Shown: piece by piece, positions 1 to 64,000 of the stretch
How positions within the stretch are numbered: the first letter of the stretch is position 1
How the letters are laid out: each line of letters opens with the position of its first letter
DNA from: Diplonema papillatum
Lineage: Eukaryota; Euglenozoa; Diplonemea; Diplonemida; Diplonemidae
Assembly: GCA_030068145.1 (NCBI GenBank)
Contig: JAPJBO010001104.1
Location: 1 to 64,000 of the forward strand
Length of the DNA stretch: 64,000 bases
Direction: 5' to 3'
Program-made: the position numbers and the translations under genes
The notes under the pieces: model-generated
The model's input: only the letters and a program-made list of their open reading frames with translations
The model's database searches: none
Told to the model about the DNA's origin: nothing

Positions 1-600
1 TCAATACTCAGCCCGGTTCCTGTGGGGGAAGAGTCGGGGTGGCCCACCAAAAAAGCGACCACAGTTCTGCATGTTCAGCCGCAAAACACAAACCGACGAG
101 TAATCGTAACTTATTCCTGCAGAACTGGCTTTGTTGAATGATGCTCGTGACAGACAACTGACCCCCAGCTTTCGTCTATCGCACAGTAAGGAATCGCGTT
201 GGGAACCGCATTCGGAAAAATATTGGACCGGAACTTCTTTGGACCGGAATCTTTTTGGACTTTTTAGAGTTAAAGTTTTGGGCTTTTGGAGGTTCTGAAA
301 GTTTTGGACTTTTCCCTGGGGTTTTCAGTTTTTGGCGGTATTTTGAAGTCTGACCGAAGCAGCTTTTGCACTGTTTCATGTTTCCGTTACACCAATGATG
401 GGACCGGCAGATTGTGCGAACATTCCAAAGCTTCCCGAATTCCGGGCCGCAAACGCGTCCAAATTGGTTCAGGTTACCTTTAGTTTCTGTTCGTCCTTAA
501 AACTCGTGGTTGCATGATCATGACTATGGGCGTAGCCTGGGTCGCGTAGACAAGCAGCTCGGGTGAGCATGGCGGGGCGACTCATGAGATTGCCCCCGTC
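1..600. other. Non-coding stretch with dispersed GGACCGG words
   Basis: No gene is supported here. The motif TTGGACCGGAA occurs at about 221 and 240, again near 931, and in inverted form near 988, so this part and 915-1000 share one short repeated word. A short plus-strand frame at 286-483 contains one CEH-type zinc-repeat-like unit (CEHSKASRIPGRK), but it is too short to call. Confidence 0.4.
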
Positions 601-642
601 GCCGACCACGTGCCGGAACACGACGTCCGGGACTGGCTATAC

Positions 643-803
643 TGATCAACTCCTTGAACGCCAGCAGCCCGCTGTCGTCGGCATCCACCGTCAAAAACGC
701 GCGTGACCGCCACTCGGCGGCCAGGACGTCGCCTTCACTCAGCGACGCTCGCTTCACTGCGAGCTCGCCGAGGTCGAGTCCTTCCGCGGGCATGCCGCCG
801 GCC
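643..803 (-). CDS. Orphan exon fragment with an EF-hand calcium-binding loop
   Basis: Read on the minus strand this segment encodes a compact, non-repetitive peptide that includes DADDSGLLAFKE. That peptide fits the canonical 12-residue EF-hand loop: Asp at 1 and 3, Ser at 5, Gly at 6, a hydrophobic residue at 8 and Glu at 12. It is preceded by a helix-like acidic stretch (SEGDVLAAEWRSRAFLTV), as expected of an entering helix. A GT dinucleotide follows GATCA at the 3' side and an AG precedes the 5' side, so an intron-bounded exon of about 161 nt is plausible. The splice sites are guesses by eye. EF-hand proteins bind calcium as sensors or in calcium-dependent kinases, but one hand is not enough to say which. 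No partner exon was found nearby, so it may be part of a larger gene that leaves the window or a stranded pseudo-exon. Confidence 0.5.
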
Positions 804-914
804 CTGCTCAGTATGGAGGGCGCTGTTAACGGACTTGGGCGCGCCCTTGACTGTAGGCACCACATGTATCATATCTTATCGTATTCTTGGATTCTAAACT
901 TCCTTGTGGGCGTG

Positions 915-1330
915 AACCCTACTGTAAAATATTTGGACCGGAACTTTTTTGGACTTTTGGGGGTTTTGAAAAGTACTTCGACTTTTTCCCGGTCCAACAT
1001 TATTCCGAACACGGTTGTAAGCGCAACGGTAGGGTACAGTTGTGCCGTGGGACCCTCTGAAATCTACAAAATAGCCCAGATTTCGGTTCGGAACAGGTGG
1101 ATTTCTACTAGGACACTAGTCATTTTGACTAGTGCACTAGTCATTTTTACTAGTGCACTAGTCATTTTTACTAGTGTTTTTACTAGTGCACTAGTCATTT
1201 TTACTAGTGCACTAGTCATGCTTTTTCACTAGTAAAATGACTAGTCAAAACACCTTTTTCACTTTTACTAGTGCACCGTGCTCGTTGCCGTCCGGCTCCG
1301 AGTTTAGGGGCCTTAGCATCAGCACTGGCC
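915..1330. repeat. ACTAGT word array in a possible inverted-repeat element
   Basis: Between 1105 and 1275 the word ACTAGTGCACTAGT and shortened forms recur at irregular spacing, separated by CATTTTT. Each word is self-complementary. The block may be bounded by weakly inverted ends, TAGGGTACAGTTGTG near 1029 and the complement of CAGCACTGGCCCCTA ending near 1334, and the right side runs into C-runs. This resembles the other word-array elements in the window. The termini are imperfect. Confidence 0.5.
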
Positions 1331-1360
1331 CCTACCCCCCTAACCCCCCCCCCCCCCCCC

Positions 1361-1965
1361 TAGGGCTATGATGGCAAGTAAACGGAAACGTTTCCCGTTT
1401 CCGTTTCCATACTTTCAAGGAAACGGCGTTTCCTTAGTTGGGAAACGGCTGCTGCAGATTGCAGTGTGTAAGGTGACCACACCTCGGATGGGCGGGGGGA
1501 AAATTTTTTAGGGGTATTTCCCAAACGAGCCAGCAAAACAAATTTATCTGTGCAAACGGTGCTGTCTCCGAAGTAGTCCCGAGCTGCGCGGTCCTTCGTA
1601 GTGGTGGCAACCAGGCACTCAGAGAATTGGGCCTGGAGACCTCCCCGTAAAGTTTCTCGACAAGGTTCGTATGCGCGACAGTCTTTTCGGTTTTGGCTGC
1701 AAGTTGACACACCCTGTCGGGGATGTGAGCAGCCTCAGAAGCTGGAGTTAAAAAAGCGGGTGACACACCCGCTTTTCGGGTGTGACTCGGGCACCCTCTT
1801 TAGCTCCAACTTCTGGGGCTGGACCTCACCGTGTAGTATTCCCTGGTGGTGTTAGCGTGGTTTGTGGGTAGCCTGCAAAACCAAGGAGCCGTTTCCGTTT
1901 CCGTTTCCGTTTCCATGTTTTGGAAAAAACGGATGGAAACGCGTTTAGTTGCCAACATAGCCCTA
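1361..1965. mobile_element. Inverted-repeat element with TAGGGCTATG ends and GTTTCC/GGAAAC words
   Basis: The left end reads TAGGGCTATGATGGCAAG and the right end is the complement of TAGGGCTATGTTGGCAAC, giving terminal inverted repeats of about 30 bp that continue into AAACGGAAACG-like sequence. A 17-base C-run (1344-1360) lies just outside the left end and five G lie outside the right end. Just inside both termini are arrays of GTTTCC or its complement (1377-1437 and 1888-1946). No transposase frame is present, so it would be non-autonomous. A second inverted-repeat element (1715-1842) is nested inside. Confidence 0.65.
1715..1842. mobile_element. Small inverted-repeat element with CACCCGAAAAGCGGGTG-type hairpin
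   Basis: The arms contain AGCCTCAGAAGCTGGAGTTAA on the left and its approximate complement (AGCTCCAACTTCTGGGGCTG) on the right, with a central ACACCCGCTTTTCGGGTGTG palindrome. The right end is CACCGTGTAG. Related elements with the same ends and the same hairpin are at 41687-41935 and 44120-44512. It is a MITE-like, non-coding element. Confidence 0.6.
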
Positions 1966-1974
1966 GGGGGTCAA

Positions 1975-2960
1975 AAGGTCTTTTTTTGCGTCAAAATGGT
2001 GACATTTTCAGCCTGTAGACTTAACGGCAGTTTAAGGCTAAAAAAACATGCAACCCACCTCAGAAATGCCCGGAATCGTGTTTTTGGGGGAAGTTTCATG
2101 GAAAATGGCCCAGGGGGGGGTGTATTAGTTGATGGTTTTAGGGTGGACACCGTTTGGTACCGGCTAGCAGCCTGTGGGTGTGCTTCACTGTTCATACCAT
2201 GCAAAGATGAGACTACAATCACGTACAGGCAGCCACAAATGGAAGCAACAAAAGGGCGGAACGACACCCAGGAGGAAGGCAGCTATGAACGTTGCTCGTC
2301 TGGATGGTTAACAACGTCCCAAAAGGTTCTCTGGGTCTTGCGCAAGCTGAGGTGTTGTTGACACCGCAGGCAGCAGCTCTTCCCCGAACTTCTGCTAGAG
2401 CGATATTCACAAAGTTCGATGTCTTTCCGAGAAAAACAATGAGATGCTCTCATCCGTAGTGGGATTTTCCAGATCCCAACGTTTTTGTTGAAGGGATGCA
2501 CGCGACAGTGTCTTTTATTCAAGTTCCTTTCGTACACCGCATTGCACACGCACGGAAGACAATACTGGTCACCGGGGTGTATCTCTGGTACCTAACCCCA
2601 ACGCACGTTGAGCTTGAACAAAAATAGAAAACTGGACTTGAACGAAAAGGTTCGGCGGTGGATTTATAGGACTGCCACGACATAGCAGCTCAGGGCAGGG
2701 TATCTGCAGCTTGCGGTAGCACGCTACACGACACAGGCCACTACGAAAGCTGGCGCTGACGTCAAGGACTCGAGGGTACGAAGCCGTACCTCATTGAGTC
2801 GCTTGTCGATGCCTCCTACGAAGCCCCACCATCCCCAACTCTCAGGAAAGTCTTTTGAGTAAAAATACATAGGTTTGGGCAGTGTTGTTTTCCTTCTTCG
2901 GTTCATGCTGTCACTATTTTTGGGGTTGTCACCTAAAAAGAAGAACACCAGTACCACCCT
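1975..2960. other. No gene recognised
   Basis: Open frames here (for example plus 1846-2361) are low-complexity read-through of the preceding element and resemble no family. No repeat shared with the rest of the window was noticed. Confidence 0.4.
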
Positions 2961-4235
2961 GAGTCCAAAAATTAGGCACTCGTAAAAAGGCCTTTTCGGG
3001 GCACTTCAGCAGCCAAAAAGCATGTTTTAGGCATTTCTATATGGTTCTGGGGTGGTTTACCAATTTTTATTGCCTTTTAGGAGCCCCTATGTGGTTCCCA
3101 AAAAAATGACCTATTTTGACAGCTTTTGACCCCCCCTACCCCCCGTAGGGGGGGAAGATACTCCCAAATGTTGCCTTTATTCGGATTCTGGTGCAAAGGC
3201 ACGGCCTTGCAGCTGAGTATGGGCTCTTGATCGGTTCCAGAACTCGTTTGCCACCCTGGCAGTACCCAAAATAGCCCCAAGACCCACCAGGAGTGACGAA
3301 AGATTGAGTTCGGGGGGGAACGACAGGACGACCGGCGAAGACCTGTAGAGAGCACGAAAAGATGAAAATTAGGAACAGGGCTGAGGCCTGAAAGCACCGT
3401 GACACGTCCGGTATGTGACAGTTGCCAACGGCGGCCCACAGTGCCAAGAGAACAGTTCCCGAGACGGAATGGCGAAAAGGCACGAGTGTACTCCCACAAT
3501 TAGTTGTTGTCACAGTGCATACATCTTATACATGTATCAGCCTATCCACACTTCACTTCGCGAATTTGGCGAAGTAGACGATGATAAAGCTGCCGCCCCT
3601 CACTCTTTGGTTGCGCCAGTCAGCCGCGAGCGTGCGCCGTACGTGCGGCCGTGCAAACCTTCTGAATTGGTGTGCACGTGTGCGCATCAAAAATCGCTGC
3701 CCTAACCCCGCGATACAGGACGGACGTGCGTGGAATGTCCACCAAGCGTTCTGTCATCCTCCGTCCGTGCAAGGCGACAGGCAAACCCGTGTGAATGGGG
3801 ACCCGTTGCTAAGGCAGTCAAGAAGGGGACACTGGCTGCATTCTTGCAATGAGCTCGCCCCGTTTCTCATTGATGTCTCTTCCTTTGTGGTCTGTTTCTT
3901 TTTGAAGCCGGTCTTCGCGTCCCTTCGGTCGGACAGACACGACAGAAGCGGCTGAGAAGCCCCAAATGTGCAAATTTAGGAATAAAGGCAACATTTGGGT
4001 TTGGCCTTTTTTATGGTATTTTGACCACTTTTCAAAGGTGTTCTGGCGTAATTCCGGTGAAAACCCCATTTTTCTACCTCTCTGGTCAAAGTGAGGCGCA
4101 TGAAACACATGCATACCCCATTTTCACGTTCGGATGCAGTACTTTGAGGTGAAAAAATCCAAAAAATGGGAAAAGTATCTTCCCCCCCTACCCCCCCCCC
4201 CCCCCCCCCCCGGGGGCTTTAGAAAACGAATGAAT
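2961..4235. repeat. Repeat debris with C/G tracts and inverted 18-mer
   Basis: An 18-base sequence at 3163-3180 (CCCAAATGTTGCCTTTAT) is exactly inverted at 3982-3999. Both lie near CCCCCTACCCCCC tracts and the short word GTATCTTCC. This resembles fragments of the G/C-tract-bounded elements seen elsewhere, but no clean pair of ends could be drawn. No coding frame is supported between them. Confidence 0.4.
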
Positions 4236-4237
4236 GA

Positions 4238-5280
4238 TTGCGCCAGAAAATGAAAGATGAAAGCAGCTACCAAGACGTAGCCCGTGCAGGCGTGATCGGA
4301 GAATGCATGAGTGCGAGTGTGGTGAGTTACTGCCAAGACAAAACGAATGCGGTACTGCGCACTTGGGCGGAGATTTGCCGAAGAGTGAAGAATGAGGGCG
4401 GCCTACCAAGGCGTGGTCCTTCCTTGTTTGTACTGTAGGAGAAACCAGAGAATGCACGAGTGTGAGTGTGCAAGATAAAAACAATGCGGTACTGCGGATA
4501 GCTCTGCTCCAAGCGGAGAAAATGATTGAATGGTTGCCAGAAGATTTGCCGAAGAGTGTAGAATGAGGGCGGCCTACCAAGGCGTGGTCCTTCCTTGTTT
4601 ATCCTGCAACCAGAGAATGCATGAGTGTGAGTGTGCCAAGATAAAAACAATGCGGTATTGCGGACAGCTCTGCTCCAAGCGGAGAACATGATTGAATGGT
4701 TGCCAGGAGATTTGCCGAAGAGTGTAGAATGAGGGCGGCCTACCAAGGCGTGTTCCTTGTTCGTCCTGCAGGAGAGACCAGAGAACGCATGAGTGTGAGT
4801 GTGCCAAGATGAAAACAATGCGGTATTGCGGACAGCTCTGCTCCAAGCGGAGAAAATGATTGAATGGTTGCCAGGAGATTTTCCGAAAAGAGTGTGGAAT
4901 GAGGGCGGCCTACCAAGGCGTGGTCCTTGTTCGTCCTGCAGGAGAAACCAGAGAATGCATGAGTGCGAGTGTGCCAAGATAAAAACAATGCGGTACTGCG
5001 GACAGCTCTGCTCCAAGCGGAGAACATGATTGAATGGTTGCCAGGAGATTTGCCGAAGAGTGTAGAATGAGGGGGCGTGGTCCTTGTTCGTTCTGCAGGA
5101 GAAACCAGAGAATGCATGAGTGTGAGTGTGCCAAGATAAGAACAATGCGGTACTGCGGACAGCTCTGCTCCGCGAAGAAAACGATTGAATGGTTGCCATG
5201 AGATTTGCATGAGTGTGAGTGTGCCAAGATAAAAACAATGCGGCACTGCGGACAGCTCTGCTCTAAGCGGGAGAAAGGGA
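4238..5280. repeat. Degenerate tandem array, unit ~150-172 bp
   Basis: The motif GAATGCATGAGTGTGAGTGT recurs at about 4301, 4451, 4615, 4783, 4955, 5110 and 5208. Each is followed by CAATGCGGTACTGCGGACAG, an AGCGGAGAA box and GGGCGGCCTACCAAGGCG. Spacing shrinks to ~97 bp in the last copy. Long minus-strand frames across the array are by-products of periodicity. The array starts just after a 19-base C-run. Confidence 0.8.
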
Positions 5281-5429
5281 AAGAAGAGAATCCATGTCGA
5301 AAGGGCGTGCAAGTGTGTAACTCCTAGCACATGCACCTGACGTGTTCTTATGAGGAAGCGGCCCTAGAGGTGTCGTCGCGTTTCTAGTGCTGACTGGAAG
5401 CAGAGCGAACAGAGAGTTTGTTTTTTTAG

Positions 5430-5545
5430 AGTGAAAGTTCGCTTGAAACTCCGGGGTTTTAAAGTCTCCGGGTGACCTTCGTCGTTAAGGGAAGATATTC
5501 TTTGTGCTCTGAGTGTCGTAAGAGTGGTGGTTACACGAGGTAAGA
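5430..5545 (+). repeat. Rep-F copy (long form)
   Basis: This segment matches 40479-40595 almost base for base: GAAAGTTCGCTTGAAACTCC, then GTCTCCGGGTGACCTTCG, then CTCTGAGTGTCGTAAGAG. Short cores of the same family (TCCGGGGTTTTAAAGTCTCC) occur near 7300, 17770, 36370, 39015 and 51640. Confidence 0.65.
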
Positions 5546-6984
5546 GGATCGGTGGGTACCCTGGTCGTTGGTCATTGGTGGTTTCGGCCATTGTCCACAT
5601 ACCTTACTTACGGTAGGCCCTCCTCAGTATGGTGCCGCAGTAGGTGACGGTCTGTCTTCTTGGTACCGTCTGACCGTCTCTTTTCGTGAATTTGTGGTTT
5701 TTTTGCGTGCAAGAAGCCGGCAATCTTAAAGTAGTAGTGGGTGGTCGCCGAACTGCCGCAGCAGCCGAAAACAGCAGGCGCGGGGGGAAACACTTTTAGT
5801 TTTAATGTTTAGACCAGACACTGCCTCCCTGGGCTCGGACGGGACTAGGTCGCTTCTTGATTTGATTGTTTCGCTTGTTTTCTTACTCTCAACCAGTGGT
5901 TTTCCGCTTCGCCAACAAAATGATATTGGTTGGCTAAAGAATTTCACGGTTCACAAAAGAGGTCAATTTATTTTCTCTCGACCTGCATGGTGTTCGGGGG
6001 GTCGGCAGGTTGTGGCTTCCGGCTTGGTGAAGAGTAGAACTGTGTGTAGTAGTAGCAGTAGTAAGTGTCGTCTGCCGAAGCAGCCGGAGATAGCAGGCGC
6101 AGGGGGCAGGTCTTGCTTTACTTCTCTTACTCTTCTTCATGGAGACCCGCCCCCGGCATCCCGACTGTCCAATCACTGTCGAGAAAGTTTGCGCCTATAG
6201 TGGTGAGGTGTCGCTATGAACGCTTGGCTGCCACAAGCCTGTGGTAATTTTCTGTCACCTCCGGCTTCATCCCTTGAACATGAAGCGAGACCAAAGGATC
6301 GTTAGGCCATGCTTTCACACCGAGGATCGGTACTGAAGATCGTGTATCGAGCAAGCTTTTACCCTTATGCTCTACGCGAGATTTCTGTTCCCGCTGAGCT
6401 TGCCTTAGGACACCTGCGTTAATGTGTAACAGATGTGCCGCCCCAGCCAAACTCCCCACCTGACTGGTGTCTCCAAACGAGGATGGTTGACGAGGCCCCC
6501 ACGAAGCCTTACAACACGAGGATGCAGCCCTGCTTAGGTATGCACTCAGCCATCAGGCCATTGGCTGCTAAGCACCCCCCGACCGGTCGATTTGCCACTT
6601 TTGTGGCCCTCTATTCGCCTTGTTCCGCGTCGCATCAAGTACATGATGCTGGTGGTTGGGGGATCGGCCACCGCGACTCGAATAAGGTGCGGTAAACAGC
6701 GTAGCCACGTGAAGGCTCCCCCATGACACCTAAATGGGACGCTTTTCCAGAAACGAACATTTCCGGAGTTGGGGCTTGCACTGATAAACGAAGCACGGAC
6801 GATCAACATCAACTGACCAAAGGTGATGAAAATGACAAGGCAAAAGTTTCTTGTTCTCCGCGGGTACAGGGTATAAACCTCTCTGGGGGGGGGTTTCCTG
6901 TATTAGCACTTCGTTGGCTTCGTTTTCTCTTTCACGTGCAACCGTTGTTTTGGAAATGTTCCCGTCAGTACAGATGTACAACTA
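5546..6984. other. No gene recognised; minor repeats
   Basis: Two related ~55-bp stretches occur at 5748-5795 and 6055-6112 (GCCGAA.CAGCCG..AACAGCAGGCGC). The block at 6432-6490 (GCCGCCCCAGCCAAACTCC) recurs at 58668-58720. No coding frame is convincing. Confidence 0.4.
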
Positions 6985-7172
6985 AAAACCCGTACACCGC
7001 GAGAGTATAGGAGAAAGTAGAAAAGGGAAACTAGAGTTTGTTCGTTGACCGCACGACCCTGAGCCCAAATCCTGGACGTGGTTTCAGGCGGCAAATTTTT
7101 GGCAAGTGACCATGATGAGAAGGTCATACTTGGGTGGTTCAGTTTGCTCACACATTGCATGTGGCTAAAAGA
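6985..7172 (+). repeat. Rep-J copy
   Basis: The segment runs from CACCGCGAGAGTATAGGAG through TTGACCGCACGACCCTGAGC and GGACGTGGTTTCAGG to CACACATTGCATGTGGCTAA. A close copy lies at 62826-62955, directly upstream of the Gag-like frame of the YR retroelement. Partial copies are at 17995-18075 and 18385-18440. Confidence 0.6.
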
Positions 7173-7406
7173 AAATTGTCCGCGGGGCTAGCCTGTTGGA
7201 TTCTAACTGGGAGCATAGAACCGGGACAAAGCATAGGATGTGTTTTGTGCGGTCGACGATACACGTTTTTTTTTTAGCGTTTATTGTGGTTTAAAGGTTC
7301 GGTGTTTTAGGGTCTCCGGTTGACCATTGAGGCTGTGAGGCTTTTGTGGGGTTTTTTTTTTTGTGAAAGCCATGGTGACTCTCGCCGGGGGTTTTAAAAA
7401 GTGAAT

Positions 7407-7910
7407 GCATGCTGGTAAGACAATCTTTCGGACTGTTTTCCCAGAAGACAGCGGGTGTCAGACCAGAAGGCGGGCTGTGCATGCTGGTAAGACAATCTTT
7501 CGGACTGTTTTCCCAGAAGACAGCGGGTGTCAGACCAGAAGGCGGGCTGTGCATGCTGGTAAGACAATCTTTCGGACTGTTTTCCCAGAAGACAGCGGGT
7601 GTCAGACTAGAAGGCGGGCTGTGCATGCTGGTAAGACAATCTTTCGGACTGTTTTCCCAGAAGACAGCGGGTGTCAGACCAGAAGGCGGGCTGTGCATGC
7701 TGGTAAGACAATCTTTCGGACTGTTTTCCCAGAAGACAGCGGGTGTCAGACTAGAAGGCGGGCTGTGCATGCTGGTAAGACAATCTTTCGGACTGTTTTC
7801 CCAGAAGACAGCGGGTGTCAGACCAGAAGGCGGGCTGTGCATGCTGGTAAGACAATCTTTCGGACTGTTTTCCCAGAAGACAGCGGGTGTCAGACCAGAA
7901 GGCGGGCTGA
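7407..7910 (+). repeat. Perfect 7 x 72-bp tandem array
   Basis: Seven units of 72 bp start at 7407, 7479, 7551, 7623, 7695, 7767 and 7839. They are identical except that units 3 and 5 carry T instead of C in GACCAG. Since 72 is a multiple of three, several frames stay open on both strands; these are not taken as genes. The unit ends with a Rep-B-like half (GACAGCGGGTGTCAGACCAG), and the rest of that Rep-B copy follows once at 7911-7950. The array therefore looks like amplification of half a Rep-B element together with its left flank. Confidence 0.92.
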
Positions 7911-8214
7911 TGCCTTCGGGCAGGGTTCTCTACCGGCGAACAGGTTTCCTTTTTGTTTTGAGTGAAAAGCGTTTCTCGTTTGTTTACCGTGTCACGGAAC
8001 CACTGCCCCCGAGCTGTCTCTCCCATTCCTCTTCGAAGTACAACGGGGAAGTCGAACCCGGGGGTTTAGTCTCTGTAACTCGGCAAGAGAGTGTCAGTGA
8101 ACAGCGTATCATCCCCCCATCGCCCCGCCCAACTCGCTTGTTATGAGGTTTCGCAGGTTCTATAACATGTGATAACTTGGGATCGCATGCGTGGTACCCC
8201 CCGTAACCCCGTAT

Positions 8215-8580
8215 TTCGTAGTTTCTGCGTATAAGTCGATCTTTGAGTGCGTGAGCCCCTCCGAAGAAAGGTCCATCACACCAGTGCGGAGTTTGTGCGG
8301 AGTTCTTGCGTACTTCGTTGCTTCGGTTTTCCGGGGCACCAATGCGAACTCAGTTAAAAAATACTCGAGGGACTGCCTTGTGCTCATTTCGAAGGAGGCT
8401 AGAGGGGGAGAAAACAGTACAACTACAAAGTGGGTCTTTTGTTGAACGCTTACGCCCGCCACTAAACCCAGATTTACCTGTGTTTCGTGTGGGCCACAGC
8501 ACATTTACCTCCTTTGATCTATCGCAACTGGCAGTCTCCTCAAGCATTTCCTACAAAGCAGGTGCTTATACAAAAAAAAA
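8215..8580 (+). repeat. Rep-I fragment followed by Rep-D copy
   Basis: 8215-8300 matches the start of Rep-I (TATAAGTCGATCTTTGAGTG; compare 37165). 8360-8580 is a Rep-D copy: ACTCGAGGGACTGCCTTGTG, TACAACTACAAAGTGGGTC, GTTGAACGCTTACGCCCGCC, CAAGCATTTCCTACAAAGC, ending in an A-run. The A-rich 3' end and dispersal suggest a SINE-like retroposon on the plus strand. Confidence 0.65.
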
Positions 8581-9129
8581 CTGTGATCACATGTCGCATG
8601 GTATCGCTTGATAGCAACATGCGAAACCGCTTGTAGGTTTCGCTCGTGAACGCAGACCAATCCAGAGTTAGAGCTCATCAGTGAGTCCTTTGGGTGGGGG
8701 GGAGGGGGGGTGAAGCGTTCCAGACCTTCCGATCTGAGCGGGACTGGGGGTGCGGCCCTCTGCTTCCCAAGGTGCATCGACCGGGGTTGTTCATCAGCGA
8801 AAGTCTAAGACGTGTCCACTCCTCAGTACACGACGAACTTGTTATCGGGCATTTGGGTGGTCAGAACTCCCTTTCAACCGAGGCTGCTTCGAGTCCGAAT
8901 TTCCCATTCCCGCCTATCTTTCTGGTCTTAGATTTTCGCTGATATAACAATTACTTCGGTAGTCCCGAAGTCGGCTCGCTGATACTCGGCCGGCGATGCT
9001 TTGCTACAGAAAAAGAGAAAATGCCTTGAAGCAGCGAGTCAGGCTTGAGGAAGATGAAAGGAGCACGGCTCCTGCCCTTATTCGAGTGTTCGTTATAAAA
9101 GAACGTTGAAGTATGGCTAAAGATAAAGT
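8581..9129. other. No gene recognised
   Basis: No shared repeat or coding frame was recognised in this stretch. Confidence 0.35.
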
Positions 9130-9281
9130 GGTGTCACCTGGGGGGGTAATCTCAGGGCCGCCCACGTGATAAGCCGTTAAGCATTGAGTTCTTTTAAGTA
9201 CATGAACCACATGGATTGGTTGCCGTTAAGCAGTGTGAACTTGATTGTTAAGCAGCAGCTGCCGGCTTATCCCGTGACACC
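9130..9281 (-). ncRNA. Structured pseudoknot RNA element, copy B (long loop form)
   Basis: On the minus strand the ends GGTGTCA and TGACACC pair. Inside, CACGGGAUAAGCCG pairs with CGGCUUAUCACGUG (one internal G-A mismatch). The loop begins GCAGCUGCUGCUUAA, and its GCUGC can pair with GCGGC downstream of the stem (one G-U pair), forming a pseudoknot. A variable hairpin (CCUG...CAGG) precedes the closing strand. Compared with the copies at 12886-12964 and 17110-17188 the loop carries ~70 extra nt, shared in part with the copy at 34950-35080. The function is unknown. Confidence 0.6.
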
Positions 9282-9340
9282 TTTTATATGGTACGATGCC
9301 AAAACCCCCCCCCCCCCTTTGCACTAATAAATTTTTTTTT

Positions 9341-9493
9341 GATGTCACCCCATACTGGCCCCGAAACCCCACTTGTGTGGCCCAAAACGGTTCCCAAACG
9401 GTTTTTGGCGGGCTGAGTCGAGGTAAAGGGGTCTCTGAAGGCCCACGAATAGGCCCACACAGATGGGGTTCGGGGCCAGTATGGGGTGACATT
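9341..9493. mobile_element. ~150-bp hairpin (MITE-like foldback)
   Basis: The left arm starts GATGTCACCCCATACTGGCC and the right arm ends with its complement (GGCCAGTATGGGGTGACATT). The arms are about 45 bp and nearly perfect, extending through CCCCGAAACCCCA and GTGTGGCC. Short arms with no coding content fit a MITE or an inverted-insertion foldback, nested inside the composite element. Confidence 0.75.
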
Positions 9494-9497
9494 AAAA

Positions 9498-10850
9498 AGT
9501 ACGTGCGCTCGGCTAAGGCCGGCGCGTGGCGAGACTGGAGGCAGCAGTTAAAGTTCGGGGAACAGCAAAGTTCGGGCGAAGCTAAGTTCGGGCAATGCTA
9601 AGTTCTGGTGAAGCAAAGTTCGGGTGAAGCTAAGTTCGGGCGAAACAAAGTTCGGGCGAAGCAAAGTTCGGGCGAAGCTAAGTTCGGGCGAAGGTGAAGC
9701 TAAGTTCGGGCGAAACAAAGTCCGGGCGAAGCTAAGTTCTGGGTGAAGCAAAGTTCGGGCGAAGGTGAAGCTAAGTTCGGGCGAAACAAAGTCCGGGCGA
9801 AGCTAAGTTCTGGGTGAAGCAAAGTTCGGACGTTCTGGTGAAGCTAAGATCGGGCGAAACAAAGTTCGGCGAAGCTTAGTTCGGGTGAAGCAAAGTTCGG
9901 GCGAAGCTAAGGTCGGGTGAAGCAAAGTTCTGGTGAAGCTAAGTTCGGGCGAAACAAAGTTCGGGCGAAGCAAAGTTCTGGGCGAAGCTAAGTTCGGATG
10001 AAGCAAAGTTCTGGTGAAGCAAAGTTCGGGCGAAACAAAGTTCTGGGGAAGCAAAGTTCGGGCGAAGCAAAGTTCGGGCGAAGCTAAGTTCTGGTGAAGC
10101 AAAGTTCGGGCGAAGCAAAGTTCGGGTCAAGCTAAGTTCGGGCGAAACAAAGTTCGGGCGAAACAAAGTTCGGGCGAAGCAAAGTTCTGGGCGAAGCTAA
10201 GTTCGGATGAAGCAAAGTTCTGGTGAAGCAAAGTTCGGGCGAAACAAAGTTCTGGGGGAAGCAAAGTTCGGGCGAAGCAAAGTTCGGGCGAAGCTAAGTT
10301 CTGGTGAAGCAAAGTTCGGGCGAAGCAAAGTTCGGGTCAAGCTAAGTTCGGGCGAAACAAAGTTCGGGCGAAACAAAGTTCGGGCGAAGCAAAGTTCTGG
10401 GCGAAGCTAAGTTCGGATGAAGCAAAGTTCTGGTGAAGCAAAGTTCGGGCGAAACAAAGTTCTGGGGGAAGCAAAGTTCGGGCGAAGCTAAGTTCTGGTG
10501 AAGCAAAGTTCGGGCGAAGCAAAGTTCGGGTCAAGCTAAGTTCGGGCGAAACAAAGTGCGGGCGAAGCTAAGTTCTGGGGAAGCAAAGTTCGGATGAAGC
10601 AAAGTTCTGGTGAAGCAAAGTTCGGGCGAAACAAAGTTCTGGGGGAAGCAAAGTTCGGGCGAAGCAAAGGCTAAGTTCTGGTGAAGCAAAGTTCGGGCGA
10701 AGCAAAGTTCGGGTCAAGCAAAGTTCGGGTCAAGCTAAGTTCGGGCGAAACAAAGTCCGGGCGAAGCTAAGTTCTGGGGGAAGCAAAGTTCTGGTGAAGC
10801 AAAGTTCGGGCGAAGTTCGGGTGAAGCAAAGTTCTGGTGAACATTGCATG
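9498..10850 (+). repeat. TTCGGGCGAA minisatellite with leader
   Basis: After a 57-bp leader (TACGTGCGCTCGGCTAAGGC ... GGAGGCAGCAGTTAAAG), a ~15-17-bp unit, roughly GAAGCAAAGTTCGGGC, repeats about 80 times to 10850. Variants include TTCTGGTGAAGC and TTCTGGGGGAAG. A higher-order period of ~210 bp is visible: GTTCGGATGAAGC occurs near 9992, 10201 and 10411. The core TTCG-GG-CGAA is self-complementary around a 2-base centre. A short version (~180 bp) with the same leader is at 39722-39960. Long frames on either strand are periodicity artefacts. Confidence 0.9.
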
Positions 10851-10903
10851 TTCATAGGACCTCCAGTCTCGAAAAATTCTCAAAAACTTCAAACCGAAAA
10901 AAA

Positions 10904-10965
10904 CACTTCGCGCGGGGATCGAACCGCGGACCTGTCGGTCCGGAGACCGTCGCACTGTTGAAGTG
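10904..10965 (-). tRNA. tRNA-like segment (degenerate; SINE head or pseudogene)
   Basis: On the minus strand CACTTC pairs with GAAGTG as an acceptor-like stem. A B-box (GGTTCGATCCC) sits in a CGCGG/CCGCG T-arm, and the anticodon-like arm (ACGGTCTCCGGACCG) resembles tRNA-Arg(CCG) with one loop base missing. The D-arm is weak. It lies between the minisatellite and the tail shared with 40182-40240, so it is more likely the head of a repeat than a working tRNA. Confidence 0.45.
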
Positions 10966-11052
10966 GACCATAAGGCATGAAATCCGAAAAACGGAAAAAG
11001 CCAGCTCCGCGCTATTATCTAGTTCAAAAACAGTACATTTTTAAAAGTGGGG

Positions 11053-11107
11053 TTGGCTCGAATAGAGGCTATTCACATTGCATGTTCATAGACCTCCAGT
11101 CTCGAAA
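11053..11107 (+). repeat. Common tail of the tRNA-like composite repeat
   Basis: GGTTGGCTCGAATAGAGGCT, then ATTCACATTGCATGTTCATA, then CCTCCAGTCTCGAAA occurs here and at 40182-40240. Its last part also occurs at 10846-10876, just after the minisatellite. Confidence 0.7.
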
Positions 11108-11376
11108 TATTTTATTAGTGCAAAGGGGGGGGGGGGGGGTTTGGCATCGTCTCATATGTACATTATTGAAAGAGTAGCGTTGGCACTCTTACAGCGAATG
11201 CCTTGCCAGTAAGTCAGGCCCGATGAAGAAAACCCTTACGCAGCCTCTGCACCTATACCTTAAAGAACAGGTGCTTTGCTTTCCTCTTCAGGGGGGGGGC
11301 TCGTTGTATAATGGTCTAGCTCTTGTTTTTCAGAGTTATAGTTCGCTTGAGAAGATTTTTAGAGTTAAAGTTTACT

Positions 11377-11888
11377 GGGGGGGGGGGGGGGGGGGTCGAA
11401 TACAAGAGGTACCTCTTCTATTCGGCGTGCCGATCCTGCAATTTTCCCGAAAAAAGAAATGGAAAAAGTACCGCAAGCCCGGAAACCGCGGGAGCTCCCT
11501 TCTTCTTGAAAGACGCACGCAATATGTGGTCCCCGGGTCTATTTTTCACGGTTCTCTTCATCGGAGCTGAACGCGAGCACAAATTCGCCGAAAAAGGTCT
11601 GCTACACGGGCCAGCAAAGAAATGTCACCAACCAGTGGGTCGATTCCCTTTCTATTGAAACCCTGTGGGTTCCACGCCCGGTGCCCCGCATCTGGCAAAG
11701 ACCCATGAACCACGCACATAAATCTTGGTCCCCGGGTCTATTTTTCACGGTTCTCTTCATCGGAGCTCATCGCGATCAGAAAACCGTCGAAAAAGGTCTG
11801 TTATGCGGACCAAGGAAAAACCCAACCTTTTTCCAGATTTCCAAAATGCCTCTTGTATTCAAGGTACCTCCTGTATTCGACCCCCCCC
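11377..11888. mobile_element. Inverted-repeat element with G-run/C-run edges (TCGAATAC ends)
   Basis: The left end is a 19-base G-run followed by TCGAATACAAGAGGTACCT. The right end is AGGTACCTCCTGTATTCGA followed by eight C, an exact inversion apart from one base. Outside them AAAGTTTACTGG and CCAGTAAGTTAAACTTT continue the inversion. Inside is a ~105-bp direct duplication (11517-11613 and 11719-11812) beginning TGGTCCCCGGGTCTATTTTT. Both copies keep a frame reading WSPGLFFTVLFIGA, but no family is recognised. Confidence 0.7.
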
Positions 11889-12080
11889 AGTAAGTTAAAC
11901 TTTTCAGAGGTAAAGTTTTTTGTCAGGGTGTTCGTGTGCGCAGTTGTATGCTGTGAGAGCGTATGTAGACACCTGTCGATTAATACGTGTTTTCATCTCG
12001 TTCTTCAGTAGTTTCGGCCGTTTTGCACGGACTACGTATGCGTGATCGTCATTTGAAAGTGAAAAGGGAGAGGCAAAAAA

Positions 12081-12120
12081 GAGGAGTTCGGTTAGATTTC
12101 CAAATCTAACCGAACTCCTC
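12081..12120. repeat. Near-perfect 19-bp-arm palindrome
   Basis: GAGGAGTTCGGTTAGATTT and its exact complement are separated by only two bases. Cruciform or hairpin potential is very high. Neighbouring sequence is not inverted, so this is not simply the centre of a larger foldback. Confidence 0.85.
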
Positions 12121-12131
12121 TCCAAATTTCT

Positions 12132-12370
12132 TTTGGCCAGGGCCAGGCCAGGCTTACGCTCCGTTTCGGTCTCAGAGAAAATACCTGTTGACTAACGGTT
12201 AGGTCGGACCCTTCCCCGGTGAACATCCCATGAAAGTAACAGTGTTGACTTAGACCGATACGGGCTACATGGCAACCCCTGCTCAACATGTACGCACGTG
12301 GGTCGGCCCAGGGCCACATTCATTGCGAATGTGTTCGTGGTGTCGGTCGCAGGGAGTGAAAGAGTACGTA
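12132..12370 (-). repeat. Rep-H copy (minus)
   Basis: This is the inverse of 31265-31500. Shared blocks include CGACACCACGAACACATTCG, CCCACGTGCATACATGTTGA, GGGGTTGCCATGTAGCCC and GTCAACACTGTTACTTTCAT. A partial copy lies at 36525-36625. Confidence 0.7.
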
Positions 12371-12379
12371 CAGTAGTGC

Positions 12380-12830
12380 GTTGCTCTGCCTTATATGTGC
12401 CTATGACGCGTGCACTGCACTTTTCATTTGTATGGAAAGCACGTGGTGTACACACTCCGCAACCCCGCGCCTGATACTATTTGTGTTGGCGGTGAGGACA
12501 TAACGAATTATAGCCGGAAGAAACAAGTGAAGAATTTTGCAAGCGACGATCACTCTTGGCACTTCCATTTCATTTCCTCTTTCCACAAGGGCCCATATTT
12601 TTTGCACGCATTTTCCTTTCGCAAGCGATCACTTGAGAGAGAGAGAGAGAGACTCTCCGGGGGAGTTTCCGGTCTCCTCACTTGATGTTTCACAAATGCC
12701 CCTTGATGTGCAATTCTTTATTGAATTATTACACTTGCCGATTTCGCAAAGCGAGCGCTTGATTTTTCACACGTGCAGCGCAAATGGAAATGCATGGCGC
12801 GTGCGTGGTGCAAGAGAGAGAAAGAGATGC
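12380..12830. other. No gene recognised; short GA microsatellite
   Basis: A (GA)n run is at 12632-12651. CTCCGGGGGAGTTTCCGGTC near 12655 recurs near 21925. No coding frame is supported. Confidence 0.4.
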
Positions 12831-13098
12831 GTAGTTTTGTTTTATTCTTTTACTTGTTAGTTGTCGACAACTTGTTTTGTGTTGAGGTGTCATTCAGATG
12901 TAAATCTAAAGCCGCCCACGTCAAATTTTGTTAAGCAGCGGCTGCCAAAACTTGCCGTGACACCTATGATCAAAGTAAGTAGGAAAGGAGAAAGGTTGTT
13001 TAAAAAAAGAAATGGGGGTAGGTGATAGACCCTCGTAGCTCGCTGGGTCAGGCGCGCCAGGTAGGTGCTGGGCTAATTTCGGTCTGGGCTTGGGCGGG
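12831..13098 (-). repeat. Remnant 1 of a finger-encoding retroelement 3' end
   Basis: This segment aligns with 17051-17314. On the minus strand it begins with the last codons of a frame ending SPDRN-stop (stop near 13075). A strongly conserved ~46-bp block follows (CCCAGCACYTACCTGGCG, then CCTGACCCAGCGAGCTACG), then ~70 bp of diverged spacer, the structured RNA (12886-12964) and a conserved T/A-rich tail. The coding part upstream is lost here but present in the second remnant. Confidence 0.6.
12886..12964 (-). ncRNA. Structured pseudoknot RNA element, copy A (short form, 79 nt)
   Basis: Minus-strand reading: GGTGTCA...TGACACC closing stem. CACGGCAAGUUUUG pairs with CAAAAUUUGACGUG (one G-A mismatch, one G-U pair). 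The loop is GCAGCCGCUGCUUAA, and its AGCCGC can pair with GCGGCU just 3' of the stem. A small hairpin with AGAU/AUCU follows. On the plus strand the wobble would be an A-C mismatch, so the minus strand is the likely RNA. Confidence 0.65.
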
Positions 13099-13449
13099 GA
13101 GGGAGAAGCAAGCCGAACGTGCTGTATAATAGCCAACCTTCGCAATCCCCCGGGCTCCGAGAAATCGTCCATAGTGGCATAAGCACGGATCTCTACTACG
13201 CCGGTCCATCCCTATCTTCTGATACTGCCCACCCGTCCGGAAGTGTCCGGAGCTCGCGGCTACCGAAATCGTGCCATTTTTCCCTGAGGGGCGGCTACCC
13301 AGCGTCCAAGGCTATTTTGCAGATGGGTTGTGGAGTCATCTTGCGGTGCACTTGTGGGCCACTCTTTTTCTTGCTTCCTGTCTTCAGCATGCATCATCCG
13401 CGCTTGATCATTGACAACCTGCTTTTGCTTACCTGTGATTCCCGGGCTA
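13099..13449. other. No gene recognised
   Basis: Short overlapping frames only. No shared repeat was noticed. Confidence 0.35.
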
Positions 13450-13513
13450 CACGTTGATCTTTCGCGACTGGCAGTCTCCTCAAGTATTTCCTACAAAGCA
13501 GGTGCTTGCAGCT

Positions 13514-13545
<32 letters not shown>

Positions 13546-13735
13546 AGCAGGCCGAGTTCCAGGCCTCTCTTCAGGTTGTTCTTCTTCTTTTTCACCTGGT
13601 ATGTCTTGAGTTAGGAATCTCCATGTGAAGCACGGACATGTAAACTGTGACAGTGACATGATCTTCAGTTTGGTGTTGGTTCGCTCATTGCTCAGGCCTA
13701 CATTTTTGGAACACATTGCAATGTCTCGAAAATAC
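13450..13735 (-). repeat. Rep-D 3' fragment, poly-T, and Rep-K copy
   Basis: 13455-13505 repeats the end of Rep-D. A 29-base T-run follows, then ~185 bp (GAGCAGGCCGAGTTCCAGGC to CACATTGCAATGTCTCGAAA) that is nearly identical at 37748-37975. Read on the minus strand Rep-K ends in a poly(A) tract, as expected of a retroposed transcript. Confidence 0.65.
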
Positions 13736-14022
13736 TCGACGTAGGTGCTTCGACTGGAATGGAAGGGGGGAAATATAGAGGTAAGGGGCAAATACAATAC
13801 AAACACAATCTGATTTGTTCTTCGCTTACACCACCGTGTGTTGTTTTCTCACTCAGGATTTTTTGACCTGTTGTGTTTGTGTGATTTGTCGTGTAGGGGT
13901 AGACCCGCATGACCTCACGTCCGTTCAACACGTGGTTCGGTAGTTACAGCACTTGGGATCCCTTCTGTTCTTTGTCGGGCAGCATCGTCGAGCATTTCCT
14001 TTCAAGCTGGCGCTTATGTAAA
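13725..14022 (+). repeat. Rep-C copy
   Basis: A ~290-bp repeat running from ACTCGACGTAGGTGCTTCGA through GATTTGTTCTTCGCTTACAC and GACCCGCATGACCTCACGTC to CATCGTCGAGCATTTCC. Other copies: 20729-20960, 35262-35612, 35956-36243 (inverted), 38745-38978. Fragments: 39232-39290 and 53822-53915. Confidence 0.75.
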
Positions 14023-15172
14023 AAAAAACAATTCTTGAATCGGTGGGCGTCGTCGCCTTATGTTAAGGTGAACATTGGGCCCTCTACTGGCTTGGCAACC
14101 ACGAGGGTTGTCTTGTACAGGAAGAGCGCCATGAGTCCAAGTATAAGTCAATGAGGCTCAAGTGTTGCAACGACAGTTAATTTGGAAAGCACACCACATA
14201 GACCTGTGTGTTGTAAATGCAAGGTACGTATTAAATCAGCGCGTTTATGCAAGGGTTGAACATCATAAAATGTTAATATAAGGTACAAAGGCATTGGGTG
14301 AGAGCAACGCATCTCATAATTTTGGAGCTGCTTTTATGTTCCCGACAATCCCCAAAAGTGGACAGGTGGCTCCTGAACGTTCTGTTTGCTTCGGCATTTT
14401 CCTCTTTTTTATTGTACTTCGTCCGACGACAGCTAGCATAGATTTATATGGAGCCAAAACTTGCGCACTGGCGCAGGGGGGATGTTGGAGTTGAGTTCTG
14501 CGTCGCGCATGCAACTCAGCGCTACATACATGGGGGACCCCGTACTGGATTACCTTACATAGCCACCGGACACATAAGGGGGCCTTCGGACACCTGCTCC
14601 TTAGGACAGGTCCGCAGAAGTTCGGAATCGGAAAATCGGAAATTTCCGATCCGCCCGAAAGCAGAGTACGCGGCGATCGTAGCCGCGGAAAGGAGGGGCT
14701 GGCCGAGGTGCCTCCTCGGGCACGGAACTTCTACGACGCGAACAAGTGATCTGGGCAATCCCTCATGGCGGAGATCCTGGCAGAACGTGCGAGGCACGTC
14801 AACGTTTTGAAACAGCCCCAAAACCAATTTTTTGTCCATCTGCACGCCAGATTTGGGCGCCCCGCGAGCTGATTGAATAGCTCTTTTCACCCAAAAAAAA
14901 GAATTCCTAAAAATTCCAAAATTTTGACCCAACCCGGGCTGCTTTTCAGACAAAAATTCCGTGTGGCACTTTCGTGGAAGGCGTGATAAAGTGCAAGTGA
15001 AGGCAGGCACAGACTGGCGTCGTGTTGTTCGCGGACTATATATATGTGGGCGCATGCCAAAAGGGGAGGCGGGGGGTTCGGGCAGAACGATGCTGGCTAA
15101 GTGCCGTACTTTTGCGAAGTGGGGTATGCAACCCACACCCTTATTCTGAGGTCGAATGGAGGCCCAAATGCC
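14023..15172. other. No gene recognised
   Basis: Open frames at 14448-14810 (plus) and 14555-15136 (minus) overlap in antisense and show no family motif. A short palindromic run (TCGGAATCGGAAAATCGGAA) is near 14622. This stretch is left unassigned. Confidence 0.35.
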
Positions 15173-15540
15173 ACCTGGGAAGACTTCTTCTGAGCATAGA
15201 ACCCGCTTCTCAGGTCCCTGTCGGCTACAGAGGCACGCATACTCTACACGACATCAACCTTCACCTGGGAAGACTTCTTCTGAGCACTAGAACCTGCTTC
15301 TCTGGGGTTTCCAGGTCCCTGTCGGCTACAGAGGCACGCATACTCTACACGACATCAACCTTCACCTGGGAAGACTTCTTCTGAGCACTAGAACCTGCTT
15401 CTCTGGGGTTTCCAGGTCCCTGTCGGCTACAGAGGCACGCATACTCTACACGACATCAACCTTCACCTGGGAAGACTTCTTCTGAGCACTAGAACCTGCT
15501 TCTCTGGGGTTTCCAGGTCGCTGTTGGCCACAGCGGCTCA
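15173..15540 (+). repeat. 4-copy tandem array, 90-101-bp unit
   Basis: AGACTTCTTCTGAGCA starts at 15181, 15271, 15372 and 15473. Units contain CCCTGTCGGCTACAGAGGC and CTACACGACATCAACCTTC. The first unit lacks an ~11-bp piece. The motif TTCTTCTGAGCATAGAACCC recurs once at 24836 and 54598, so the array derives from a dispersed repeat. Confidence 0.85.
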
Positions 15541-15807
15541 CATACTCCACACGAAATCAAACTGCGCCAGAATATTTGTGTCCAAGCCCCCCCTTTTGAC
15601 ATCGTTTCATATATATTTTTTTCAGGTCGCGTTGGTGGAACCGGTGACAACAACAGCGTTGACAAAGTGAAAGCAAGAACGTTAGTGAGCCTAGTCAGCA
15701 GGCACCCATCCTTCAGGTGCGGTGAGGATGGGCACCGGAGCCCAGTCGAACGTCTTCAGGTCCACGAACATTTTAGTAAATATGTTTTGGCACGAGCGCC
15801 CAATTTT

Positions 15808-15912
15808 TGTTTGTGCGATTTGACCTGTACGCATTCAGGTTAAACCGCTGCCAACGTTCCTTTTTTGCTGTAACAAGTATGCTCACGAAGGTGGTTACTG
15901 GTTATCGCAAAA
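15808..15912 (+). repeat. Rep-E copy
   Basis: A ~105-bp repeat: GTTTGTGCGATTTGACCTG, TTCAGGTTAAACCGCTGCC, TGTAACAAGTATGCTCAC, GGTTACTGGTTATCGC, then an A-run. Other copies are at 41768-41862 and 63583-63690. Confidence 0.75.
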
Positions 15913-16215
15913 AAGACCCCCATATAAATCTATAAGCTAGTGTCTGACTACACTAGGGGTGTGGCAGGCTCCTTGGCAGACTGTTCAAGAAGCTTGCGTA
16001 GTCTCTGTTTTCATTTTATATATATATTAGTTATCTTCTTTGTTTTCGTACACGGAATAGATTCTCGTGTGTGCTCACGGGTGGGACTCTCCTGTTTTGA
16101 CCTTGGCAGCATCGGGGGGGCCGTACTCTGCTATGACTGGCTGAGCACCGCAAAGAGACGCCATCCTGTTCGGGACAGGAACATCTATGCATTCAAAACA
16201 GTAATAAGTATGCTG
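15913..16215. other. No gene recognised
   Basis: A/T-rich spacer with (TA)n near 16018. No shared repeat was noticed. Confidence 0.35.
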
Positions 16216-16219
16216 TGTA

Positions 16220-16438
16220 TTGTTCAATAGAAACCCTCCTGCGCACCCCACACAAGATTCGTGGGAATATGTGTGGTGTAATTCTATTCGACGGAATCCG
16301 TCAGAATGGATTCGTATCGATCTCGTACTCTCCTCAACGATGCTTTCGTGCCGTCACCGCAAGACCAAAGGTGGAGAGCCTTGTGAGCACAATCGGCGTG
16401 GACCTAAAGGTTTCACAGCCTCCGAGTTAACTTTCTGA
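16220..16438 (+). CDS. Short frame with one CEHNRR-type zinc-repeat-like unit
   Basis: The 72-residue frame ends with KGGEPCEHNRRGPKGFTASE. CEHNR followed by basic residues is the core of tandem Cys/His repeats found in some algal, oomycete and giant-virus proteins. There the unit is repeated many times; here only one unit is seen. It could be a stranded exon or chance. No start or splice signal supports it independently. Confidence 0.25.
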   Translation: MFNRNPPAHPTQDSWEYVWCNSIRRNPSEWIRIDLVLSSTMLSCRHRKTKGGEPCEHNRRGPKGFTASELTF

Positions 16439-16559
16439 GCATTTCTCAGAGTTCGTTTGTGCTTTAGCGCTATTATTTTGGAGTGCTCGTGTTGGTTGCT
16501 GGAGAACGACAGTTTCTAGCTCATGCAAGCAGGGTTTCCGCGTCGCGCCCCTGAAGACC

Positions 16560-16865
16560 ACCGGCGGGGCTCCTGTGTAACACTTTGGAACAGCTGTGGA
16601 GGCCCCTGCAGAACACCTTGAAAACACTCGCGGAGGGGCGATCCACAGGTGTTCTGCTGGAGTCCCTGTGGAGCCCCTGAGGAACACCTGTGGGCTCCTG
16701 TGGGAATACCTTGGGACACCTGTGGATCTTCTGTCCCTGCGGAGCCCCTGTGAAACACCTGTGAAGCGTTCCTGTGGAATACCTTGGGACACCTGTGGAT
16801 CTTCTGTCCCTGCGGAGCCCCTGTGAACGTTCCTGTGGAACTCCGGTGGAGCACCTGGTGTCTGT
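16560..16865. repeat. Word array CACCTGTGG / CCCCTGTGG
   Basis: Variants of GGAACACCTGTGG and GGAGCCCCTGTGG recur at irregular spacing. A ~71-bp block starting AATACCTTGGGACACCTGTGG (16710 onward) is repeated at 16779. Word-based structure without a fixed period matches the other word arrays. Overlapping frames on both strands are not taken as genes. Confidence 0.75.
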
Positions 16866-17050
16866 TTCTGCCCTTCAGAGTCCGTTCATCCAAATATGCT
16901 TGAGTTCTCTCGGTCTCGCCCTCCTGCGGAAACCCTGCTGCGGCTTCGATCATTATTCAGCTTGTGTTGACTTCATTTCGCAGCGTACTTGCAAGAAGAC
17001 GTAAGGTCGGTTTCGTGGGCCGCTTCGCAGGAGTCTCATCCGTCCGAAGA

Positions 17051-17314
17051 AGTGCGTAGTTTTGTTTTATTCTTTTACTTGTTTGTTGTCGACAACATAT
17101 TGTGGTTGAGGTGTCATTCAGATGAAGATCTAAAGCCGCCCACGTCAAATTTTGTTAAGCAGCGGCTGCCAAAACTTGCCGTGACACCTATTTGATGCAA
17201 GGTAAAGGAGAAAGTTGGAAGTAATTGGGAAGTTGATATTTTGTTGGGACCCTCGTAGCTCGCTGGGTCAGGCGCGCCAGGTAAGTGCTGGGCTAGTTCC
17301 TGTCTGGGCTCGGA
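17051..17314 (-). repeat. Remnant 2: conserved 3' block and RNA of a finger-encoding element
   Basis: On the minus strand, directly after the SPDRN-stop of the finger frame, come the same ~46-bp block as in remnant 1 (containing GACCCAGCGAGCTACGAGG, able to form a GACCC/GGGTC hairpin), a diverged spacer, the structured RNA (17110-17188) and the shared tail ending AACTACGCA. Confidence 0.65.
17110..17188 (-). ncRNA. Structured pseudoknot RNA element, copy C (short form)
   Basis: It differs from copy A only in the apical part of the variable hairpin (AGAUCUUCAUCU versus AGAUUUACAUCU), so the AGAU/AUCU pairing is kept. All other stems and the GCAGCCGCUGCUUAA loop are identical. Confidence 0.65.
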
Positions 17315-17631
17315 CTGTGAAGTCCTCTTGGGTTTCCGTCGCAAGTTCTCTCGTGTATGCTTACACCGAACCAGTTTGCGAATGGGTTTCCGGACCTTGT
17401 TGTCGCTATACCACAGAAGCGACACTTCGGCACGGTGGCTTGTGGGTCAGGAAGTTGTGTTTCTGGGATGTTCGCGGGAGGGCTTGCCTGCGAATCTTGC
17501 GTTTGTGACGGCGTCTGTCGTGGCAGCTCTGGTGTAGCAGAAGAAAAAGGCGCCAAGTTTTTCAGATTTTTTTTAACGGTTTTTGAGGGGTGCCTTAGAC
17601 ACGAAATAAACGTATGTAGAGGTTGCTGCAT
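17293..17631 (-). CDS. C-terminal part of a C2HC zinc-finger protein (probable retroelement remnant)
   Basis: The 112-residue frame has a Pro/Gln/Ser-rich middle and one finger of the form C-x2-C-x19-H-x3-C (Cys70, Cys73, His93, Cys97; KCRFCG ... SIHERTC). The same spacing and the HER[TL]C ending appear at the C-terminus of the deubiquitinase-like frame at 31798-32955, so both probably come from one element family. The final SPDRN-stop is conserved in remnant 1, and the stop is followed by a conserved 3' block and a structured RNA. Fingers of this type are common in Gag-like or ORF1 proteins of retrotransposons, where they bind nucleic acid; that role is inferred. The true start and any upstream domains are missing, so this is a truncated relic. 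Confidence 0.5.
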   Translation of the reverse strand: MQQPLHTFISCLRHPSKTVKKNLKNLAPFSSATPELPRQTPSQTQDSQASPPANIPETQLPDPQATVPKCRFCGIATTRSGNPFANWFGVSIHERTCDGNPRGLHSPSPDRN

Positions 17632-17639
17632 GACGAAGA

Positions 17640-18109
17640 GACAGGCGTTGCATTCTGTTTACGTGACGGTTGACCGATAATCCACTGTATCCTGTTTTTT
17701 TTAAGCCAACCATTCTGATCAAAATCGCGCTGCCTGCACATGTTCAGAGAGTAAGTTCACTGAGAGATCCGGGGGTGTGTAGTCTCCGGGTGACCATCGT
17801 CGTAATTCCGCTAAGCTATCGTGTGCAAGTTGTGTGCGTATCATATGCGGTGGTGGCAGTGTTGGTTATTGCTGACATTGTTTTAGCACTTCACAAACAG
17901 TGCAGGACCGCAAGCTGATATTGCACTCTCCCTTTCGTGGGTACGCCACTCCTTCTCTTCAAGGTTCCACAGATCTGACACGGCGAAAACTGTACACCGC
18001 GAGAGTAGGAGAAAGAAAAGCTACAGTTTTTCGTTGACCGCACTTTCCTGAACTAAAATCCTGGGCGCGGTTTCAGGCAGGGTACGCTCCGTTTTCGGTC
18101 TCAGAGAAA
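17640..18109. repeat. Rep-F core and Rep-J fragment
   Basis: 17745-17808 carries the GATCCGGG...GTCTCCGGGTGACCATCG core. 17995-18075 matches Rep-J (CACCGCGAGAGTAGGAG to GGCGCGGTTTCAGGC), followed by TACGCTCCGTTTTCGGTCTC shared with 12152. No gene. Confidence 0.5.
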
Positions 18110-18400
18110 ATACGTGTGGTCCACATGTGGGCGCTTAAGGTTCGAGGGAAAAAACACCTTTCCTCTATGTGCGACGGCAAAAAAAAGATAGCGTCGCTAG
18201 GTAGCTACTGGACTTGGCAACACCTGGCTGTGCGGCATTGACCACTGGTGGGCCTAGACTCCCCTGCATGTGGACCAATAAATCAAAATCCACATGTGGT
18301 ACCTGTGGATCCACTCGTGGGGGAACAAAATCCAAAAAGAATTAACGTGTGGAAATCCACACGTTCCACACGTGGAGCGTAAGCCCTGGTTTCAGGTGAT
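18110..18400. repeat. Word array CCACATGTGG / CCACACGTG
   Basis: GTGTGGTCCACATGTGGG at 18113, then a dense set at 18265-18385 (CCACATGTGGTACCTGTGGA, GTGTGGAAATCCACACG, TTCCACACGTGGA). Each word is self-complementary or nearly so. No fixed period. Confidence 0.7.
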
Positions 18401-19062
18401 TGATCGCAACCACCTGCGTCCTACTCGGGTGGTTCAGTTTTTTTTTACTTTTGTAATATCTTCCAGAGATGAGTCTTTGTTTGTGCGTGCCGGGCGATCG
18501 TTTTCCCACAGGTAAGAAATTCTGATCAACCACCAAAACACGCTGCCTACGTCTTTTTAGCCTGCACAAAACATTGAAGGGCAACCCGCAAGATTGTTAG
18601 TACTAAAAAAGAGCGCACTGGAATCCGAAGGAAACCCAAGAGGCGCTTCATAGCCATGTCTCGTCTATGAGGGGCCTTCATCAACTGCTCCGTTCGTTTG
18701 ATTGCACGGAGCGTATCAGGGCGGCTGCCGGAAGCGTCGCGTCTCAGCTTTTATTCACGTATTTAATTCAGCCCATTCCCGAGAGATACTCTCGCTCGCA
18801 ACCTTTTGGTCGTTCGCCTCGCCAAGCAGCAAACACCATCTTCTTATGCATTTTAAACTGTTTCTTGAAAGTTGAGTCATCCATTGACTCCACATTTTCC
18901 TTTGCTCGTCGCAGCAGGTGTATTCGATACATCAGCGCCTGAAACGAAGAGCTTTTAAGTGTTCTTTCCTTGCTATGGGGGGGTGCTCTCTTTTCGCTTC
19001 ACTCGACATGGTGCGAAGCGCGTTGGAGCCCGAATCCGATTCGGATTCATTTTATTTTTGTG
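18401..19062. other. No gene recognised
   Basis: Short frames without motifs. A Rep-J fragment lies at the left edge. Confidence 0.35.
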
Positions 19063-19181
19063 TTTCCGACGATCCCGAATGGACGTACAGATTGGTGTCG
19101 TTCGACCTTTTGTATGCTTGTGGAGTTCAGCTTCGTACGTGCTTGTGGTGATCGGTGGGTTTCCCATAATAAATGTTTTGT
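19063..19181 (+). repeat. Rep-G copy
   Basis: TTTCCGACGATCCCGAATGG, ACGTACAGATTGGTGTCG, TTCGACCTTTTGTATGCTTG. Related copies are at 46346-46480, 52572-52652, 53072-53113, and a second subtype (ATCCCGAAGGACGATCAG) at 19784-19898, 23404-23516 and 29300-29390. Confidence 0.65.
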
Positions 19182-19652
19182 CACGGTTGTGAAACGAATG
19201 GAATATTGTACATTATTGTATTTCCCCCGCCGACCAAGAATTATTGTATTTTTATTGTACATTATTGTACATTATTGTATATTATTGTACACTATTGTAC
19301 AGTTATTGTATATTATTGTACGATTATTGTACATTATTGTACACGCAGTGGTGCAGGGGGTAAGGCGTGTGGAAGGTTTACGACAGGTTTTACACGGAAT
19401 GACCCTGTGCCGAGCTGGAAATTCTTTGAGAAGGTGTTCGATCCGAGGGCTGAACCACCTTCCTACCACCCTAGCTACTCCACAGTAGTGTTTTTTGGGG
19501 GTTTTGCATGAGTTTTCCAGCTGAAACGCGGTAAAGAAGCCCTCATATTTTTTGTCCCAAATTGCCCCACTGTAGCTTGCCTTGCGTGGGCCCCCCTATC
19601 TGTACAATAAAAATACAATAAAATACAATAAACGATTCGTATCACAACCGTG
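19182..19652. mobile_element. Inverted-repeat element with ATTGTACA word array
   Basis: The left end CACGGTTGTGAAACGAAT (19182-19199) is inverted at 19633-19652 (ATTCGTATCACAACCGTG). Just inside each end are arrays of ATTGTACATT or TACAATAAAA (19201-19350; 19595-19635). The middle is unrelated unique sequence. No transposase. Confidence 0.65.
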
Positions 19653-19656
19653 TTTT

Positions 19657-19776
19657 GTTATCGTATCTTTTTTTTTTTTTTTTTTCCCGACGACAACTAG
19701 TGTCAGACTAGCCTACCCGAAGGCAGTTGACTCCTTTAGGCAAGATTTCTCTACCGGCGGAAGTTGTTTGGGTTAA
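19657..19776 (-). repeat. Rep-B copy with poly-T
   Basis: A T-run then CCCGACGACAACTAGTGTCA, GACTAGCCTACCCGAAGGC, CTTTAGGCAAGATTTCTC, TACCGGCGGAAGTTGTTTGG. On the minus strand this is a ~95-nt body followed by poly(A), as in a SINE-like retroposon. Other good copies: 23270-23364 (diverged), 37563-37640, 52676-52780, 63148-63240. Confidence 0.75.
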
Positions 19777-19932
19777 CGTCTTTTTTGTGTTACCGTCGAT
19801 CCCGAAGGACGATCAGTTTGGTGTCTTGCGACCTTTGTTTGTTTGGCAAGGAGTTTTGGTGACGCGCTTTAGTTAGAGAAAGAAAATAAGAAATAATTTT
19901 TTTTTTTTTTTTTTGAGAGGGCGTTGGTTTGG

Positions 19933-20203
19933 TACCAGGGAAAGCCTGCTACACGGGAGCCAAGCTTCACGTTCGACGGTACTGCAGAGCCACGGGCCTA
20001 CGGGTCAAGCGGCTACCGATTTCCCAAACTAAAGCATCAAGGCGTGGCGCACCTTGGGGCTTGGCGCTCGCGCTGAACACAAGCTCGTCGAGACGGTCAG
20101 CCGCAGGGCAGAGGACGGGGTGTGGCACTGTGCTGCCTCCGACTCAAGCTTTGCAAGCTGTGGTTGACCGTCACGTTCCTGGACCAGGAGCGGCCTTTTT
20201 CTT
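19933..20203 (+). repeat. Rep-A copy (full length)
   Basis: A ~270-bp repeat: GGTACCAGGGAAAGCCTGC, GGTACTGCAGAGCCACGGGC, AAAGCATCAAGGCGTGGCGC, CTCAAGCTTTGCAAGCTG, CCTGGACCAGGAGCGGCC, T-run. Other copies: 26474-26740, 28243-28470, 28660-28930, 40944-41088 (5' truncated), 56236-56510, 57482-57722, 57900-58063. Frequent 5' truncation with a constant 3' T/C-rich end suggests retroposition. Confidence 0.8.
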
Positions 20204-20461
20204 CTTTCTTGGGAGGGCGTACTAAGCCCCGCCGTACTTTCATGCTTTTTTTTGCTTCCGGCGATTCATTTGTTTTTTTTAGCGAAGGTTTTTGTGTTGG
20301 TACGTTCGGTGGGGAAGAAGAGACAGCGGGGTGGGTTTCAGGGAAGGCGCACGGTGCGCTGCAACAGCAGCTGTAGGCTACACCACGGTGTGCTGTCCGC
20401 TGCGCACGCCAAATCCGGTGTGGAATCCAGTGTGACACGCAAATCACAAACTACGAGAGCA

Positions 20462-20728
20462 AGGCACTCGAGGCTGCCTTGTGCTTACTTGGAAGGAGGG
20501 ACAAGCTATACAACTACAAAGTGGGTCATTTTTGCCAAACGCTTACGCCCGCGACTAAACCCAGATTTACCTGTGTTTCGTGTGGGCTACAGCGTTTTTG
20601 CCTCCTTTGATCTTGGAATATTGTTGAACTCATCGGCATTCCGATGACCACACACGGTTTTACCTCCTAATATTTCGCAACTGCAGGCTCCTCAAGTATT
20701 TCCTACAAAGCAGGTGTTTATACAAAAC
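20462..20728 (+). repeat. Rep-D copy
   Basis: CACTCGAGGCTGCCTTGTGC to CCTACAAAGCAGGTGTTTAT, with a ~45-bp insertion (ATTGTTGAACTCATCGGC) relative to 8360-8580. 20205-20460 to its left holds no recognised feature. Confidence 0.65.
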
Positions 20729-20960
20729 ACTCAACGTAGCTGCTTTGACTCCGAATGGAAGGGAGGAAATATAGAGGTATACAACACAATAAACACAATC
20801 TGACTTGTTCTTCGCTTACACCACCGTGTGTTGTTTTCTCACTCAGGACTTTGACCCGTTGTGTTTGTGTGATTTGTCGTGTTGGGGTAGACCCGCATGA
20901 CCTCACGTCCGTTCAACACGTAGTTCTAGCACTTGAGATCCCTTCCGTTCTTTGTCTGGC
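20729..20960 (+). repeat. Rep-C copy
   Basis: ACTCAACGTAGCTGCTTTGA to CTTCCGTTCTTTGTCTGGCA. Its right end differs from the copy at 13725. Confidence 0.7.
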
Positions 20961-22082
20961 AGCTAGGTTGTTCACCACTATCCCCCCCTGGAACTGCACC
21001 CGCATTGCTTGTTGCTGGCCGAGGCAAGTCAAGCGCGCAAACGTGGTACTGGCTCTGTCGGAAGGACAACACGGCTATCGCCCAAGCACCGTAAAGAAGC
21101 AACTATCAATGCGCAATCGATAAACCCGGACGAGCTAGCCAAAGGAGAAGCGAAGCACCCTGCGCGCGCCTGAACGCGACGATAAAGACGAGTTGAAGAG
21201 GCGAAAGCATGGCATATCACGTGCAACGAGATAAGACGCCGGCGATGCAGATTAACGCCACGGATTCTTTGCGGGAGTCATCCAGCGAACATCACCTGTG
21301 CATGTCCACCAACTGGCTGTCGTACTGCACACCTCAGAAGGTCGACCGCAGTAGAATCCACGAGTAATGGCCGAAACACCAATGAATGAGAACGCGCGCA
21401 ATCGGTCGGTAGCGCCGGCATTCAACCAACTGATGGGAAGACACGTCATGCCACCTCCCAACCCAAGCTCTTGCTGGCCATCGCGGTGCATCACGGTCGA
21501 TTGGGTCTAACCCTACCTTCTGGAGCTGCAGAGCATTGCCTGGCAATATTCTTGACCATGCGCCTTCGACGACGGTACTACCAGCAAGAGGCAACAGAAG
21601 GAGACTGGGGGGTGTTAGTTTGCTGTTGGTTTCCGTTCCTCTTTGCAGCCTGTTCCGGAAACGTTCCCTTCAAGACATACGTGCTTAAAGAAATGTGAAA
21701 GGCGGTCCACTCGCATGATCACAACAGAAAGTACCAATATTATGCGCGCGTTGGGTTTTGGGCGCACCAGATCCAGAAGAGAGCAGGATAGAGCACCGGT
21801 CTGGTTCTAGGAAGTAGGTGTGAGATCAGGCAAACCCTCGTGCGTTATTCCAAGGCTTAACAATGAGAGAGCGAGAGATACATAAAGAGAGAAAGAGACG
21901 GGTAAGAGTGCAGGGACCATCTCTCCGGGGGAGTTTCCGGTCTCCTCACTTCTCCTCTGTGCTACTGCGGTAAGCTTAAGTCGACACAGCAGGTGGGGAA
22001 GGCAGGTAATGGACGTAGAAATTTGTAGCTGTAGCCGTGGACTGTGGGCTGCACACAGACCTTGCAGGCAGGTGCGCATTTG
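20961..22082. other. No gene firmly recognised
   Basis: A plus-strand frame at about 21000-21160 reads a basic, non-repetitive peptide (ASQARKRGTGSVGRTTRLSP ... NPDELAKGEAKHPARA-stop) that might be a stranded exon. No family was recognised. The rest is unassigned, apart from a short GA-rich run at 21865-21900. Confidence 0.3.
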
Positions 22083-22206
22083 GTGTGTATTTTATTGTAT
22101 TTTATTGTATTTTATTGTATTTTATTGTATTTTATTTTATTTTATTTTATTTTATTTTATTTTATTTTATTTTATTTTATTTTATTTTATTTTATTTTAT
22201 TTTATT
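22083..22206. repeat. TATTTTATTG / TTTTA simple array
   Basis: GTATTTTATT repeats five times and then passes into (TTTTA)n. The same word makes up the cores of 42206-42300 and 43134-43220. Confidence 0.9.
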
Positions 22207-22391
22207 CAGGCTGAGTCAGTGTATATTATCTTCCTTGGGAGGGAGGCTTGTACATTAGTGAACACGCGACCTGGAGATGTCCGCAACCCGCAGTGGAGGT
22301 GGCCTCTGTACCTTCCCTTTTAAGCGGCGTTCCTAGTTGTTGGGGGACACTCGGCGCAGCTGCTCCACACGCGCACCTGTGTCCAGGCCTT

Positions 22392-22700
22392 ACGTTCAGC
22401 ATGCTGAACGTACTGATTTCAGCACGTTAATTTTCTTAGTTTCTTTTTGTACACATGCTGAATCAGTTCGTGTACAGGTGCTGAAATCAGTACGTTATCA
22501 GCACGTACTACCTTTTCTGCAGATTCATCTGGGGAATCAACCACAGTACCGGGGATTCCGGTCGGCAGATCCTGCTGTACCACCGCGACACTGGAGGGTT
22601 GAGGCCGGAGGAGAGGAGGCAGAGGCAAAGACATGCACGAGCCCCCTATGCTCTATTTCTTTTTTTGCCTGACCCTACGTGCTGATTTTCAGTAGGTATT
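22392..22700. repeat. Word array CAGCATGCTG / CAGCACGT
   Basis: CGTTCAGCATGCTGAACG, GATTTCAGCACGTTA, CATGCTGAATCAG, GTGCTGAAATCAGTACG, ATCAGCACGTAC and finally ACGTGCTGATTTTCAG near 22678. The words are self-complementary. A unique stretch separates the last member from the rest. Confidence 0.65.
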
Positions 22701-23269
22701 TAGCTCCAAAGGCAAAAGAGCTGCGTAAGCCCTGCCTGTGTCTTCACGTCGATTTACTTAAGCTGGTCTTCAGAACCTCCGGCAGTACTGCGCACCCACA
22801 GCTTCCCAACAATTTGTGGTTGGAGTAGCCGCAGCGTATACCCACGATGTGTTGTGGCTATTGTGGCCAGAACCTTTGTCCCCCATGACCCAGGGAAGCT
22901 GGGGTCCCATGTCACGTGATACGCGGAAAAAGGTTCGTGTCGACGGAATTGACGTCATCCCCCTGGCCGCTGGCCGTTGCCCTTTTTTCAATGGGCCGCA
23001 AAGGAAAATGATTATAGCCGCAAAGTATTGTGGGTAAATGTTACGGCTATCCCGACCACGTTGTGGCTGCCTCCGGTTGTCCGTTGAGGTTCCTTCTTTC
23101 GTGCGGTCTTTCTAGCGTTGTTCGTGGTTCAGAAGGCCGGTGTTTAAAGATGGGGCGAGGGACCTGGTCTCCGACGATGTAAGGGCGTATAGATTGGTGT
23201 CTTTTCTTGTAGAGTATTGAGGCTTGAAGAACCGGCATTTGAGAGTCTCCCAAGGGGAAAAGTATCTTC
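22701..23269. other. No gene recognised
   Basis: Overlapping short frames on both strands. No shared repeat was noticed. Confidence 0.35.
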
Positions 23270-23516
23270 CCGATGACAACGGGTGTCTGTCTGGCCCACC
23301 TGAAGGCAAGTTGGCTTCTTTTCGGCAGGGTTTCTCTGCCGGCAGAAGTTGTTTGGGTTAATGAGTTTTTTTTTGTGTTTCCGTCAATTCCAACGTTTTT
23401 TTTTGTGTTACCGTCGATCCCGAAGGACGATCAGTTTGGTGTCTTGCGACCTTTGTTTGTTTGGCAAGGAGTTTTGGTGACGCGCTTTAGTTAGAGAAAG
23501 AAAATAAGAAATAAGA
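23270..23516 (-). repeat. Diverged Rep-B then Rep-G (second subtype)
   Basis: 23270-23364 is a Rep-B variant (GATGACAACGGGTGTCTGTC ... GCCGGCAGAAGTTGTTTGGG). 23404-23516 repeats 19784-19898 almost exactly (GATCCCGAAGGACGATCAGT ... GTTTTGGTGACGCGCTTTAG). Confidence 0.65.
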
Positions 23517-23541
23517 TGCCAAAACCAGTTTGCTCGCCCTC

Positions 23542-24231
23542 TTACCGGGTGCTCAATTCGCTTCTCAGCCAGTTTGCCCACTCTGCGGCCTTGTCTTCCG
23601 ACTCTTGTACTCGTATCCGCTCGCAGACGCTCTTCATTGCAGCTTTGTTGCACCGCGAGAATTCGATCAGCACATCATTTAGCTTCGGCTCTCTACCGTA
23701 GATGGATTCAAGCCCAGCGGGTTCTGAAAAGCTCTGGAGGTGAGCCGCGTCGTTGGCTGTGAGGACGTGGTCTGCGTTTCCCGGCTGCTGACATCCTGGT
23801 ACCGTGCACTGTCGCCTCGTGTGTCGTGGCATGATCGCCCGCCGCACTAGGGCTTGCAGTATGTCAGTGGCGCCGTGACATTTTCGTAGACCGGCAAGGA
23901 CGCGCGGGTTTAGCAGGGCGGCGGGGGTTCCATCCTGCAGTAGCCGCCGTCGCAGGCCCGTGTCCCGTATGTGTTCTCGCGTCTTCCTTACAAAACGCCC
24001 CGGTTCGTCCATCTGCACATAGTCTTCTTCTTCGTGCGCGCACACGTGCGTGATCCCGGCTGCGTGGTAGCTCCACTCCAGGTCATACCGGCTGCGTGTC
24101 TTGTAGGCGGCGGTGGCGGCTGCATCGGCGGCGTTGATGGCCATGTTCTGCGCGTGACCCTTCGCCCACGTGATCTCCGGAGCGTCTTTCAGGACGACTG
24201 CCAGCGGGTCTCCTCTCCTCGCGCTCGCTGC
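23542..24231 (-). pseudogene. 3' end of a LINE ORF2: RNase H C-terminus and Cys/His tail
   Basis: Read on the minus strand, the frame (239 residues in all, ~229 of them up to 24231) opens with ITWAKGHAQNMAINAADAAA. This matches the C-terminal RNase H signature of LINE polyproteins (a GH.. motif followed by N..AD..A). A long helical region follows, with a Cys/His group (CTVPGCQQPGNADHVL), then the stop at 23542. RNase H removes the RNA strand during reverse transcription. The N-terminal part, including the first catalytic Asp and all of the RT, is missing: the coding sequence stops at the edge of the duplicated segment at 24231, so it was cut by insertion or rearrangement there. The LINE at 47498-50698 carries the complementary first part of an RNase H; whether they are one family needs alignment. 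Confidence 0.6.
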
Positions 24232-26024
24232 CCTTGTTCGGGTACTTGTCGCCGAATTCAAAACTACACGTGGCTGGGACTGCCCCCGCTGGACAGCTTC
24301 TAGAAAAGGATCGGTGCCGCCCCGCGTTTTATCGAGTGGCGGTGAACGCGCTCATCACACGAGCGCTCTTCTTTGCCACATCGACATCATCGGTCGTCAT
24401 CACCGTCAGCTTCACAACGGCGAGCACACTCCTGTAACATCGTCGCAGTCTCGGGTGTCTCGTCCTCTCGCGCCCACTGCAACCGGAGTGGACGGAATGG
24501 GGCCCTCTTCGCAGCTTTCGGGGTCCCTTTAGAGCTGCTGGCCGCAGGTCAACAGAATCCAGGTGACACGGAATGCGTTTCGTCAAAACATCGGCTGAGG
24601 CTGACAATAGAGTCCGCACCTCGCCCGTTAATTACACAGAAAGTCTTCTGTGTCGCTGACGTCGCCGACGATCTGACCCAAAAACGTATTCTCAAGTCAG
24701 CAATGGTGTCGCATTCAAACATTTCTCGACCAATAATGGGTTCGGGTATAGTGACACAAACTATCAACGCCGCGGGATATTGTGATGCTGTACCCTCAGA
24801 ACCCCGCATTCTGAGGCTGAGTGGGGGGCCCTTATCTTCTTCTGAGCATAGAACCCGGTTTCGCCTCAGAGGTCGCACACCCCACATGCACAGCATCGTA
24901 CTTGCCAGAATATTTCTGCCCAAACCCCTCCCCCCTGGCATCGTCTCATATTCCTCTCTTTTTGTACAATCGGAGGTCCTGAAGTCCCACCTTTTTGCCT
25001 TGGGCCCGGGGAGAGGGGGAGCAAATACTGCGCAGGATACAAGCCACCCTGGGATGCTCCTCAAAACCCGGAGTAGTTCTGAGAGTTCCTGCAGGAAAGG
25101 TAAAAATAAAAAATGGACCCCACCCTGAGTTCTGCCGGGTTTCTGCCGGGTTCTTGCCGGGTTCTTGGCGACTTCTTACCGACTTTCTACCGGGGTCTGG
25201 ATCACACCATTTGTGTTGCTTTTTTTTCTTTTTTCCTGACGACAACTAGTGTCAGGGACTTATATGGGTCGGAGAGATTTGGCCGGAAAGTTGGGAGTGC
25301 AGTGGGTGAAACTTGGGCAGTTGAACTGTTGTTGTTTTGGCAGAAGTTTCCGACGCTTCTCGCACGTTGGACACTGCTGTGTCATGCTCGCCCAGCCAGG
25401 TGCCAACTCGGCAGTCAGAACGCGCTGCGGCAAGAAGATCGGGTAAAGGCGTTGGGGCAACAGGTTCTCTTTGTGTTCCAACTGAGAACGTTAGCCCCGA
25501 TCTAATTGTCGTCAGCACCTGCTCCGGTCAATACAAGACAAAAAGGTGTCGAGGTCTACGTAATCTAGACTTCTCTGTGATTGCTAAATCCTCGCACATA
25601 GCTCCTGCATGCGTCAATTGGTATGCGAATCCCTGGATGATAACATTATACATTATTATAGGCAAAATCGAAAGACGGAGTCTCAAGGGAATCTCCCTTG
25701 ATCGCTGGCCGCATCTTTCCTTACCAAACCTGTAAGCTCGTCAGTGGCAGCTTTGAGGCGAGCAATTGCAAACTCATGTTCTATATACGGCGTGGTATCG
25801 GGATTTGTACCTTTCGTGGCACACAAGTGTAGTGTAGTGGTCGAGCTACGCCTTTTTACCCCGTTCTTGTTAGCAAGCACGCAAGTGCGAGGTTTGCGGG
25901 CAGCAACGCGGCCAGTCCCCAACAATAAGCCCGAAAAAGAAAGTGGTTCCGGGGGGGTTTGTATTTTTTTTTTTTTTTTCTTCCGACAGCTTCAGGGGTT
26001 TTTCCACTCACCAGTTTCGGGCCA

Positions 26025-26465
26025 AACCCGTGGTGAAAAAAAATTTCACTCCGGCAGAAAAGTTTTTCTGCCGGTGTGGTGTGGTGTGGGTGCCAGTCGA
26101 CACGTGCCTGTGTCTGTCTGTGTGTGGTACGCGTCGTTGACCTCGTAGCCCCATAAGCGGGGGTCCCTCTGGCCCTTCACCCCACTCAAGTTTGGGGTGC
26201 TAGCTCCCCACCCACACTTTTCCACTCACAACCCGCGCCCTTACCACCCACAACCCACGCCCCGACCACACACAACACGCACCCACTCCACCACCAGCGC
26301 CCACCACCCACGCCCACCCACACTGTCCACCACAACCCGCGCCCTGACCACCTACACCCAGCAACGCAAAATCCCTTTAGTGAAAAAAGTTTTTTCACCA
26401 AGCCCATTTTGGGAATTTTTTTTTTTTAGTGAATTTTTTTTTTTTCACTAAAGGGGAAAATCCCT
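26025..26465. repeat. Palindrome-rich stretch with CCCACAACCCGCGCCC words
   Basis: It holds GGTGAAAAAAAATTTCACT, CCGGCAGAAAAG/TTTTTCTGCCGG, then repeats of ACCCGCGCCCT and CACCCACGCCC, and finally CCCTTTAGTGAAAAAA with its inverse TTTTTTCACTAAAGGG (26376-26457). The last pair looks like short inverted ends around 26370-26460. The same structure is in the right copy at 55790-56225, with changes in the C-rich words. Confidence 0.65.
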
Positions 26466-26975
26466 GGACAGCTTAGGTACCAGGGAGCCTGCTACACGGG
26501 AGCCAAGCTTCACGTGTTCGGCGGTACTGCAGAGCACGGGCCTGCGGGTCCAGTGCTACCGATTTTCCCAAACGAAAGCATCAAGGCTTGGCGCACCTTG
26601 GGGCTCTGGCGCTCGCGCTGAACACAAGCTCGTCGAGACGGTCAGCCGCAGACGGGGTTGTGCACTGTGCTGCCTCCGACTCAAGCTTTGCAAGCTGTGG
26701 TTGACCGCCATCGTTCCTGGACCGGGAGCGGCGTCGCCTTTTTCTTTTTTGTGTTCTTCTTCTTTTCCGACAGCTTTCTTATCGTGTATTCTTCCGTCTC
26801 GGTTGTCGGATTTAGACCGTCGTTCTACATCCTAACGTAAACTATCTCCCTCCGTTTCTTCTTTTTTTCGTCTGGTAGTTGTTTTTTTTCTCCTCCAGCG
26901 ATAATATTTTGTCCAGGCGGCGCGGGGATGGGACTTTTTGCGACCCTCTTCATCCCAGCCACACTTGGAGGTGGT

Positions 26976-27990
26976 TCATTTTTCGACTGTTTCTTTCGAG
27001 TGAAGGTCGCTTAATGATCCGGGGTTTTTTTGAGCTTGAGTTCGATGTTTTTCGGCGGCTCTTCCGTTTTTCGTGCATGTCACTTTCGAAGCCATCGTTG
27101 AGCGACCTGTCGCCTTACGGTGCCAGTCAAGCTAGCACACTTTCTTCCATTTTCGACTGTTTCTTTCGAGTGAAGGTGGCTTAAGGATCCGGGGGTTTTT
27201 TAGCTTGAGTTCGATGTTTTTCGGCGGCTCTTCCGTTTTTCGTACATGTCACTTTCGAAGCCATCGTTGAGCGACCTGTCGCCTTACGGTGCCAGTCAAG
27301 CTAGCACACTTTCTTCCATTTTTGACTGTTTCTTTCGAGTGAAGGTGGCTTAAGGATCCGGGGTTTTTTTGAGCTTGAGTTCGATGTTTTTCGGCGGCTC
27401 TTCCGTTTTTCGTGCATGTCACTTTCGAAGCCATCGTTGAGCGACCTGTCGCCTTACGGTGCCAGTCAAGCTAGCACACTTTCTTCCATTTTCGACTGTT
27501 TCTTTCGAGTGAAGGTGGCTTAAGGATCCGGGGGTTTTTTAGCTTGAGTTCGATGTTTTTCGGCGGCTCTTCCGTTTTTCGTACATGTCACTTTCGAAGC
27601 CATCGTTGAGCGACCTGTCGCCTTACGGTGCCAGTCAAGCTAGCACACTTTCTTCCATTTTTGACTGTTTCTTTCGAGTGAAGGTGGCTTAAGGATCCGG
27701 GGTTTTTTTGAGCTTGAGTTCGATGTTTTTCGGCGGCTCTTCCGTTTTTCGTGCATGTCACTTTCGAAGCCATCGTTGAGCGACCTGTCGCCTTACGGTG
27801 CCAGTCAAGCTAGCACACTTTCTTCCATTTTTGACTGTTTCTTTCGAGTGAAGGTGGCTTAAGGATCCGGGGGTTTTTTGAGCTTGAGTTCGATGTTTTT
27901 CGGCGGCTCTTCCGTTTTTCGTGCATGTCACTTTCGAAGCCATCGTTGAGCGACCTGTCGCCTTACGGTGCCAGTCAAGCTAGCACACTT
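26976..27990 (+). repeat. 6 x ~170-bp tandem array
   Basis: TTTCGACTGTTTCTTTCGAG recurs at about 26983, 27153, 27322, 27492, 27661 and 27831. Each unit contains GGATCCGGGG, GAGTTCGATGTTTTTCGGC and GAGCGACCTGTCGCCTTACG. Alternating variants (GTACATG/GTGCATG; TTTCGAC/TTTTGAC) suggest a two-unit higher-order repeat. The duplicate locus 56726-57240 has three units. Confidence 0.92.
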
Positions 27991-28954
27991 CTTCCACAGT
28001 TCACTTGAGCTTTCTTTTTTCTGTACTTTCTTTCTCCCTTGTCGGTCATTCTAGGTGATGAAATTTCTTCAGTGATCATTTGTCCAGACGGGGTGCGACT
28101 GCCAAACTTTCCACGTCCGTAACGTCTTTCTCGTCAACGGCAGCAAGTGTCCACCCAGAGGTGATTGATTTCCTTCGGCAGGGGGTTCTCCACCGGCGGA
28201 AGCTTGATTCTACGTTCTTCACTTTCTTTTTTCTCCAACGGCGGTACTGCAGAGTCACGGGCCTACGGGTCAAGTGGCTACCGATTTCCCAAACTAAAGC
28301 ATCAAGGCGTGGCGCACCTTGGGCTTGGCGCTTGCGCTGAACACAAGCTCGTCGAGACGGTCAGCCGCAGGGCAGAGCGGACGGGTTGTGGCACTGTGCT
28401 GCCTCCGACTCAAGCTTTGCAAGCTGTGGTTGACCGTCACGTTCCTGGACCAGGTGCGGCCTTTTTCTTCTTCTTCTTCAAACGGCGGCAACTGTCGGAC
28501 AAGGCCACGAAGGTGGCCGTTTCCTTGAACTTGAGTTCAAATTATTTTCTTTCTCCCAGCGGCGGTTAGTGCTTTTTTTTGTTACCGTCGATCCCGAGGG
28601 CCTGTTATTTTCTTGTGCTTCCGACGGTTTCTTTTTTTTTTTTTCCTGTCGACAACTTAAGTACCAGGGAAAGCCTGCTACACGGGAGCCAATCTTTACG
28701 TGTTCGGCGGTACTGCAGAGCCACGGGCCTACGGGTCAAGTGGCTACCGATTTCCCACACTAAAGCATCAAGGCGTGGCGCACCTTGGGGCTTGGCGCTC
28801 GCGCTCGTCGAGACGGTCAGCCGCAGGGCAGAGCGGACGGGGTTGTAGCACTGAGCTGCCTCCGACTCAAGCTTTGCAAACTGTGATGTTGACCGTCACG
28901 TTCCTGGACCAGGAGCGGCCTTTTTCTTTTTCTTTGCTTCTTCTTCTTCTTCTT

Positions 28955-29094
28955 CCTGTCGACAACTTGTGTCAGATTAGCCACCGGGGGGGTCGGTTCC
29001 TGCAGGCAGGGCCCCCGTCCAGAAACTGCTTGGGTGCAGACTTGCATGGCTTATTCCTTCCAAGCGTATGACTACTGACAGGATCAACCAGGTT
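28955..29094 (-). rRNA. SSU (18S) rRNA 5'-end fragment next to a Rep-B remnant
   Basis: On the minus strand 29094 to about 29035 reads AACCTGGTTGATCCTGTCAG, then TAGTCATACGCTT ... AAGCCATGCAAGTCTG. This is the very conserved 5' terminus of eukaryotic small-subunit rRNA, with substitutions and a short altered segment. Only ~60 nt match. It stops at sequence resembling Rep-B (28955-29034), so it is a stranded fragment or pseudogene, not a working gene. Confidence 0.75.
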
Positions 29095-29927
29095 TCTTGC
29101 CACACAAACCAGACTGGACCGATACCCGAGATTGTATCAGTGCTTGGTGGACCCCTCCTGAAGGCACGAGCACCAGCAGACAAATGACCAGCTCTTCCCT
29201 TTTATGCCCAGATCATTTTCCACTCGAAACTTCTTTCAAACAGAAAGTCTGAAATTTTCCGAAACCCTTCGTCGACTTCGACAAAAAAAAAACTCTTTCT
29301 TTTCGTGCTTTCGTTCCATCCGAAGGACGGTCAGTTTGGTGTCGCACTTTGGCGGCCTTTGCTTTGTTGCGATGGCTCTTCGTTTTTAAAGTGCAAGTTT
29401 TGTGGGTGAGGTTCGTTTTGAGTGCATTTTTGTGGGTGAGGCCCGTCATTTTTTAATTGGCAAACATAAATACTGGGGTGTGCTGCGGAACATCTTTCAA
29501 AAGGTCGGGAGCCAGTGCTGGAGGAGAGAGGAATACAAGCGAAACGGCCGGTGTGTGGGTATAATTGAACAAGAATAGAGGGAACAAAAGCAAGGCAAAG
29601 AGTAGAGAGAACACATCAAACCTCTCCAAGCCTCTCCGCCCACCTGTAAGTGTTCTCATGGTCATCGCTACCGCGCTGACTGGTCATTGTTGGGCATTGA
29701 GCGCTGTAAAGTTTGAAGTAAAGGGAACAACGAGAAGGGAAGGGAACCAACGAAGTCCCTCATTTCAAGAGGTACGGAAAGGAGATAATGGCAGAGTAAA
29801 GGGGGGGGGGGAATCTGAGTTTAATGTTTAGACAGGATACTTCCTCTCATGCATGTTTGATGCCAGCATCAAGCCTTCTTCGAAGAAAGTGCAAAATAGA
29901 AAAGGGAAAAAGGAAACGGGTAAAATT
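29095..29927. other. No gene recognised; Rep-G fragment
   Basis: 29300-29390 matches the second Rep-G subtype (CCGAAGGACGGTCAGTTTGG). GTTTTGTGGGTGAGG occurs twice near 29398 and 29428. The rest is unassigned. Confidence 0.4.
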
Positions 29928-30050
29928 TTGTTGAACGCTTACGCCCGCCACTAAACTCAGATTTACCTGTGTTTCGTGTGGGCTACAGCACATTTACCTC
30001 CTTTGATCTATCGCAACTGGCAGCCTCCTCAAGAATTTCCTACCTTATAC
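29928..30050 (+). repeat. Rep-D copy (3' half)
   Basis: GTTGAACGCTTACGCCCGCC through CTATCGCAACTGGCAGCC to an A-run. Confidence 0.65.
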
Positions 30051-30239
30051 AAAAAAATAAGATAGAGAACGTATCAAAACAAGCCACAGGGTGTCCTACG
30101 CAGCCCCAGGCTCTTACCAACCCACCTGCATGTCCATCAGTGGCATCGCTACCGCGCTGACCGTTCCGAACAAGAGGAAAAACAAGGGGCGGCGGCCTTC
30201 TGTCTTTCTTATTCCCGACGCGTGTGTGCGCACCCGTTT

Positions 30240-30473
30240 CGTGTGTTTCGATCGTGATTGAGGGGTCGTTGTTATTGGTAGTGGTTTTGAGGGAAAAGGA
30301 CATGGGTAAGAAATCTTTTTGTGGTGGCCTCCGCTGGTCTGGTAGTCCGTGCTACCTTCATTCTTTTACACTCGTTCTCTTCTCGACTCACTACTGTACG
30401 TACTCTTTTACTCTTTTACTCTCTTTCTAGGCTAGACACCACGAACACATTCGCTCGTGTTTCGATCGTGATT
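30240..30473 (+). repeat. Rep-H copy carrying the empty insertion site, then the left part of a second copy
   Basis: 30244-30280 reads GTTTCGATCGTGATTGAGGGG followed by TCGTTGTTATTGGTAG, continuing to GTAGTCCGTGCTACC and TACTGTACGTACTC. A second copy starts at 30457 (TGTTTCGATCGTGATTG) and is interrupted by the element at 30488-31139, resuming at 31151 with TCGTTGTTGTTGGTG. The first copy thus preserves the uninterrupted target. Confidence 0.75.
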
Positions 30474-30487
30474 GGGGGGGGGGGGGG

Positions 30488-31139
30488 CAAGGGTACCTGT
30501 AAATCCAGGGTCTCCGGGGCCCGGGCCCCGGGCCCCGGGCCCCGGGCCCCGGGTTAGCGCTAGGGTCCAGATAGGGTCCAGGCCCACGGTAATCACGCCA
30601 TCCAAGGATGGAATCTTCAATATTGCAGCTTCCACAACAAGCGGAGAGCAAGACGAGAAAAAATCAAGAAATAAACTTGATAAAATTTGATGAAAAAACT
30701 CACAGTCGTGCATTTACCATATGGGCTGAGCGGGCGGAGGCTCCAAGGTGAAATGGTCAAAATGCCCTGGAAAAAATGTGGGCAAAAACTTTCCGAATTG
30801 CGGAGTTTTAGGGATTCCGGCCCAAAAAAAAATTTTTTTTTTCAACGCCCACCTTGCCACCTGTGACCTTGGGTGAGCCGTGGTACCCTTTAGGCAGCCA
30901 GCTAGACCTGCCAGAACCTGAAAACCTCCTTCAGGTTTCGTGGCTGTGTCGAAAAATACATTCTGAGGACGTTTTTGAACGCTTTTGAATCCGTTGAGCT
31001 CAAGGACAGTCTGGGGCCCTGGAATGGAATTGTAAACGAATTGCATCTCGTACCAGAGAGTTTTTCCTTTGGTAATTGTCCAGGGCCAAAAACCCTGGAA
31101 ATTTTTCCAGGGCCCGGGCCCCGGATTACAGGTACCCCT
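30488..31139. mobile_element. 652-bp inverted-repeat element inserted in a G-tract
   Basis: The ends are inverted: AGGGTACCTGTAAATCC on the left and the complement of AGGGGTACCTGTAATCC on the right, followed on both sides by GGGGCCCGGGCCC. It is flanked by 14 G on the left (30474-30487) and 11 G on the right (31140-31150). Comparison with 30244-30280 shows a target with only four G (GATTGAGGGGTCG). Inside, 30748-30855 is related in inverted orientation to 43855-43975 (AAGGTGAAATGGTCAAAAT). No transposase frame. Confidence 0.8.
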
Positions 31140-31150
31140 GGGGGGGGGGG

Positions 31151-31500
31151 TCGTTGTTGTTGGTGATGGTTTTGTGGGATGAAGTAGGGGAAAGAAAATT
31201 TCTTTTTGCGGTGGTCTCCGCTGGCCTGGTAGTACGTGCTACCTCCTTTCTTTTACACTCGTTCTCTTCTCTACTCACTACTGTACGTACTCTTTCGCTC
31301 TTTTTCTCTCTTTGGCTAGCCAAAACAAAAGACTTCTGCGACCGACACCACGAACACATTCGCAATGAATGTGGCCCTGGGCCCCCCACGTGCATACATG
31401 TTGAGCAGGGGTTGCCATGTAGCCCGTATCGGTCTAAGTCAACACTGTTACTTTCATGGGATGTTCACCGGGGAAGGGTCCGACCTAACCGTTAGTCAAC
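31151..31500 (+). repeat. Rep-H copy (right part, continues to full length)
   Basis: It continues the interrupted copy through CTGTACGTACTCTTTCGCTC, CGACACCACGAACACATTCG, CCCCCACGTGCATACATGTT and GACCTAACCGTTAGTCAACA. 31501-31797 beyond it holds nothing recognised. Confidence 0.7.
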
Positions 31501-31797
31501 AGCAACGTCGAAAAGGGGGAGGGGGAAAGAAGATAGAAAATCGGTGGGGTTGACAAGCTCGTAAGTGGTTGTTTGTAGATCAGTACAACCTTAAACTACG
31601 CCTAGCACACGGCCAGGCGGTCTTTAACGAACCTCCAGTACATTAAACGCAAGTCGGCAGGTCGTCATCAGACGCGGCACGAAAAGCAAACGTCGCCGAC
31701 GCAGCACTTCAGCAATGCGTCCTCTTATTTACAGTGGGCACCGTACCTGAACTCAGCCCCGCTAGGCCGAGATTCCGGCTGTTCCGCAGGGCATACA

Positions 31798-32955
31798 TCA
31801 CTCCCCGAAGTTGACGTACGTGCAGAGACGTTCGTGCACATGCAGGCCTCTGAGGCCCCGGAACAATCGACCGTCCTTGGTGCGGTCGGTGAAGCAGCGC
31901 TTGCAGCGCAGTTCCGGGGGGTCCTTGGGCTGTTCAGGTGGCTGGTCGTGTGCTGCCAAAGCGGCGTCGGAGGGCATGGGTTGGCAAGATTCCAGATTCG
32001 CGTCGGTACAGGGCGGACTAGAAGGTATCAGCGGGACCTGCGGTGGGACTGTTGTTGCCATCATAGTAGGTGATGGCAAGCGTTCGACCACCTCGTGGGA
32101 CGCATTGGGGATTCGTACGTATGCGGCGAGGTATATGTCAGTCCAAGGAACGTTGTCGACGTGCAAGACTCGTTCGTCATCGAAAAGCGTCCATTGCATC
32201 CCTTGCAAGACGTATGTGACAAAATGGCCGCTTGTCGTATTTTGTCCCGTGTGTACAACCACCGCGGAAAGGCGTAGTGTGCCGTCCGGCAGTCGCAGGA
32301 GGAGCGGTAGGGAAGCGTCATTCCGTAGTCTCGCACCATCGCTTGCGTAAATGCCGAACTGCAACAGCAGGCACTCGGACGCCACATGCACGTTCATGGT
32401 CTCCACAACGGATCCAGCAGCTCCGCAGTCACACCTCCTCTCCGGATTCATAATTCCACGAACACAGAATGCGTCCTCCACCGGCCTTCCACGAGGGACT
32501 TGAAGACACCGTACCAGTTGATGACGGGTGGATGTGGCGCCACAGGCGATACATCGTGTTGTTGTCGTCATCGTGTTTTCCAGGCACGTCTGGAAAAGCC
32601 GCCAATCCGGACAAGCCTCCGTCGTCTCGTCCGGCCCTAGGGAGCTGTCTGTCCTATCCAGAATTGCAACCAGGGGATAATAGTTGATCGTCCGGAAATT
32701 GCGGTTTACGCCCTCAGAAATCCGAAAAAGCTCGTCAATGGGCTCCAAAACGCAATCCTTAAAAAGCGTGCCCGTTTGGTGCCACCGTTCGTCATGGAGA
32801 CCCCCTCGTAGTGCACTACGTCCCTCAAAATGCAAAAGAGAGGCACTTTGAAACGCCCATAGGAGGGAACAGGAAGAAGAACGGGGCCCGGTTGGCGCGG
32901 TTACTGTTGGGTGCCCCGTGCCAGTTCTCCAACGTTGGCACGAAGGGAGCAGCAT
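31798..32955 (-). CDS. USP-type deubiquitinase fragment fused to a C2HC finger
   Basis: Residues ~55-282 of this 385-residue frame resemble the C-terminal half of ubiquitin-specific proteases (peptidase family C19). A zinc-binding fingers-like pair (CIAC at 135-138, CDC at 175-177) is followed by LRLSAVVVHTG, then the histidine box SGHFVTYV (His244), then WTLFDDERV (Asp259/260) and AAYVRIP. The N-terminal cysteine box that would supply the nucleophile is absent, so it is incomplete or part of a spliced gene. The C-terminus (residues 351-378) is a C-x2-C-x19-H-x3-C finger ending HERLC, with the same spacing as the finger at 17293-17631. That links it to a retroelement family; a USP domain in such a protein could counter ubiquitin-dependent turnover, which is inference. 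Codons upstream of about residue 45 may not be genuine. Confidence 0.6.
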   Translation of the reverse strand: MLLPSCQRWRTGTGHPTVTAPTGPRSSSCSLLWAFQSASLLHFEGRSALRGGLHDERWHQTGTLFKDCVLEPIDELFRISEGVNRNFRTINYYPLVAILDRTDSSLGPDETTEACPDWRLFQTCLENTMTTTTRCIACGATSTRHQLVRCLQVPRGRPVEDAFCVRGIMNPERRCDCGAAGSVVETMNVHVASECLLLQFGIYASDGARLRNDASLPLLLRLPDGTLRLSAVVVHTGQNTTSGHFVTYVLQGMQWTLFDDERVLHVDNVPWTDIYLAAYVRIPNASHEVVERLPSPTMMATTVPPQVPLIPSSPPCTDANLESCQPMPSDAALAAHDQPPEQPKDPPELRCKRCFTDRTKDGRLFRGLRGLHVHERLCTYVNFGE

Positions 32956-34140
32956 TTAAATGCTGCTGCGAACGACGTCTTGGTCATTCCCGACTCTAAC
33001 GCCCTTCCCAGCTCCAGGCCCAACATCGATCCCAGTTTCCTCGACGCGGAAACGCACCGGTGTTGTGTGTGGCTACCATCTGCCATGATCTCTTCGTCGG
33101 CGTTGAGCCTCCTGAAGGGGTTTGTCGAAAAGAAAGGAAAGAAGAGCCGTGAACTACCCTCTCAGTAAGAAAACCTTCCTGAGGCCCCCGCCAACGCCTT
33201 GCGCAGATTGGCAGATTCAGGACTTGTCTGCCGCGATGGCTTCCAAGATCGCTGCATGGATTCGCGCGGCGGAAAGCCTAGACACACAGGCAGGCGCGTT
33301 GCTGTGTACGTGCGCAAAGCTCACGCCCAGACGTTTGATCGCTTCTACGACCCCCAGCTAGTGTAGTCACTAGTCCGAATAAACGGGGCATCTTACAACC
33401 ACTTCGGCAACCAACGACTTCGCAGAAGGATGCCACGGGACACTATCATCTCTGAGCAGCCGTCTGCGGCTTAGCAAATCCTATCGGATTGCATCGCTTA
33501 CTCAGCCTGCACACAACTCTGATAGCGCTCGGAAGCTTTTCGACGACACCTTCACGACTGACGAAGACCTTGATGAGCAGGAGTTTCCAAGACTCCCTCT
33601 GACCGATCAGTGCACCAAGAGCGCTATATGTGTCTCTGGTTGAGCCACGGAAGCTGCTTCGTCCGACCCCCGTCGCGCCAGCAGACGAGCTCCAGCTCCC
33701 TCATCAGGGCATCCCAGTTGAAGATCGCCGGGGAATTATGGTTGCAGCCGTCCAAGCGCACGGCTTTCCATTTCGCCCCCGGCAAAGAGAGCATGCCAGG
33801 AGTAACCGTGCGCACACGTCTGTTAGCTATCTTGTGTGACCCTGGTGACCCAAAATACGCGTGGTGTGCTCCCGTGCCCCCTCCAAGATTGCGTATGTCT
33901 TCCCACGTGACAAACGGTGGCACCAAACGGGCACGTTTTTTACTTGTGCTCGAGCACAGCTTTTAAGCCCTGCGGAGACCATCCAGGTCTTTATTTCGTG
34001 TTTTTTCGGGGTTTGCCCTGGGGTATGTAGTCATGGGCTCGTGTACGCGCGTTTTTCGCCTTACAAAAAAAATACCCCAATGGGACACATTTTTTGCCTT
34101 AGTTTGACCCCCCCTAGGCATAGTGGTCAAACGATTCGCA
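32956..34140. other. Unassigned coding-like debris with an inverted copy of part of the USP frame
   Basis: 33905-33942 (CAAACGGTGGCACCAAACGG ...) is the inverse of 32757-32793, so RWHQTGT.F is encoded on both strands. Plus-strand 33487-33640 reads an acidic peptide (SARKLFDDTFTTDEDLDEQE ...) and 33276-33363 reads RRVAVYVRKAHAQTFDRFYD-PQLV-stop. Minus-strand 33624-33926 reads KWKAVRLDGCNHNSPAIFNW. None was identified. They may be exons or decayed pieces of the same element. Confidence 0.4.
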
Positions 34141-34497
34141 TTATCGCATATTATCGCATTTGGGATTTTGGCGCCAATGCAATGGCAGCCACTTGGTTCC
34201 AAATGCGTGCCACCAGATCTCCACGAGCCACTTGTTTGCTGCTTTCAAAGCTAGTCCCTCTGGTACGGTGAGGCAGTCAGAGTGCTCAGCCAATGCACAG
34301 AGCTGGTCGTGTCGTCCGGAAAGAAGCGAGGACCTTCGCAATCCCTCTGTCGCGTTGGTGTAGATCTCCGTATTCCACTGCGGGCTGAGAGCGGCGGCGG
34401 CTTCGTGGAGGGGACGCCGGTAATAAATCCTCCACAGCAGAAGTCCGACTAGGGGTCCCACAGAAACAAAGCCTTTTCCTTTGCGGTTTGTCGACAT
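34141..34497 (-). CDS. Hypothetical protein fragment (118 residues)
   Basis: The frame has balanced composition with a helix-like central part (GRHDQLCALAEHSDCLTVPE, GLALKAANKWLVEIWW). It ends where the short word TTATCGCATA repeats (34141-34160). No family is recognised, there is no signal peptide, and the start is uncertain. It could be a decayed exon. Confidence 0.3.
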   Translation of the reverse strand: MSTNRKGKGFVSVGPLVGLLLWRIYYRRPLHEAAAALSPQWNTEIYTNATEGLRRSSLLSGRHDQLCALAEHSDCLTVPEGLALKAANKWLVEIWWHAFGTKWLPLHWRQNPKCDNMR

Positions 34498-34587
34498 CCC
34501 ACTGTCACTGCTGCCACTTACGACAGCATAAATGTCACTTGCCCACGTCTATATCGATCGCATATGTCTATCCATTGCTAGCCTTGC

Positions 34588-34706
34588 ACTGGACCGTTGC
34601 CGTTTGCAAACGTTTGCAAACGGCATCTGCCAGATCTGCAAACGCAAACGCAAACGTTTGCGCCAACGTTTGCACGTTTGCAGCCAGCACTGCCCTAGGG
34701 GGGAAA
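34588..34706. mobile_element. CAAACGTTTGC word array with one TAGGGCAGTG end
   Basis: Words GTTTGCAAACGTTTGC, GCAAACGCAAACG and CGTTTGCACGTTTGC fill 34598-34692. The right edge (CAGCACTGCCCTA then six G) is the inverse of the TAGGGCAGTG end of the element at 43257-43715, which has the same words. The left end could not be found, so it is truncated. Confidence 0.6.
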
Positions 34707-34829
34707 ATCTTAGTTTCGTGTTCGGGCGCTACTTGCCTCTAAGTGTTTGATGCTAGCATCAAGTCTTCTTCGCGGAATAGGGGGGGGATGAAAACTAACG
34801 GAGCAGAGCTGTCGCAGTGATTCTTTGAA

Positions 34830-34949
34830 GCAAGAAATGTGAAAACGGGTTTTTGCCTAGAGGCTTTTCGTGTTATTCTGCAGATGCTTTGGGCTATCTT
34901 TGTGTCTTTGCTTTCAGTTGTCTTCTTAACCATGGTTAAGTGCGCAAAT
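34830..34949 (+). repeat. Rep-M copy
   Basis: GAAATGTGAAAACGGGTTTT, TTCTGCAGATGCTTTGGG, CATGGTTAAGTGCGCAAATG. A copy is at 59150-59280. Confidence 0.65.
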
Positions 34950-35080
34950 GGTGTCAGCCGAAGCTGGTAAAGCTTCGGCGCCGCCCACGTTATGTTTGTT
35001 TAGCATTGAGTTCTTTTAAGTACATGAACCACATGGATTAGCATGCACTTGTTTAGCAGCGGCTGCCAAACATCCCGTTG
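34950..35080 (-). ncRNA. Structured pseudoknot RNA element, copy D (long loop form)
   Basis: Minus strand: AACGGGAUGUUUG pairs with CAAACAUAACGU. The loop starts GCAGCCGCUGCUAAA and GCCGC can pair with GCGGC. The variable hairpin is a perfect 8-bp GCCGAAGC/GCUUCGGC, and the 3' closing strand TGACACC is intact. The 5' closing strand is replaced by UUUUUUCAACGGG, which can instead pair with CCCGUUGAAAAG upstream. The ~50-nt loop insert can form AAGUGCAUG/CAUGUACUU and shares its sequence with copy B. Confidence 0.6.
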
Positions 35081-35261
35081 AAAAAAGCCACCCGGTCTTT
35101 TCAACGGGAAGAAAGTGAGCAACGTCCGGAAATAAAAAGAGCTGGCATGCATGCAGCGCGTTCTGGAGGAGGACGTGGTTGTGGTTAGAGCCGATGGCCC
35201 TTACAACACGGCAACGTTTCTTTCAGGCCCCCACGCAGCCGCATGAAAAAACGTATTCATG

Positions 35262-35612
35262 GCACAAAATACTCGACGATGCTGCTTCGACTCGAGGGGA
35301 AAGGTAGGAAACAAAGGGGGTGGAGGGGGTAAATAGAATACAAACACAATCCGTTATATTATTATTGGGAAACGAAAGTTTGACTTTTGGATATAAGCGA
35401 ATTTTGCCCATTATTATTACACCCCAGCGTGTGTTGTCGTTTCACTTAGGTCTGTTTTCCCTGTTGTGCTTGCGTGTTCGTCGTGTAGGGGTAGACCCGC
35501 ATGATCTACGTCGCGAGTCTGTTCAACACGTGTTCAGTAGTTACGGCGCTTGGGATCCCTTCGGATTCTTTGTCTGGCAGCTTCATCGAGCATTTCCTTC
35601 CAAGCTGGCGCT
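35262..35612 (+). repeat. Rep-C copy with insertion
   Basis: TACTCGACGATGCTGCTTCG to CATTTCCTTCCAAGCTGGCG. It is longer than other copies because of extra sequence around 35350-35420. Confidence 0.65.
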
Positions 35613-35955
35613 TATGATAAAAGAAAATGGATTAGGGGAGATAAACTTTGCTACCCGGTTGCAACGGAGGCCAGAGGGTTATTTGTAGAAAGTTCGCTTA
35701 AAATTCTTTTTCTTCTGTTTTCCCCAACACAACACAAAGAACACAACAAGAGCTCACTTAGTTAGGGCTAAGCTGAGCTCAAAATCGCACGCCTCTGTGT
35801 TGCGCAAGAAGTCGTTCCACGCTGCGTCATCTGCCTTGCGCTTCAGGAAACCCGAACGCAGCAAGGGTGGTTTGCGACCCCTGTGCGTCTGCGGGACCGA
35901 CGCGGCTGGGAGGCAAGCAGTGTTTTTCCTGTGTGGCTAAAAATTATTTTTTACA
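35613..35955. other. No gene recognised
   Basis: No coding frame or shared repeat was noticed. Confidence 0.35.
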
Positions 35956-36243
35956 CAAGCGCCAGCTTGAAAGGAAATGCTCGACGATGCTGCCCGACAA
36001 AGAACAGAAGGGATCCCAAGTGCTGTAACTACCGAACCACGTGTTGAACGGACGTGTGGTCATGCGGGTCTACCCCTACACGACAAATCACACAAACACA
36101 ACAGGTCAAAGTCCTGAGTGAGAAACAACACACGGTGGTGTAAGCGAAGAACAAATCAGATTGTGCTTGTATTGTATTTGCCCCTTACCTCTATATTTCC
36201 CCCCTTCCATTCGGAGTCGAAGCAGCTACGTCGAGTATTTTTC
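35956..36243 (-). repeat. Rep-C copy (inverted)
   Basis: The inverse of 13725-14022, from AGCGCCAGCTTGAAAGGAAA to GTCGAAGCAGCTACGTCGAG. It and the copy at 35262 form a ~0.3-kb inverted pair with a ~340-bp spacer. Confidence 0.75.
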
Positions 36244-36349
36244 GCCTAAAACCCCTTTTTCCACGAAAACGGGGTTGGCTAAACAACTTTTTTTCGCCGC
36301 AACCTGCTGACCCTCCTAGCACCCATGCAAAAATTTTTGGCCTCTTTTT

Positions 36350-36625
36350 AGAGTGCAAGTTCTTCTCGCTTAGGGATCCGGGGTTTTATAGTCTCCGGGT
36401 GACCGTAGCCTTTTAAGGTATAGTATGTTTGTGTGTATATCCTTGCTGCGTATTGCCGACTATTCGACTTACTTTAGCGCGCGCTCTTTTTTCCTATGTG
36501 CTTTGCCAAGTCCATGGCTCTTGTGACCGACACCGAGTTCACGTTCGCGATGAAAGCGATCTCGGGCCCCCCACGTGCATACATGTTTAGCAGGGGTTGC
36601 CATGTAGCCCGTATCGGTCTAGTGT
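36350..36625 (+). repeat. Rep-F core and Rep-H fragment
   Basis: 36350-36412 has TTAGAGTGCAAGTTCTTCTC ... GTCTCCGGGTGACCGTAG. 36525-36625 has GACCGACACCGAGTTCACG ... CCCACGTGCATACATGTTTA ... GCCCGTATCGGTCTAG. Confidence 0.6.
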
Positions 36626-36769
36626 CCTGGTAGTTGTTGCCTTGGCGGCAGTCTGATTGTTATCTGTGTCTTCTATTACATAGTTGTGTGCTAGAGGGAC
36701 TTATTGAGCTGATAGTCTTTTTTTTTGTGAACTGGGAAAACCACTGGAGGCAAGCTAACGAGGCCGGTT

Positions 36770-37009
36770 CTTCCTTCCCAATCCCGACGACAGCAGGAGC
36801 CAAGCCAACCCATTCCAGGAGACTTACCTCGACGCCAGTTGTGTCCCCAAGCAGCTTGCGCCACATTCCGGATATCCGTAGAACACCGGTTCAGGCTTGG
36901 GCTCTGCCCTGTTCACTCGCGGCTACTAGGAGCATCGCTGTTGCTTTCTTTCCCTGCGCTGAGTGATATGCTTAAGTTCAGCGCGTAGATCTTCAACAGC
37001 TGAGGTCGG
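36770..37009 (-). rRNA. LSU (28S) rRNA 5' fragment
   Basis: Minus strand from 37009: GACCTCAGCTG ... CTGAACTTAAGCATATCA ... CAGGGAAAGAAAGCAACAG ... CCGCGAGTGAACAGGG ... CAGAGCCCAAGC. This follows the conserved 5' region of eukaryotic large-subunit rRNA, starting at the 5.8S-LSU helix, for at least ~130 nt. The match is less sure below about 36870. Several usually invariant positions differ. No 5.8S or further LSU is seen on either side, so it is a stranded fragment or a divergent pseudogene. Confidence 0.7.
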
Positions 37010-37164
37010 TGAGAGTTTTGTTCGAACCCGAAGGCCAGTTGTTTCCTTTTCGGCCGGTTCTGCTCTGTTTGATCTTCTTTGGTTGGTCTTGAGGAAGGAT
37101 GCCTAGCGCACGATTCCCCGCTATCAAACACGCAACAGCCGAACAGGGTGGGGGGGGGGGTTGC

Positions 37165-37440
37165 TTATAAGTCGGACTTTGAGTGCCTGGGCCCCGAGAA
37201 AGGCTCATCACACCGGGTGGGGAAGTGCAAGGTGCTTGGAAAGGATACGAGCTCAACACCGCACTGGTCCCATTTGCATCGCGGTTCGGGGGGGTGGGGA
37301 TTTTTTTTTTGAAGTCGGGCTATCATCAGCGCGGAACAGGAGTGCCTGCAGACAGGACAGCGGTGTGAGTCTGGTTTGCCAGGCGGCTGTTCGTAGCATG
37401 TGCATAGCCAGGACCGCCCCGTGCCACTAGAGGACTAGGG
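37165..37440 (+). repeat. Rep-I copy
   Basis: TATAAGTCGGACTTTGAGTG, GGATACGAGCTCAACACCGC, ATCAGCGCGGAACAGGAGTG, GCCAGGCGGCTGTTCGTAGC. Another copy is at 38225-38480. Fragments lie at 8215-8300, inside 59380-59490 and near 63780-63870. Confidence 0.6.
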
Positions 37441-37562
37441 CAAATCCGTCTCGGGCGGGGAATCCTTTGTTTTCCCCCTTTTTTTCGAGGAGGGGTGTCA
37501 CTACTTTTTGAGACGAAACTGAAAACAGCAAGAAATGAGTTGGTGGATTTTCCCTTTTTCCC

Positions 37563-37975
37563 CGACGACAACTAGCCTACCCGAAGGCAGTTGATTTCTT
37601 TAGGCAAGGTTTCTCTACCGGCGGAAGTTGTTTGGGGTAGCGTTTTTTTTTTTTCTTCCTTCCGTTGATATTGTTAGTCCCCTTTTTTCTTTTTTTTCCC
37701 CCCGGTAGGAAGATCCAGGAGCAGAGGTGGGGAAGCTGAGAACGACAGGCTTGCAGCTGTTTTTTTTTTTTTTTTTTTTTTTTTGAGCAGGCCGAGTTCC
37801 AGGCCTCTCTTCAGGTTGTTCTTCTTCTTTTTCACCTGGTATGTCTTGAGTTAGGGATCTCCATGTGAAGCACGGACATGTAAACTGTGACAGTGACATG
37901 AATCTTCAGTTTGGTGTTGGTTCGCTCATTGCTCAGGCTTACATTTCTGGAACACATTGCAATGTCTCGAAAAAA
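37563..37975 (-). repeat. Rep-B copy followed by Rep-K copy
   Basis: 37563-37640 is Rep-B (GACGACAACTAGCCTACCCG ... ACCGGCGGAAGTTGTTTGGG). 37748-37975 is Rep-K with its poly-T end, nearly identical to 13505-13730. Confidence 0.7.
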
Positions 37976-38744
37976 AAAAGTAAGAGAGGTGCCAGATAGG
38001 AGTTCAGCCTCAGAAGCTGGAGTTAGTGTCAAAAAGAAGTACTCGAGGGGCTGCCTTGTACGCAGAAACCCCGCATTTGTACGCCAGGTTTGGTCCCTCG
38101 TGTCAATTGTGCTGAACCGGTGAAATCTTCAGCATGGTGTTGGTGTGCTCGTTGCCCAAGCTCACAGCTTTGCAACTCATGGCGAAGCCTTGGACAAAAA
38201 AAAGAAAAAGCAGGTGTCCTGTACGTGTACACGCACGTTGGGTCGCACCGCACACACGGGGGGTGGGTTGCAAGAACGTGCTTGGAATGGATATGTGCTC
38301 AACACCGCACTAGCCCTGTCTGCACCGTGTTTTCGGGCCTTTACGCCACGAACGCATAAGACGGACTGTCACCAGTGCGGAACCTGCGTGTCAGACTAAC
38401 CAGACAGCTGGGTTGGAATTCACAGCCCGTCACAGCCAGGATATGCTAGGCAATCCGCCTCGGGAAGAAGGCCCCCCTGCTGCGACCGTTTCTGAGCAAT
38501 CAGTTAAAAACGTGAAGAGCACACTACAAGGTGTATGAGCCGCCCGCTTGTTTACGGAGGGGGCAAAATAAGTACTCTGTTTTGGCTCGATGCACCGAAG
38601 GTACCCAAAACAAGTTCCTAGAAAAAGTAAGAGAGACGTCCTTCGCCTCCTTGTGGTGCGTTGACTTTCTTTCTAAACTGGGTTCGACTTTTTTAGAGTT
38701 TTTGTCGCAGAAAAAGAGTAGTTGCACCGCAGCTCCTGACAGAT
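37976..38744. repeat. Rep-D fragment, Rep-I copy, unassigned spacer
   Basis: 38000-38060 has TCAGCCTCAGAAGCTGGAGT (the end motif of the CACGGTG elements) and ACTCGAGGGGCTGCCTTGTA (Rep-D start). 38225-38480 is Rep-I. 38481-38744 holds nothing recognised. Confidence 0.5.
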
Positions 38745-39030
38745 AGAAATACTCAACGTAGCTGCTTTGACTCCGAATGGAAGGGAGGAAATTAGAGGTA
38801 GAGGGGCGAATACATTTCAAACACAATCTGGTTTGTTCTTCGCTTACGCCACCGTGTGTTGGTTTCCCACTCAGGACATGACCTGTTGTTTGTGTGATTT
38901 GTCGTGTAGGGGTACACCCGCATGACCTCACGTCCGTTCAACACGTGGTTCGGTAGGAACAGCACTTGGGATCCCTTCTAGCGTTATTTGTGGATTAGAA
39001 GGTCGGTATTTAAAGTCTCCGGTTGACCGT
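38745..39030 (+). repeat. Rep-C copy and Rep-F core
   Basis: 38745-38978 is Rep-C with a variant right end. 39003-39030 carries TTTAAAGTCTCCGGTTGACC. Confidence 0.65.
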
Positions 39031-39650
39031 AGAGGCTTGGGTATGGCGGGGGGTTGAGAAAAGTAAAAGAGTGCGACTCGTTTCGGGTGTTGTGTCACTC
39101 CGTTGTGAAACCTTGTGAAGTCCCCTAACGCGTTTAGAGGGTGCTTGGGTTTGGGTAGGGTGTGGTCGTTCTGCTGCGGCGTGAAAAGCCAGGAAGTTTC
39201 GACGCTAATCTTCGACTCTTGATTCTTCTGTTCTTTGTCTGGCAGCATCGTCGAGCATTTCCTTCGAAGCTGGCGCTCATGGAAAGAAAAGGGAGTGGCC
39301 TCAGGTTTAGGCAGAACACGGTCTCATGTGCAATCTTCGCGTATTCCCACTTTTCGAGCGGAGGTTTGGGCTTTCCGGCTCCGTCGATCGAGAACAGCTA
39401 CCATGCAAGAGCTTTGAGTGAACTGATCCCTGCAGGGTTTGCATACTTTCAAACAAAACACAAAAAAAATCCCGAGAGACTGCCTTGTGCTCATTTCGAA
39501 GGAGGCATTTCTTGTTGAACGCTTACGCCCGCCACTAAACCCAGACTTACCTGTGTTTCGTGTGGGCTGCGGCACATTTACCTCCTTTGATCTGTCGCAA
39601 CCGGCAGTCTCCTCAAGCATTTCCTACAAAGCGGTGTTTTTACACACACA
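39031..39650 (+). repeat. Rep-C 3' fragment and Rep-D copy
   Basis: 39232-39290 is the last part of Rep-C (CTTTGTCTGGCAGCATCGTC). 39468-39650 is Rep-D ending in an A-run. 39031-39231 holds nothing recognised. Confidence 0.6.
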
Positions 39651-39721
39651 AAAAACACGACTACATAAAAAACAAACCATAATACTTGACAGAAAGGCTA
39701 AGGAGAATGGCAACCTTTTCG

Positions 39722-40245
39722 AAAGTACGTGCGCTCGGCTAAGGCCGGCGCGTGGCGAGACTGGAGGCAGCAGTTAAAGTTCGGGGAACAGTAAAGTTCG
39801 GGCGAAGCTAAGTTCGGGCAGTGCTGGTGAAGCTAAGTTCGAGTGATGCTTAGTTCGGGCGTTGCTAAGCGCTCATGCTGCGCTGGTACTAAAAAACAGT
39901 TCGGGCACGAAGCGAAGTTCGGCCAGGGTGGTAAAGTCCGGGTGAAGCCAAGGTCGGTGCTCGTGCCCGGGGGGGGACACCCCCCCCGGACCCCCCCCGA
40001 CCCACCGAGTGCGGGAAAAGTTTGGCGCTGGTACCCGGGTGGGCGCCTCGAAAACAATCTTCGACCGGAAAAATGTCAAGGGCGGGATTCGAACCCGGGC
40101 CTACCGGCCTGAAGGCCGACGCCCGCTCACTCTGCCACCCGTTTGCATTTTGGCAGTACACTTTTTCATCGACAAAAGCCGGGTTGGCTCGAATAGAGGC
40201 TATTCACATTGCATGTTCATAGGGCCTCCAGTCTCGAAAGATTTT
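39722..40245 (+). mobile_element. Second copy of the minisatellite/tRNA-like composite
   Basis: The same 57-bp leader as 9498 (TACGTGCGCTCGGCTAAGGC) is followed by a short, decayed TTCGGGCGAA array (39776-39960), a G/C-tract (39968-40005), the tRNA-like segment (40079-40142) and the common tail (40182-40240). Its order matches 9498-11107. The terminal inverted repeats of the first copy are absent here. Confidence 0.65.
40079..40142 (-). tRNA. tRNA-like segment (degenerate; SINE head or pseudogene)
   Basis: On the minus strand an A-box-like TGGCAGAGTGAGCGGGC is followed by an anticodon-like arm with a 6-nt loop (CGGC-CTTCAG-GCCG) and a B-box GGGTTCGAATCCC. The acceptor stem does not pair. The head differs from the one at 10904-10965, although leader and tail are the same. 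Confidence 0.45.
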
Positions 40246-40478
40246 GAAAAAAAGAGATTCCGGGATTTAAGGCCTCCGGGCGGCCTTGGTAAATGGGTCC
40301 TCTCAGAGCAAGTAAGGGCTGTGTAAGTGCGGGTTGTTTCTTACGTGTCACTTTCGTTGTCTTTTTGTGAGCATTGTTGTGACTGACACCAAGTGGTGTT
40401 GATGTGTTGCATTAGTGTGATTGTCAGGCCTTCGACTACCCTGAGCAACGCACTAACACACCAAGTACATTCCTTTTC

Positions 40479-40595
40479 TTAGAGTGAAAGTTCGCTTGAA
40501 ACTCCGGGGGTTTAAAGTCTCCGGGTGACCTTCGTCGTTAAGGAATATCCTTTGTGCTCTGAGTGTCGTAAGAGTGGTGGTTACACGAGGCTCTT
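40479..40595 (+). repeat. Rep-F copy (long form)
   Basis: Matches 5430-5545. 40246-40478 and 40596-40940 hold nothing recognised beyond A/T runs. Confidence 0.65.
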
Positions 40596-40943
40596 GAAAA
40601 AGGAATCGGCTGAGCTTTAACGTCTTTGGTCTTCGGTTTCCGATCACGTTCGTCTCTAAGGGCGCGCGGCCGGCTTCGCGTTTTAGACCTGGCTCGTATT
40701 TTTACTGTAGAGATGATGCGGTAGAACGACAAACAACACGCATTCATACGGGGCAAACCGAGTGACGAGACAAAAGGAGCCGGGGGGTCTAGTCTCCTTG
40801 CTTTTTTTTCTTTTTTTTTTCTTTTTTTTTTCGAGTGCAAGACTGGGGCTGGGGTGTTCTGGGGGATTGCCTTCTTTTTAACTGGGGTGTTTTTTGATTG
40901 CTCCTTTTCTTATCAACGACAACGAGTGTCAGACTAACCCTTG

Positions 40944-41088
40944 GCTTGGCGCACCTTGGGGCTTGGCGCTCGCGCTGAACACAAGCTCGTCAGAGCGGAC
41001 GGGGTTGTGGCACTGTGCTGCCTCCGACTCAAGCTTTGCAAGCTGTGGTTGACCGTCACGTTCCTGGACCAGGAGCGGCCTTTTTCTT
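40944..41088 (+). repeat. Rep-A copy (5' truncated)
   Basis: Starts within the repeat at TTGGCTTGGCGCACCTTGG and runs to CCAGGAGCGGCC and a T-run. Just before it is a Rep-B start (CAACGACAACGAGTGTCAG). Confidence 0.7.
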
Positions 41089-41099
41089 CTTCTTCTTCT

Positions 41100-41685
41100 C
41101 TTCTTCCGACGATCCCTGTATGGGCATGCGGGCTTTTTGTTTTTTGGTTTGGACTGGGGAGGAGGAGTTAAACTGTTTAGCAACTTTAAAGAATGGCGCA
41201 GGGGGGGAAAATGTTTCTTGGGGGAGGGGACTATTTTTTGCGCTTTGTTGGGCAGAACTGTCTGCCTTTCATCGGGGGGGGGTGGGTGGGTAGTTGGTGC
41301 GTACAGGGACCGGAGGTAACATTCGACTTTCGTTCTCAGCAAACAGTGAGCCAGTGCAGTCGGGAAGTGTGCCGAAGAGGTGGGAATGAAGCCGCATGAC
41401 GGTGGCCTGAATTGAAACGAAACGGCTGGGACCCGAGCAGGGGACCGGTCAACTAACGAGCAAGAAGTCCTGGCTCGGGCATGCGTGAAGACTTAACCGA
41501 AAACGCCAGAAGGAGCAGGTCCCACCTGACGCTGTTAAAGGGGGATGGAGGAGAAGCGAGATAGATGACGCTCATACTTTTTGCTGTGCTTTAGGGGGGG
41601 TGTATTTTTAAAGAGTGAACCTTTTTTTTTTTTTTTTTTTGGACCCTTCGTTTATTTGGCGGGGGGGGCCCGGATCCAGGGGAAT
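41100..41685. other. No gene recognised
   Basis: Short frames and G-runs only. Confidence 0.35.
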
Positions 41686-41686
41686 A

Positions 41687-41935
41687 CACGGTGCAGCCCA
41701 GCTTCAGAAGCTGGATTTAAAGAGAGTGTACACACCCGAAAAAGCGGGTGCGCTGCTAATGATTTGTTTGTGCAATTTGACCTGCACGCGTTCAGGTTGA
41801 ACCGTCTTTTTAGCTGTAACAAGTACGTTCTCTAAGGAGGTTGTACTGGGTAATCACAAAAAAAGCGGGTGTACCTCGCTTACTTTTAACTCCGGCTTTA
41901 GCTCCAGCATCTGGGGTTGGGCATCCGCGCATCCT
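41687..41935. mobile_element. CACGGTG-type inverted-repeat element with nested Rep-E
   Basis: Left ACACGGTGCAGCCCAGCTTC ... AGCTGGATTTAAAG; right TTAACTCCGGCTTTAGCTCC ... CATCTGGGGTTGGGC, inverted. CACCCGAAAAAGCGGGTG lies inside the left arm and AAAAGCGGGTGTAC in the right. Rep-E (41768-41862) sits in the middle. Confidence 0.55.
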
Positions 41936-42189
41936 GGGCTTGTGGACTGGTTTTCTTATCACTTTGCCATGGATTCTTGGACTCTGTGGCGAACAGTAGT
42001 CCCAGAAAAAAACGCGCCTGATACGACAATCTGGTCAGCTTCTTTTCCTTTCAACTTTCGTTTTTTGGTAGGCGGGGGGACAAAGAGAGTGAGGAAGAGG
42101 GGGCAGGGGTAAAGGGGCGGCAAGAGCGCCTTTCTTTTTCAGAAGTGCGATCTCCTGCGCCCCCCACTCACCCCAGCCCCCCCCCCCCC

Positions 42190-42302
42190 AAGGATGGCAA
42201 TAATAAAATACACTTGTATTTTATTCGTTGTATTTTTTTGTATTTTATTGTATTTTATTCTGGAGAATTTGTATTTAATACAAGTCTGTATTTGGAATCC
42301 CA
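42190..42302. mobile_element. TATTTTATTG word element behind a C-run
   Basis: A 13-base C-run (42177-42189) is followed by AAGGATGGCAATAATAAAATAC, repeated GTATTTTATT words, and a right edge TACAAGTCTGTATTTGGAATCC that roughly inverts the left. Small, non-coding. Confidence 0.45.
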
Positions 42303-42911
42303 TTTGCCTGTAGTTGACATGTCTTTATTTTGCCTGTATCCACCTCGTCCAGACGAAAATATCGGAAAATTTCGGAGAAATTCGGGGAGTTTCGGGGTAT
42401 TTCCTTTGCGGCGTAAGGACTCGCCATCATCGAAGACAGAGACGTGCACTCCGCGGCGGGCAGAGGTGCAAGATAAGGTACCAGTGACGAAGAGAGGTGG
42501 CACGAAGAGGTTGTCACGAAAGTAGTCCTAACCACCAGGACCAGGGGCAGTGAAGGTCGAAGACGGCAATTCGAGCGAGGAGTAAGGTTGATAACCAAAA
42601 TGAGAGGCACGATGGCCATCCTGAAAGCAGGGTTGCAGGATGATGCTTGGGCGAGGATAACGTTGCTATGGCGACTGGGACAGAGAGATAACGCAAGTCC
42701 ACCTTCTGGGGTGGGCCTCCACCCACCTGCATAAGGTCGTCGACTGACCTTTCCCGAGACGAGTTGGAATGCGGGTACCATCTTTCCGGAGATTTCCGGT
42801 TCCTCCCGTACTCTACAACTCCCCACATAAGTGAACGTGGACTCCGAAGTGTGACACTGGGTGCACGAATTCAGAATTCCGTGACGCAGAGAGGGTGTTC
42901 AGCTTCATGGG
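42303..42911. other. No gene recognised
   Basis: A 183-residue minus-strand frame (42275-42826) overlaps the word element and has no family motif. It is not taken as a gene. Confidence 0.35.
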
Positions 42912-43085
42912 GTGAAAAGCGCCTTCTTGGCGCCACCACAAATATGGGCAGGTCTTGACGAGTTAGTTGCCGATATCGACCGGAAAAACAAAGCTGCCGA
43001 GGAAACTAAGAAGCGCGAGGAAAAGCAGGCTGAAGCCAAGGAAAAAGTCGTAGATGTAGTCGAGAATCAGGGATCATTTAGAGTC
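42912..43085 (+). CDS. Charged coiled-coil exon fragment
   Basis: The frame reads GLDELVADIDRKNKAAEETK, then KREEKQAEAKEKVVDVVENQ. The Lys/Glu/Ala-rich, heptad-compatible pattern is typical of an alpha-helical coiled coil. Unlike neighbouring frames it is not repeat-derived. The frame is broken after ~43085 by word-element sequence (43129 onward). No other domain is visible, so the function is unknown; it may be a stranded exon. Confidence 0.35.
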
Positions 43086-43128
43086 ACACACACAAAGACA
43101 TGTCAAAAACATCAACCACAAAGCCTAC

Positions 43129-43226
43129 AGGGTCTGTATTTTATTCTGTATTTAATTGTATTTTATTGTATTTTATTGTATTTTATTGTATTTTATTATT
43201 GAATTTGTATTTAATTATTTGACCCT
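43129..43226. mobile_element. ~100-bp AGGGTC-ended element with TATTTTATTG words
   Basis: AGGGTCTGTATTTTATT at the left and AATTATTTGACCCT at the right are inverted. Between them GTATTTTATT repeats. It ends ~20 bp before the target duplication of the next element. Confidence 0.55.
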
Positions 43227-43243
43227 TGTAATATACCATCTTT

Positions 43244-43728
43244 GCCCCCCTCCCCCCCCCCCCTAGGGCAGTGATCATGGCAAACGTTGAACGTTTGAAC
43301 GTTTGACAAACGTTTGCGTTTGCAAAATTCATGTCAAACGTGTATCAAACGTGAGTGAGGCGCTGGCTGCGCCTGCAGTGGTGATCCGAGTGTGGGGTCG
43401 GCTTGCGAACACTCGAGCCACAAGGGCAAGATCTTCATGCCCGGGGCCCCAGAAAGTGGGAGGGAACACTTGCTGAAGGCTAGTATCTCCCTGTATCTCC
43501 CTGTGCACGCCCAAGGAGAACCAGAAGGATGTCTTGTTCCCTTATTTTCGTCGTGTCCGCCTGCAGCCACGTGGACAAGTGCTATCAAGGGTCGTGTACT
43601 GTGTACAGACCCGGTCCATCGATTGGCAAACGTCACGTTTGCACGTTTGTCAAACGTTTGTGTTTGATAATTCTTGTCAAACGTACGTTTGCAAACGTTT
43701 GATAACATCACTGCCGCCCCCCTCCCCC
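43244..43728. mobile_element. Inverted-repeat element with C-tract target duplication
   Basis: GCCCCCCTCCCCC occurs at 43244-43256 and again at 43716-43728, flanking a 459-bp element. Its ends are inverted: TAGGGCAGTGATCATGGC on the left after seven C, and the complement of GGCAGTGATGTTATC on the right. Inside each end are CAAACGTTTG words (43281-43350; 43625-43705). The middle is unrelated sequence. The direct repeat fits a target-site duplication made in a C-rich tract. Confidence 0.75.
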
Positions 43729-44119
43729 AGGGGTGGCCCTAAGCGGCCAGATTGCGGAGTCGTTGGCAGAATCGGACCTGACCCCCCCCACCTATATACA
43801 GGCTATTTTCACTGTGGAGGGGGGACGCTACCTGTCACTCTCGAAGGTGGTCACCACGGTGGGTGGTCAGAAAAAAAAAATTTTTTTTTTGGCCCAAATA
43901 CCCCGAAAACCACACTTTGAAAATTTTTTGTGGGCCCACTTTTGCCAGGGAATTTTGACCATTTCACCTTAGAGAACTCGACCACCCAGCCTCCAAGGCA
44001 ACTGCACTGTAGAAGGGGGGGGGGGGGGGGGGGTCCCTTGCAAAGTCGTTGGGGGCTCTCAGGGTAGTGTCAGCACTGCCCCGCCCCCCCCCGTGGCCTC
44101 CCCCCCTTCTCTCCATCCG
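43729..44119. repeat. G/C-tract repeat related to 30748-30855
   Basis: 43950-43975 (CCAGGGAATTTTGACCATTT) is the inverse of 30748-30774. A/T runs and GGCCCAAATACCCCG also correspond. A C-run (43786-43794) and a long G-run (44017-44033) lie either side, so this may be another decayed G/C-bounded element. Confidence 0.5.
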
Positions 44120-44512
44120 TACACGGTGAGGTCCAGCCTCAAAGGCTGGAGTTAAAGAGAGTGTCAATGAACACAATTGGTGGGCAATAGCATACATTAA
44201 TGCTGCTGCTGTTAAAAAGCTCGTCGTTGGATCCAGAGCTCAGGTTGCAAGGTGGCCCAGTTTGCTGGGCATCAGCGTACTGCTGGTATTCAGAAGGCTG
44301 GGATAAACCCCTCGCATCAAGACCTGTGCTCTATGAACGGTGGTAATGGTGCCTTGCAAGTAATCTCTTCGTCGGGATGAAAGCCCGAGTCACACCCGAA
44401 AAGCGGGTGTGCTTCAACCAAAACGCGTGGAATTCCACACCCGAAAAGCGGGTGTGACATCCGCTTTTTTACTTTAACTTCAGCCTCTGAGGCTAGACCC
44501 CACCGTGTAGCT
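44120..44512. mobile_element. CACGGTG-type inverted-repeat element
   Basis: Left ACACGGTGAGGTCCAGCCTC ... GGCTGGAGTTAAAG (44120-44160); right TTTAACTTCAGCCTCTGAGG ... CCACCGTGT (44475-44512), inverted over ~40 bp. CACCCGAAAAGCGGGTG occurs twice near the right end (44393-44455). Confidence 0.7.
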
Positions 44513-44703
44513 CCATACGTTGCCGCCGTATACTCTACGGCTGGTTGTGACTGACGAGCACGCCGTCGCCGCCGTACCAAAATTGCGAACCCTCTCCGTC
44601 AACGTTTCGCGGTCGCAGAAGATGGACCCTCAACTTTCAACACGGAAGGGGGGGGGAAATATTTCTTGGGTATGAAGAGCGAGGGGGGATCGATCTCAGC
44701 TTA

Positions 44704-45111
44704 ATGTTTAAGGCAGTACTGTCTGTCTCGGCTGACTGTAAGATCACTAGTCTAGTTCTAAATAGCATGACTGCGCGGAGGGCATGCTTACCGAAAGAAG
44801 TCCGGGTCCGACTGCGTCTGCAGAGTAAGGACACAAGAACAAACACTCGAACACGCTGCGGGGCATACGAAGACGTCCGCCGGGACCCCCAGTACAAAGA
44901 GGTAGCGCTCTGTGAGTGCATCTTGCCGAAGGGTTTCGGAGGGGTACGGAAGAAGCGAGAACTGGACACCCCGGCTGTGAACAGATGTGTTGCGAGACCT
45001 TTCTGGCCCAAGATTCCTCTTTTTGTAGACATCGAAACTCTTGGGTTTGATCCAGAGCACATCCAGAAGGCTGTCTGCACTCTGGACAAACCACGTCCCC
45101 TCCGTCCTTAA
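44704..45111 (+). CDS. Hypothetical protein fragment (135 residues)
   Basis: The plus-strand frame has a balanced, charged composition (PKEVRVRLRLQSKDTRTNTR ... EDVRRDPQYKEVALCECILP ... WPKIPLFVDIETLGFDPEHI). Competing minus-strand frames over the same DNA are richer in Ser/Cys and less protein-like. No family is recognised. Start and end are unsupported by splice or regulatory signals. Confidence 0.3.
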   Translation: MFKAVLSVSADCKITSLVLNSMTARRACLPKEVRVRLRLQSKDTRTNTRTRCGAYEDVRRDPQYKEVALCECILPKGFGGVRKKRELDTPAVNRCVARPFWPKIPLFVDIETLGFDPEHIQKAVCTLDKPRPLRP

Positions 45112-46345
45112 AAGGTTAAATAGCGGCATTGGGTGACAGATCGCTCCCCATCTCGGTGGCCAGGAATGGAGCGGGGTAGCAACGGGTCAACCCAGAGGGG
45201 AAAGTGGGGAGGTTGAAGCCAACAGGCACGACCTACTCACCCGCTGTGCAAAAGAAAACTAGTGCGCTCGCCTGCTTTGGTAAGGACCATGCAATACCGC
45301 CTGCAATTGTCAGTACCAATGCGTTATTGAAGTGAATCCACAACAAGTTTATGTTGATAACGTGTCTTGCTCGGCAGCTGCGAATGTTACAGGGTAGGGT
45401 AGGGTCAAAGGGTGGGTTGTTAAACCGAAGCACGGTGCGTTGATTCGCTGCAACACTGGGAGCTTCGATGGCGTGCGTTTAGTGATTAACCAGCTCAGCG
45501 ATTTTTGCTTTCAACAAAGATACGATGTCATGAATGAAATCAAAAATCCCGAGCAATCGGAAAACAACTGTTCCCCTCGGCTCAACAAGAGGGTGACATC
45601 AGTTGCACTCATCGGTGGATGTCTTGGCTCTGGGAACGATGAAGACCGCGGCACTAAAGTTTGTTTTGGAACTCTCGGCAACTCGATTTTCCTCTCTTCG
45701 AGCGAAAGCTCTCATTCGCAACGTGTTGTTACAGGGCCACATGTGGAGAAATAGTGCACACTATGTTGTTCTATTGCGGTTTCGGCCATTAGCCCCGTGC
45801 CTTACAGAGAGCGTGAAAGAGAGAGCACACAACAAGTCATGGGGTAGGGTAGATAGTAGTCCTAGGCCGCTCACAACCACCAAGGAGGGAGATAGAGAGA
45901 TCAGCGCAACTCTGACTCTGTAAGACAGGGGACTCCCCCAAGGAAAGGCAAACAACGCTTGATGATCCCAGTCTTTTTCAGACGGTTCTTCGCATTGTTC
46001 ATTTTGCGTTTCCGGCCACATCATCACTAAGACGGCTGACTTCTGAGGGCAGTCCTTTTTTTTTTTTTCAAAGGTCCGTGTCCGCTGCTTCTTTTCTTTT
46101 TTTGGCTCAGCCGATCCAGGGTTTCATGTTGCCCCCACAGAGCAAGTTCCCGTTGGGGATCAATTTGCTGCGCGCTGGAATGCGCCCAGTTTCCGGACGG
46201 TTTCGGCTGAGGATCCTGTAGCATATTCAGTGTGGGAAACCGCCTCACACAGGGGCGTGAATGGGATCACATGGCTGCTTGCAACCCACCACCCTATTGG
46301 TCCTTGGCGGCTGCGTCTCCGTCTCGGTAAGCGACTGCCGCGGTT
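45112..46345. other. No gene firmly recognised
   Basis: A 104-residue plus-strand frame (45440-45754) has plausible composition but no motif. GGGTAGGGTAGGGT at 45394 is too short to be telomeric. Otherwise unassigned. Confidence 0.3.
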
Positions 46346-46480
46346 TTTTTGTTTCCGACGATCCCGAATGGACGTACAGATTGGTGTCGTTCGACCTTTT
46401 GTGTGCTTGTGAAGTTCAGCTTAGTGCGTGCTTATGGTGATCTTTGTGGTGATTTTTATTTGTTTGGAGAGTTAAAAGGC
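46346..46480 (+). repeat. Rep-G copy
   Basis: TTTCCGACGATCCCGAATGG to GTGCGTGCTTATGGTGATC. Confidence 0.65.
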
Positions 46481-46831
46481 TTTTTCGCGTTTCTGACGTA
46501 GTCCCGTATGGGTGAACAGATTGGTGGGCAGTGGCAGAAGGACTCAAAGGTTTGGGACAATGTCGTCTTTTTCTCTCTTTTTTTTTTTTGCTGCTTGCAA
46601 AACGCACATGTTTGCTTGGCATTTTCGGACCCTGCCAGACGTTCGGGTTCAGCAGAACGTGTCTTTGGCAGGGGAGCGCATGGCTCGGCTTCAATAATTA
46701 TACGGCCCCGAGTTGCAAAGCTTATAGCGAGGGGGAAGGAAGAACTGTTGCCGTTCGAAAAAAGAGGCCCGAGCGCTGGTTGGTCTTTTTATTATATTAT
46801 TTAATGGCGATATTTTGACAGGAGATGTTAG

Positions 46832-47030
46832 TTCAGAGGTTCCTGGGGTTTGCAGATCTTGACCGTTTGTGTGGGGAGCGGTTCTGGGGCGTTTTGGTCA
46901 ACCAACGCTGTCGTTTCGGTGGCTCGGGGCGGAGCTCGACGCACCTCGGCGACTTTGTCCAAAGTAACCGGCGGACGTTGGTAGGGCATGAACGACCTGT
47001 TTTTCCAAAAATCAATCCATGCCTTTGAAG
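46832..47030 (+). repeat. Rep-L copy
   Basis: GTTCAGAGGTTCCTGGGGTT, GATCTTGACCGTTTGTG, CACCTCGGCGACTTTGTCC. Related sequence is at 52293-52450 and a fragment at 51330-51420. 46481-46831 holds nothing recognised. Confidence 0.55.
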
Positions 47031-47339
47031 TGTGAACCTCACGAGACTAGACGATTTTTGGAAATCGTCAGTCGCTCTCATTGAAGATCCATTGACCAAA
47101 CACCATCCAATTTCATTAAACCTTGCGATTCAACTCCAGAAGATATGCGATGCTTGTTCTCGGACCCAGAATTTCAAACAGAGCATCTACCATCCGGAAG
47201 CTGAACCCGCAAACCCGCTATTTGTACTTTTCGGTTTCTTTGACCTGCCTCCTTTCTCCGGCTGAGGCAGAGTGTGACAGGAAGACAAAGGTTTGCCATT
47301 GGTTTTGTCTGCTTGCATGCAAAATGCGCTGTGCCCACG
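47031..47339 (+). other. Unassigned; possible coding fragment
   Basis: A 77-residue plus-strand frame (47032-47265: TRLDDFWKSSVALIEDPLTK ... LNLAIQLQKICDACSRTQNF) has protein-like composition but no recognised family. Confidence 0.25.
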
Positions 47340-47570
47340 CTGTAGTACGTGTGCTTCACATGTGGTCATATTGGGTACCCATGCGGTTCTAGGCATCAGG
47401 TATCGGGTACCACATGGGGATCACGTATACACACAGTATGCACTCGCTGTGCAGTGCGCACATACACCACCACATACCGGTATGATGGGGTACATGCCTA
47501 CCTGTGAGTGTAGGTAGTGTTTACGGGGGGTGCATACATACCTATATACTGGGTGGTATACTTGGCCCCT
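47340..47570. repeat. Word array GGTACC / GTATAC at the 3' edge of the LINE
   Basis: Short words GGGTACC, CGGGTACCACATG, GTATACACACAGTATG, ACCGGTATG, GTACATG, TATATACTGGGTGGTATAC recur without a fixed period. The LINE reading frame runs into this array and stops at 47498, so the array replaced the rest of its RNase H domain. Confidence 0.55.
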
Positions 47571-50500
47571 TTTACCACAGCACCAACCTGCGCTTCCTCT
47601 CGAAAGCTTCCGTCTGTCGCTATTTCGACGACCTGCCCCGTTGCTCTCTGCAGCGCGCATTCCAGATCTGCGAGGATCTTCGGCTTGGCTCCTGTCCGGA
47701 CGGGTCGCAGTTGGAAGTCCCTCGCTGGAAGCTGCTGGCTTCGGGTGTGCGGCCTCGCTGCGATGTGGGCCCGTGTCCTCTGCGCGTCGCAGTAGTCCGA
47801 TATCCGCGTCAGGCGAAAGCCAATTCCACTAGCCGTGTAGTCTCGCACGCCTTTGCTGTTTCTGTGCGTCGGTACCAAGGAGTTGTAGGCCGCGTTCAGC
47901 TTCCAATGGTCGGGTTGGAAACATCGAGACAGTACGTGTGCTGACAGGGTGGGTAGGGCGTGGCTCCGGAATAGGTCGGCTTTCCTTCTTGTCGACTGGA
48001 AGTAGGACTGCCGAACTAAAGCACACGCGCGGCTGAATCGTTCCACCTTTCCATCATTTCGCTTACATGCCGTGACTGTCTTTTCCGCGTGCAGGCAACC
48101 CCCGAGCAGTCGCGCCTGCGTTACCGTCGCGGTGCATCCCAGTCCGGGTACCTGCAGGCTTCGTTGCCGTCGCGCGACAATTTTGAACTTGGCTTTCGCC
48201 ATACGGAAATGCTTTTCTCGAAGCCACTCGTTGAGTCGTTGGACGTGCTGAGCTATCTGCGACCATTTTAGGAGGACGGTGAGGTCGTCAACGTAGGCCT
48301 TGCAGTACGAGGAGGTGATTTTCGGTGGCGTCGCTGTATAAAGAAGATAGAGCACGACACTGAGCGGCGAGCCCTGCAGCAGGCCCTGTTGTGGGAGCAT
48401 GGCGGGTGTGAAGCCTTCGTGAGTCGTCAGCGTGAAAAGCTGAGACCGGACTACTGGCTCCAGCGTGTTGGCCCATGTTTCACCTAGGGAGCACCTGACG
48501 ACGTTGAGAAGTTGAGTGTGCGGCACCGAGTCGTAAGCTGCCTCGATGTCCGCTATGACCACGGCATGGTCATCGTCGTCGCCGTCGTCTGCATCAAGCC
48601 AGTCTTGGGCTCTCTGAAAGATCTCGAGCGTCGCGTCTGGCCTTCCGCAACCGAATTGAAAGTTCTGCTCCCTGATGATCTGTTGACACGTGTGGTTCAT
48701 TTTGAGGTAGAGACACACGTGCAGTAGTTTCACCATAAGGGGCATGATGGCTATAGGCCGGTATCCCGCTGCGGACGTGCGTTTGTGGCCGATCTTCCGG
48801 ATGAGAAAAATCCACGAGAGCGCGTGTTTTTCCGGTATCCCTTCTGCAATCCATCTGTTGAACTGTGTTGTAACTATGTCTATTTCTGCAGGTCGGATGG
48901 TGGTGAGGAAAGTTGCGGAAAAGTCCGTCGTTCTTGCGGTCTTCTTCAGGGCGTCGATGGCCTTCTTCACGTCTGCGCTTTCGATGTCGACGATCTTCGC
49001 TGGTCTCTCTTTTCTTCTGTGCACAGCGTCGCGAAAGGCTTCCTTCGGTGCGTTTGATGGAGTGGATGCGTTGTTGACGGCTTTGAATAAGACGGCATTG
49101 TAGCGCTCTCGGTAGTACTCCATAACGGCCGGTACGTTAGGAATGATAGGTGGCTCGTACGGATGGCGTTTGGGTGCCACTTGGTTGCTCGTCTCACCTC
49201 TGGTAATTAACGTGATCTTCCGTCGTATTGATGCGACTTCCACATTGAGCTGGCGTCTGACTTCCTGGTTCGGTGTCGTACTCCGTTGCAACAGTCGTTT
49301 GTTCATGGCGAGCTGCAGTCTAGCTACCTTGGTCGTGCGCCTTTTCGGTGGGTGGTGCATGTTGGAGCCTGCCATGCCTCGGATGAGGTCGTCAAATGAG
49401 GCTGCCTCTGGTCGCCGACCGATTGGGTAAGTCATAGGAGGTATGACCCTTTTGATACAGTGGTCGTACTGTAGGCATATCGCCGCATGGTCGCTTCCTC
49501 CCGTAAACCTTACGGCTTCTAATGAACAGTTCGACCCGCGTGGCACAAAGGCTCTGTCAATCGACGTCTCGCAGTTCCTCCGTCGAAAGGTTCCCCTCTG
49601 CCCGACCAATTCTCGGCTGGCGCATGAGCGCACAATCGCTTCGCACGCAGGCACGGTGTTGCAGTTAAAGTCTCCGACGACGACGTACTCATCGGTTGCC
49701 CTTCGCATCGTGTTGCATATCCATCCTGCTAGGGATTCCGCTTCTGATCGTCGTAGCATGGTGGGTACATAGACGCTTATCACCCTAAGCACCCGTTCCC
49801 CTAGCTTGATGTCCGCATAGCAGGCCGTGCGGTGCGATCCCGTTCGCAGAGTGTGCAAATTTTCTCCCCGGATTGAGACTGCACTCCGCGCGATTTCTGT
49901 TTCGTCAGCTGCAACGGCTACTACGTTCCATCCCTTGTGCCGCGCCATGTCGTCGAAGACTTGCTTCTGCCGTCCAATTTCGCATGTCGCTAGTATGTGG
50001 GCTTCGGGTTGTAGGTCAAAGTACGTTGCTAGGTCTTTTTTTCCGCAGGCGTTGCAGCTCACGATTCTCACCTTGCTTCCCATTCGAGCAGCTGTGCGTG
50101 GTAGCGTCGCTTGGGAGAGGGGCGGGATACTGAGTCGTGGCGGGAAAACCGTGGTGTTTCCGGGTGACGCGGTTGATGGGATTGCGCCGGTTTGGAGGTT
50201 TGAGTCGGTTGGTTGGGCTGGCTGCGGCAGGATAGGCACGGCGTGGAGATGTTGAGTAATCGATTCGAGGAGGTGGCAAGGTGATGACAAATTATTATCG
50301 TCTAACTGGCGTCGTATTGCTTGAAGGTTTGTGGTTTGGCGAGGAAGACGGGTTTGATCGGGCAGTGGGAGGAGGGGAACGTTCGGAGCTGGTCGGGGGA
50401 GGGTGGGAACTAGGTTGCCGGACAGGGGGCGTGTGATGGATGCAGACTGATGTTCTCTTGTTTCTGATGCTGATGTGCTGACATGGTTTGGGTTAGAATA

Positions 50501-50698
50501 CGAAGTGTTTGTGGCGACCCTGACATGGGTTGGTCGTTGCTGATGTGGTTGTGGGTTGCAGGGAAGGATCAGTGGGATAGCGGCGGGTTTCGGTGGCATC
50601 AGCCCCAGCTCGGCCGCACTCGCGCCAGTCCTCGCTGCAGCTCCATTGTGCGATTGATTGTTAACGTCGTCGTGGGATTTCGTCGTCGCCGTAGACAC
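47498..50698 (-). CDS. LINE (non-LTR retrotransposon) ORF2: endonuclease and reverse transcriptase
   Basis: A 1066-residue polyprotein. After a Pro/Thr-rich leader (1-205), residues ~209-412 form an APE-type endonuclease that nicks target DNA: Asn216, Glu240, VVGDFNCN (Asp343/Asn345), SIDRAFV (Asp381) and GGSDHAAI (Asp403/His404). Residues ~590-840 form the reverse transcriptase that copies the RNA from the nick: motif A IADIEAAYDSV (Asp717), motif B QQGLLQGSPLS, motif C AYVDDL (Asp804/805). All catalytic residues read by eye are intact. A long linker leads to EIATDGSF (1025-1032), the first catalytic strand of an RNase H, but the frame then enters the GTATAC word array and ends, so RNase H is truncated. 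ORF1 lies 23 bp upstream in the -1 frame. The Met at 50698 is the first in the frame. Confidence 0.9.
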   Translation of the reverse strand: MSTATTKSHDDVNNQSHNGAAARTGASAAELGLMPPKPAAIPLILPCNPQPHQQRPTHVRVATNTSYSNPNHVSTSASETREHQSASITRPLSGNLVPTLPRPAPNVPLLPLPDQTRLPRQTTNLQAIRRQLDDNNLSSPCHLLESITQHLHAVPILPQPAQPTDSNLQTGAIPSTASPGNTTVFPPRLSIPPLSQATLPRTAARMGSKVRIVSCNACGKKDLATYFDLQPEAHILATCEIGRQKQVFDDMARHKGWNVVAVAADETEIARSAVSIRGENLHTLRTGSHRTACYADIKLGERVLRVISVYVPTMLRRSEAESLAGWICNTMRRATDEYVVVGDFNCNTVPACEAIVRSCASRELVGQRGTFRRRNCETSIDRAFVPRGSNCSLEAVRFTGGSDHAAICLQYDHCIKRVIPPMTYPIGRRPEAASFDDLIRGMAGSNMHHPPKRRTTKVARLQLAMNKRLLQRSTTPNQEVRRQLNVEVASIRRKITLITRGETSNQVAPKRHPYEPPIIPNVPAVMEYYRERYNAVLFKAVNNASTPSNAPKEAFRDAVHRRKERPAKIVDIESADVKKAIDALKKTARTTDFSATFLTTIRPAEIDIVTTQFNRWIAEGIPEKHALSWIFLIRKIGHKRTSAAGYRPIAIMPLMVKLLHVCLYLKMNHTCQQIIREQNFQFGCGRPDATLEIFQRAQDWLDADDGDDDDHAVVIADIEAAYDSVPHTQLLNVVRCSLGETWANTLEPVVRSQLFTLTTHEGFTPAMLPQQGLLQGSPLSVVLYLLYTATPPKITSSYCKAYVDDLTVLLKWSQIAQHVQRLNEWLREKHFRMAKAKFKIVARRQRSLQVPGLGCTATVTQARLLGGCLHAEKTVTACKRNDGKVERFSRACALVRQSYFQSTRRKADLFRSHALPTLSAHVLSRCFQPDHWKLNAAYNSLVPTHRNSKGVRDYTASGIGFRLTRISDYCDAQRTRAHIAARPHTRSQQLPARDFQLRPVRTGAKPKILADLECALQRATGQVVEIATDGSFREEAQVGAVVKGAKYTTQYIGMYAPPVNTTYTHR

Positions 50699-50721
50699 TG
50701 TGGCGCTGCTTGTTTACATCG

Positions 50722-51240
50722 CTACAGCCGTTTGACCGGCGTCTTGTTTGGTGGAGAGAGGCCTGGCTCGCTTGGGTTGCCTCTTTTGCTGCCGGTGAGT
50801 TGTTCTACCTCTGCGCTGTTCGCCTCTCCGGTTGGCTCTCGGACAGCGTTGCTCGCCGGCTCACTGGGCTGGGCGCCCGTCGACAAAGCACTCGGCTGCG
50901 GCGCCGGGCTGGCTGGCGGTGTAGCCGCTGCCTCGTCAACGGAGCGCTCTCCCTCTGCCAGGCTCTCCATCTCGCTTGGGGTGCCTTCATCACGGTCGTT
51001 TATGGGTTCCGCCGGCCTCATCAGCGCTTCGACCATTCCGAATCGCAGCACCGTGCCGAAGGGGGACTGAAACCCCTTTCTTGCGAGCTCGGCCTCGTCT
51101 ATAGCCCCCAGCCCTCGCACGACATAAGCGACAAACTTGGGGTCGTCTGGCTTGAGCCCGTAGACGGGGAAGACTCGCAGTTCGCTTTCCGGTTCTACGC
51201 CTGCTGTGTGCATCGCCCCCAGGACCTCCATGTGGTACAT
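50722..51240 (-). CDS. LINE ORF1-like protein (unrecognised)
   Basis: This 172-residue frame ends 23 bp before the ORF2 start on the same strand, the position of ORF1 in a LINE. Its N-terminal half is globular-looking (RVFPVYGLKPDDPKFVAYVV, RGLGAIDEAELARKGFQ) and its C-terminal half is rich in Pro/Ala/Glu/Ser and ends in basic residues (PNKTPVKRL). No zinc knuckle or RNA-recognition motif was seen, so binding to element RNA is inferred only from position. Sequence upstream ends in a T-run at 51279-51295 and shows no clear promoter. Confidence 0.5.
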   Translation of the reverse strand: MYHMEVLGAMHTAGVEPESELRVFPVYGLKPDDPKFVAYVVRGLGAIDEAELARKGFQSPFGTVLRFGMVEALMRPAEPINDRDEGTPSEMESLAEGERSVDEAAATPPASPAPQPSALSTGAQPSEPASNAVREPTGEANSAEVEQLTGSKRGNPSEPGLSPPNKTPVKRL

Positions 51241-51737
51241 GACCTTGTCGACCCCCGTGTTGTTTGGGTTATTGAGTTTTTTTTTTTTTTTTTTTGCAGT
51301 GAAAAAAAGAGGAAAAAGGCAGGGTATTAGCTCAGTTCCATGGGTTGGTCGTTAACGCTATGTCGCTTCGGCGGATCCACGTGCGGGAGCTGACACACCC
51401 TCTGCAACCGTTGGATCACGCTCCCGGCGCCTTCGTTGCGGCGCATCGTTGAAAATTTCCACCCCCTCCGCGAATCTTTGCTGGAAACGCTGTTTTCAAG
51501 AGTTTTTTTGAAGTTTTTGCGTTGTGCCGATGAAATCTTCCCCCCCCCTCCCTCCCCCGACCAGTCTCGCGGTTTGCAGATTTAGATCGTCGGTCTAAAT
51601 CTGCAACGTAAACTAATACCCCTGGTAAAAAGTTCGCTTGAGACTCCCGTATTTTGAAGTCTCCGGGTGACATACTGCAAATGGGCTCTTTTTGTAAGAG
51701 TATAACTCTTTAGAGCAAAGGTTCGCTTGAAACCTGG
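51241..51737. other. No gene; Rep-L and Rep-F fragments
   Basis: 51330-51420 resembles Rep-L. 51624-51672 has a Rep-F core (TTCGCTTGAGACTCC ... GTCTCCGGGTGACA). Confidence 0.45.
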
Positions 51738-52571
<834 letters not shown>

Positions 52572-52790
52572 TTTTGTGTTTCCGACGATCCCGTGGGACG
52601 TACAGATTGGTTTTTTTGTGTTTCCGACGATCCCGAATGGACGTACAGATTGGGATTCCGACGATTTTTTTTTTTTTTTTTTTCCCGACGACAACTAGTG
52701 TCAGACTAGCCTACCCGAAGGCAGTTGATTTCTTTAGGCGAGGTTTCTCTACCGGCGGAAGTTGTTTGGGTTAGCGTTTTTTTTTTTTTT
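52572..52790. repeat. Double Rep-G fragment then Rep-B copy
   Basis: GTGTTTCCGACGATCCCG occurs at 52577 and 52619. 52676-52780 is a Rep-B copy flanked by T-runs on both sides. Confidence 0.7.
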
Positions 52791-53913
52791 TTTTTTTTTT
52801 TTTTTCTCCTTCCGTTGATATCGTTAGTCATTCACTCTCCCTTTTCCCTACCGCTCCGATCCCTTCTCTTTCCACTTCTTCCTCTTCCGTTGCCCCCCAC
52901 ACAAGACGCAGTGCTGATTTACTCGAGATATCTCAAAACTAGCGAGGACCACCGTGCCGCTAACGGGTCGTCGCACAGGACCTTCACGCGTTTCGCCACG
53001 TGCCGGATCGTGTCTCTTCGTTTCTTTGCAAAGTCCGCGAGCAGTCCCTTCAGTTGTGGCGGGTCGGTGGGGTGTTTCCGACGATCCCGAGTGGACGTAC
53101 AGATTGGGATTCCGACGATTTTTTTTTTTTTTTTTCCCCCCCCGGTCAACCCAGGGCCTTATATAAAAGTACTCCCCTGTAACTGTCCGTAGTTGCTCGG
53201 AGTTACTAAAATCCCCGGATATCCACGGGTGCTCGCTGGAAGAGAAAAGAAAACGGAGAAGAAGTAAAACTTGACAGAGCATCCAACACTAGGCGAGTGT
53301 GTGCTTTTTATTTTCCGCAGGTGGGGGTGAATGGGGAGGACGCCTGGAGGCTGTTGTCACAGTGTTTTCCCCATCAGTTCACCTGCACAAGTCTTCCAGC
53401 GAGGAGCCACACTTCGTATCAATATTCCCAAAGTGTACTTTAGTACTGACAAAAATAAAGGGGCACGGATTCGGAAGAGGCAGGCGAAAGGGGGTCTTGG
53501 AAACGCGCGCTTTGTGTTGCTGGCACAGGCCCAGATGTTGACCGTCACTACGACCTGTGGTGCACCCATGGGCGGAATCGGGTAGATCGGTGCTCGGCGG
53601 GCAGCAGCGACAAATCTGTCTCGTCCACAAAGAGGGTGCCGAAAATACGCTGGGCTGCGGCTTTTGAAGTCTGCTCAAGATTTCTTCCCCCTTGCTCTCA
53701 TGGGGATGCAGGAAAGTGAGCGGGCGCCGGCAAAGCATTCTTCTTCTCGTCGAAACGTTGTTTTCTTGCTCTCAGATCTGCAGATCGGGCTTTCGTGGCA
53801 GTTATATATGAAACCCCGTACAGGCAGAATACTCGACGTAGCTGCGTTGACACCGAATGGAAGGGAGGAAATATAGGAGTGGAGAGAAGAATATGATACA
53901 GCCACAATCTGAT
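52791..53913. other. No gene recognised; Rep-G and Rep-C fragments
   Basis: 53072-53113 is a Rep-G fragment followed by a T-run. 53822-53913 is the left part of Rep-C. Frames in 53299-53738 show no family motif. Confidence 0.4.
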
Positions 53914-53977
53914 TTGCCGACGATCTGACCCAAAAACGTATTCTCAAAGTCAGAAGGGTGTCGCATTCAAACATTTC
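53914..53977 (+). repeat. 64-bp partial copy of duplication interior
   Basis: GACGATCTGACCCAAAAACG ... GTCGCATTCAAACATTTCTC repeats 54427-54489 with small changes. It lies 15 bp outside the left edge of the right-hand duplication copy, an off-register piece of the same segment. Confidence 0.8.
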
Positions 53978-53992
53978 TCACTCCCTGACTGA

Positions 53993-56900
53993 CCCTTGTT
54001 CGGGTACTTGTCGCCGAATTCAAAACTACACGTGGCTGGGACTGCCCCCGCTGGACAGCTTCTAGAAAAGGATCGGTGCCGCCCCGCGTTTTATCGAGTG
54101 GCGGTGAACGCGCTCATCACACGAGCGCTCTTCTTTGCCACATCGACATCATCGGTCGTCATCACCGTCAGCTTCACAACGGCGAGCACACTCCTGTAAC
54201 ATCGTCGCAGTCTCGGGTGTCTCGTCCTCTCGCGCCCACTGCAACCGGAGTGGACGGAATGGGGCCCTCTTCGCAGCTTTCGGGGTCCCTTTAGAGCTGC
54301 TGGCCGCAGGTCAACAGAATCCAGGTGACACGGAATGCGTTTCGTCAAAACATCGGCTGAGGCTGACAATAGAGTCCGCACCTCGCCCGTTAATTACACA
54401 GAAAGTCTTCTGTGTCGCTGACGTCGCCGACGATCTGACCCAAAAACGTATTCTCAAGTCAGCAATGGTGTCGCATTCAAACATTTCTCGACCAATAATG
54501 GGTTCGGGTATAGTGACACAAACTATCAACGCCGCGGGATATTGTGATGCTGTACCCTCAGAACCCCGCATTCTGAGGCTGAGTGGGGGGCCCTTATCTT
54601 CTTCTGAGCATAGAACCCGGTTTCGCCTCAGAGGTCGCACACCCCACATGCACAGCATCGTACTTGCCAGAATATTTCTGCCCAAACCCCTCCCCCCTGG
54701 CATCGTCTCATATTCCTCTCTTTTTGTACAATCGGAGGTCCTGAAGTCCCACCTTTTTGCCTTGGGCCCGGGGAGAGGGGGAGCAAATACTGCGCAGGAT
54801 ACAAGCCACCCTGGGATGCTCCTCAAAACCCGGAGTAGTTCTGAGAGTTCCTGCAGGAAAGGTAAAAATAAAAAATGGACCCCACCCTGAGTTCTGCCGG
54901 GTTTCTGCCGGGTTCTTGCCGGGTTCTTGGCGACTTCTTACCGACTTTCTACCGGGGTCTGGATCACACCATTTGTGTTGCTTTTTTTTCTTTTTTCCTG
55001 ACGACAACTAGTGTCAGGGACTTATATGGGTCGGAGAGATTTGGCCGGAAAGTTGGGAGTGCAGTGGGTGAAACTTGGGCAGTTGAACTGTTGTTGTTTT
55101 GGCAGAAGTTTCCGACGCTTCTCGCACGTTGGACACTGCTGTGTCATGCTCGCCCAGCCAGGTGCCAACTCGGCAGTCAGAACGCGCTGCGGCAAGAAGA
55201 TCGGGTAAAGGCGTTGGGGCAACAGGTTCTCTTTGTGTTCCAACTGAGAACGTTAGCCCCGATCTAATTGTCGTCAGCACCTGCTCCGGTCAATACAAGA
55301 CAAAAAGGTGTCGAGGTCTACGTAATCTAGACTTCTCTGTGATTGCTAAATCCTCGCACATAGCTCCTGCATGCGTCAATTGGTATGCGAATCCCTGGAT
55401 GATAACATTATACATTATTATAGGCAAAATCGAAAGACGGAGTCTCAAGGGAATCTCCCTTGATCGCTGGCCGCACCTTTCCTTACCAAACCTGTAAGCT
55501 CGTCAGTGGCAGCTTTGAGGCGAGCAATCGCAGACTCATGTTCTATATACGGCGTGGTATCGGGATTTGTACCTTTCGTGGCACACAAGTGTAGTGTAGT
55601 GGTCGAGCTACGCCTTTTTACCCCGTTCTTGTTAGCAAGCACGCAAGTGCGAGGTTTGCGGGCAGCAACGCGGCCAGTCCCCAACAATAAGCCCGAAAAA
55701 GAAAGTGGTTCCGGGGGGGTTTGTGTTTTTTTTTTTTTTTTCTTCCGACAGCTTCAGGGGTTTTTCCACTCACCAGTTTCGGGCCAAACCCGTGGTGAAA
55801 AAAAATTTCACTCCGGCAGAAAAGTTTTTCTGCCGGTGTGGTGTGGTGTGGGTGCCAGTCGACACGTGCCTGTGTCTGTCTGTGTGTGGTACGCGTCGTT
55901 GACCTCGTAGCCCCATAAGCGGGGGTCCCTCTGGCCCTTCACCCCACTCAAGTTTGGGGTGCTAGCTCGCCCACCCACACTGTCCACCACAACCCGCGCC
56001 CTTACCACCCACAACCCACGCCCCGACCACACACAACACGCACCCACTCCACCACCAGCGCCCACCACCCACGCCCACCCACACTGTCCACCACAACCCG
56101 CGCCCTGACCACCTACACCCAGCAACGCAAAATCCCTTTAGTGAAAAAAGTTTTTTCACCAAGCCCATTTTGGGAAATTTTTTTTTTTTAGTGAATTTTT
56201 TTTTTTTCACTAAAGGGGAAAATCCCTGGACAGCTTAGGTACCAGGGAAAGCCTGCTACACGGGAGCCAAGCTTCACGTGTTCGGCGGTACTGCAGAGCC
56301 ACGGGCCTGCGGGTCCAGTGGCTACCGATTTTCCAAACGAAAGCATCAAGGCTTGGCGCACCTTGGGGCTTGGCGCTCGCGCTGAACACAAGCTCGTCGA
56401 GACGGTCAGCCGCAGACGGGGTTGTGGCACTGTGCTGCCTCCGACTCAAGCTTTGCAAGCTGTGGTTGACCGCCACGTTCCTGGACCGGGAGCGGCCTTT
56501 TTCTTTTCTTTTTCTTCTTCTTCTTCCGACAGCTTTCTTTCGTGTACGTCTCCGGTTTGCGGATTTAGACCGTCGGTCTACATCTAACGTAAACTACTCC
56601 TCCGTTTCTTCTTTTTTTCGTCTGGTAGTTGTTTTTTTTCTCCTCCAGCGATAATATTTTGTCCAGGCGGCGCGGGGATGGGACTTTTTGCGACCCTCTT
56701 CATCCCAGCCACACTTGGAGGTGGTTCATTTTTCGACTGTTTCTTTCGAGTGAAGGTCGCTTAATGATCCGGGGTTTTTTTGAGCTTGAGTTCGATGTTT
56801 TTCGGCGGCTCTTCCGTTTTTCGTGCATGTCACTTTCGAAGCCATCGTTGAGCGACCTGTCGCCTTACGGTGCCAGTCAAGCTAGCACACTTTCTTCCAT

Positions 56901-58063
56901 TTTCGACTGTTTCTTTCGAGTGAAGGTGGCTTAAGGATCCGGGGGTTTTTTAGCTTGAGTTCGATGTTTTTCGGCGGCTCTTCCGTTTTTCGTACATGTC
57001 ACTTTCGAAGCCATCGTTGAGCGACCTGTCGCCTTACGGTGCCAGTCAAGCTAGCACACTTTCTTCCATTTTTGACTGTTTCTTTCGAGTGAAGGTGGCT
57101 TAAGGATCCGGGGGTTTTTTGAGCTTGAGTTCGATGTTTTTCGGCGGCTCTTCCGTTTTTCGTGCATGTCACTTTCGAAGCCATCGTTGAGCGACCTGTC
57201 GCCTTACGGTGCCAGTCAAGCTAGCACACTTCTTCCACAGTTCACTTGAGCTTTCTTTTTTCTGTACTTTCTTTCTCCCTTGTCGGTCATTCTAGGTGAT
57301 GAAATTTCTTCAGTGATCATTTGTCCAGACGGGGTGCGACTGCCAAACTTTCCACGTCCGTAACGTCTTTCTCGTCAACGGCAGCAAGTGTCCACCCAGA
57401 GGTGATTGATTTCCTTCGGCAGGGGGTTCTCCACCGGCGGAAGCTTGATTCTACGTTCTTCACTTTCTTTTTTCTCCAACGGCGGTACTGCAGAGTCACG
57501 GGCCTACGGGTCAAGTGGCTACCGATTTCCCAAACTAAAGCATCAAGGCGTGGCGCACCTTGGGCTTGGCGCTTGCGCTGAACACAAGCTCGTCGAGACG
57601 GTCAGCCGCAGGGCAGAGCGGACGGGTTGTGGCACTGTGCTGCCTCCGACTCAAGCTTTGCAAGCTGTGGTTGACCGTCATGTTCCTGGACCAGGTGCGG
57701 CCTTTTTCTTCTTCTTCTTCAAACGGCGGCAACTGTCGGACAAGGCCACGAAGGTGGCCGTTTCCGTGAACTTGAGTTCAAATTATTTTCTTTCTCCCAG
57801 CGGCGGTCAGTGCTTTTTTTTGTTACCGTCGATCCCGAGGGCCTGTTATTTTCTTGTGCTTCCGACGGTTTCTTTTTTTTTTTTTCCTGTCGACAACTTA
57901 AGGTACCAGGGAAAGCCTGCTACACGGGAGCCAATCTTTACGTGTTCGGCGGTACTGCAGAGCCACGGGCCTACGGGTCAAGTGGCTACCGATTTCCCAA
58001 ACTAAAGCATCAAGGCGTGGCGCACCTTGGGGCTTGGCGCTCGCGCTCGTCGAGACGGTCAGC
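53993..58063. repeat. Segmental duplication, right copy (4.1 kb)
   Basis: Counterpart of 24231-28821. It holds the same order of contents: C-run repeats, palindrome-rich stretch at 55790-56225, Rep-A at 56236-56510, a three-unit 170-bp array at 56726-57240, Rep-B remnant at 57376-57446, Rep-A at 57482-57722 and 57900-58063. It is shorter mainly because three array units are missing. The Rep-A at 56236 is better preserved than its left counterpart. Confidence 0.95.
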
Positions 58064-59336
58064 AGTACTTTGGTTTCTTGACCTGTCAGACCCGCAAGGT
58101 TTGCCGCAAGTCTGTGGCAGGGATGCAGACTCAAAAAGGATATCTTCACGGTAGTAAAAGTGTTTTAAACCGCTTCCACTGGAGGAACGCGGGCCCAGTC
58201 CAGTGCTTCCCGTGCGGAATTCGATGGCTTGGCTTATTTGAAGATATATGAGCCGGTCCGTCCCCTCTGGATAGACCGTGATAGACCGAAGAATACAGCA
58301 CCGGGCAATTCGATGCAGCTCTAGGGACTCGGGATGGACCTGATAGACCGTGGTGGAGCGTGATTTACTGTGATAAACAGCGGCAGGCACTTCGATGCAG
58401 TTTCAAGAGATAGGGACGGACCGGCTCAAGTTGGTACGTTGGTCCTTGACCTGCCAGACTTGTTCGTTTCTAGTCTGGCAGAAGAGTAACTTACTATTGG
58501 AAAGAATGGATGAAGGTTCGGTGGTTGCTTCAAGTCAGTTTTGTGCTGTGCAACTGAGTGGAGATAATGGGAGGAAGGGTCGGTCGTTGCTGCAGGCCCG
58601 TTTTGCGGTTTGCTTGTAGGTGTTAGGTTGTTCAAGTGAGCATGACACTCATCGCGCTCTCCATATGTGCCGCCCCAGCCAAACTCCTCACCACTTGACT
58701 GATGTCTCCAAACGAGGATTCGCGAGCCGAAGCCCGTTTGTCGCTGGAAACGGATAAGCTACGGATCGAAGACCCTAACCCCACATGGCCGACTTCCCTT
58801 CATTGGATAAGTAAAGCGAGATTGGTCTGCTTGCTTCCGCCTCAGTTCGCCCAGAACTTCCTTCAAGACAACATGTTGCGTAGTGTGGAAGCAGGATCGG
58901 CTCCGCATCAAGACAGCTAGGAAGCATCTCCATTGGAAAGAACGCACGTGCCCAGGCTTCCCGGAGTGCGGAACTTGATTGACTGCGCATCCCGTTGTCC
59001 GTGCTACACGAATCGGTTATCGCTTTCTATGAAACTGTCGGTGCGAGAAGCGCGAGACGGATGAGAGAAAAAGGGGCCGGTTTGCGTGGGTTCGACGGCC
59101 GCTTCGACCGTTCTCTGAGTTGGGAGGGTGCTGGGTCAAGGCTATTGGAAGAAATGTGAAAACGGGTTTTTGCCCAGAGGCATTCGTGTTATTTTGCAAA
59201 TGCTTTGAGCTCTCTTTGTGTCTGAGCTGTCAGTCGTCATGGTTAAGTGCGCAAATGGTATTGGCCAAGGCTATTGGAAGAAAGAAATGCATGATGTAGG
59301 GGCGAAGCACACCGCACAGAGAGAGAAAGAGACAGA
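58064..59336. other. No gene recognised; Rep-M and minor repeats
   Basis: 58260-58390 repeats GATAGACCG and GTGATAGACCG words. 58668-58720 matches 6432-6490. 59150-59280 is Rep-M. No supported coding frame. Confidence 0.4.
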
Positions 59337-59549
59337 GGGAACGTGTCAGTTAGACTTTGGCGGACGATGTCCGGCATCGGGAGGGGGGGACCATCTTCGT
59401 TCAACACCAGCGCGGAACCTGAGTGTCTGCAGACAGGAACGGTGCGAGTCTGATTTGTCAGGCGGCTGTTCGTAGCTCGTCACAGACAGGACCACCGGGT
59501 TCTCCGCTATGCCGGCAAGTGTCCGCCAAAGTCTAACTAACACGTTCCC
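59337..59549. mobile_element. MITE-like element with ~40-bp inverted ends
   Basis: Left GGGAACGTGTCAGTTAGAC then TTTGGCGGACGATGTCCGGC; right is the inverse (GCCGGCAAGTGTCCGCC ... CTAACTAACACGTTCCC). The interior contains a Rep-I fragment (GCGGAACCTGAGTGTCTGC). It ends 5 bp before the left direct repeat of the YR retroelement. Confidence 0.75.
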
Positions 59550-59554
59550 AGAAC

Positions 59555-59649
59555 ACAACAAAAAAGAGTATACTCCCCTGACGACAGCTGGACAGGCAAA
59601 CCCACCGAGGCAGGATCTCTTACCGTTCGGCGGTCGCATGGGTTTTAGA
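59555..59649. repeat. Direct repeat flanking the YR retroelement (left copy)
   Basis: ACAACAAAAAAGAGTATACT ... GACAGCTGGACAGGCAAACC ... CGGCGGTCGCATGGGTTTTA is repeated at 62955-63071, where an extra 22 bp is present. The repeat itself resembles a diverged Rep-B. The RT frame of the element breaks exactly at its inner edge. Confidence 0.85.
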
Positions 59650-60540
59650 CGCCCAGTGGCTTCTTGTTTCGAGGCCCCGACCGCAAAAAAGTTGTCCACC
59701 CAGCAGACGCCGTCTTCTTCGGGGAGGAGTACGAGAGATGAGCGCTGGGCTATGCACGGGGCCCAGTTCCAGCCCATGCACATCACCTCCAGAGTGCAGC
59801 GCGTGTATGCGCCTCTCCGCGCGGCGAGGTTCGCCCCGAAGTACTTCCTTATTGCAGCTCCAAAAGGGAACTGGTAGAAGTAACTGACGGCATCAGCTTC
59901 GACCACATACGAAGCCTGCAGGAAACGTGCGATCACGTCCCGCACGTCCGGTAGGAACATCGCGGGCGGCTTCTGCATCAGCGCGTTCAGCTTCCGACCG
60001 TCACACACGAGGCGCAAACCACCGGACTTCTTCGGCACCGTGAACGCGGGAAGCACGACGCTCTGCCGGGACGGCGACGTGTCCATCACTCCAAACTCCC
60101 TCAACTGGTCGAGGTGTCCGAGCATCCCACGGGATATCCCCCGAGATAAACCGCGCTCAGACTCCAAACACTCCAACGCACCCGGTCTCAGCGCCGCCTT
60201 GAACGCGTCCTCGGAGACGATGGTGTCGATGACGCCGTGTAGCAGCCCCCGTGTGTCCAGGGAACGGAGTGCGTCCACATCGACCCGGGAACACGAGATC
60301 CTCGCAAGGCTCCCCTCCTGCCTCTCAGAGGGAGGTCCGACTTTCCCCCCGGCGACTCGCACGCAAAGGGAGCCGCTGTACGGGAAATCGACATCGGGGG
60401 CGTCGTCAGAGTCGAAAGAAGGGGGGTCGTAGCACAGCGGAAAATCGGGAAATTTCGGGCGACGGGGCGGAGGTGGCCGGAGGATCGACGGGAAATGGGG
60501 AGATAGCAAAGGCTGTGGGACTCCGCTCAGAGCTTCCGGG
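59650..60540 (-). pseudogene. Reverse transcriptase of a YR retroelement, truncated
   Basis: The frame overlaps the end of the recombinase frame by a few codons in the -1 frame. After a Pro-rich linker (LLSPHFPSILRPPPPRRPKF) comes an RT: VLPAFTVPKKSGGLRLVCDG (fingers), VVEADAVSYFYQFPF (motif A Asp), VMCMGWNWAPCIAQR (motif B) and VCWVDNFFAVG (motif C). Motif C is WVDN in place of the usual YxDD, so the second catalytic Asp is Asn. The sequence stops ~12 residues later at the flanking direct repeat; thumb and RNase H are missing. It therefore could not copy RNA by itself as it stands. The motif pattern fits DIRS-like or LTR-type RTs rather than LINEs. Confidence 0.7.
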
Positions 60541-61420
60541 ACGCTGCCGCCGTCTCGGCTGCCAAGGCAATCTTCCCCGCGGGGAGGTACCTCACCAGAG
60601 CCTCGATCGAGCTGTGCCGCGTGACCCTCCGTATCTCCTCCAAGCTGAGGCCCGCGTCGAGCAGTGACGCAGCCGCCCCCCGCCGCAGAGAGTGGCCCGT
60701 CAGACCCTTTCGGACACGCTTCAGCGCAGCCGACATGCGCCTGTACGACGTCGCCAGCAGCCGATCCTGGGGCGCCTTGCGCCTCAGTTTCTTCTCGAGG
60801 ATGCTGTCGAGGTGTTCCGGAAGAACTATCCCCGTCGTCACCCCGAGTTTGAACGGGTCGGACTTCGTGTCCGACCAGTTGATGGCCAGGAAGTCCTTCT
60901 GCCGAGTGACATCGCCGGCCTTCAACCCCGTCACGTCGGCCACCCTGGCCGCACCCCTCCAAGCCAACGCCAGAGCCAGCATCGTATCGGTGTGCCGCTC
61001 CCGCGCGATGGCCTTCGCCACGTCCTCCTCCGTCGCCGGAAGAGCCTGCTTCTGCGGGCGCAGTGCACCCTGCCTCTTGAGCGAGCGCTCGAAATCGCGC
61101 AGGGCCTGCGAGTCTAAAGGGACCCCTACCCGCTTTTCCGCCGACTTCACGTTCTGCACGTACTGCAGCGCTGTTGACGTCGAGATCCCGGGTGCCTCTT
61201 TCGAGCCGCGTAGCTTCCGGCTTACCCAGAGGATCGTTGCCTCTGCTTTCGACAGCTTTTCCCCGGTTGCTGCCTCCCACTCGCCTCTGAACTCCAACAT
61301 GCGACGGTGCGTGGACTCCACCCCGCGCCATGTCGAGGAGGCGAGAGCCCGCGACAGGTGCTTCTCCGCATCCAACCGAACCTGCCTGACCTCCCGCTTC
61401 GAGAGAGGTTTTTCGACCAT
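60527..61420 (-). CDS. Tyrosine recombinase of a YR (DIRS-like) retroelement
   Basis: From the Met at 61420 this is a 297-residue protein. Residues ~10-125 look like the helical core-binding domain and ~130-297 the catalytic domain. All catalytic positions of the tyrosine recombinase family are present: Arg159 in GAARVADVTGL, Lys186, His243 and Arg246 in GHSLRRG, His269 in TRHSS and the nucleophile Tyr278 in LVRYLPAG. Such enzymes integrate circular DNA intermediates of DIRS-, Ngaro- or VIPER-type elements. The frame stays open upstream to 62038, overlapping the Gag-like frame in the -1 register, so a -1 frameshift is possible; the Met at 61420, ~100 bp after the Gag stop, is an alternative start. 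The coding DNA is strongly GC-rich compared with its surroundings. Confidence 0.85.
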   Translation of the reverse strand: MVEKPLSKREVRQVRLDAEKHLSRALASSTWRGVESTHRRMLEFRGEWEAATGEKLSKAEATILWVSRKLRGSKEAPGISTSTALQYVQNVKSAEKRVGVPLDSQALRDFERSLKRQGALRPQKQALPATEEDVAKAIARERHTDTMLALALAWRGAARVADVTGLKAGDVTRQKDFLAINWSDTKSDPFKLGVTTGIVLPEHLDSILEKKLRRKAPQDRLLATSYRRMSAALKRVRKGLTGHSLRRGAAASLLDAGLSLEEIRRVTRHSSIEALVRYLPAGKIALAAETAAASRKL

Positions 61421-61521
61421 GCGGGGCCGCCCCTTGGGCGGACCTCCGGACTCCTCGAGTCCAGTGGCCGGCGGGTCCGGACAGCAGAGAGCTGTGTAGG
61501 CCAAAGGCGCCCACCTCACCA

Positions 61522-62823
61522 CTACTGGGCTTTCGCCCCGCTCTTCCTGCTGTCGCCACCCGGTTTGCGGTGTCTGCCGGGCGGGGTGTGGCGGGTCTGT
61601 TGCGTGTGGGGTCGGTTGTGCGTTTGGTGGTGTTGCGGGGGTTCGTGGGTTTGGGGCGGCCGAAACCGCTGCTTTCGTGCGTGGGCGTGCGCTTTCTCTT
61701 CCGCCCGTGCCATGAAAAGCGGCACCTCGTCGTCCACCGTGAGGGCTCTCTCGAGCACCTCGGCCGACTCCCAGTCCCCCTGCACCACGCCCCTCTGCAG
61801 CACCTGCAGGCGCCCCACCGCCCGCTCCGCCAGCTTCTGGAGAACGTCCTCCGCGTCCTCCAAAGAGGAGCACCGGCCTAGCGACCTGATGATCAGCTCG
61901 AGGTCGTCGAGCCGGTTTCGGGCCTCTCGCGCTTGCGGGGCGAGACCGCTCCCCCGCTGGGCGGCCGTAAGGTCCTTGTAGTGGTCCCTTACGTTTAAGG
62001 CTGCGAACTCGCGGCCGGGGTCGTCCAGGGCGAACCACTTCTCGGGGTCTAGGCTCGCCATGCCCCGGGGAAGGAAACCGAACGGGGTTCCCGTCCTTTC
62101 GCTGGACGCCTTGTCCGTCCCCTCGCTGTCGTCGTCGCTGTCGCAGAGGGCGCGACTTTCCCGCGGATCTGCGGCCACCGCCTGCCGCTCGTTTTTCTCG
62201 TCAATCTTGTCGACGAGGCGGCTCAGGAGGGCCGTCTGCTGTTTTCCCTGTGCTTGCAGGGCTTCCATCTGCTTCTCCAGCAGATGGATTCTGACGGCGG
62301 CCTCGCCGACGACCTCGGCGTCTTGCGACTGGCCTCGCTTGCCGGCGCCGTCGTCCGCCCCGTCTGGCCGTCGGGCCGGCTCGGGGACTGCGTCTTCCGC
62401 GGCTGCGCCCGCCTCGGAGCCCCGCGGCGTGCCGAGTGGGGTGCCGCGGCCTCTTCGTCCCACCGCTTCGGCGCCTTGCACCCCCCTCGCACGGTGGGCA
62501 GCGGTCTGCCGGGCGGTCTCCTCCGGGAAACGCCCGGCCAGGAACGCGCCGACCACCTGCTCGGAGGTGTTCGGCGAGCTGGCCCTGTGGACCCAGGCGA
62601 GACGCCACAGGGCCGTTCCCTCCGGGACGGCGTTGTCGCCGGTGAACCCCCCGGCTTCGAGGAGGGCCCTGAGCGCTTGCTCCTTCAGGCCCGTGGCGCG
62701 TTCCGCCCAATCGACGACCTGTTGAGCAGCCGGGTTCTTCCTCTCGAAGAAGAAAGCGGATGGAACGTCTACCCCCGTCACCTTCTTTACGAGGGCGACC
62801 GCATCAGTTCGTTCGAACGACAT
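61522..62823 (-). CDS. Gag-like protein of the YR retroelement
   Basis: Starting at MSFERTD (62823), a ~433-residue protein. The N-terminal ~100 residues are helical (AQQVVDWAERATGLKEQALR). A basic/Ala-rich region follows, then a coiled coil (IHLLEKQMEALQAQGKQQTA) with an acidic stretch (CDSDDDSEGTDK). A second helical domain (EKWFALDDPGREFAALNVRD, LDDLELIIRSLGRCSSLEDA) comes next, and the C-terminus is His/Pro/Thr/Arg-rich and likely binds nucleic acid. No zinc knuckle is present. Its place before the recombinase and RT supports the Gag role; the sequence itself was not matched to a family. The frame extends 26 codons further upstream, but those lie in Rep-J. Confidence 0.65.
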   Translation of the reverse strand: MSFERTDAVALVKKVTGVDVPSAFFFERKNPAAQQVVDWAERATGLKEQALRALLEAGGFTGDNAVPEGTALWRLAWVHRASSPNTSEQVVGAFLAGRFPEETARQTAAHRARGVQGAEAVGRRGRGTPLGTPRGSEAGAAAEDAVPEPARRPDGADDGAGKRGQSQDAEVVGEAAVRIHLLEKQMEALQAQGKQQTALLSRLVDKIDEKNERQAVAADPRESRALCDSDDDSEGTDKASSERTGTPFGFLPRGMASLDPEKWFALDDPGREFAALNVRDHYKDLTAAQRGSGLAPQAREARNRLDDLELIIRSLGRCSSLEDAEDVLQKLAERAVGRLQVLQRGVVQGDWESAEVLERALTVDDEVPLFMARAEEKAHAHARKQRFRPPQTHEPPQHHQTHNRPHTQQTRHTPPGRHRKPGGDSRKSGAKAQ

Positions 62824-62825
62824 AA

Positions 62826-62955
62826 TGTTTTTCGTTGACCGCACTACCCTGAGCCCAAATCCTGGACGTGGTTTCAGGTGGCAAATTTGGCAAATGATCA
62901 TGATCAGATGGTCCTACTTGAGCGGTTCAGTTTCCTCACACATTGCATGTGGCTA
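62826..62955 (+). repeat. Rep-J copy upstream of the Gag-like frame
   Basis: Matches 7040-7167 (TTGACCGCACTACCCTGAGC ... CACACATTGCATGTGGCTAA). It sits between the right direct repeat and the Gag start, where a 5' leader or promoter would lie. Confidence 0.65.
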
Positions 62956-63071
62956 ACAACAAAAAAGAGTATACTCCCCTGACGACAGCTGGACAGGCAA
63001 ACCCACCCAAAGGCGGTCGATTCCTTCCTGAGGCAGGATCTCTTACCGTTCGGCGGTCGCATGGGTTTTAG
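62955..63071. repeat. Direct repeat flanking the YR retroelement (right copy)
   Basis: Same orientation as 59555-59649, with an extra CAAAGGCGGTCGATTCCTTC segment. In element orientation this is the 5' repeat. Confidence 0.85.
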
Positions 63072-63147
63072 AAACGATGGGCTGATTTACTTTGTTATTT
63101 TCACCTGGTTCGGCGTTCACATCTTCTTCTAGAGCTTCTTTCCCCCC

Positions 63148-63240
63148 CCGACGACAACTAGTGTCAGACTAGCCTACCCGAAGGCAGTTGATTCCTTTAG
63201 GCAAGATTCCTCTACCGGCGGGAGTTGTTTGGGTTAACGT
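63148..63240 (-). repeat. Rep-B copy
   Basis: CCCGACGACAACTAGTGTCA ... TACCGGCGGGAGTTGTTTGG, followed by a T-run. Confidence 0.75.
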
Positions 63241-63690
63241 CTTTTTTTTTTTTTTTTGAGATTCAAAGGTTTGCTGACCGGTGTCGAGTCAGCAGTGTCA
63301 AATCCGAGCGGGCCACATCTAACGAGTGTGGAGAAAGAGACGATAAAAGTTCTGATGTCCACTCCCCGGAAGCAAGGCTGAAATTAAACAGTCACACCCG
63401 CTCTTCGGATGTGCATTTTACATGCGTTTCTTGGAGTTTAAGGTCGCTTGAAACAGAAATTGCACTCCAAAAAAAAAAAAAAACCAGAATACTCGAGGGG
63501 CTGCCTTGTGCTTACTTCGAAGGGGGACAAACAATACAACTACAAAATGGTCTTTTTTGTTGATCGCTTTTGTTGAACATTTTTTGTTTGTGCGATTTGA
63601 CCTGTGCGCGTTCAGGTTAAACCGCTGCCAACGTTCCTTTTTAGCTGTAACAAGTATGCTCACTAAGGTGGCTACTGGTTATCGCAAAAA
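63241..63690 (+). repeat. Rep-D fragment and Rep-E copy
   Basis: 63487-63560 is the Rep-D start (ACTCGAGGGGCTGCCTTGTG). 63583-63690 is Rep-E with an A-run. 63375-63415 has a CACACCCGCTCTTCGGATGTG-like piece of the CACGGTG elements. Confidence 0.6.
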
Positions 63691-64000
63691 AAAAAATTGG
63701 TTGTAACGCACGCTTTTCGGGAGTGCTTCAACGTCGTTATCTCGTTCCCCATACACCAGGAGATATCCGCTGGAGGATCCTGTAGGACGGGCAAAGGTTG
63801 CAGGAACGTGGTTTGAGTCGTGTCGTGCTCAACACCACACACACTGGTACTATCCGCATCAGGTACCGCCCTCGCTTCATTACACGACATTATACGATAG
63901 GAACTGGGGCAAAGCGCATGGCAGCCCGAAGCCTGCAACAGAAAAGTTCGAGTGGGTTAGGCATGCAAGGAATGGGGGGAATAAGTGAAAGTTCGCATGC
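63691..64000. other. No gene recognised
   Basis: Weak Rep-I similarity near 63780-63870 (CTCAACACCACACACACTGG). Otherwise unassigned to the window end. Confidence 0.35.

What the first reader, a model, noticed from the sequence alone, without database searches (positions are those of the whole stretch)
9130..35080. Four copies of a pseudoknotted RNA element with compensating stem changes
Seen: copies at 9130-9281, 12886-12964, 17110-17188 and 34950-35080 (all minus) share GCAGCYGCUGCUUAA (or UAAA) and CGUGGGCGGC. The main stem changes sequence but keeps pairing: CACGGCAAGUUUUG/CAAAAUUUGACGUG, CACGGGAUAAGCCG/CGGCUUAUCACGUG, AACGGGAUGUUUG/CAAACAUAACGU. A second hairpin also covaries (AGAU/AUCU, CCUG/CAGG, GCCGAAGC/GCUUCGGC). 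G-U pairs appear only if the minus strand is the RNA. The conserved loop can pair with GCGGC to make a pseudoknot. Inference: a selected RNA structure, perhaps a self-cleaving or processing element carried by a retroelement. I could not match it to hammerhead, twister, HDV, pistol or hatchet layouts.
Basis: partly seen in the sequence, partly recalled or inferred. Interest (0 to 1): 0.88.

Follow-up and report, generated by a model that had tools for sequence, protein, structure and literature searches.

The report
Pseudoknot RNA shared by diplonemid retroelements
A small knotted RNA shape, kept by matching changes on both sides of its stems, sits near the 3' end of several related jumping genes in the marine protist Diplonema papillatum, where it probably marks the RNA for copying, and another jumping gene inserts itself precisely into its loop.

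Summary
The window (Diplonema papillatum) has at least seven copies, not four; an exact core pattern occurs 3,462 times in the genome (reversed control 1). Seven families (A-G) share one architecture: P1, P2 with a G.A mismatch, UNAA bulge, 5-nt loop paired with a 3' strand (pseudoknot), P3. P1, P2 and the pseudoknot covary. Pseudoknot pair 4 is G..C in 768 exact copies and C..G in 1,009; the mismatched combinations number 0 and 3.

The element lies downstream of the ORF in retroelements whose reverse transcriptase I read as Penelope-like (inferred), some with a deubiquitinase domain. In five families a second covarying hairpin (1,008 exact copies) lies upstream.

The two long copies carry an insertion: another retroelement (AlkB-like oxygenase, 2A-like peptide, AP endonuclease, RT) sits in the loop. 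Of 2,930 exact copies of its 3' end, 2,368 abut TGCTNAAC; 12 of 20 junctions examined show a target duplication of 9 nt or more.

Best explanation (inferred): a template-recognition signal for reverse transcription, working like the avian R2 3'-UTR pseudoknot. Self-cleavage is not excluded, but nothing found supports it and no Rfam family matched. Function was not tested.

The parts
12886..12964 (-). family A pseudoknot element, uninterrupted: P1 GGUGUCA/UGACACC, P2, loop GCCGC, 3' strand GCGGC, P3
   Evidence: 40 scored genome matches identical over 86 bp, this copy included
17110..17188 (-). family A pseudoknot element, uninterrupted
9130..9281 (-). family B pseudoknot element interrupted by an insertion in the loop (about 9184-9246)
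9184..9246 (-). insertion between two TGCTTAAC copies that ends in the 3' end of the site-specific LINE 'X' (a further TGCTTAAC lies inside it)
34950..35080 (-). family C pseudoknot element (outer 5' strand lost), interrupted in the loop
   Evidence: an uninterrupted family C copy exists elsewhere (L099)
35006..35048 (-). 5'-truncated 3' end of LINE X in the loop, 10-nt target duplication TGCTAAACAA
31340..31434 (-). family D2 pseudoknot element, loop ACCCC, 3' strand GGGGC (not in the finding)
36525..36619 (-). family D2 variant pseudoknot element (not in the finding)
12253..12348 (+). family D2 pseudoknot element on the plus strand; 3' strand damaged (GGGTCGGC)
13028..13049 (-). conserved upstream hairpin H1, stem GACCC/GGGUC, loop AGCGAGCUACGA
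17248..17269 (-). conserved upstream hairpin H1
17293..17631 (-). 3' part of a family A retroelement ORF with C-x2-C...H...C zinc-finger-like motif, upstream of H1 and pseudoknot
   Evidence: sequence, motif by eye; same motif in L069
31798..32955 (-). ORF with ubiquitin C-terminal hydrolase domain and C-terminal zinc-finger-like motif, upstream of the 31.4 kb pseudoknot copy

Best explanation
The element is a conserved cis-acting RNA structure, downstream of the ORF, in a group of retroelements of Diplonema papillatum whose reverse transcriptases look Penelope-like. The transcript folds into P1, P2 with a G.A mismatch and UNAA bulge, a 5-nt loop that pairs with the strand just 3' of P2 (pseudoknot), and P3. 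I think the element's own reverse transcriptase recognises this pseudoknot, probably together with the upstream hairpin H1, to pick its own RNA and begin reverse transcription nearby at a nicked TTCTT-like target. Shown here: the structure, its covariation, its place near the 3' end of inserted copies of families A, B, C and F, the linkage of families A and E to an RT ORF, and target duplications in some insertions. Inferred: the Penelope-like assignment, protein binding and the role in initiation. A separate LINE ('X', AP-endonuclease type) uses the conserved loop DNA as its insertion site; the sequence junctions show this, the biochemistry is inferred.
For: Structure: native P2 strands pair best with their own partner in 7 of 7 representatives tested (A, B, C, E3, F, D1, D3; mean -10.1 against -2.8 kcal/mol swapped; E1, D2 and G were not in that set). 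P1 natives average -9.8 against -4.4. Covariation score 0 of 500 shuffles. Pseudoknot pair 4 is G..C in 768 copies, C..G in 1,009, mismatched 0 and 3; pair 1 is G-C, A-U (G) or G.U (F) where it forms. Families E and F are similar in their flanks but differ by the double change in pair 4, so that compensation probably arose more than once. Location: 33 distinct family A 3' flanks become unrelated about 58 nt after P1, and 25 of 33 then read NTTCTT (counted by eye). Target duplications: 14 nt in family F (L094, by eye); 18 nt, 11 nt and two longer ones in family A. Carriers: family A RT ORF in L069 and family E RT-UCH ORF in L066 lie upstream of the motif. Precedent: avian/turtle R2 3' UTRs use a pseudoknot-hinge-stem that the R2 protein binds to start target-primed reverse transcription; breaking it lowers and compensating restores activity (passages of PMC12180492 and PMC12222951).
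Against: No binding, cleavage or transcript data. The motif's distance to the 3' end differs (by eye): about 58 nt in A, less in B, over 100 nt in C, and in D1 shared sequence runs about 150 nt further. The one Penelope-like element studied in vitro (PAc, passages of PMC11167929) needs RNA in the first 172 nt of its ORF and initiates internally there, not in a 3' UTR. The Penelope-like assignment is weak: RVT_1 matches are below cutoff in three of five annotated proteins (E 0.022, 0.11, 0.094) and absent at E 1 in two, absent at 0.01 in the family A frame; NCBIfam gives weak group II RT matches; the rest is RT motifs that I recall. RT-bearing copies were read for A and E only; D2 has a UCH ORF upstream, B a zinc-finger-like ORF end, and for C, F and G no ORF was linked. 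Within the swap tests, E1, C and D2 pair better with a related family's strand than with their own. Pseudoknot pair 1 is unpaired (A.C) in 4 of 10 rows.
Confidence: 0.55

Rival explanations
1. A new class of self-cleaving ribozyme, the counterpart in these elements of the hammerhead ribozymes found in Penelope-like elements, processing transcripts of tandem copies.
For: Small size, invariant loop and junction nucleotides, pseudoknot; Penelope-like elements are known to carry hammerheads (PMC11167929 passages). Some family F copies lie 721-726 bp apart and some family G copies 624 bp apart (coordinates), as tandem-processed RNAs might; L069 has a 96-nt, 86% alike partial repeat of its 3' tail just downstream.
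Against: No Rfam match; motif not found 5' of the ORF in the two ORF-bearing loci; distance to the insertion end differs between families, so cutting at the motif does not set the end. The two F copies in L097 have different 5' ends and look like separate truncated insertions (by eye).
Confidence: 0.2
2. A 3'-region stability or export element (exonuclease-resistant or end-protecting pseudoknot) that keeps the transcript intact, not read by the RT.
For: Position downstream of the ORF, pseudoknot directly 3' of a hairpin.
Against: Nothing found points to it specifically; no Rfam family of any kind matched the element.
Confidence: 0.15
3. A DNA-level feature: a MITE-like transposon whose inverted repeats are GGTGTCA/TGACACC, or a single-strand DNA recombination site.
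For: P1 looks like a terminal inverted repeat; A.C juxtapositions exist beside G.U ones, so pairing alone does not fix the strand.
Against: Insertion boundaries lie outside P1 at distances that differ by family; 5' ends are ragged, as after truncated reverse transcription; the pseudoknot pairs covary.
Confidence: 0.03

Closest known systems
3'-UTR pseudoknot of A-clade R2 retrotransposons (zebra finch R2Tg, turtle R2)
   Same: Pseudoknot followed by a stem near the 3' end of a non-LTR-type retroelement RNA; pairing matters by compensation; A-rich stretches 3' of it (seen by eye in families A and E)
   Different: Sequences were not compared; closing stem P1, UNAA bulge and G.A mismatch are extra here as far as I saw; in family A it sits about 58 nt from the end; the carriers have a different RT type, some with a deubiquitinase domain
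Hammerhead ribozyme of Penelope-like elements
   Same: Conserved small RNA motif in retroelements of (probably) the same broad class
   Different: No hammerhead match in Rfam; downstream of the ORF rather than at the pLTR/ORF start; pseudoknotted; cleavage unknown
HDV-like ribozyme of trypanosomatid L1Tc/ingi elements (Pr77; start of the abstract of PMC4035085, rest recalled)
   Same: Pseudoknotted RNA in retroelements of euglenozoans
   Different: The HDV order of strands is not met (my reading, order recalled); downstream of the ORF; no Rfam hit
Site-specific LINEs that target other repeats, such as Tx1L, R1/R2, SLACS/CZAR (recalled; Tx1L only seen as a counted term in the listing)
   Same: Element X inserts at one defined sequence with a target duplication
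   Different: The target is the loop of an RNA structure shared by several retroelement families; X carries an AlkB-like oxygenase domain and a 2A-like peptide. Orchid Ty3/Gypsy elements with an m6A demethylase domain are in print (title and abstract start of PMC9289625)

Membership tests
Penelope-like elements (carriers) | Penelope/telomerase-type reverse transcriptase | tested here: inconclusive
   RVT_1 below cutoff (E 0.022, 0.11, 0.094) in three of five annotated proteins, none at E 1 in P0017 and P0013, none at 0.01 in P0020; weak group II RT matches in NCBIfam; motifs YGxPKLHK, NASPDxANLY, R(F/Y)xDDFLTW judged Penelope-like from memory; no tree or structure could be made (structure server busy in 14 tries)
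Penelope-like elements (carriers) | GIY-YIG endonuclease (absent in telomeric types) | tested here: not met
   No GIY-YIG Pfam match in P0011, P0012, P0016, P0017, P0013 or in P0020; UCH domain instead in the first four
Penelope-like elements (carriers) | Tandem copies giving pseudo-LTRs with a hammerhead | tested here: not met
   No repeat of the 3' region upstream of the ORF in L069 or L066 (L069 has a partial repeat downstream); no hammerhead match by Rfam in the window. Some F and G copies lie close together but no pLTR-ORF-pLTR array was seen
R2-type 3'-UTR recognition pseudoknot | Pseudoknot near the element's 3' end with compensatory changes | tested here: met
R2-type 3'-UTR recognition pseudoknot | Bound by the element's RT and needed for initiation | not testable with these tools
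   needs protein and RNA
Known self-cleaving ribozymes (hammerhead, HDV-like, twister, twister-sister, pistol, hatchet) | Score above the Rfam threshold | tested here: not met
   that each of these classes is in Rfam is recalled
Target-site-specific LINE (element X) | Fixed 3' junction at one target sequence | tested here: met
   2,368 of 2,930 exact 3' ends followed by TGCTNAAC
Target-site-specific LINE (element X) | Target-site duplication | tested here: met
   12 of 20 junction rows with a 5' target half within 1,500 nt have a duplication of 9 nt or more, 2 have 4-6 nt, 6 have 0-1 nt; two of the 12 rows are from one locus (L030); 17 further junctions had no 5' half in reach
Target-site-specific LINE (element X) | AP endonuclease and RT | tested here: met
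   Exo_endo_phos 1e-10, RVT_1 1.5e-19, 2OG-FeII_Oxy_2 5.4e-13 in one 1,738-aa frame

The most novel reading that the evidence does not exclude
A new RNA class serves as the shared replication signal of a whole group of diplonemid Penelope-like retroelements, and a second retrotransposon has evolved to home into exactly the loop of that signal, so that it parasitises the conserved replication signal of other retrotransposons in five families (A-E). A bolder form, also not excluded, is that the class is catalytic (a new ribozyme).
Probability: 0.45. Interest if true: 0.85.

Novelty: new variant of a known kind. Interest (0 to 1): 0.75.

Why it matters
How Penelope-like elements choose their RNA and start copying it is little known; PMC11167929 (abstract) describes the first one active in vitro. 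A compact, strongly covarying RNA with thousands of natural copies, tied to identifiable RT proteins, makes this directly testable. It would also be an RNA family that matched nothing in Rfam 15 here, a case of a mobile element targeting the conserved signal of other mobile elements, and a likely account of part of the repeat content of an abundant marine protist. The listings of searches showed no report of this RNA; one paper holds the words Penelope-like and diplonemid once each and was not opened, and most subscription papers are not in that library.

Tried and rejected
Rejected: chance; a MITE or inverted-repeat transposon (boundaries lie outside P1); known Rfam RNAs; a 28S-headed SINE for the 36.6 kb copy (of the 40 scored matches only the window itself spans both the 28S piece and the element); coding conservation of H1 (by eye, its conserved frame differs from the ORF frame and lies after the stop in A and B).

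A profile search of the PDB with the RT-UCH alignment listed only ubiquitin/Ubl hydrolases among the 60 of 78 matches shown. Protein searches gave no hit named Penelope. The alignment had wrongly set coordinates and was not used; the script matched nothing through a wrong pattern and was repeated.

Weak points: families were picked by pattern, so divergent ones are missed; F came from the H1 pattern and G. Copies within a family are related, so thousands of copies are not thousands of independent events. The covariance model includes window copies or sequences identical to them, which match by construction. The upper six P2 pairs only were counted, because the lower part does not align in register; with the lower pairs P2 pairs in 77.5% of cells.
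Full report
WHAT IS THERE. The window belongs to a 271-Mb eukaryotic assembly. A protein read from it at 47498-50698 is 100% identical, over 61% of the part searched, to DIPPA_13405 of Diplonema papillatum. A relaxed search shows three more in the window, with another loop (ACCCC instead of GCCGC) and, in two of them, the matching change in the 3' strand (GGGGC instead of GCGGC); the third (plus strand) is damaged there. A covariance model built from 12 natural cores, some of them window copies, finds the five uninterrupted copies at E 1.8e-16 to 5.8e-12, and the two interrupted ones only in pieces at E 0.00087 to 0.81.

HOW MANY. The exact pattern TGCTNAACN{5,35}ACGTGGGNGGC has 1,673 forward and 1,789 reverse matches in the genome; its reversed control has 0 and 1. 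This is a lower bound for the class, since it requires exact core letters, and it counts copies, not independent events.

ARCHITECTURE. In RNA sense: P1, 5-8 bp (GGUGUCA/UGACACC in A, B, C; GACCGRUA/UGUCGGUC in D; GGUGCCA or GGUGCUA with GGCACC in E; shorter in F). Then CGG ... ACG, with a conserved G opposite A (one mismatched pair in A, B, D2, E3; two in C, D1, D3; E1 and F have further unpaired bases), P2 of 7-9 bp, a 3' UNAA bulge, an invariant 3-bp GCA/UGC, a 5-nt loop, then UGG and a 5-nt strand that pairs with the loop, and a P3 hairpin that differs between families (AGAU...AUCU in A, CCUGAG...CUCAGG in B, a 9-bp hairpin in C, GUC-UUCG-GAC in G). I count seven families, A-G, with D in three subtypes. 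Sequences; duplex structures: (F and G by eye).

COVARIATION. With RNA duplex energies, the 5' strand of P2 pairs best with its own 3' strand in 7 of 7 representatives (A, B, C, E3, F, D1, D3; mean -10.1 against -2.8 kcal/mol for swapped partners). In the earlier set of eight the means were -9.0 and -3.1, but E1 (-3.5) paired better with the strands of E3 (-7.2), D2 (-5.7) and D3 (-5.4), C slightly better with E1, and D2 better with D3. P1 gave -9.8 against -4.4. Counted on ten natural representatives, 90.7% of cells pair, 24 cells show a change on both sides (shuffled mean 8.9) and the covariation score is 0.419 (shuffled 0.142; 0 of 500). The number of pairs with a double change (7) and of pair types (13) is reached by 65 and 114 of 500 shuffles, so those two measures do not discriminate. 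on 12 rows agrees (score 0.383, 0 of 500; the same two measures reached by 243 and 316). Genome-wide, pseudoknot pair 4 is G..C in 768 exact copies, C..G in 1,009, G..G in 0 and C..C in 3. Pair 1 is G-C, A-U (G) or G.U (F), and unpaired A.C in D and E3. E and F share flanking sequence (alignment) yet differ by the double change at pair 4, while D has it too; it therefore probably arose more than once.

WHERE IT SITS. In 28 loci of family A the sequence downstream stays alike for about 58 nt after P1 and then turns unrelated, apart from copies that share their surroundings and L018, which departs earlier. Among 33 distinct flanks, 25 continue NTTCTT (counted by eye). The upstream end is ragged. 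Target duplications are visible in some copies: 14 nt in F (L094, by eye); 18 nt (L020), 11 nt (L014, in a microsatellite) and two long ones (L016, L013) in A. Two more of the 33 had 9-nt repeats that may be chance, and 27 of 33 had no repeat of 9 nt or more within the fetched sequence. So the motif lies near the 3' end of elements that look inserted by reverse transcription. The distance to the end differs (by eye): shorter in B, over 100 nt in C, and in D1 shared sequence runs about 150 nt further.

WHO CARRIES IT. Upstream of the family A motif in L069 lie a 577-aa RT frame and a frame ending in C-x2-C...H...C. Upstream of family E in L066 lies the end of an RT frame fused to a ubiquitin C-terminal hydrolase domain (UCH 4.4e-16), 98% identical to the 870-aa DIPPA_16664. 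The window's own D2 copy at 31.4 kb follows an ORF with a UCH domain (1.4e-7) and the same kind of zinc-finger-like end. A family B copy (L040) also follows such an end (by eye). Six of 90 loci, and the window, match these proteins by tblastn at 1e-6; many loci are short or hold 5'-truncated copies. The RT matches RVT_1 only weakly or not at all. I call it Penelope-like from its motif set, from memory; a tree was not possible. It has no GIY-YIG match. In L069 and L066 the motif and its surroundings are not repeated upstream of the ORF.

SECOND ELEMENT. Families A, B, C, E and F share a hairpin with loop RGCGAGCUACGA. In the A, B, C and E loci it lies 70-136 nt upstream of the pseudoknot loop. 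Its stem changes too: GACCC/GGGUC, GUUCCC/GGGAAC, GCCC/GGGC, CACCC/GGGUG, ACCC/GGGU. The pattern has 1,008 matches and 0 in the reversed control. Swapping strands gives -7.2 native against -4.6 kcal/mol. This is less clear-cut than P2: F pairs better with the A strand than with its own, and C pairs as well with A's strand. Family F was found through this hairpin alone and proved to have the pseudoknot element, an independent check. I did not see the hairpin in D or G.

THE INSERTED LINE. In 29 of 69 distinct motif 3' halves in the loci and window (not a random sample), the sequence just before TGCTNAAC is the 3' end of another repeat. Its exact end TACTTAAAAGAACTCAA occurs 2,930 times, 2,368 of them directly before TGCTNAAC. 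Of 20 junction rows with a target 5' half within 1,500 nt, 12 show a duplication of 9 nt or more, 2 of 4-6 nt and 6 of 0-1 nt; for 17 more junctions no 5' half was in reach. Longer copies carry an open frame with a 2OG-Fe(II) oxygenase domain (PF13532; AlkB-like, recalled), a 2A-like DVEQNPGP (recalled motif), an AP-type endonuclease and RVT_1.

MECHANISM. The best precedent is A-clade R2. Its protein binds a pseudoknot in the 3' UTR to start target-primed reverse transcription, and breaking and compensating the pseudoknot lowers and restores insertion (passages of PMC12180492 and PMC12222951). The anole Penelope-like element PAc instead needs RNA at the start of its ORF, initiates internally, and its hammerhead activity is not needed in vitro (abstract and passages of PMC11167929). 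I therefore propose a recognition signal downstream of the ORF, at 0.55. A new ribozyme stays possible (0.2), as does a stability element (0.15).

LITERATURE. The Diplonema genome paper (abstract and 12 of 21 places found in PMC10161547) reports 52% repeats, about 2,500 retroelement gene models and about 3,600 scattered 28S pieces; in the passages shown it names retrovirus-related polyproteins, LINE-1, SLACS, R2, jockey and several DNA transposons, and no Penelope-like element or such RNA. Supplements were not open to me. Searches (listings only, apart from the papers named) showed no report of this RNA.

Noticed in passing
window 31798-32955 (-); L066 470-2017 (-); P0011, P0012, P0016, P0017: Proteins with RT motifs fused to a C-terminal ubiquitin carboxyl-terminal hydrolase (deubiquitinase) domain, also in two proteins without a source name (P0016, P0017); the window ORF shows the UCH part only.
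   Followed up: partly
L060 2065-7278 (+); L059 904-3126 (+): LINE X encodes an AlkB-like 2OG-Fe(II) oxygenase domain followed by a 2A-like peptide, AP endonuclease and RT; an unusual domain set. Some X copies seem to lie head to tail (L060, L061).
   Followed up: partly
window 6259-6450 (-) and 36906-36985 (-): Fragments of 28S rRNA (model 2621-2802 and 24-103), in line with the thousands of scattered 28S pieces reported for Diplonema; the second lies just upstream of a family D copy, an arrangement not seen in the other 39 scored matches.
   Followed up: partly
L098; contig C15 about 173670-174918: Family G motif in copies 624 bp apart, with a UUCG-capped P3 and an A-U pseudoknot pair 1; host element unknown.
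   Followed up: partly
L069 about 8035-8130: A 96-nt, 86% alike partial repeat of the family A 3' tail just downstream of the element.
   Followed up: no
window 59346-62901 (-): Overlapping long ORFs, one with a phage-integrase (tyrosine recombinase) domain and one with RT-like motifs by eye: perhaps a DIRS/TATE-like element.
   Followed up: no
window 47498-50698 (-): 1,066-aa ORF of another LINE (RVT_1 2.7e-15), matching DIPPA_13405.
   Followed up: no
window about 24373-29000 and 54135-58200 (+): ORFs with identical or nearly identical translations about 29.8 kb apart, pointing to a long direct duplication inside the window.
   Followed up: no
window about 9535-10600: Degenerate tandem array of a 16-bp unit (AAGTTCGGGCGAAGCA-like), beside motif copy 1.
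   Followed up: no
families A, C, E, F downstream of P1: Further palindromes in the tail by eye (GTTGTCGACAAC in A and E; CTTAACCATGGTTAAG in C; TACCATGGTA in E; GGAATACCGGTATTCC in F), possibly another changing hairpin.
   Followed up: no
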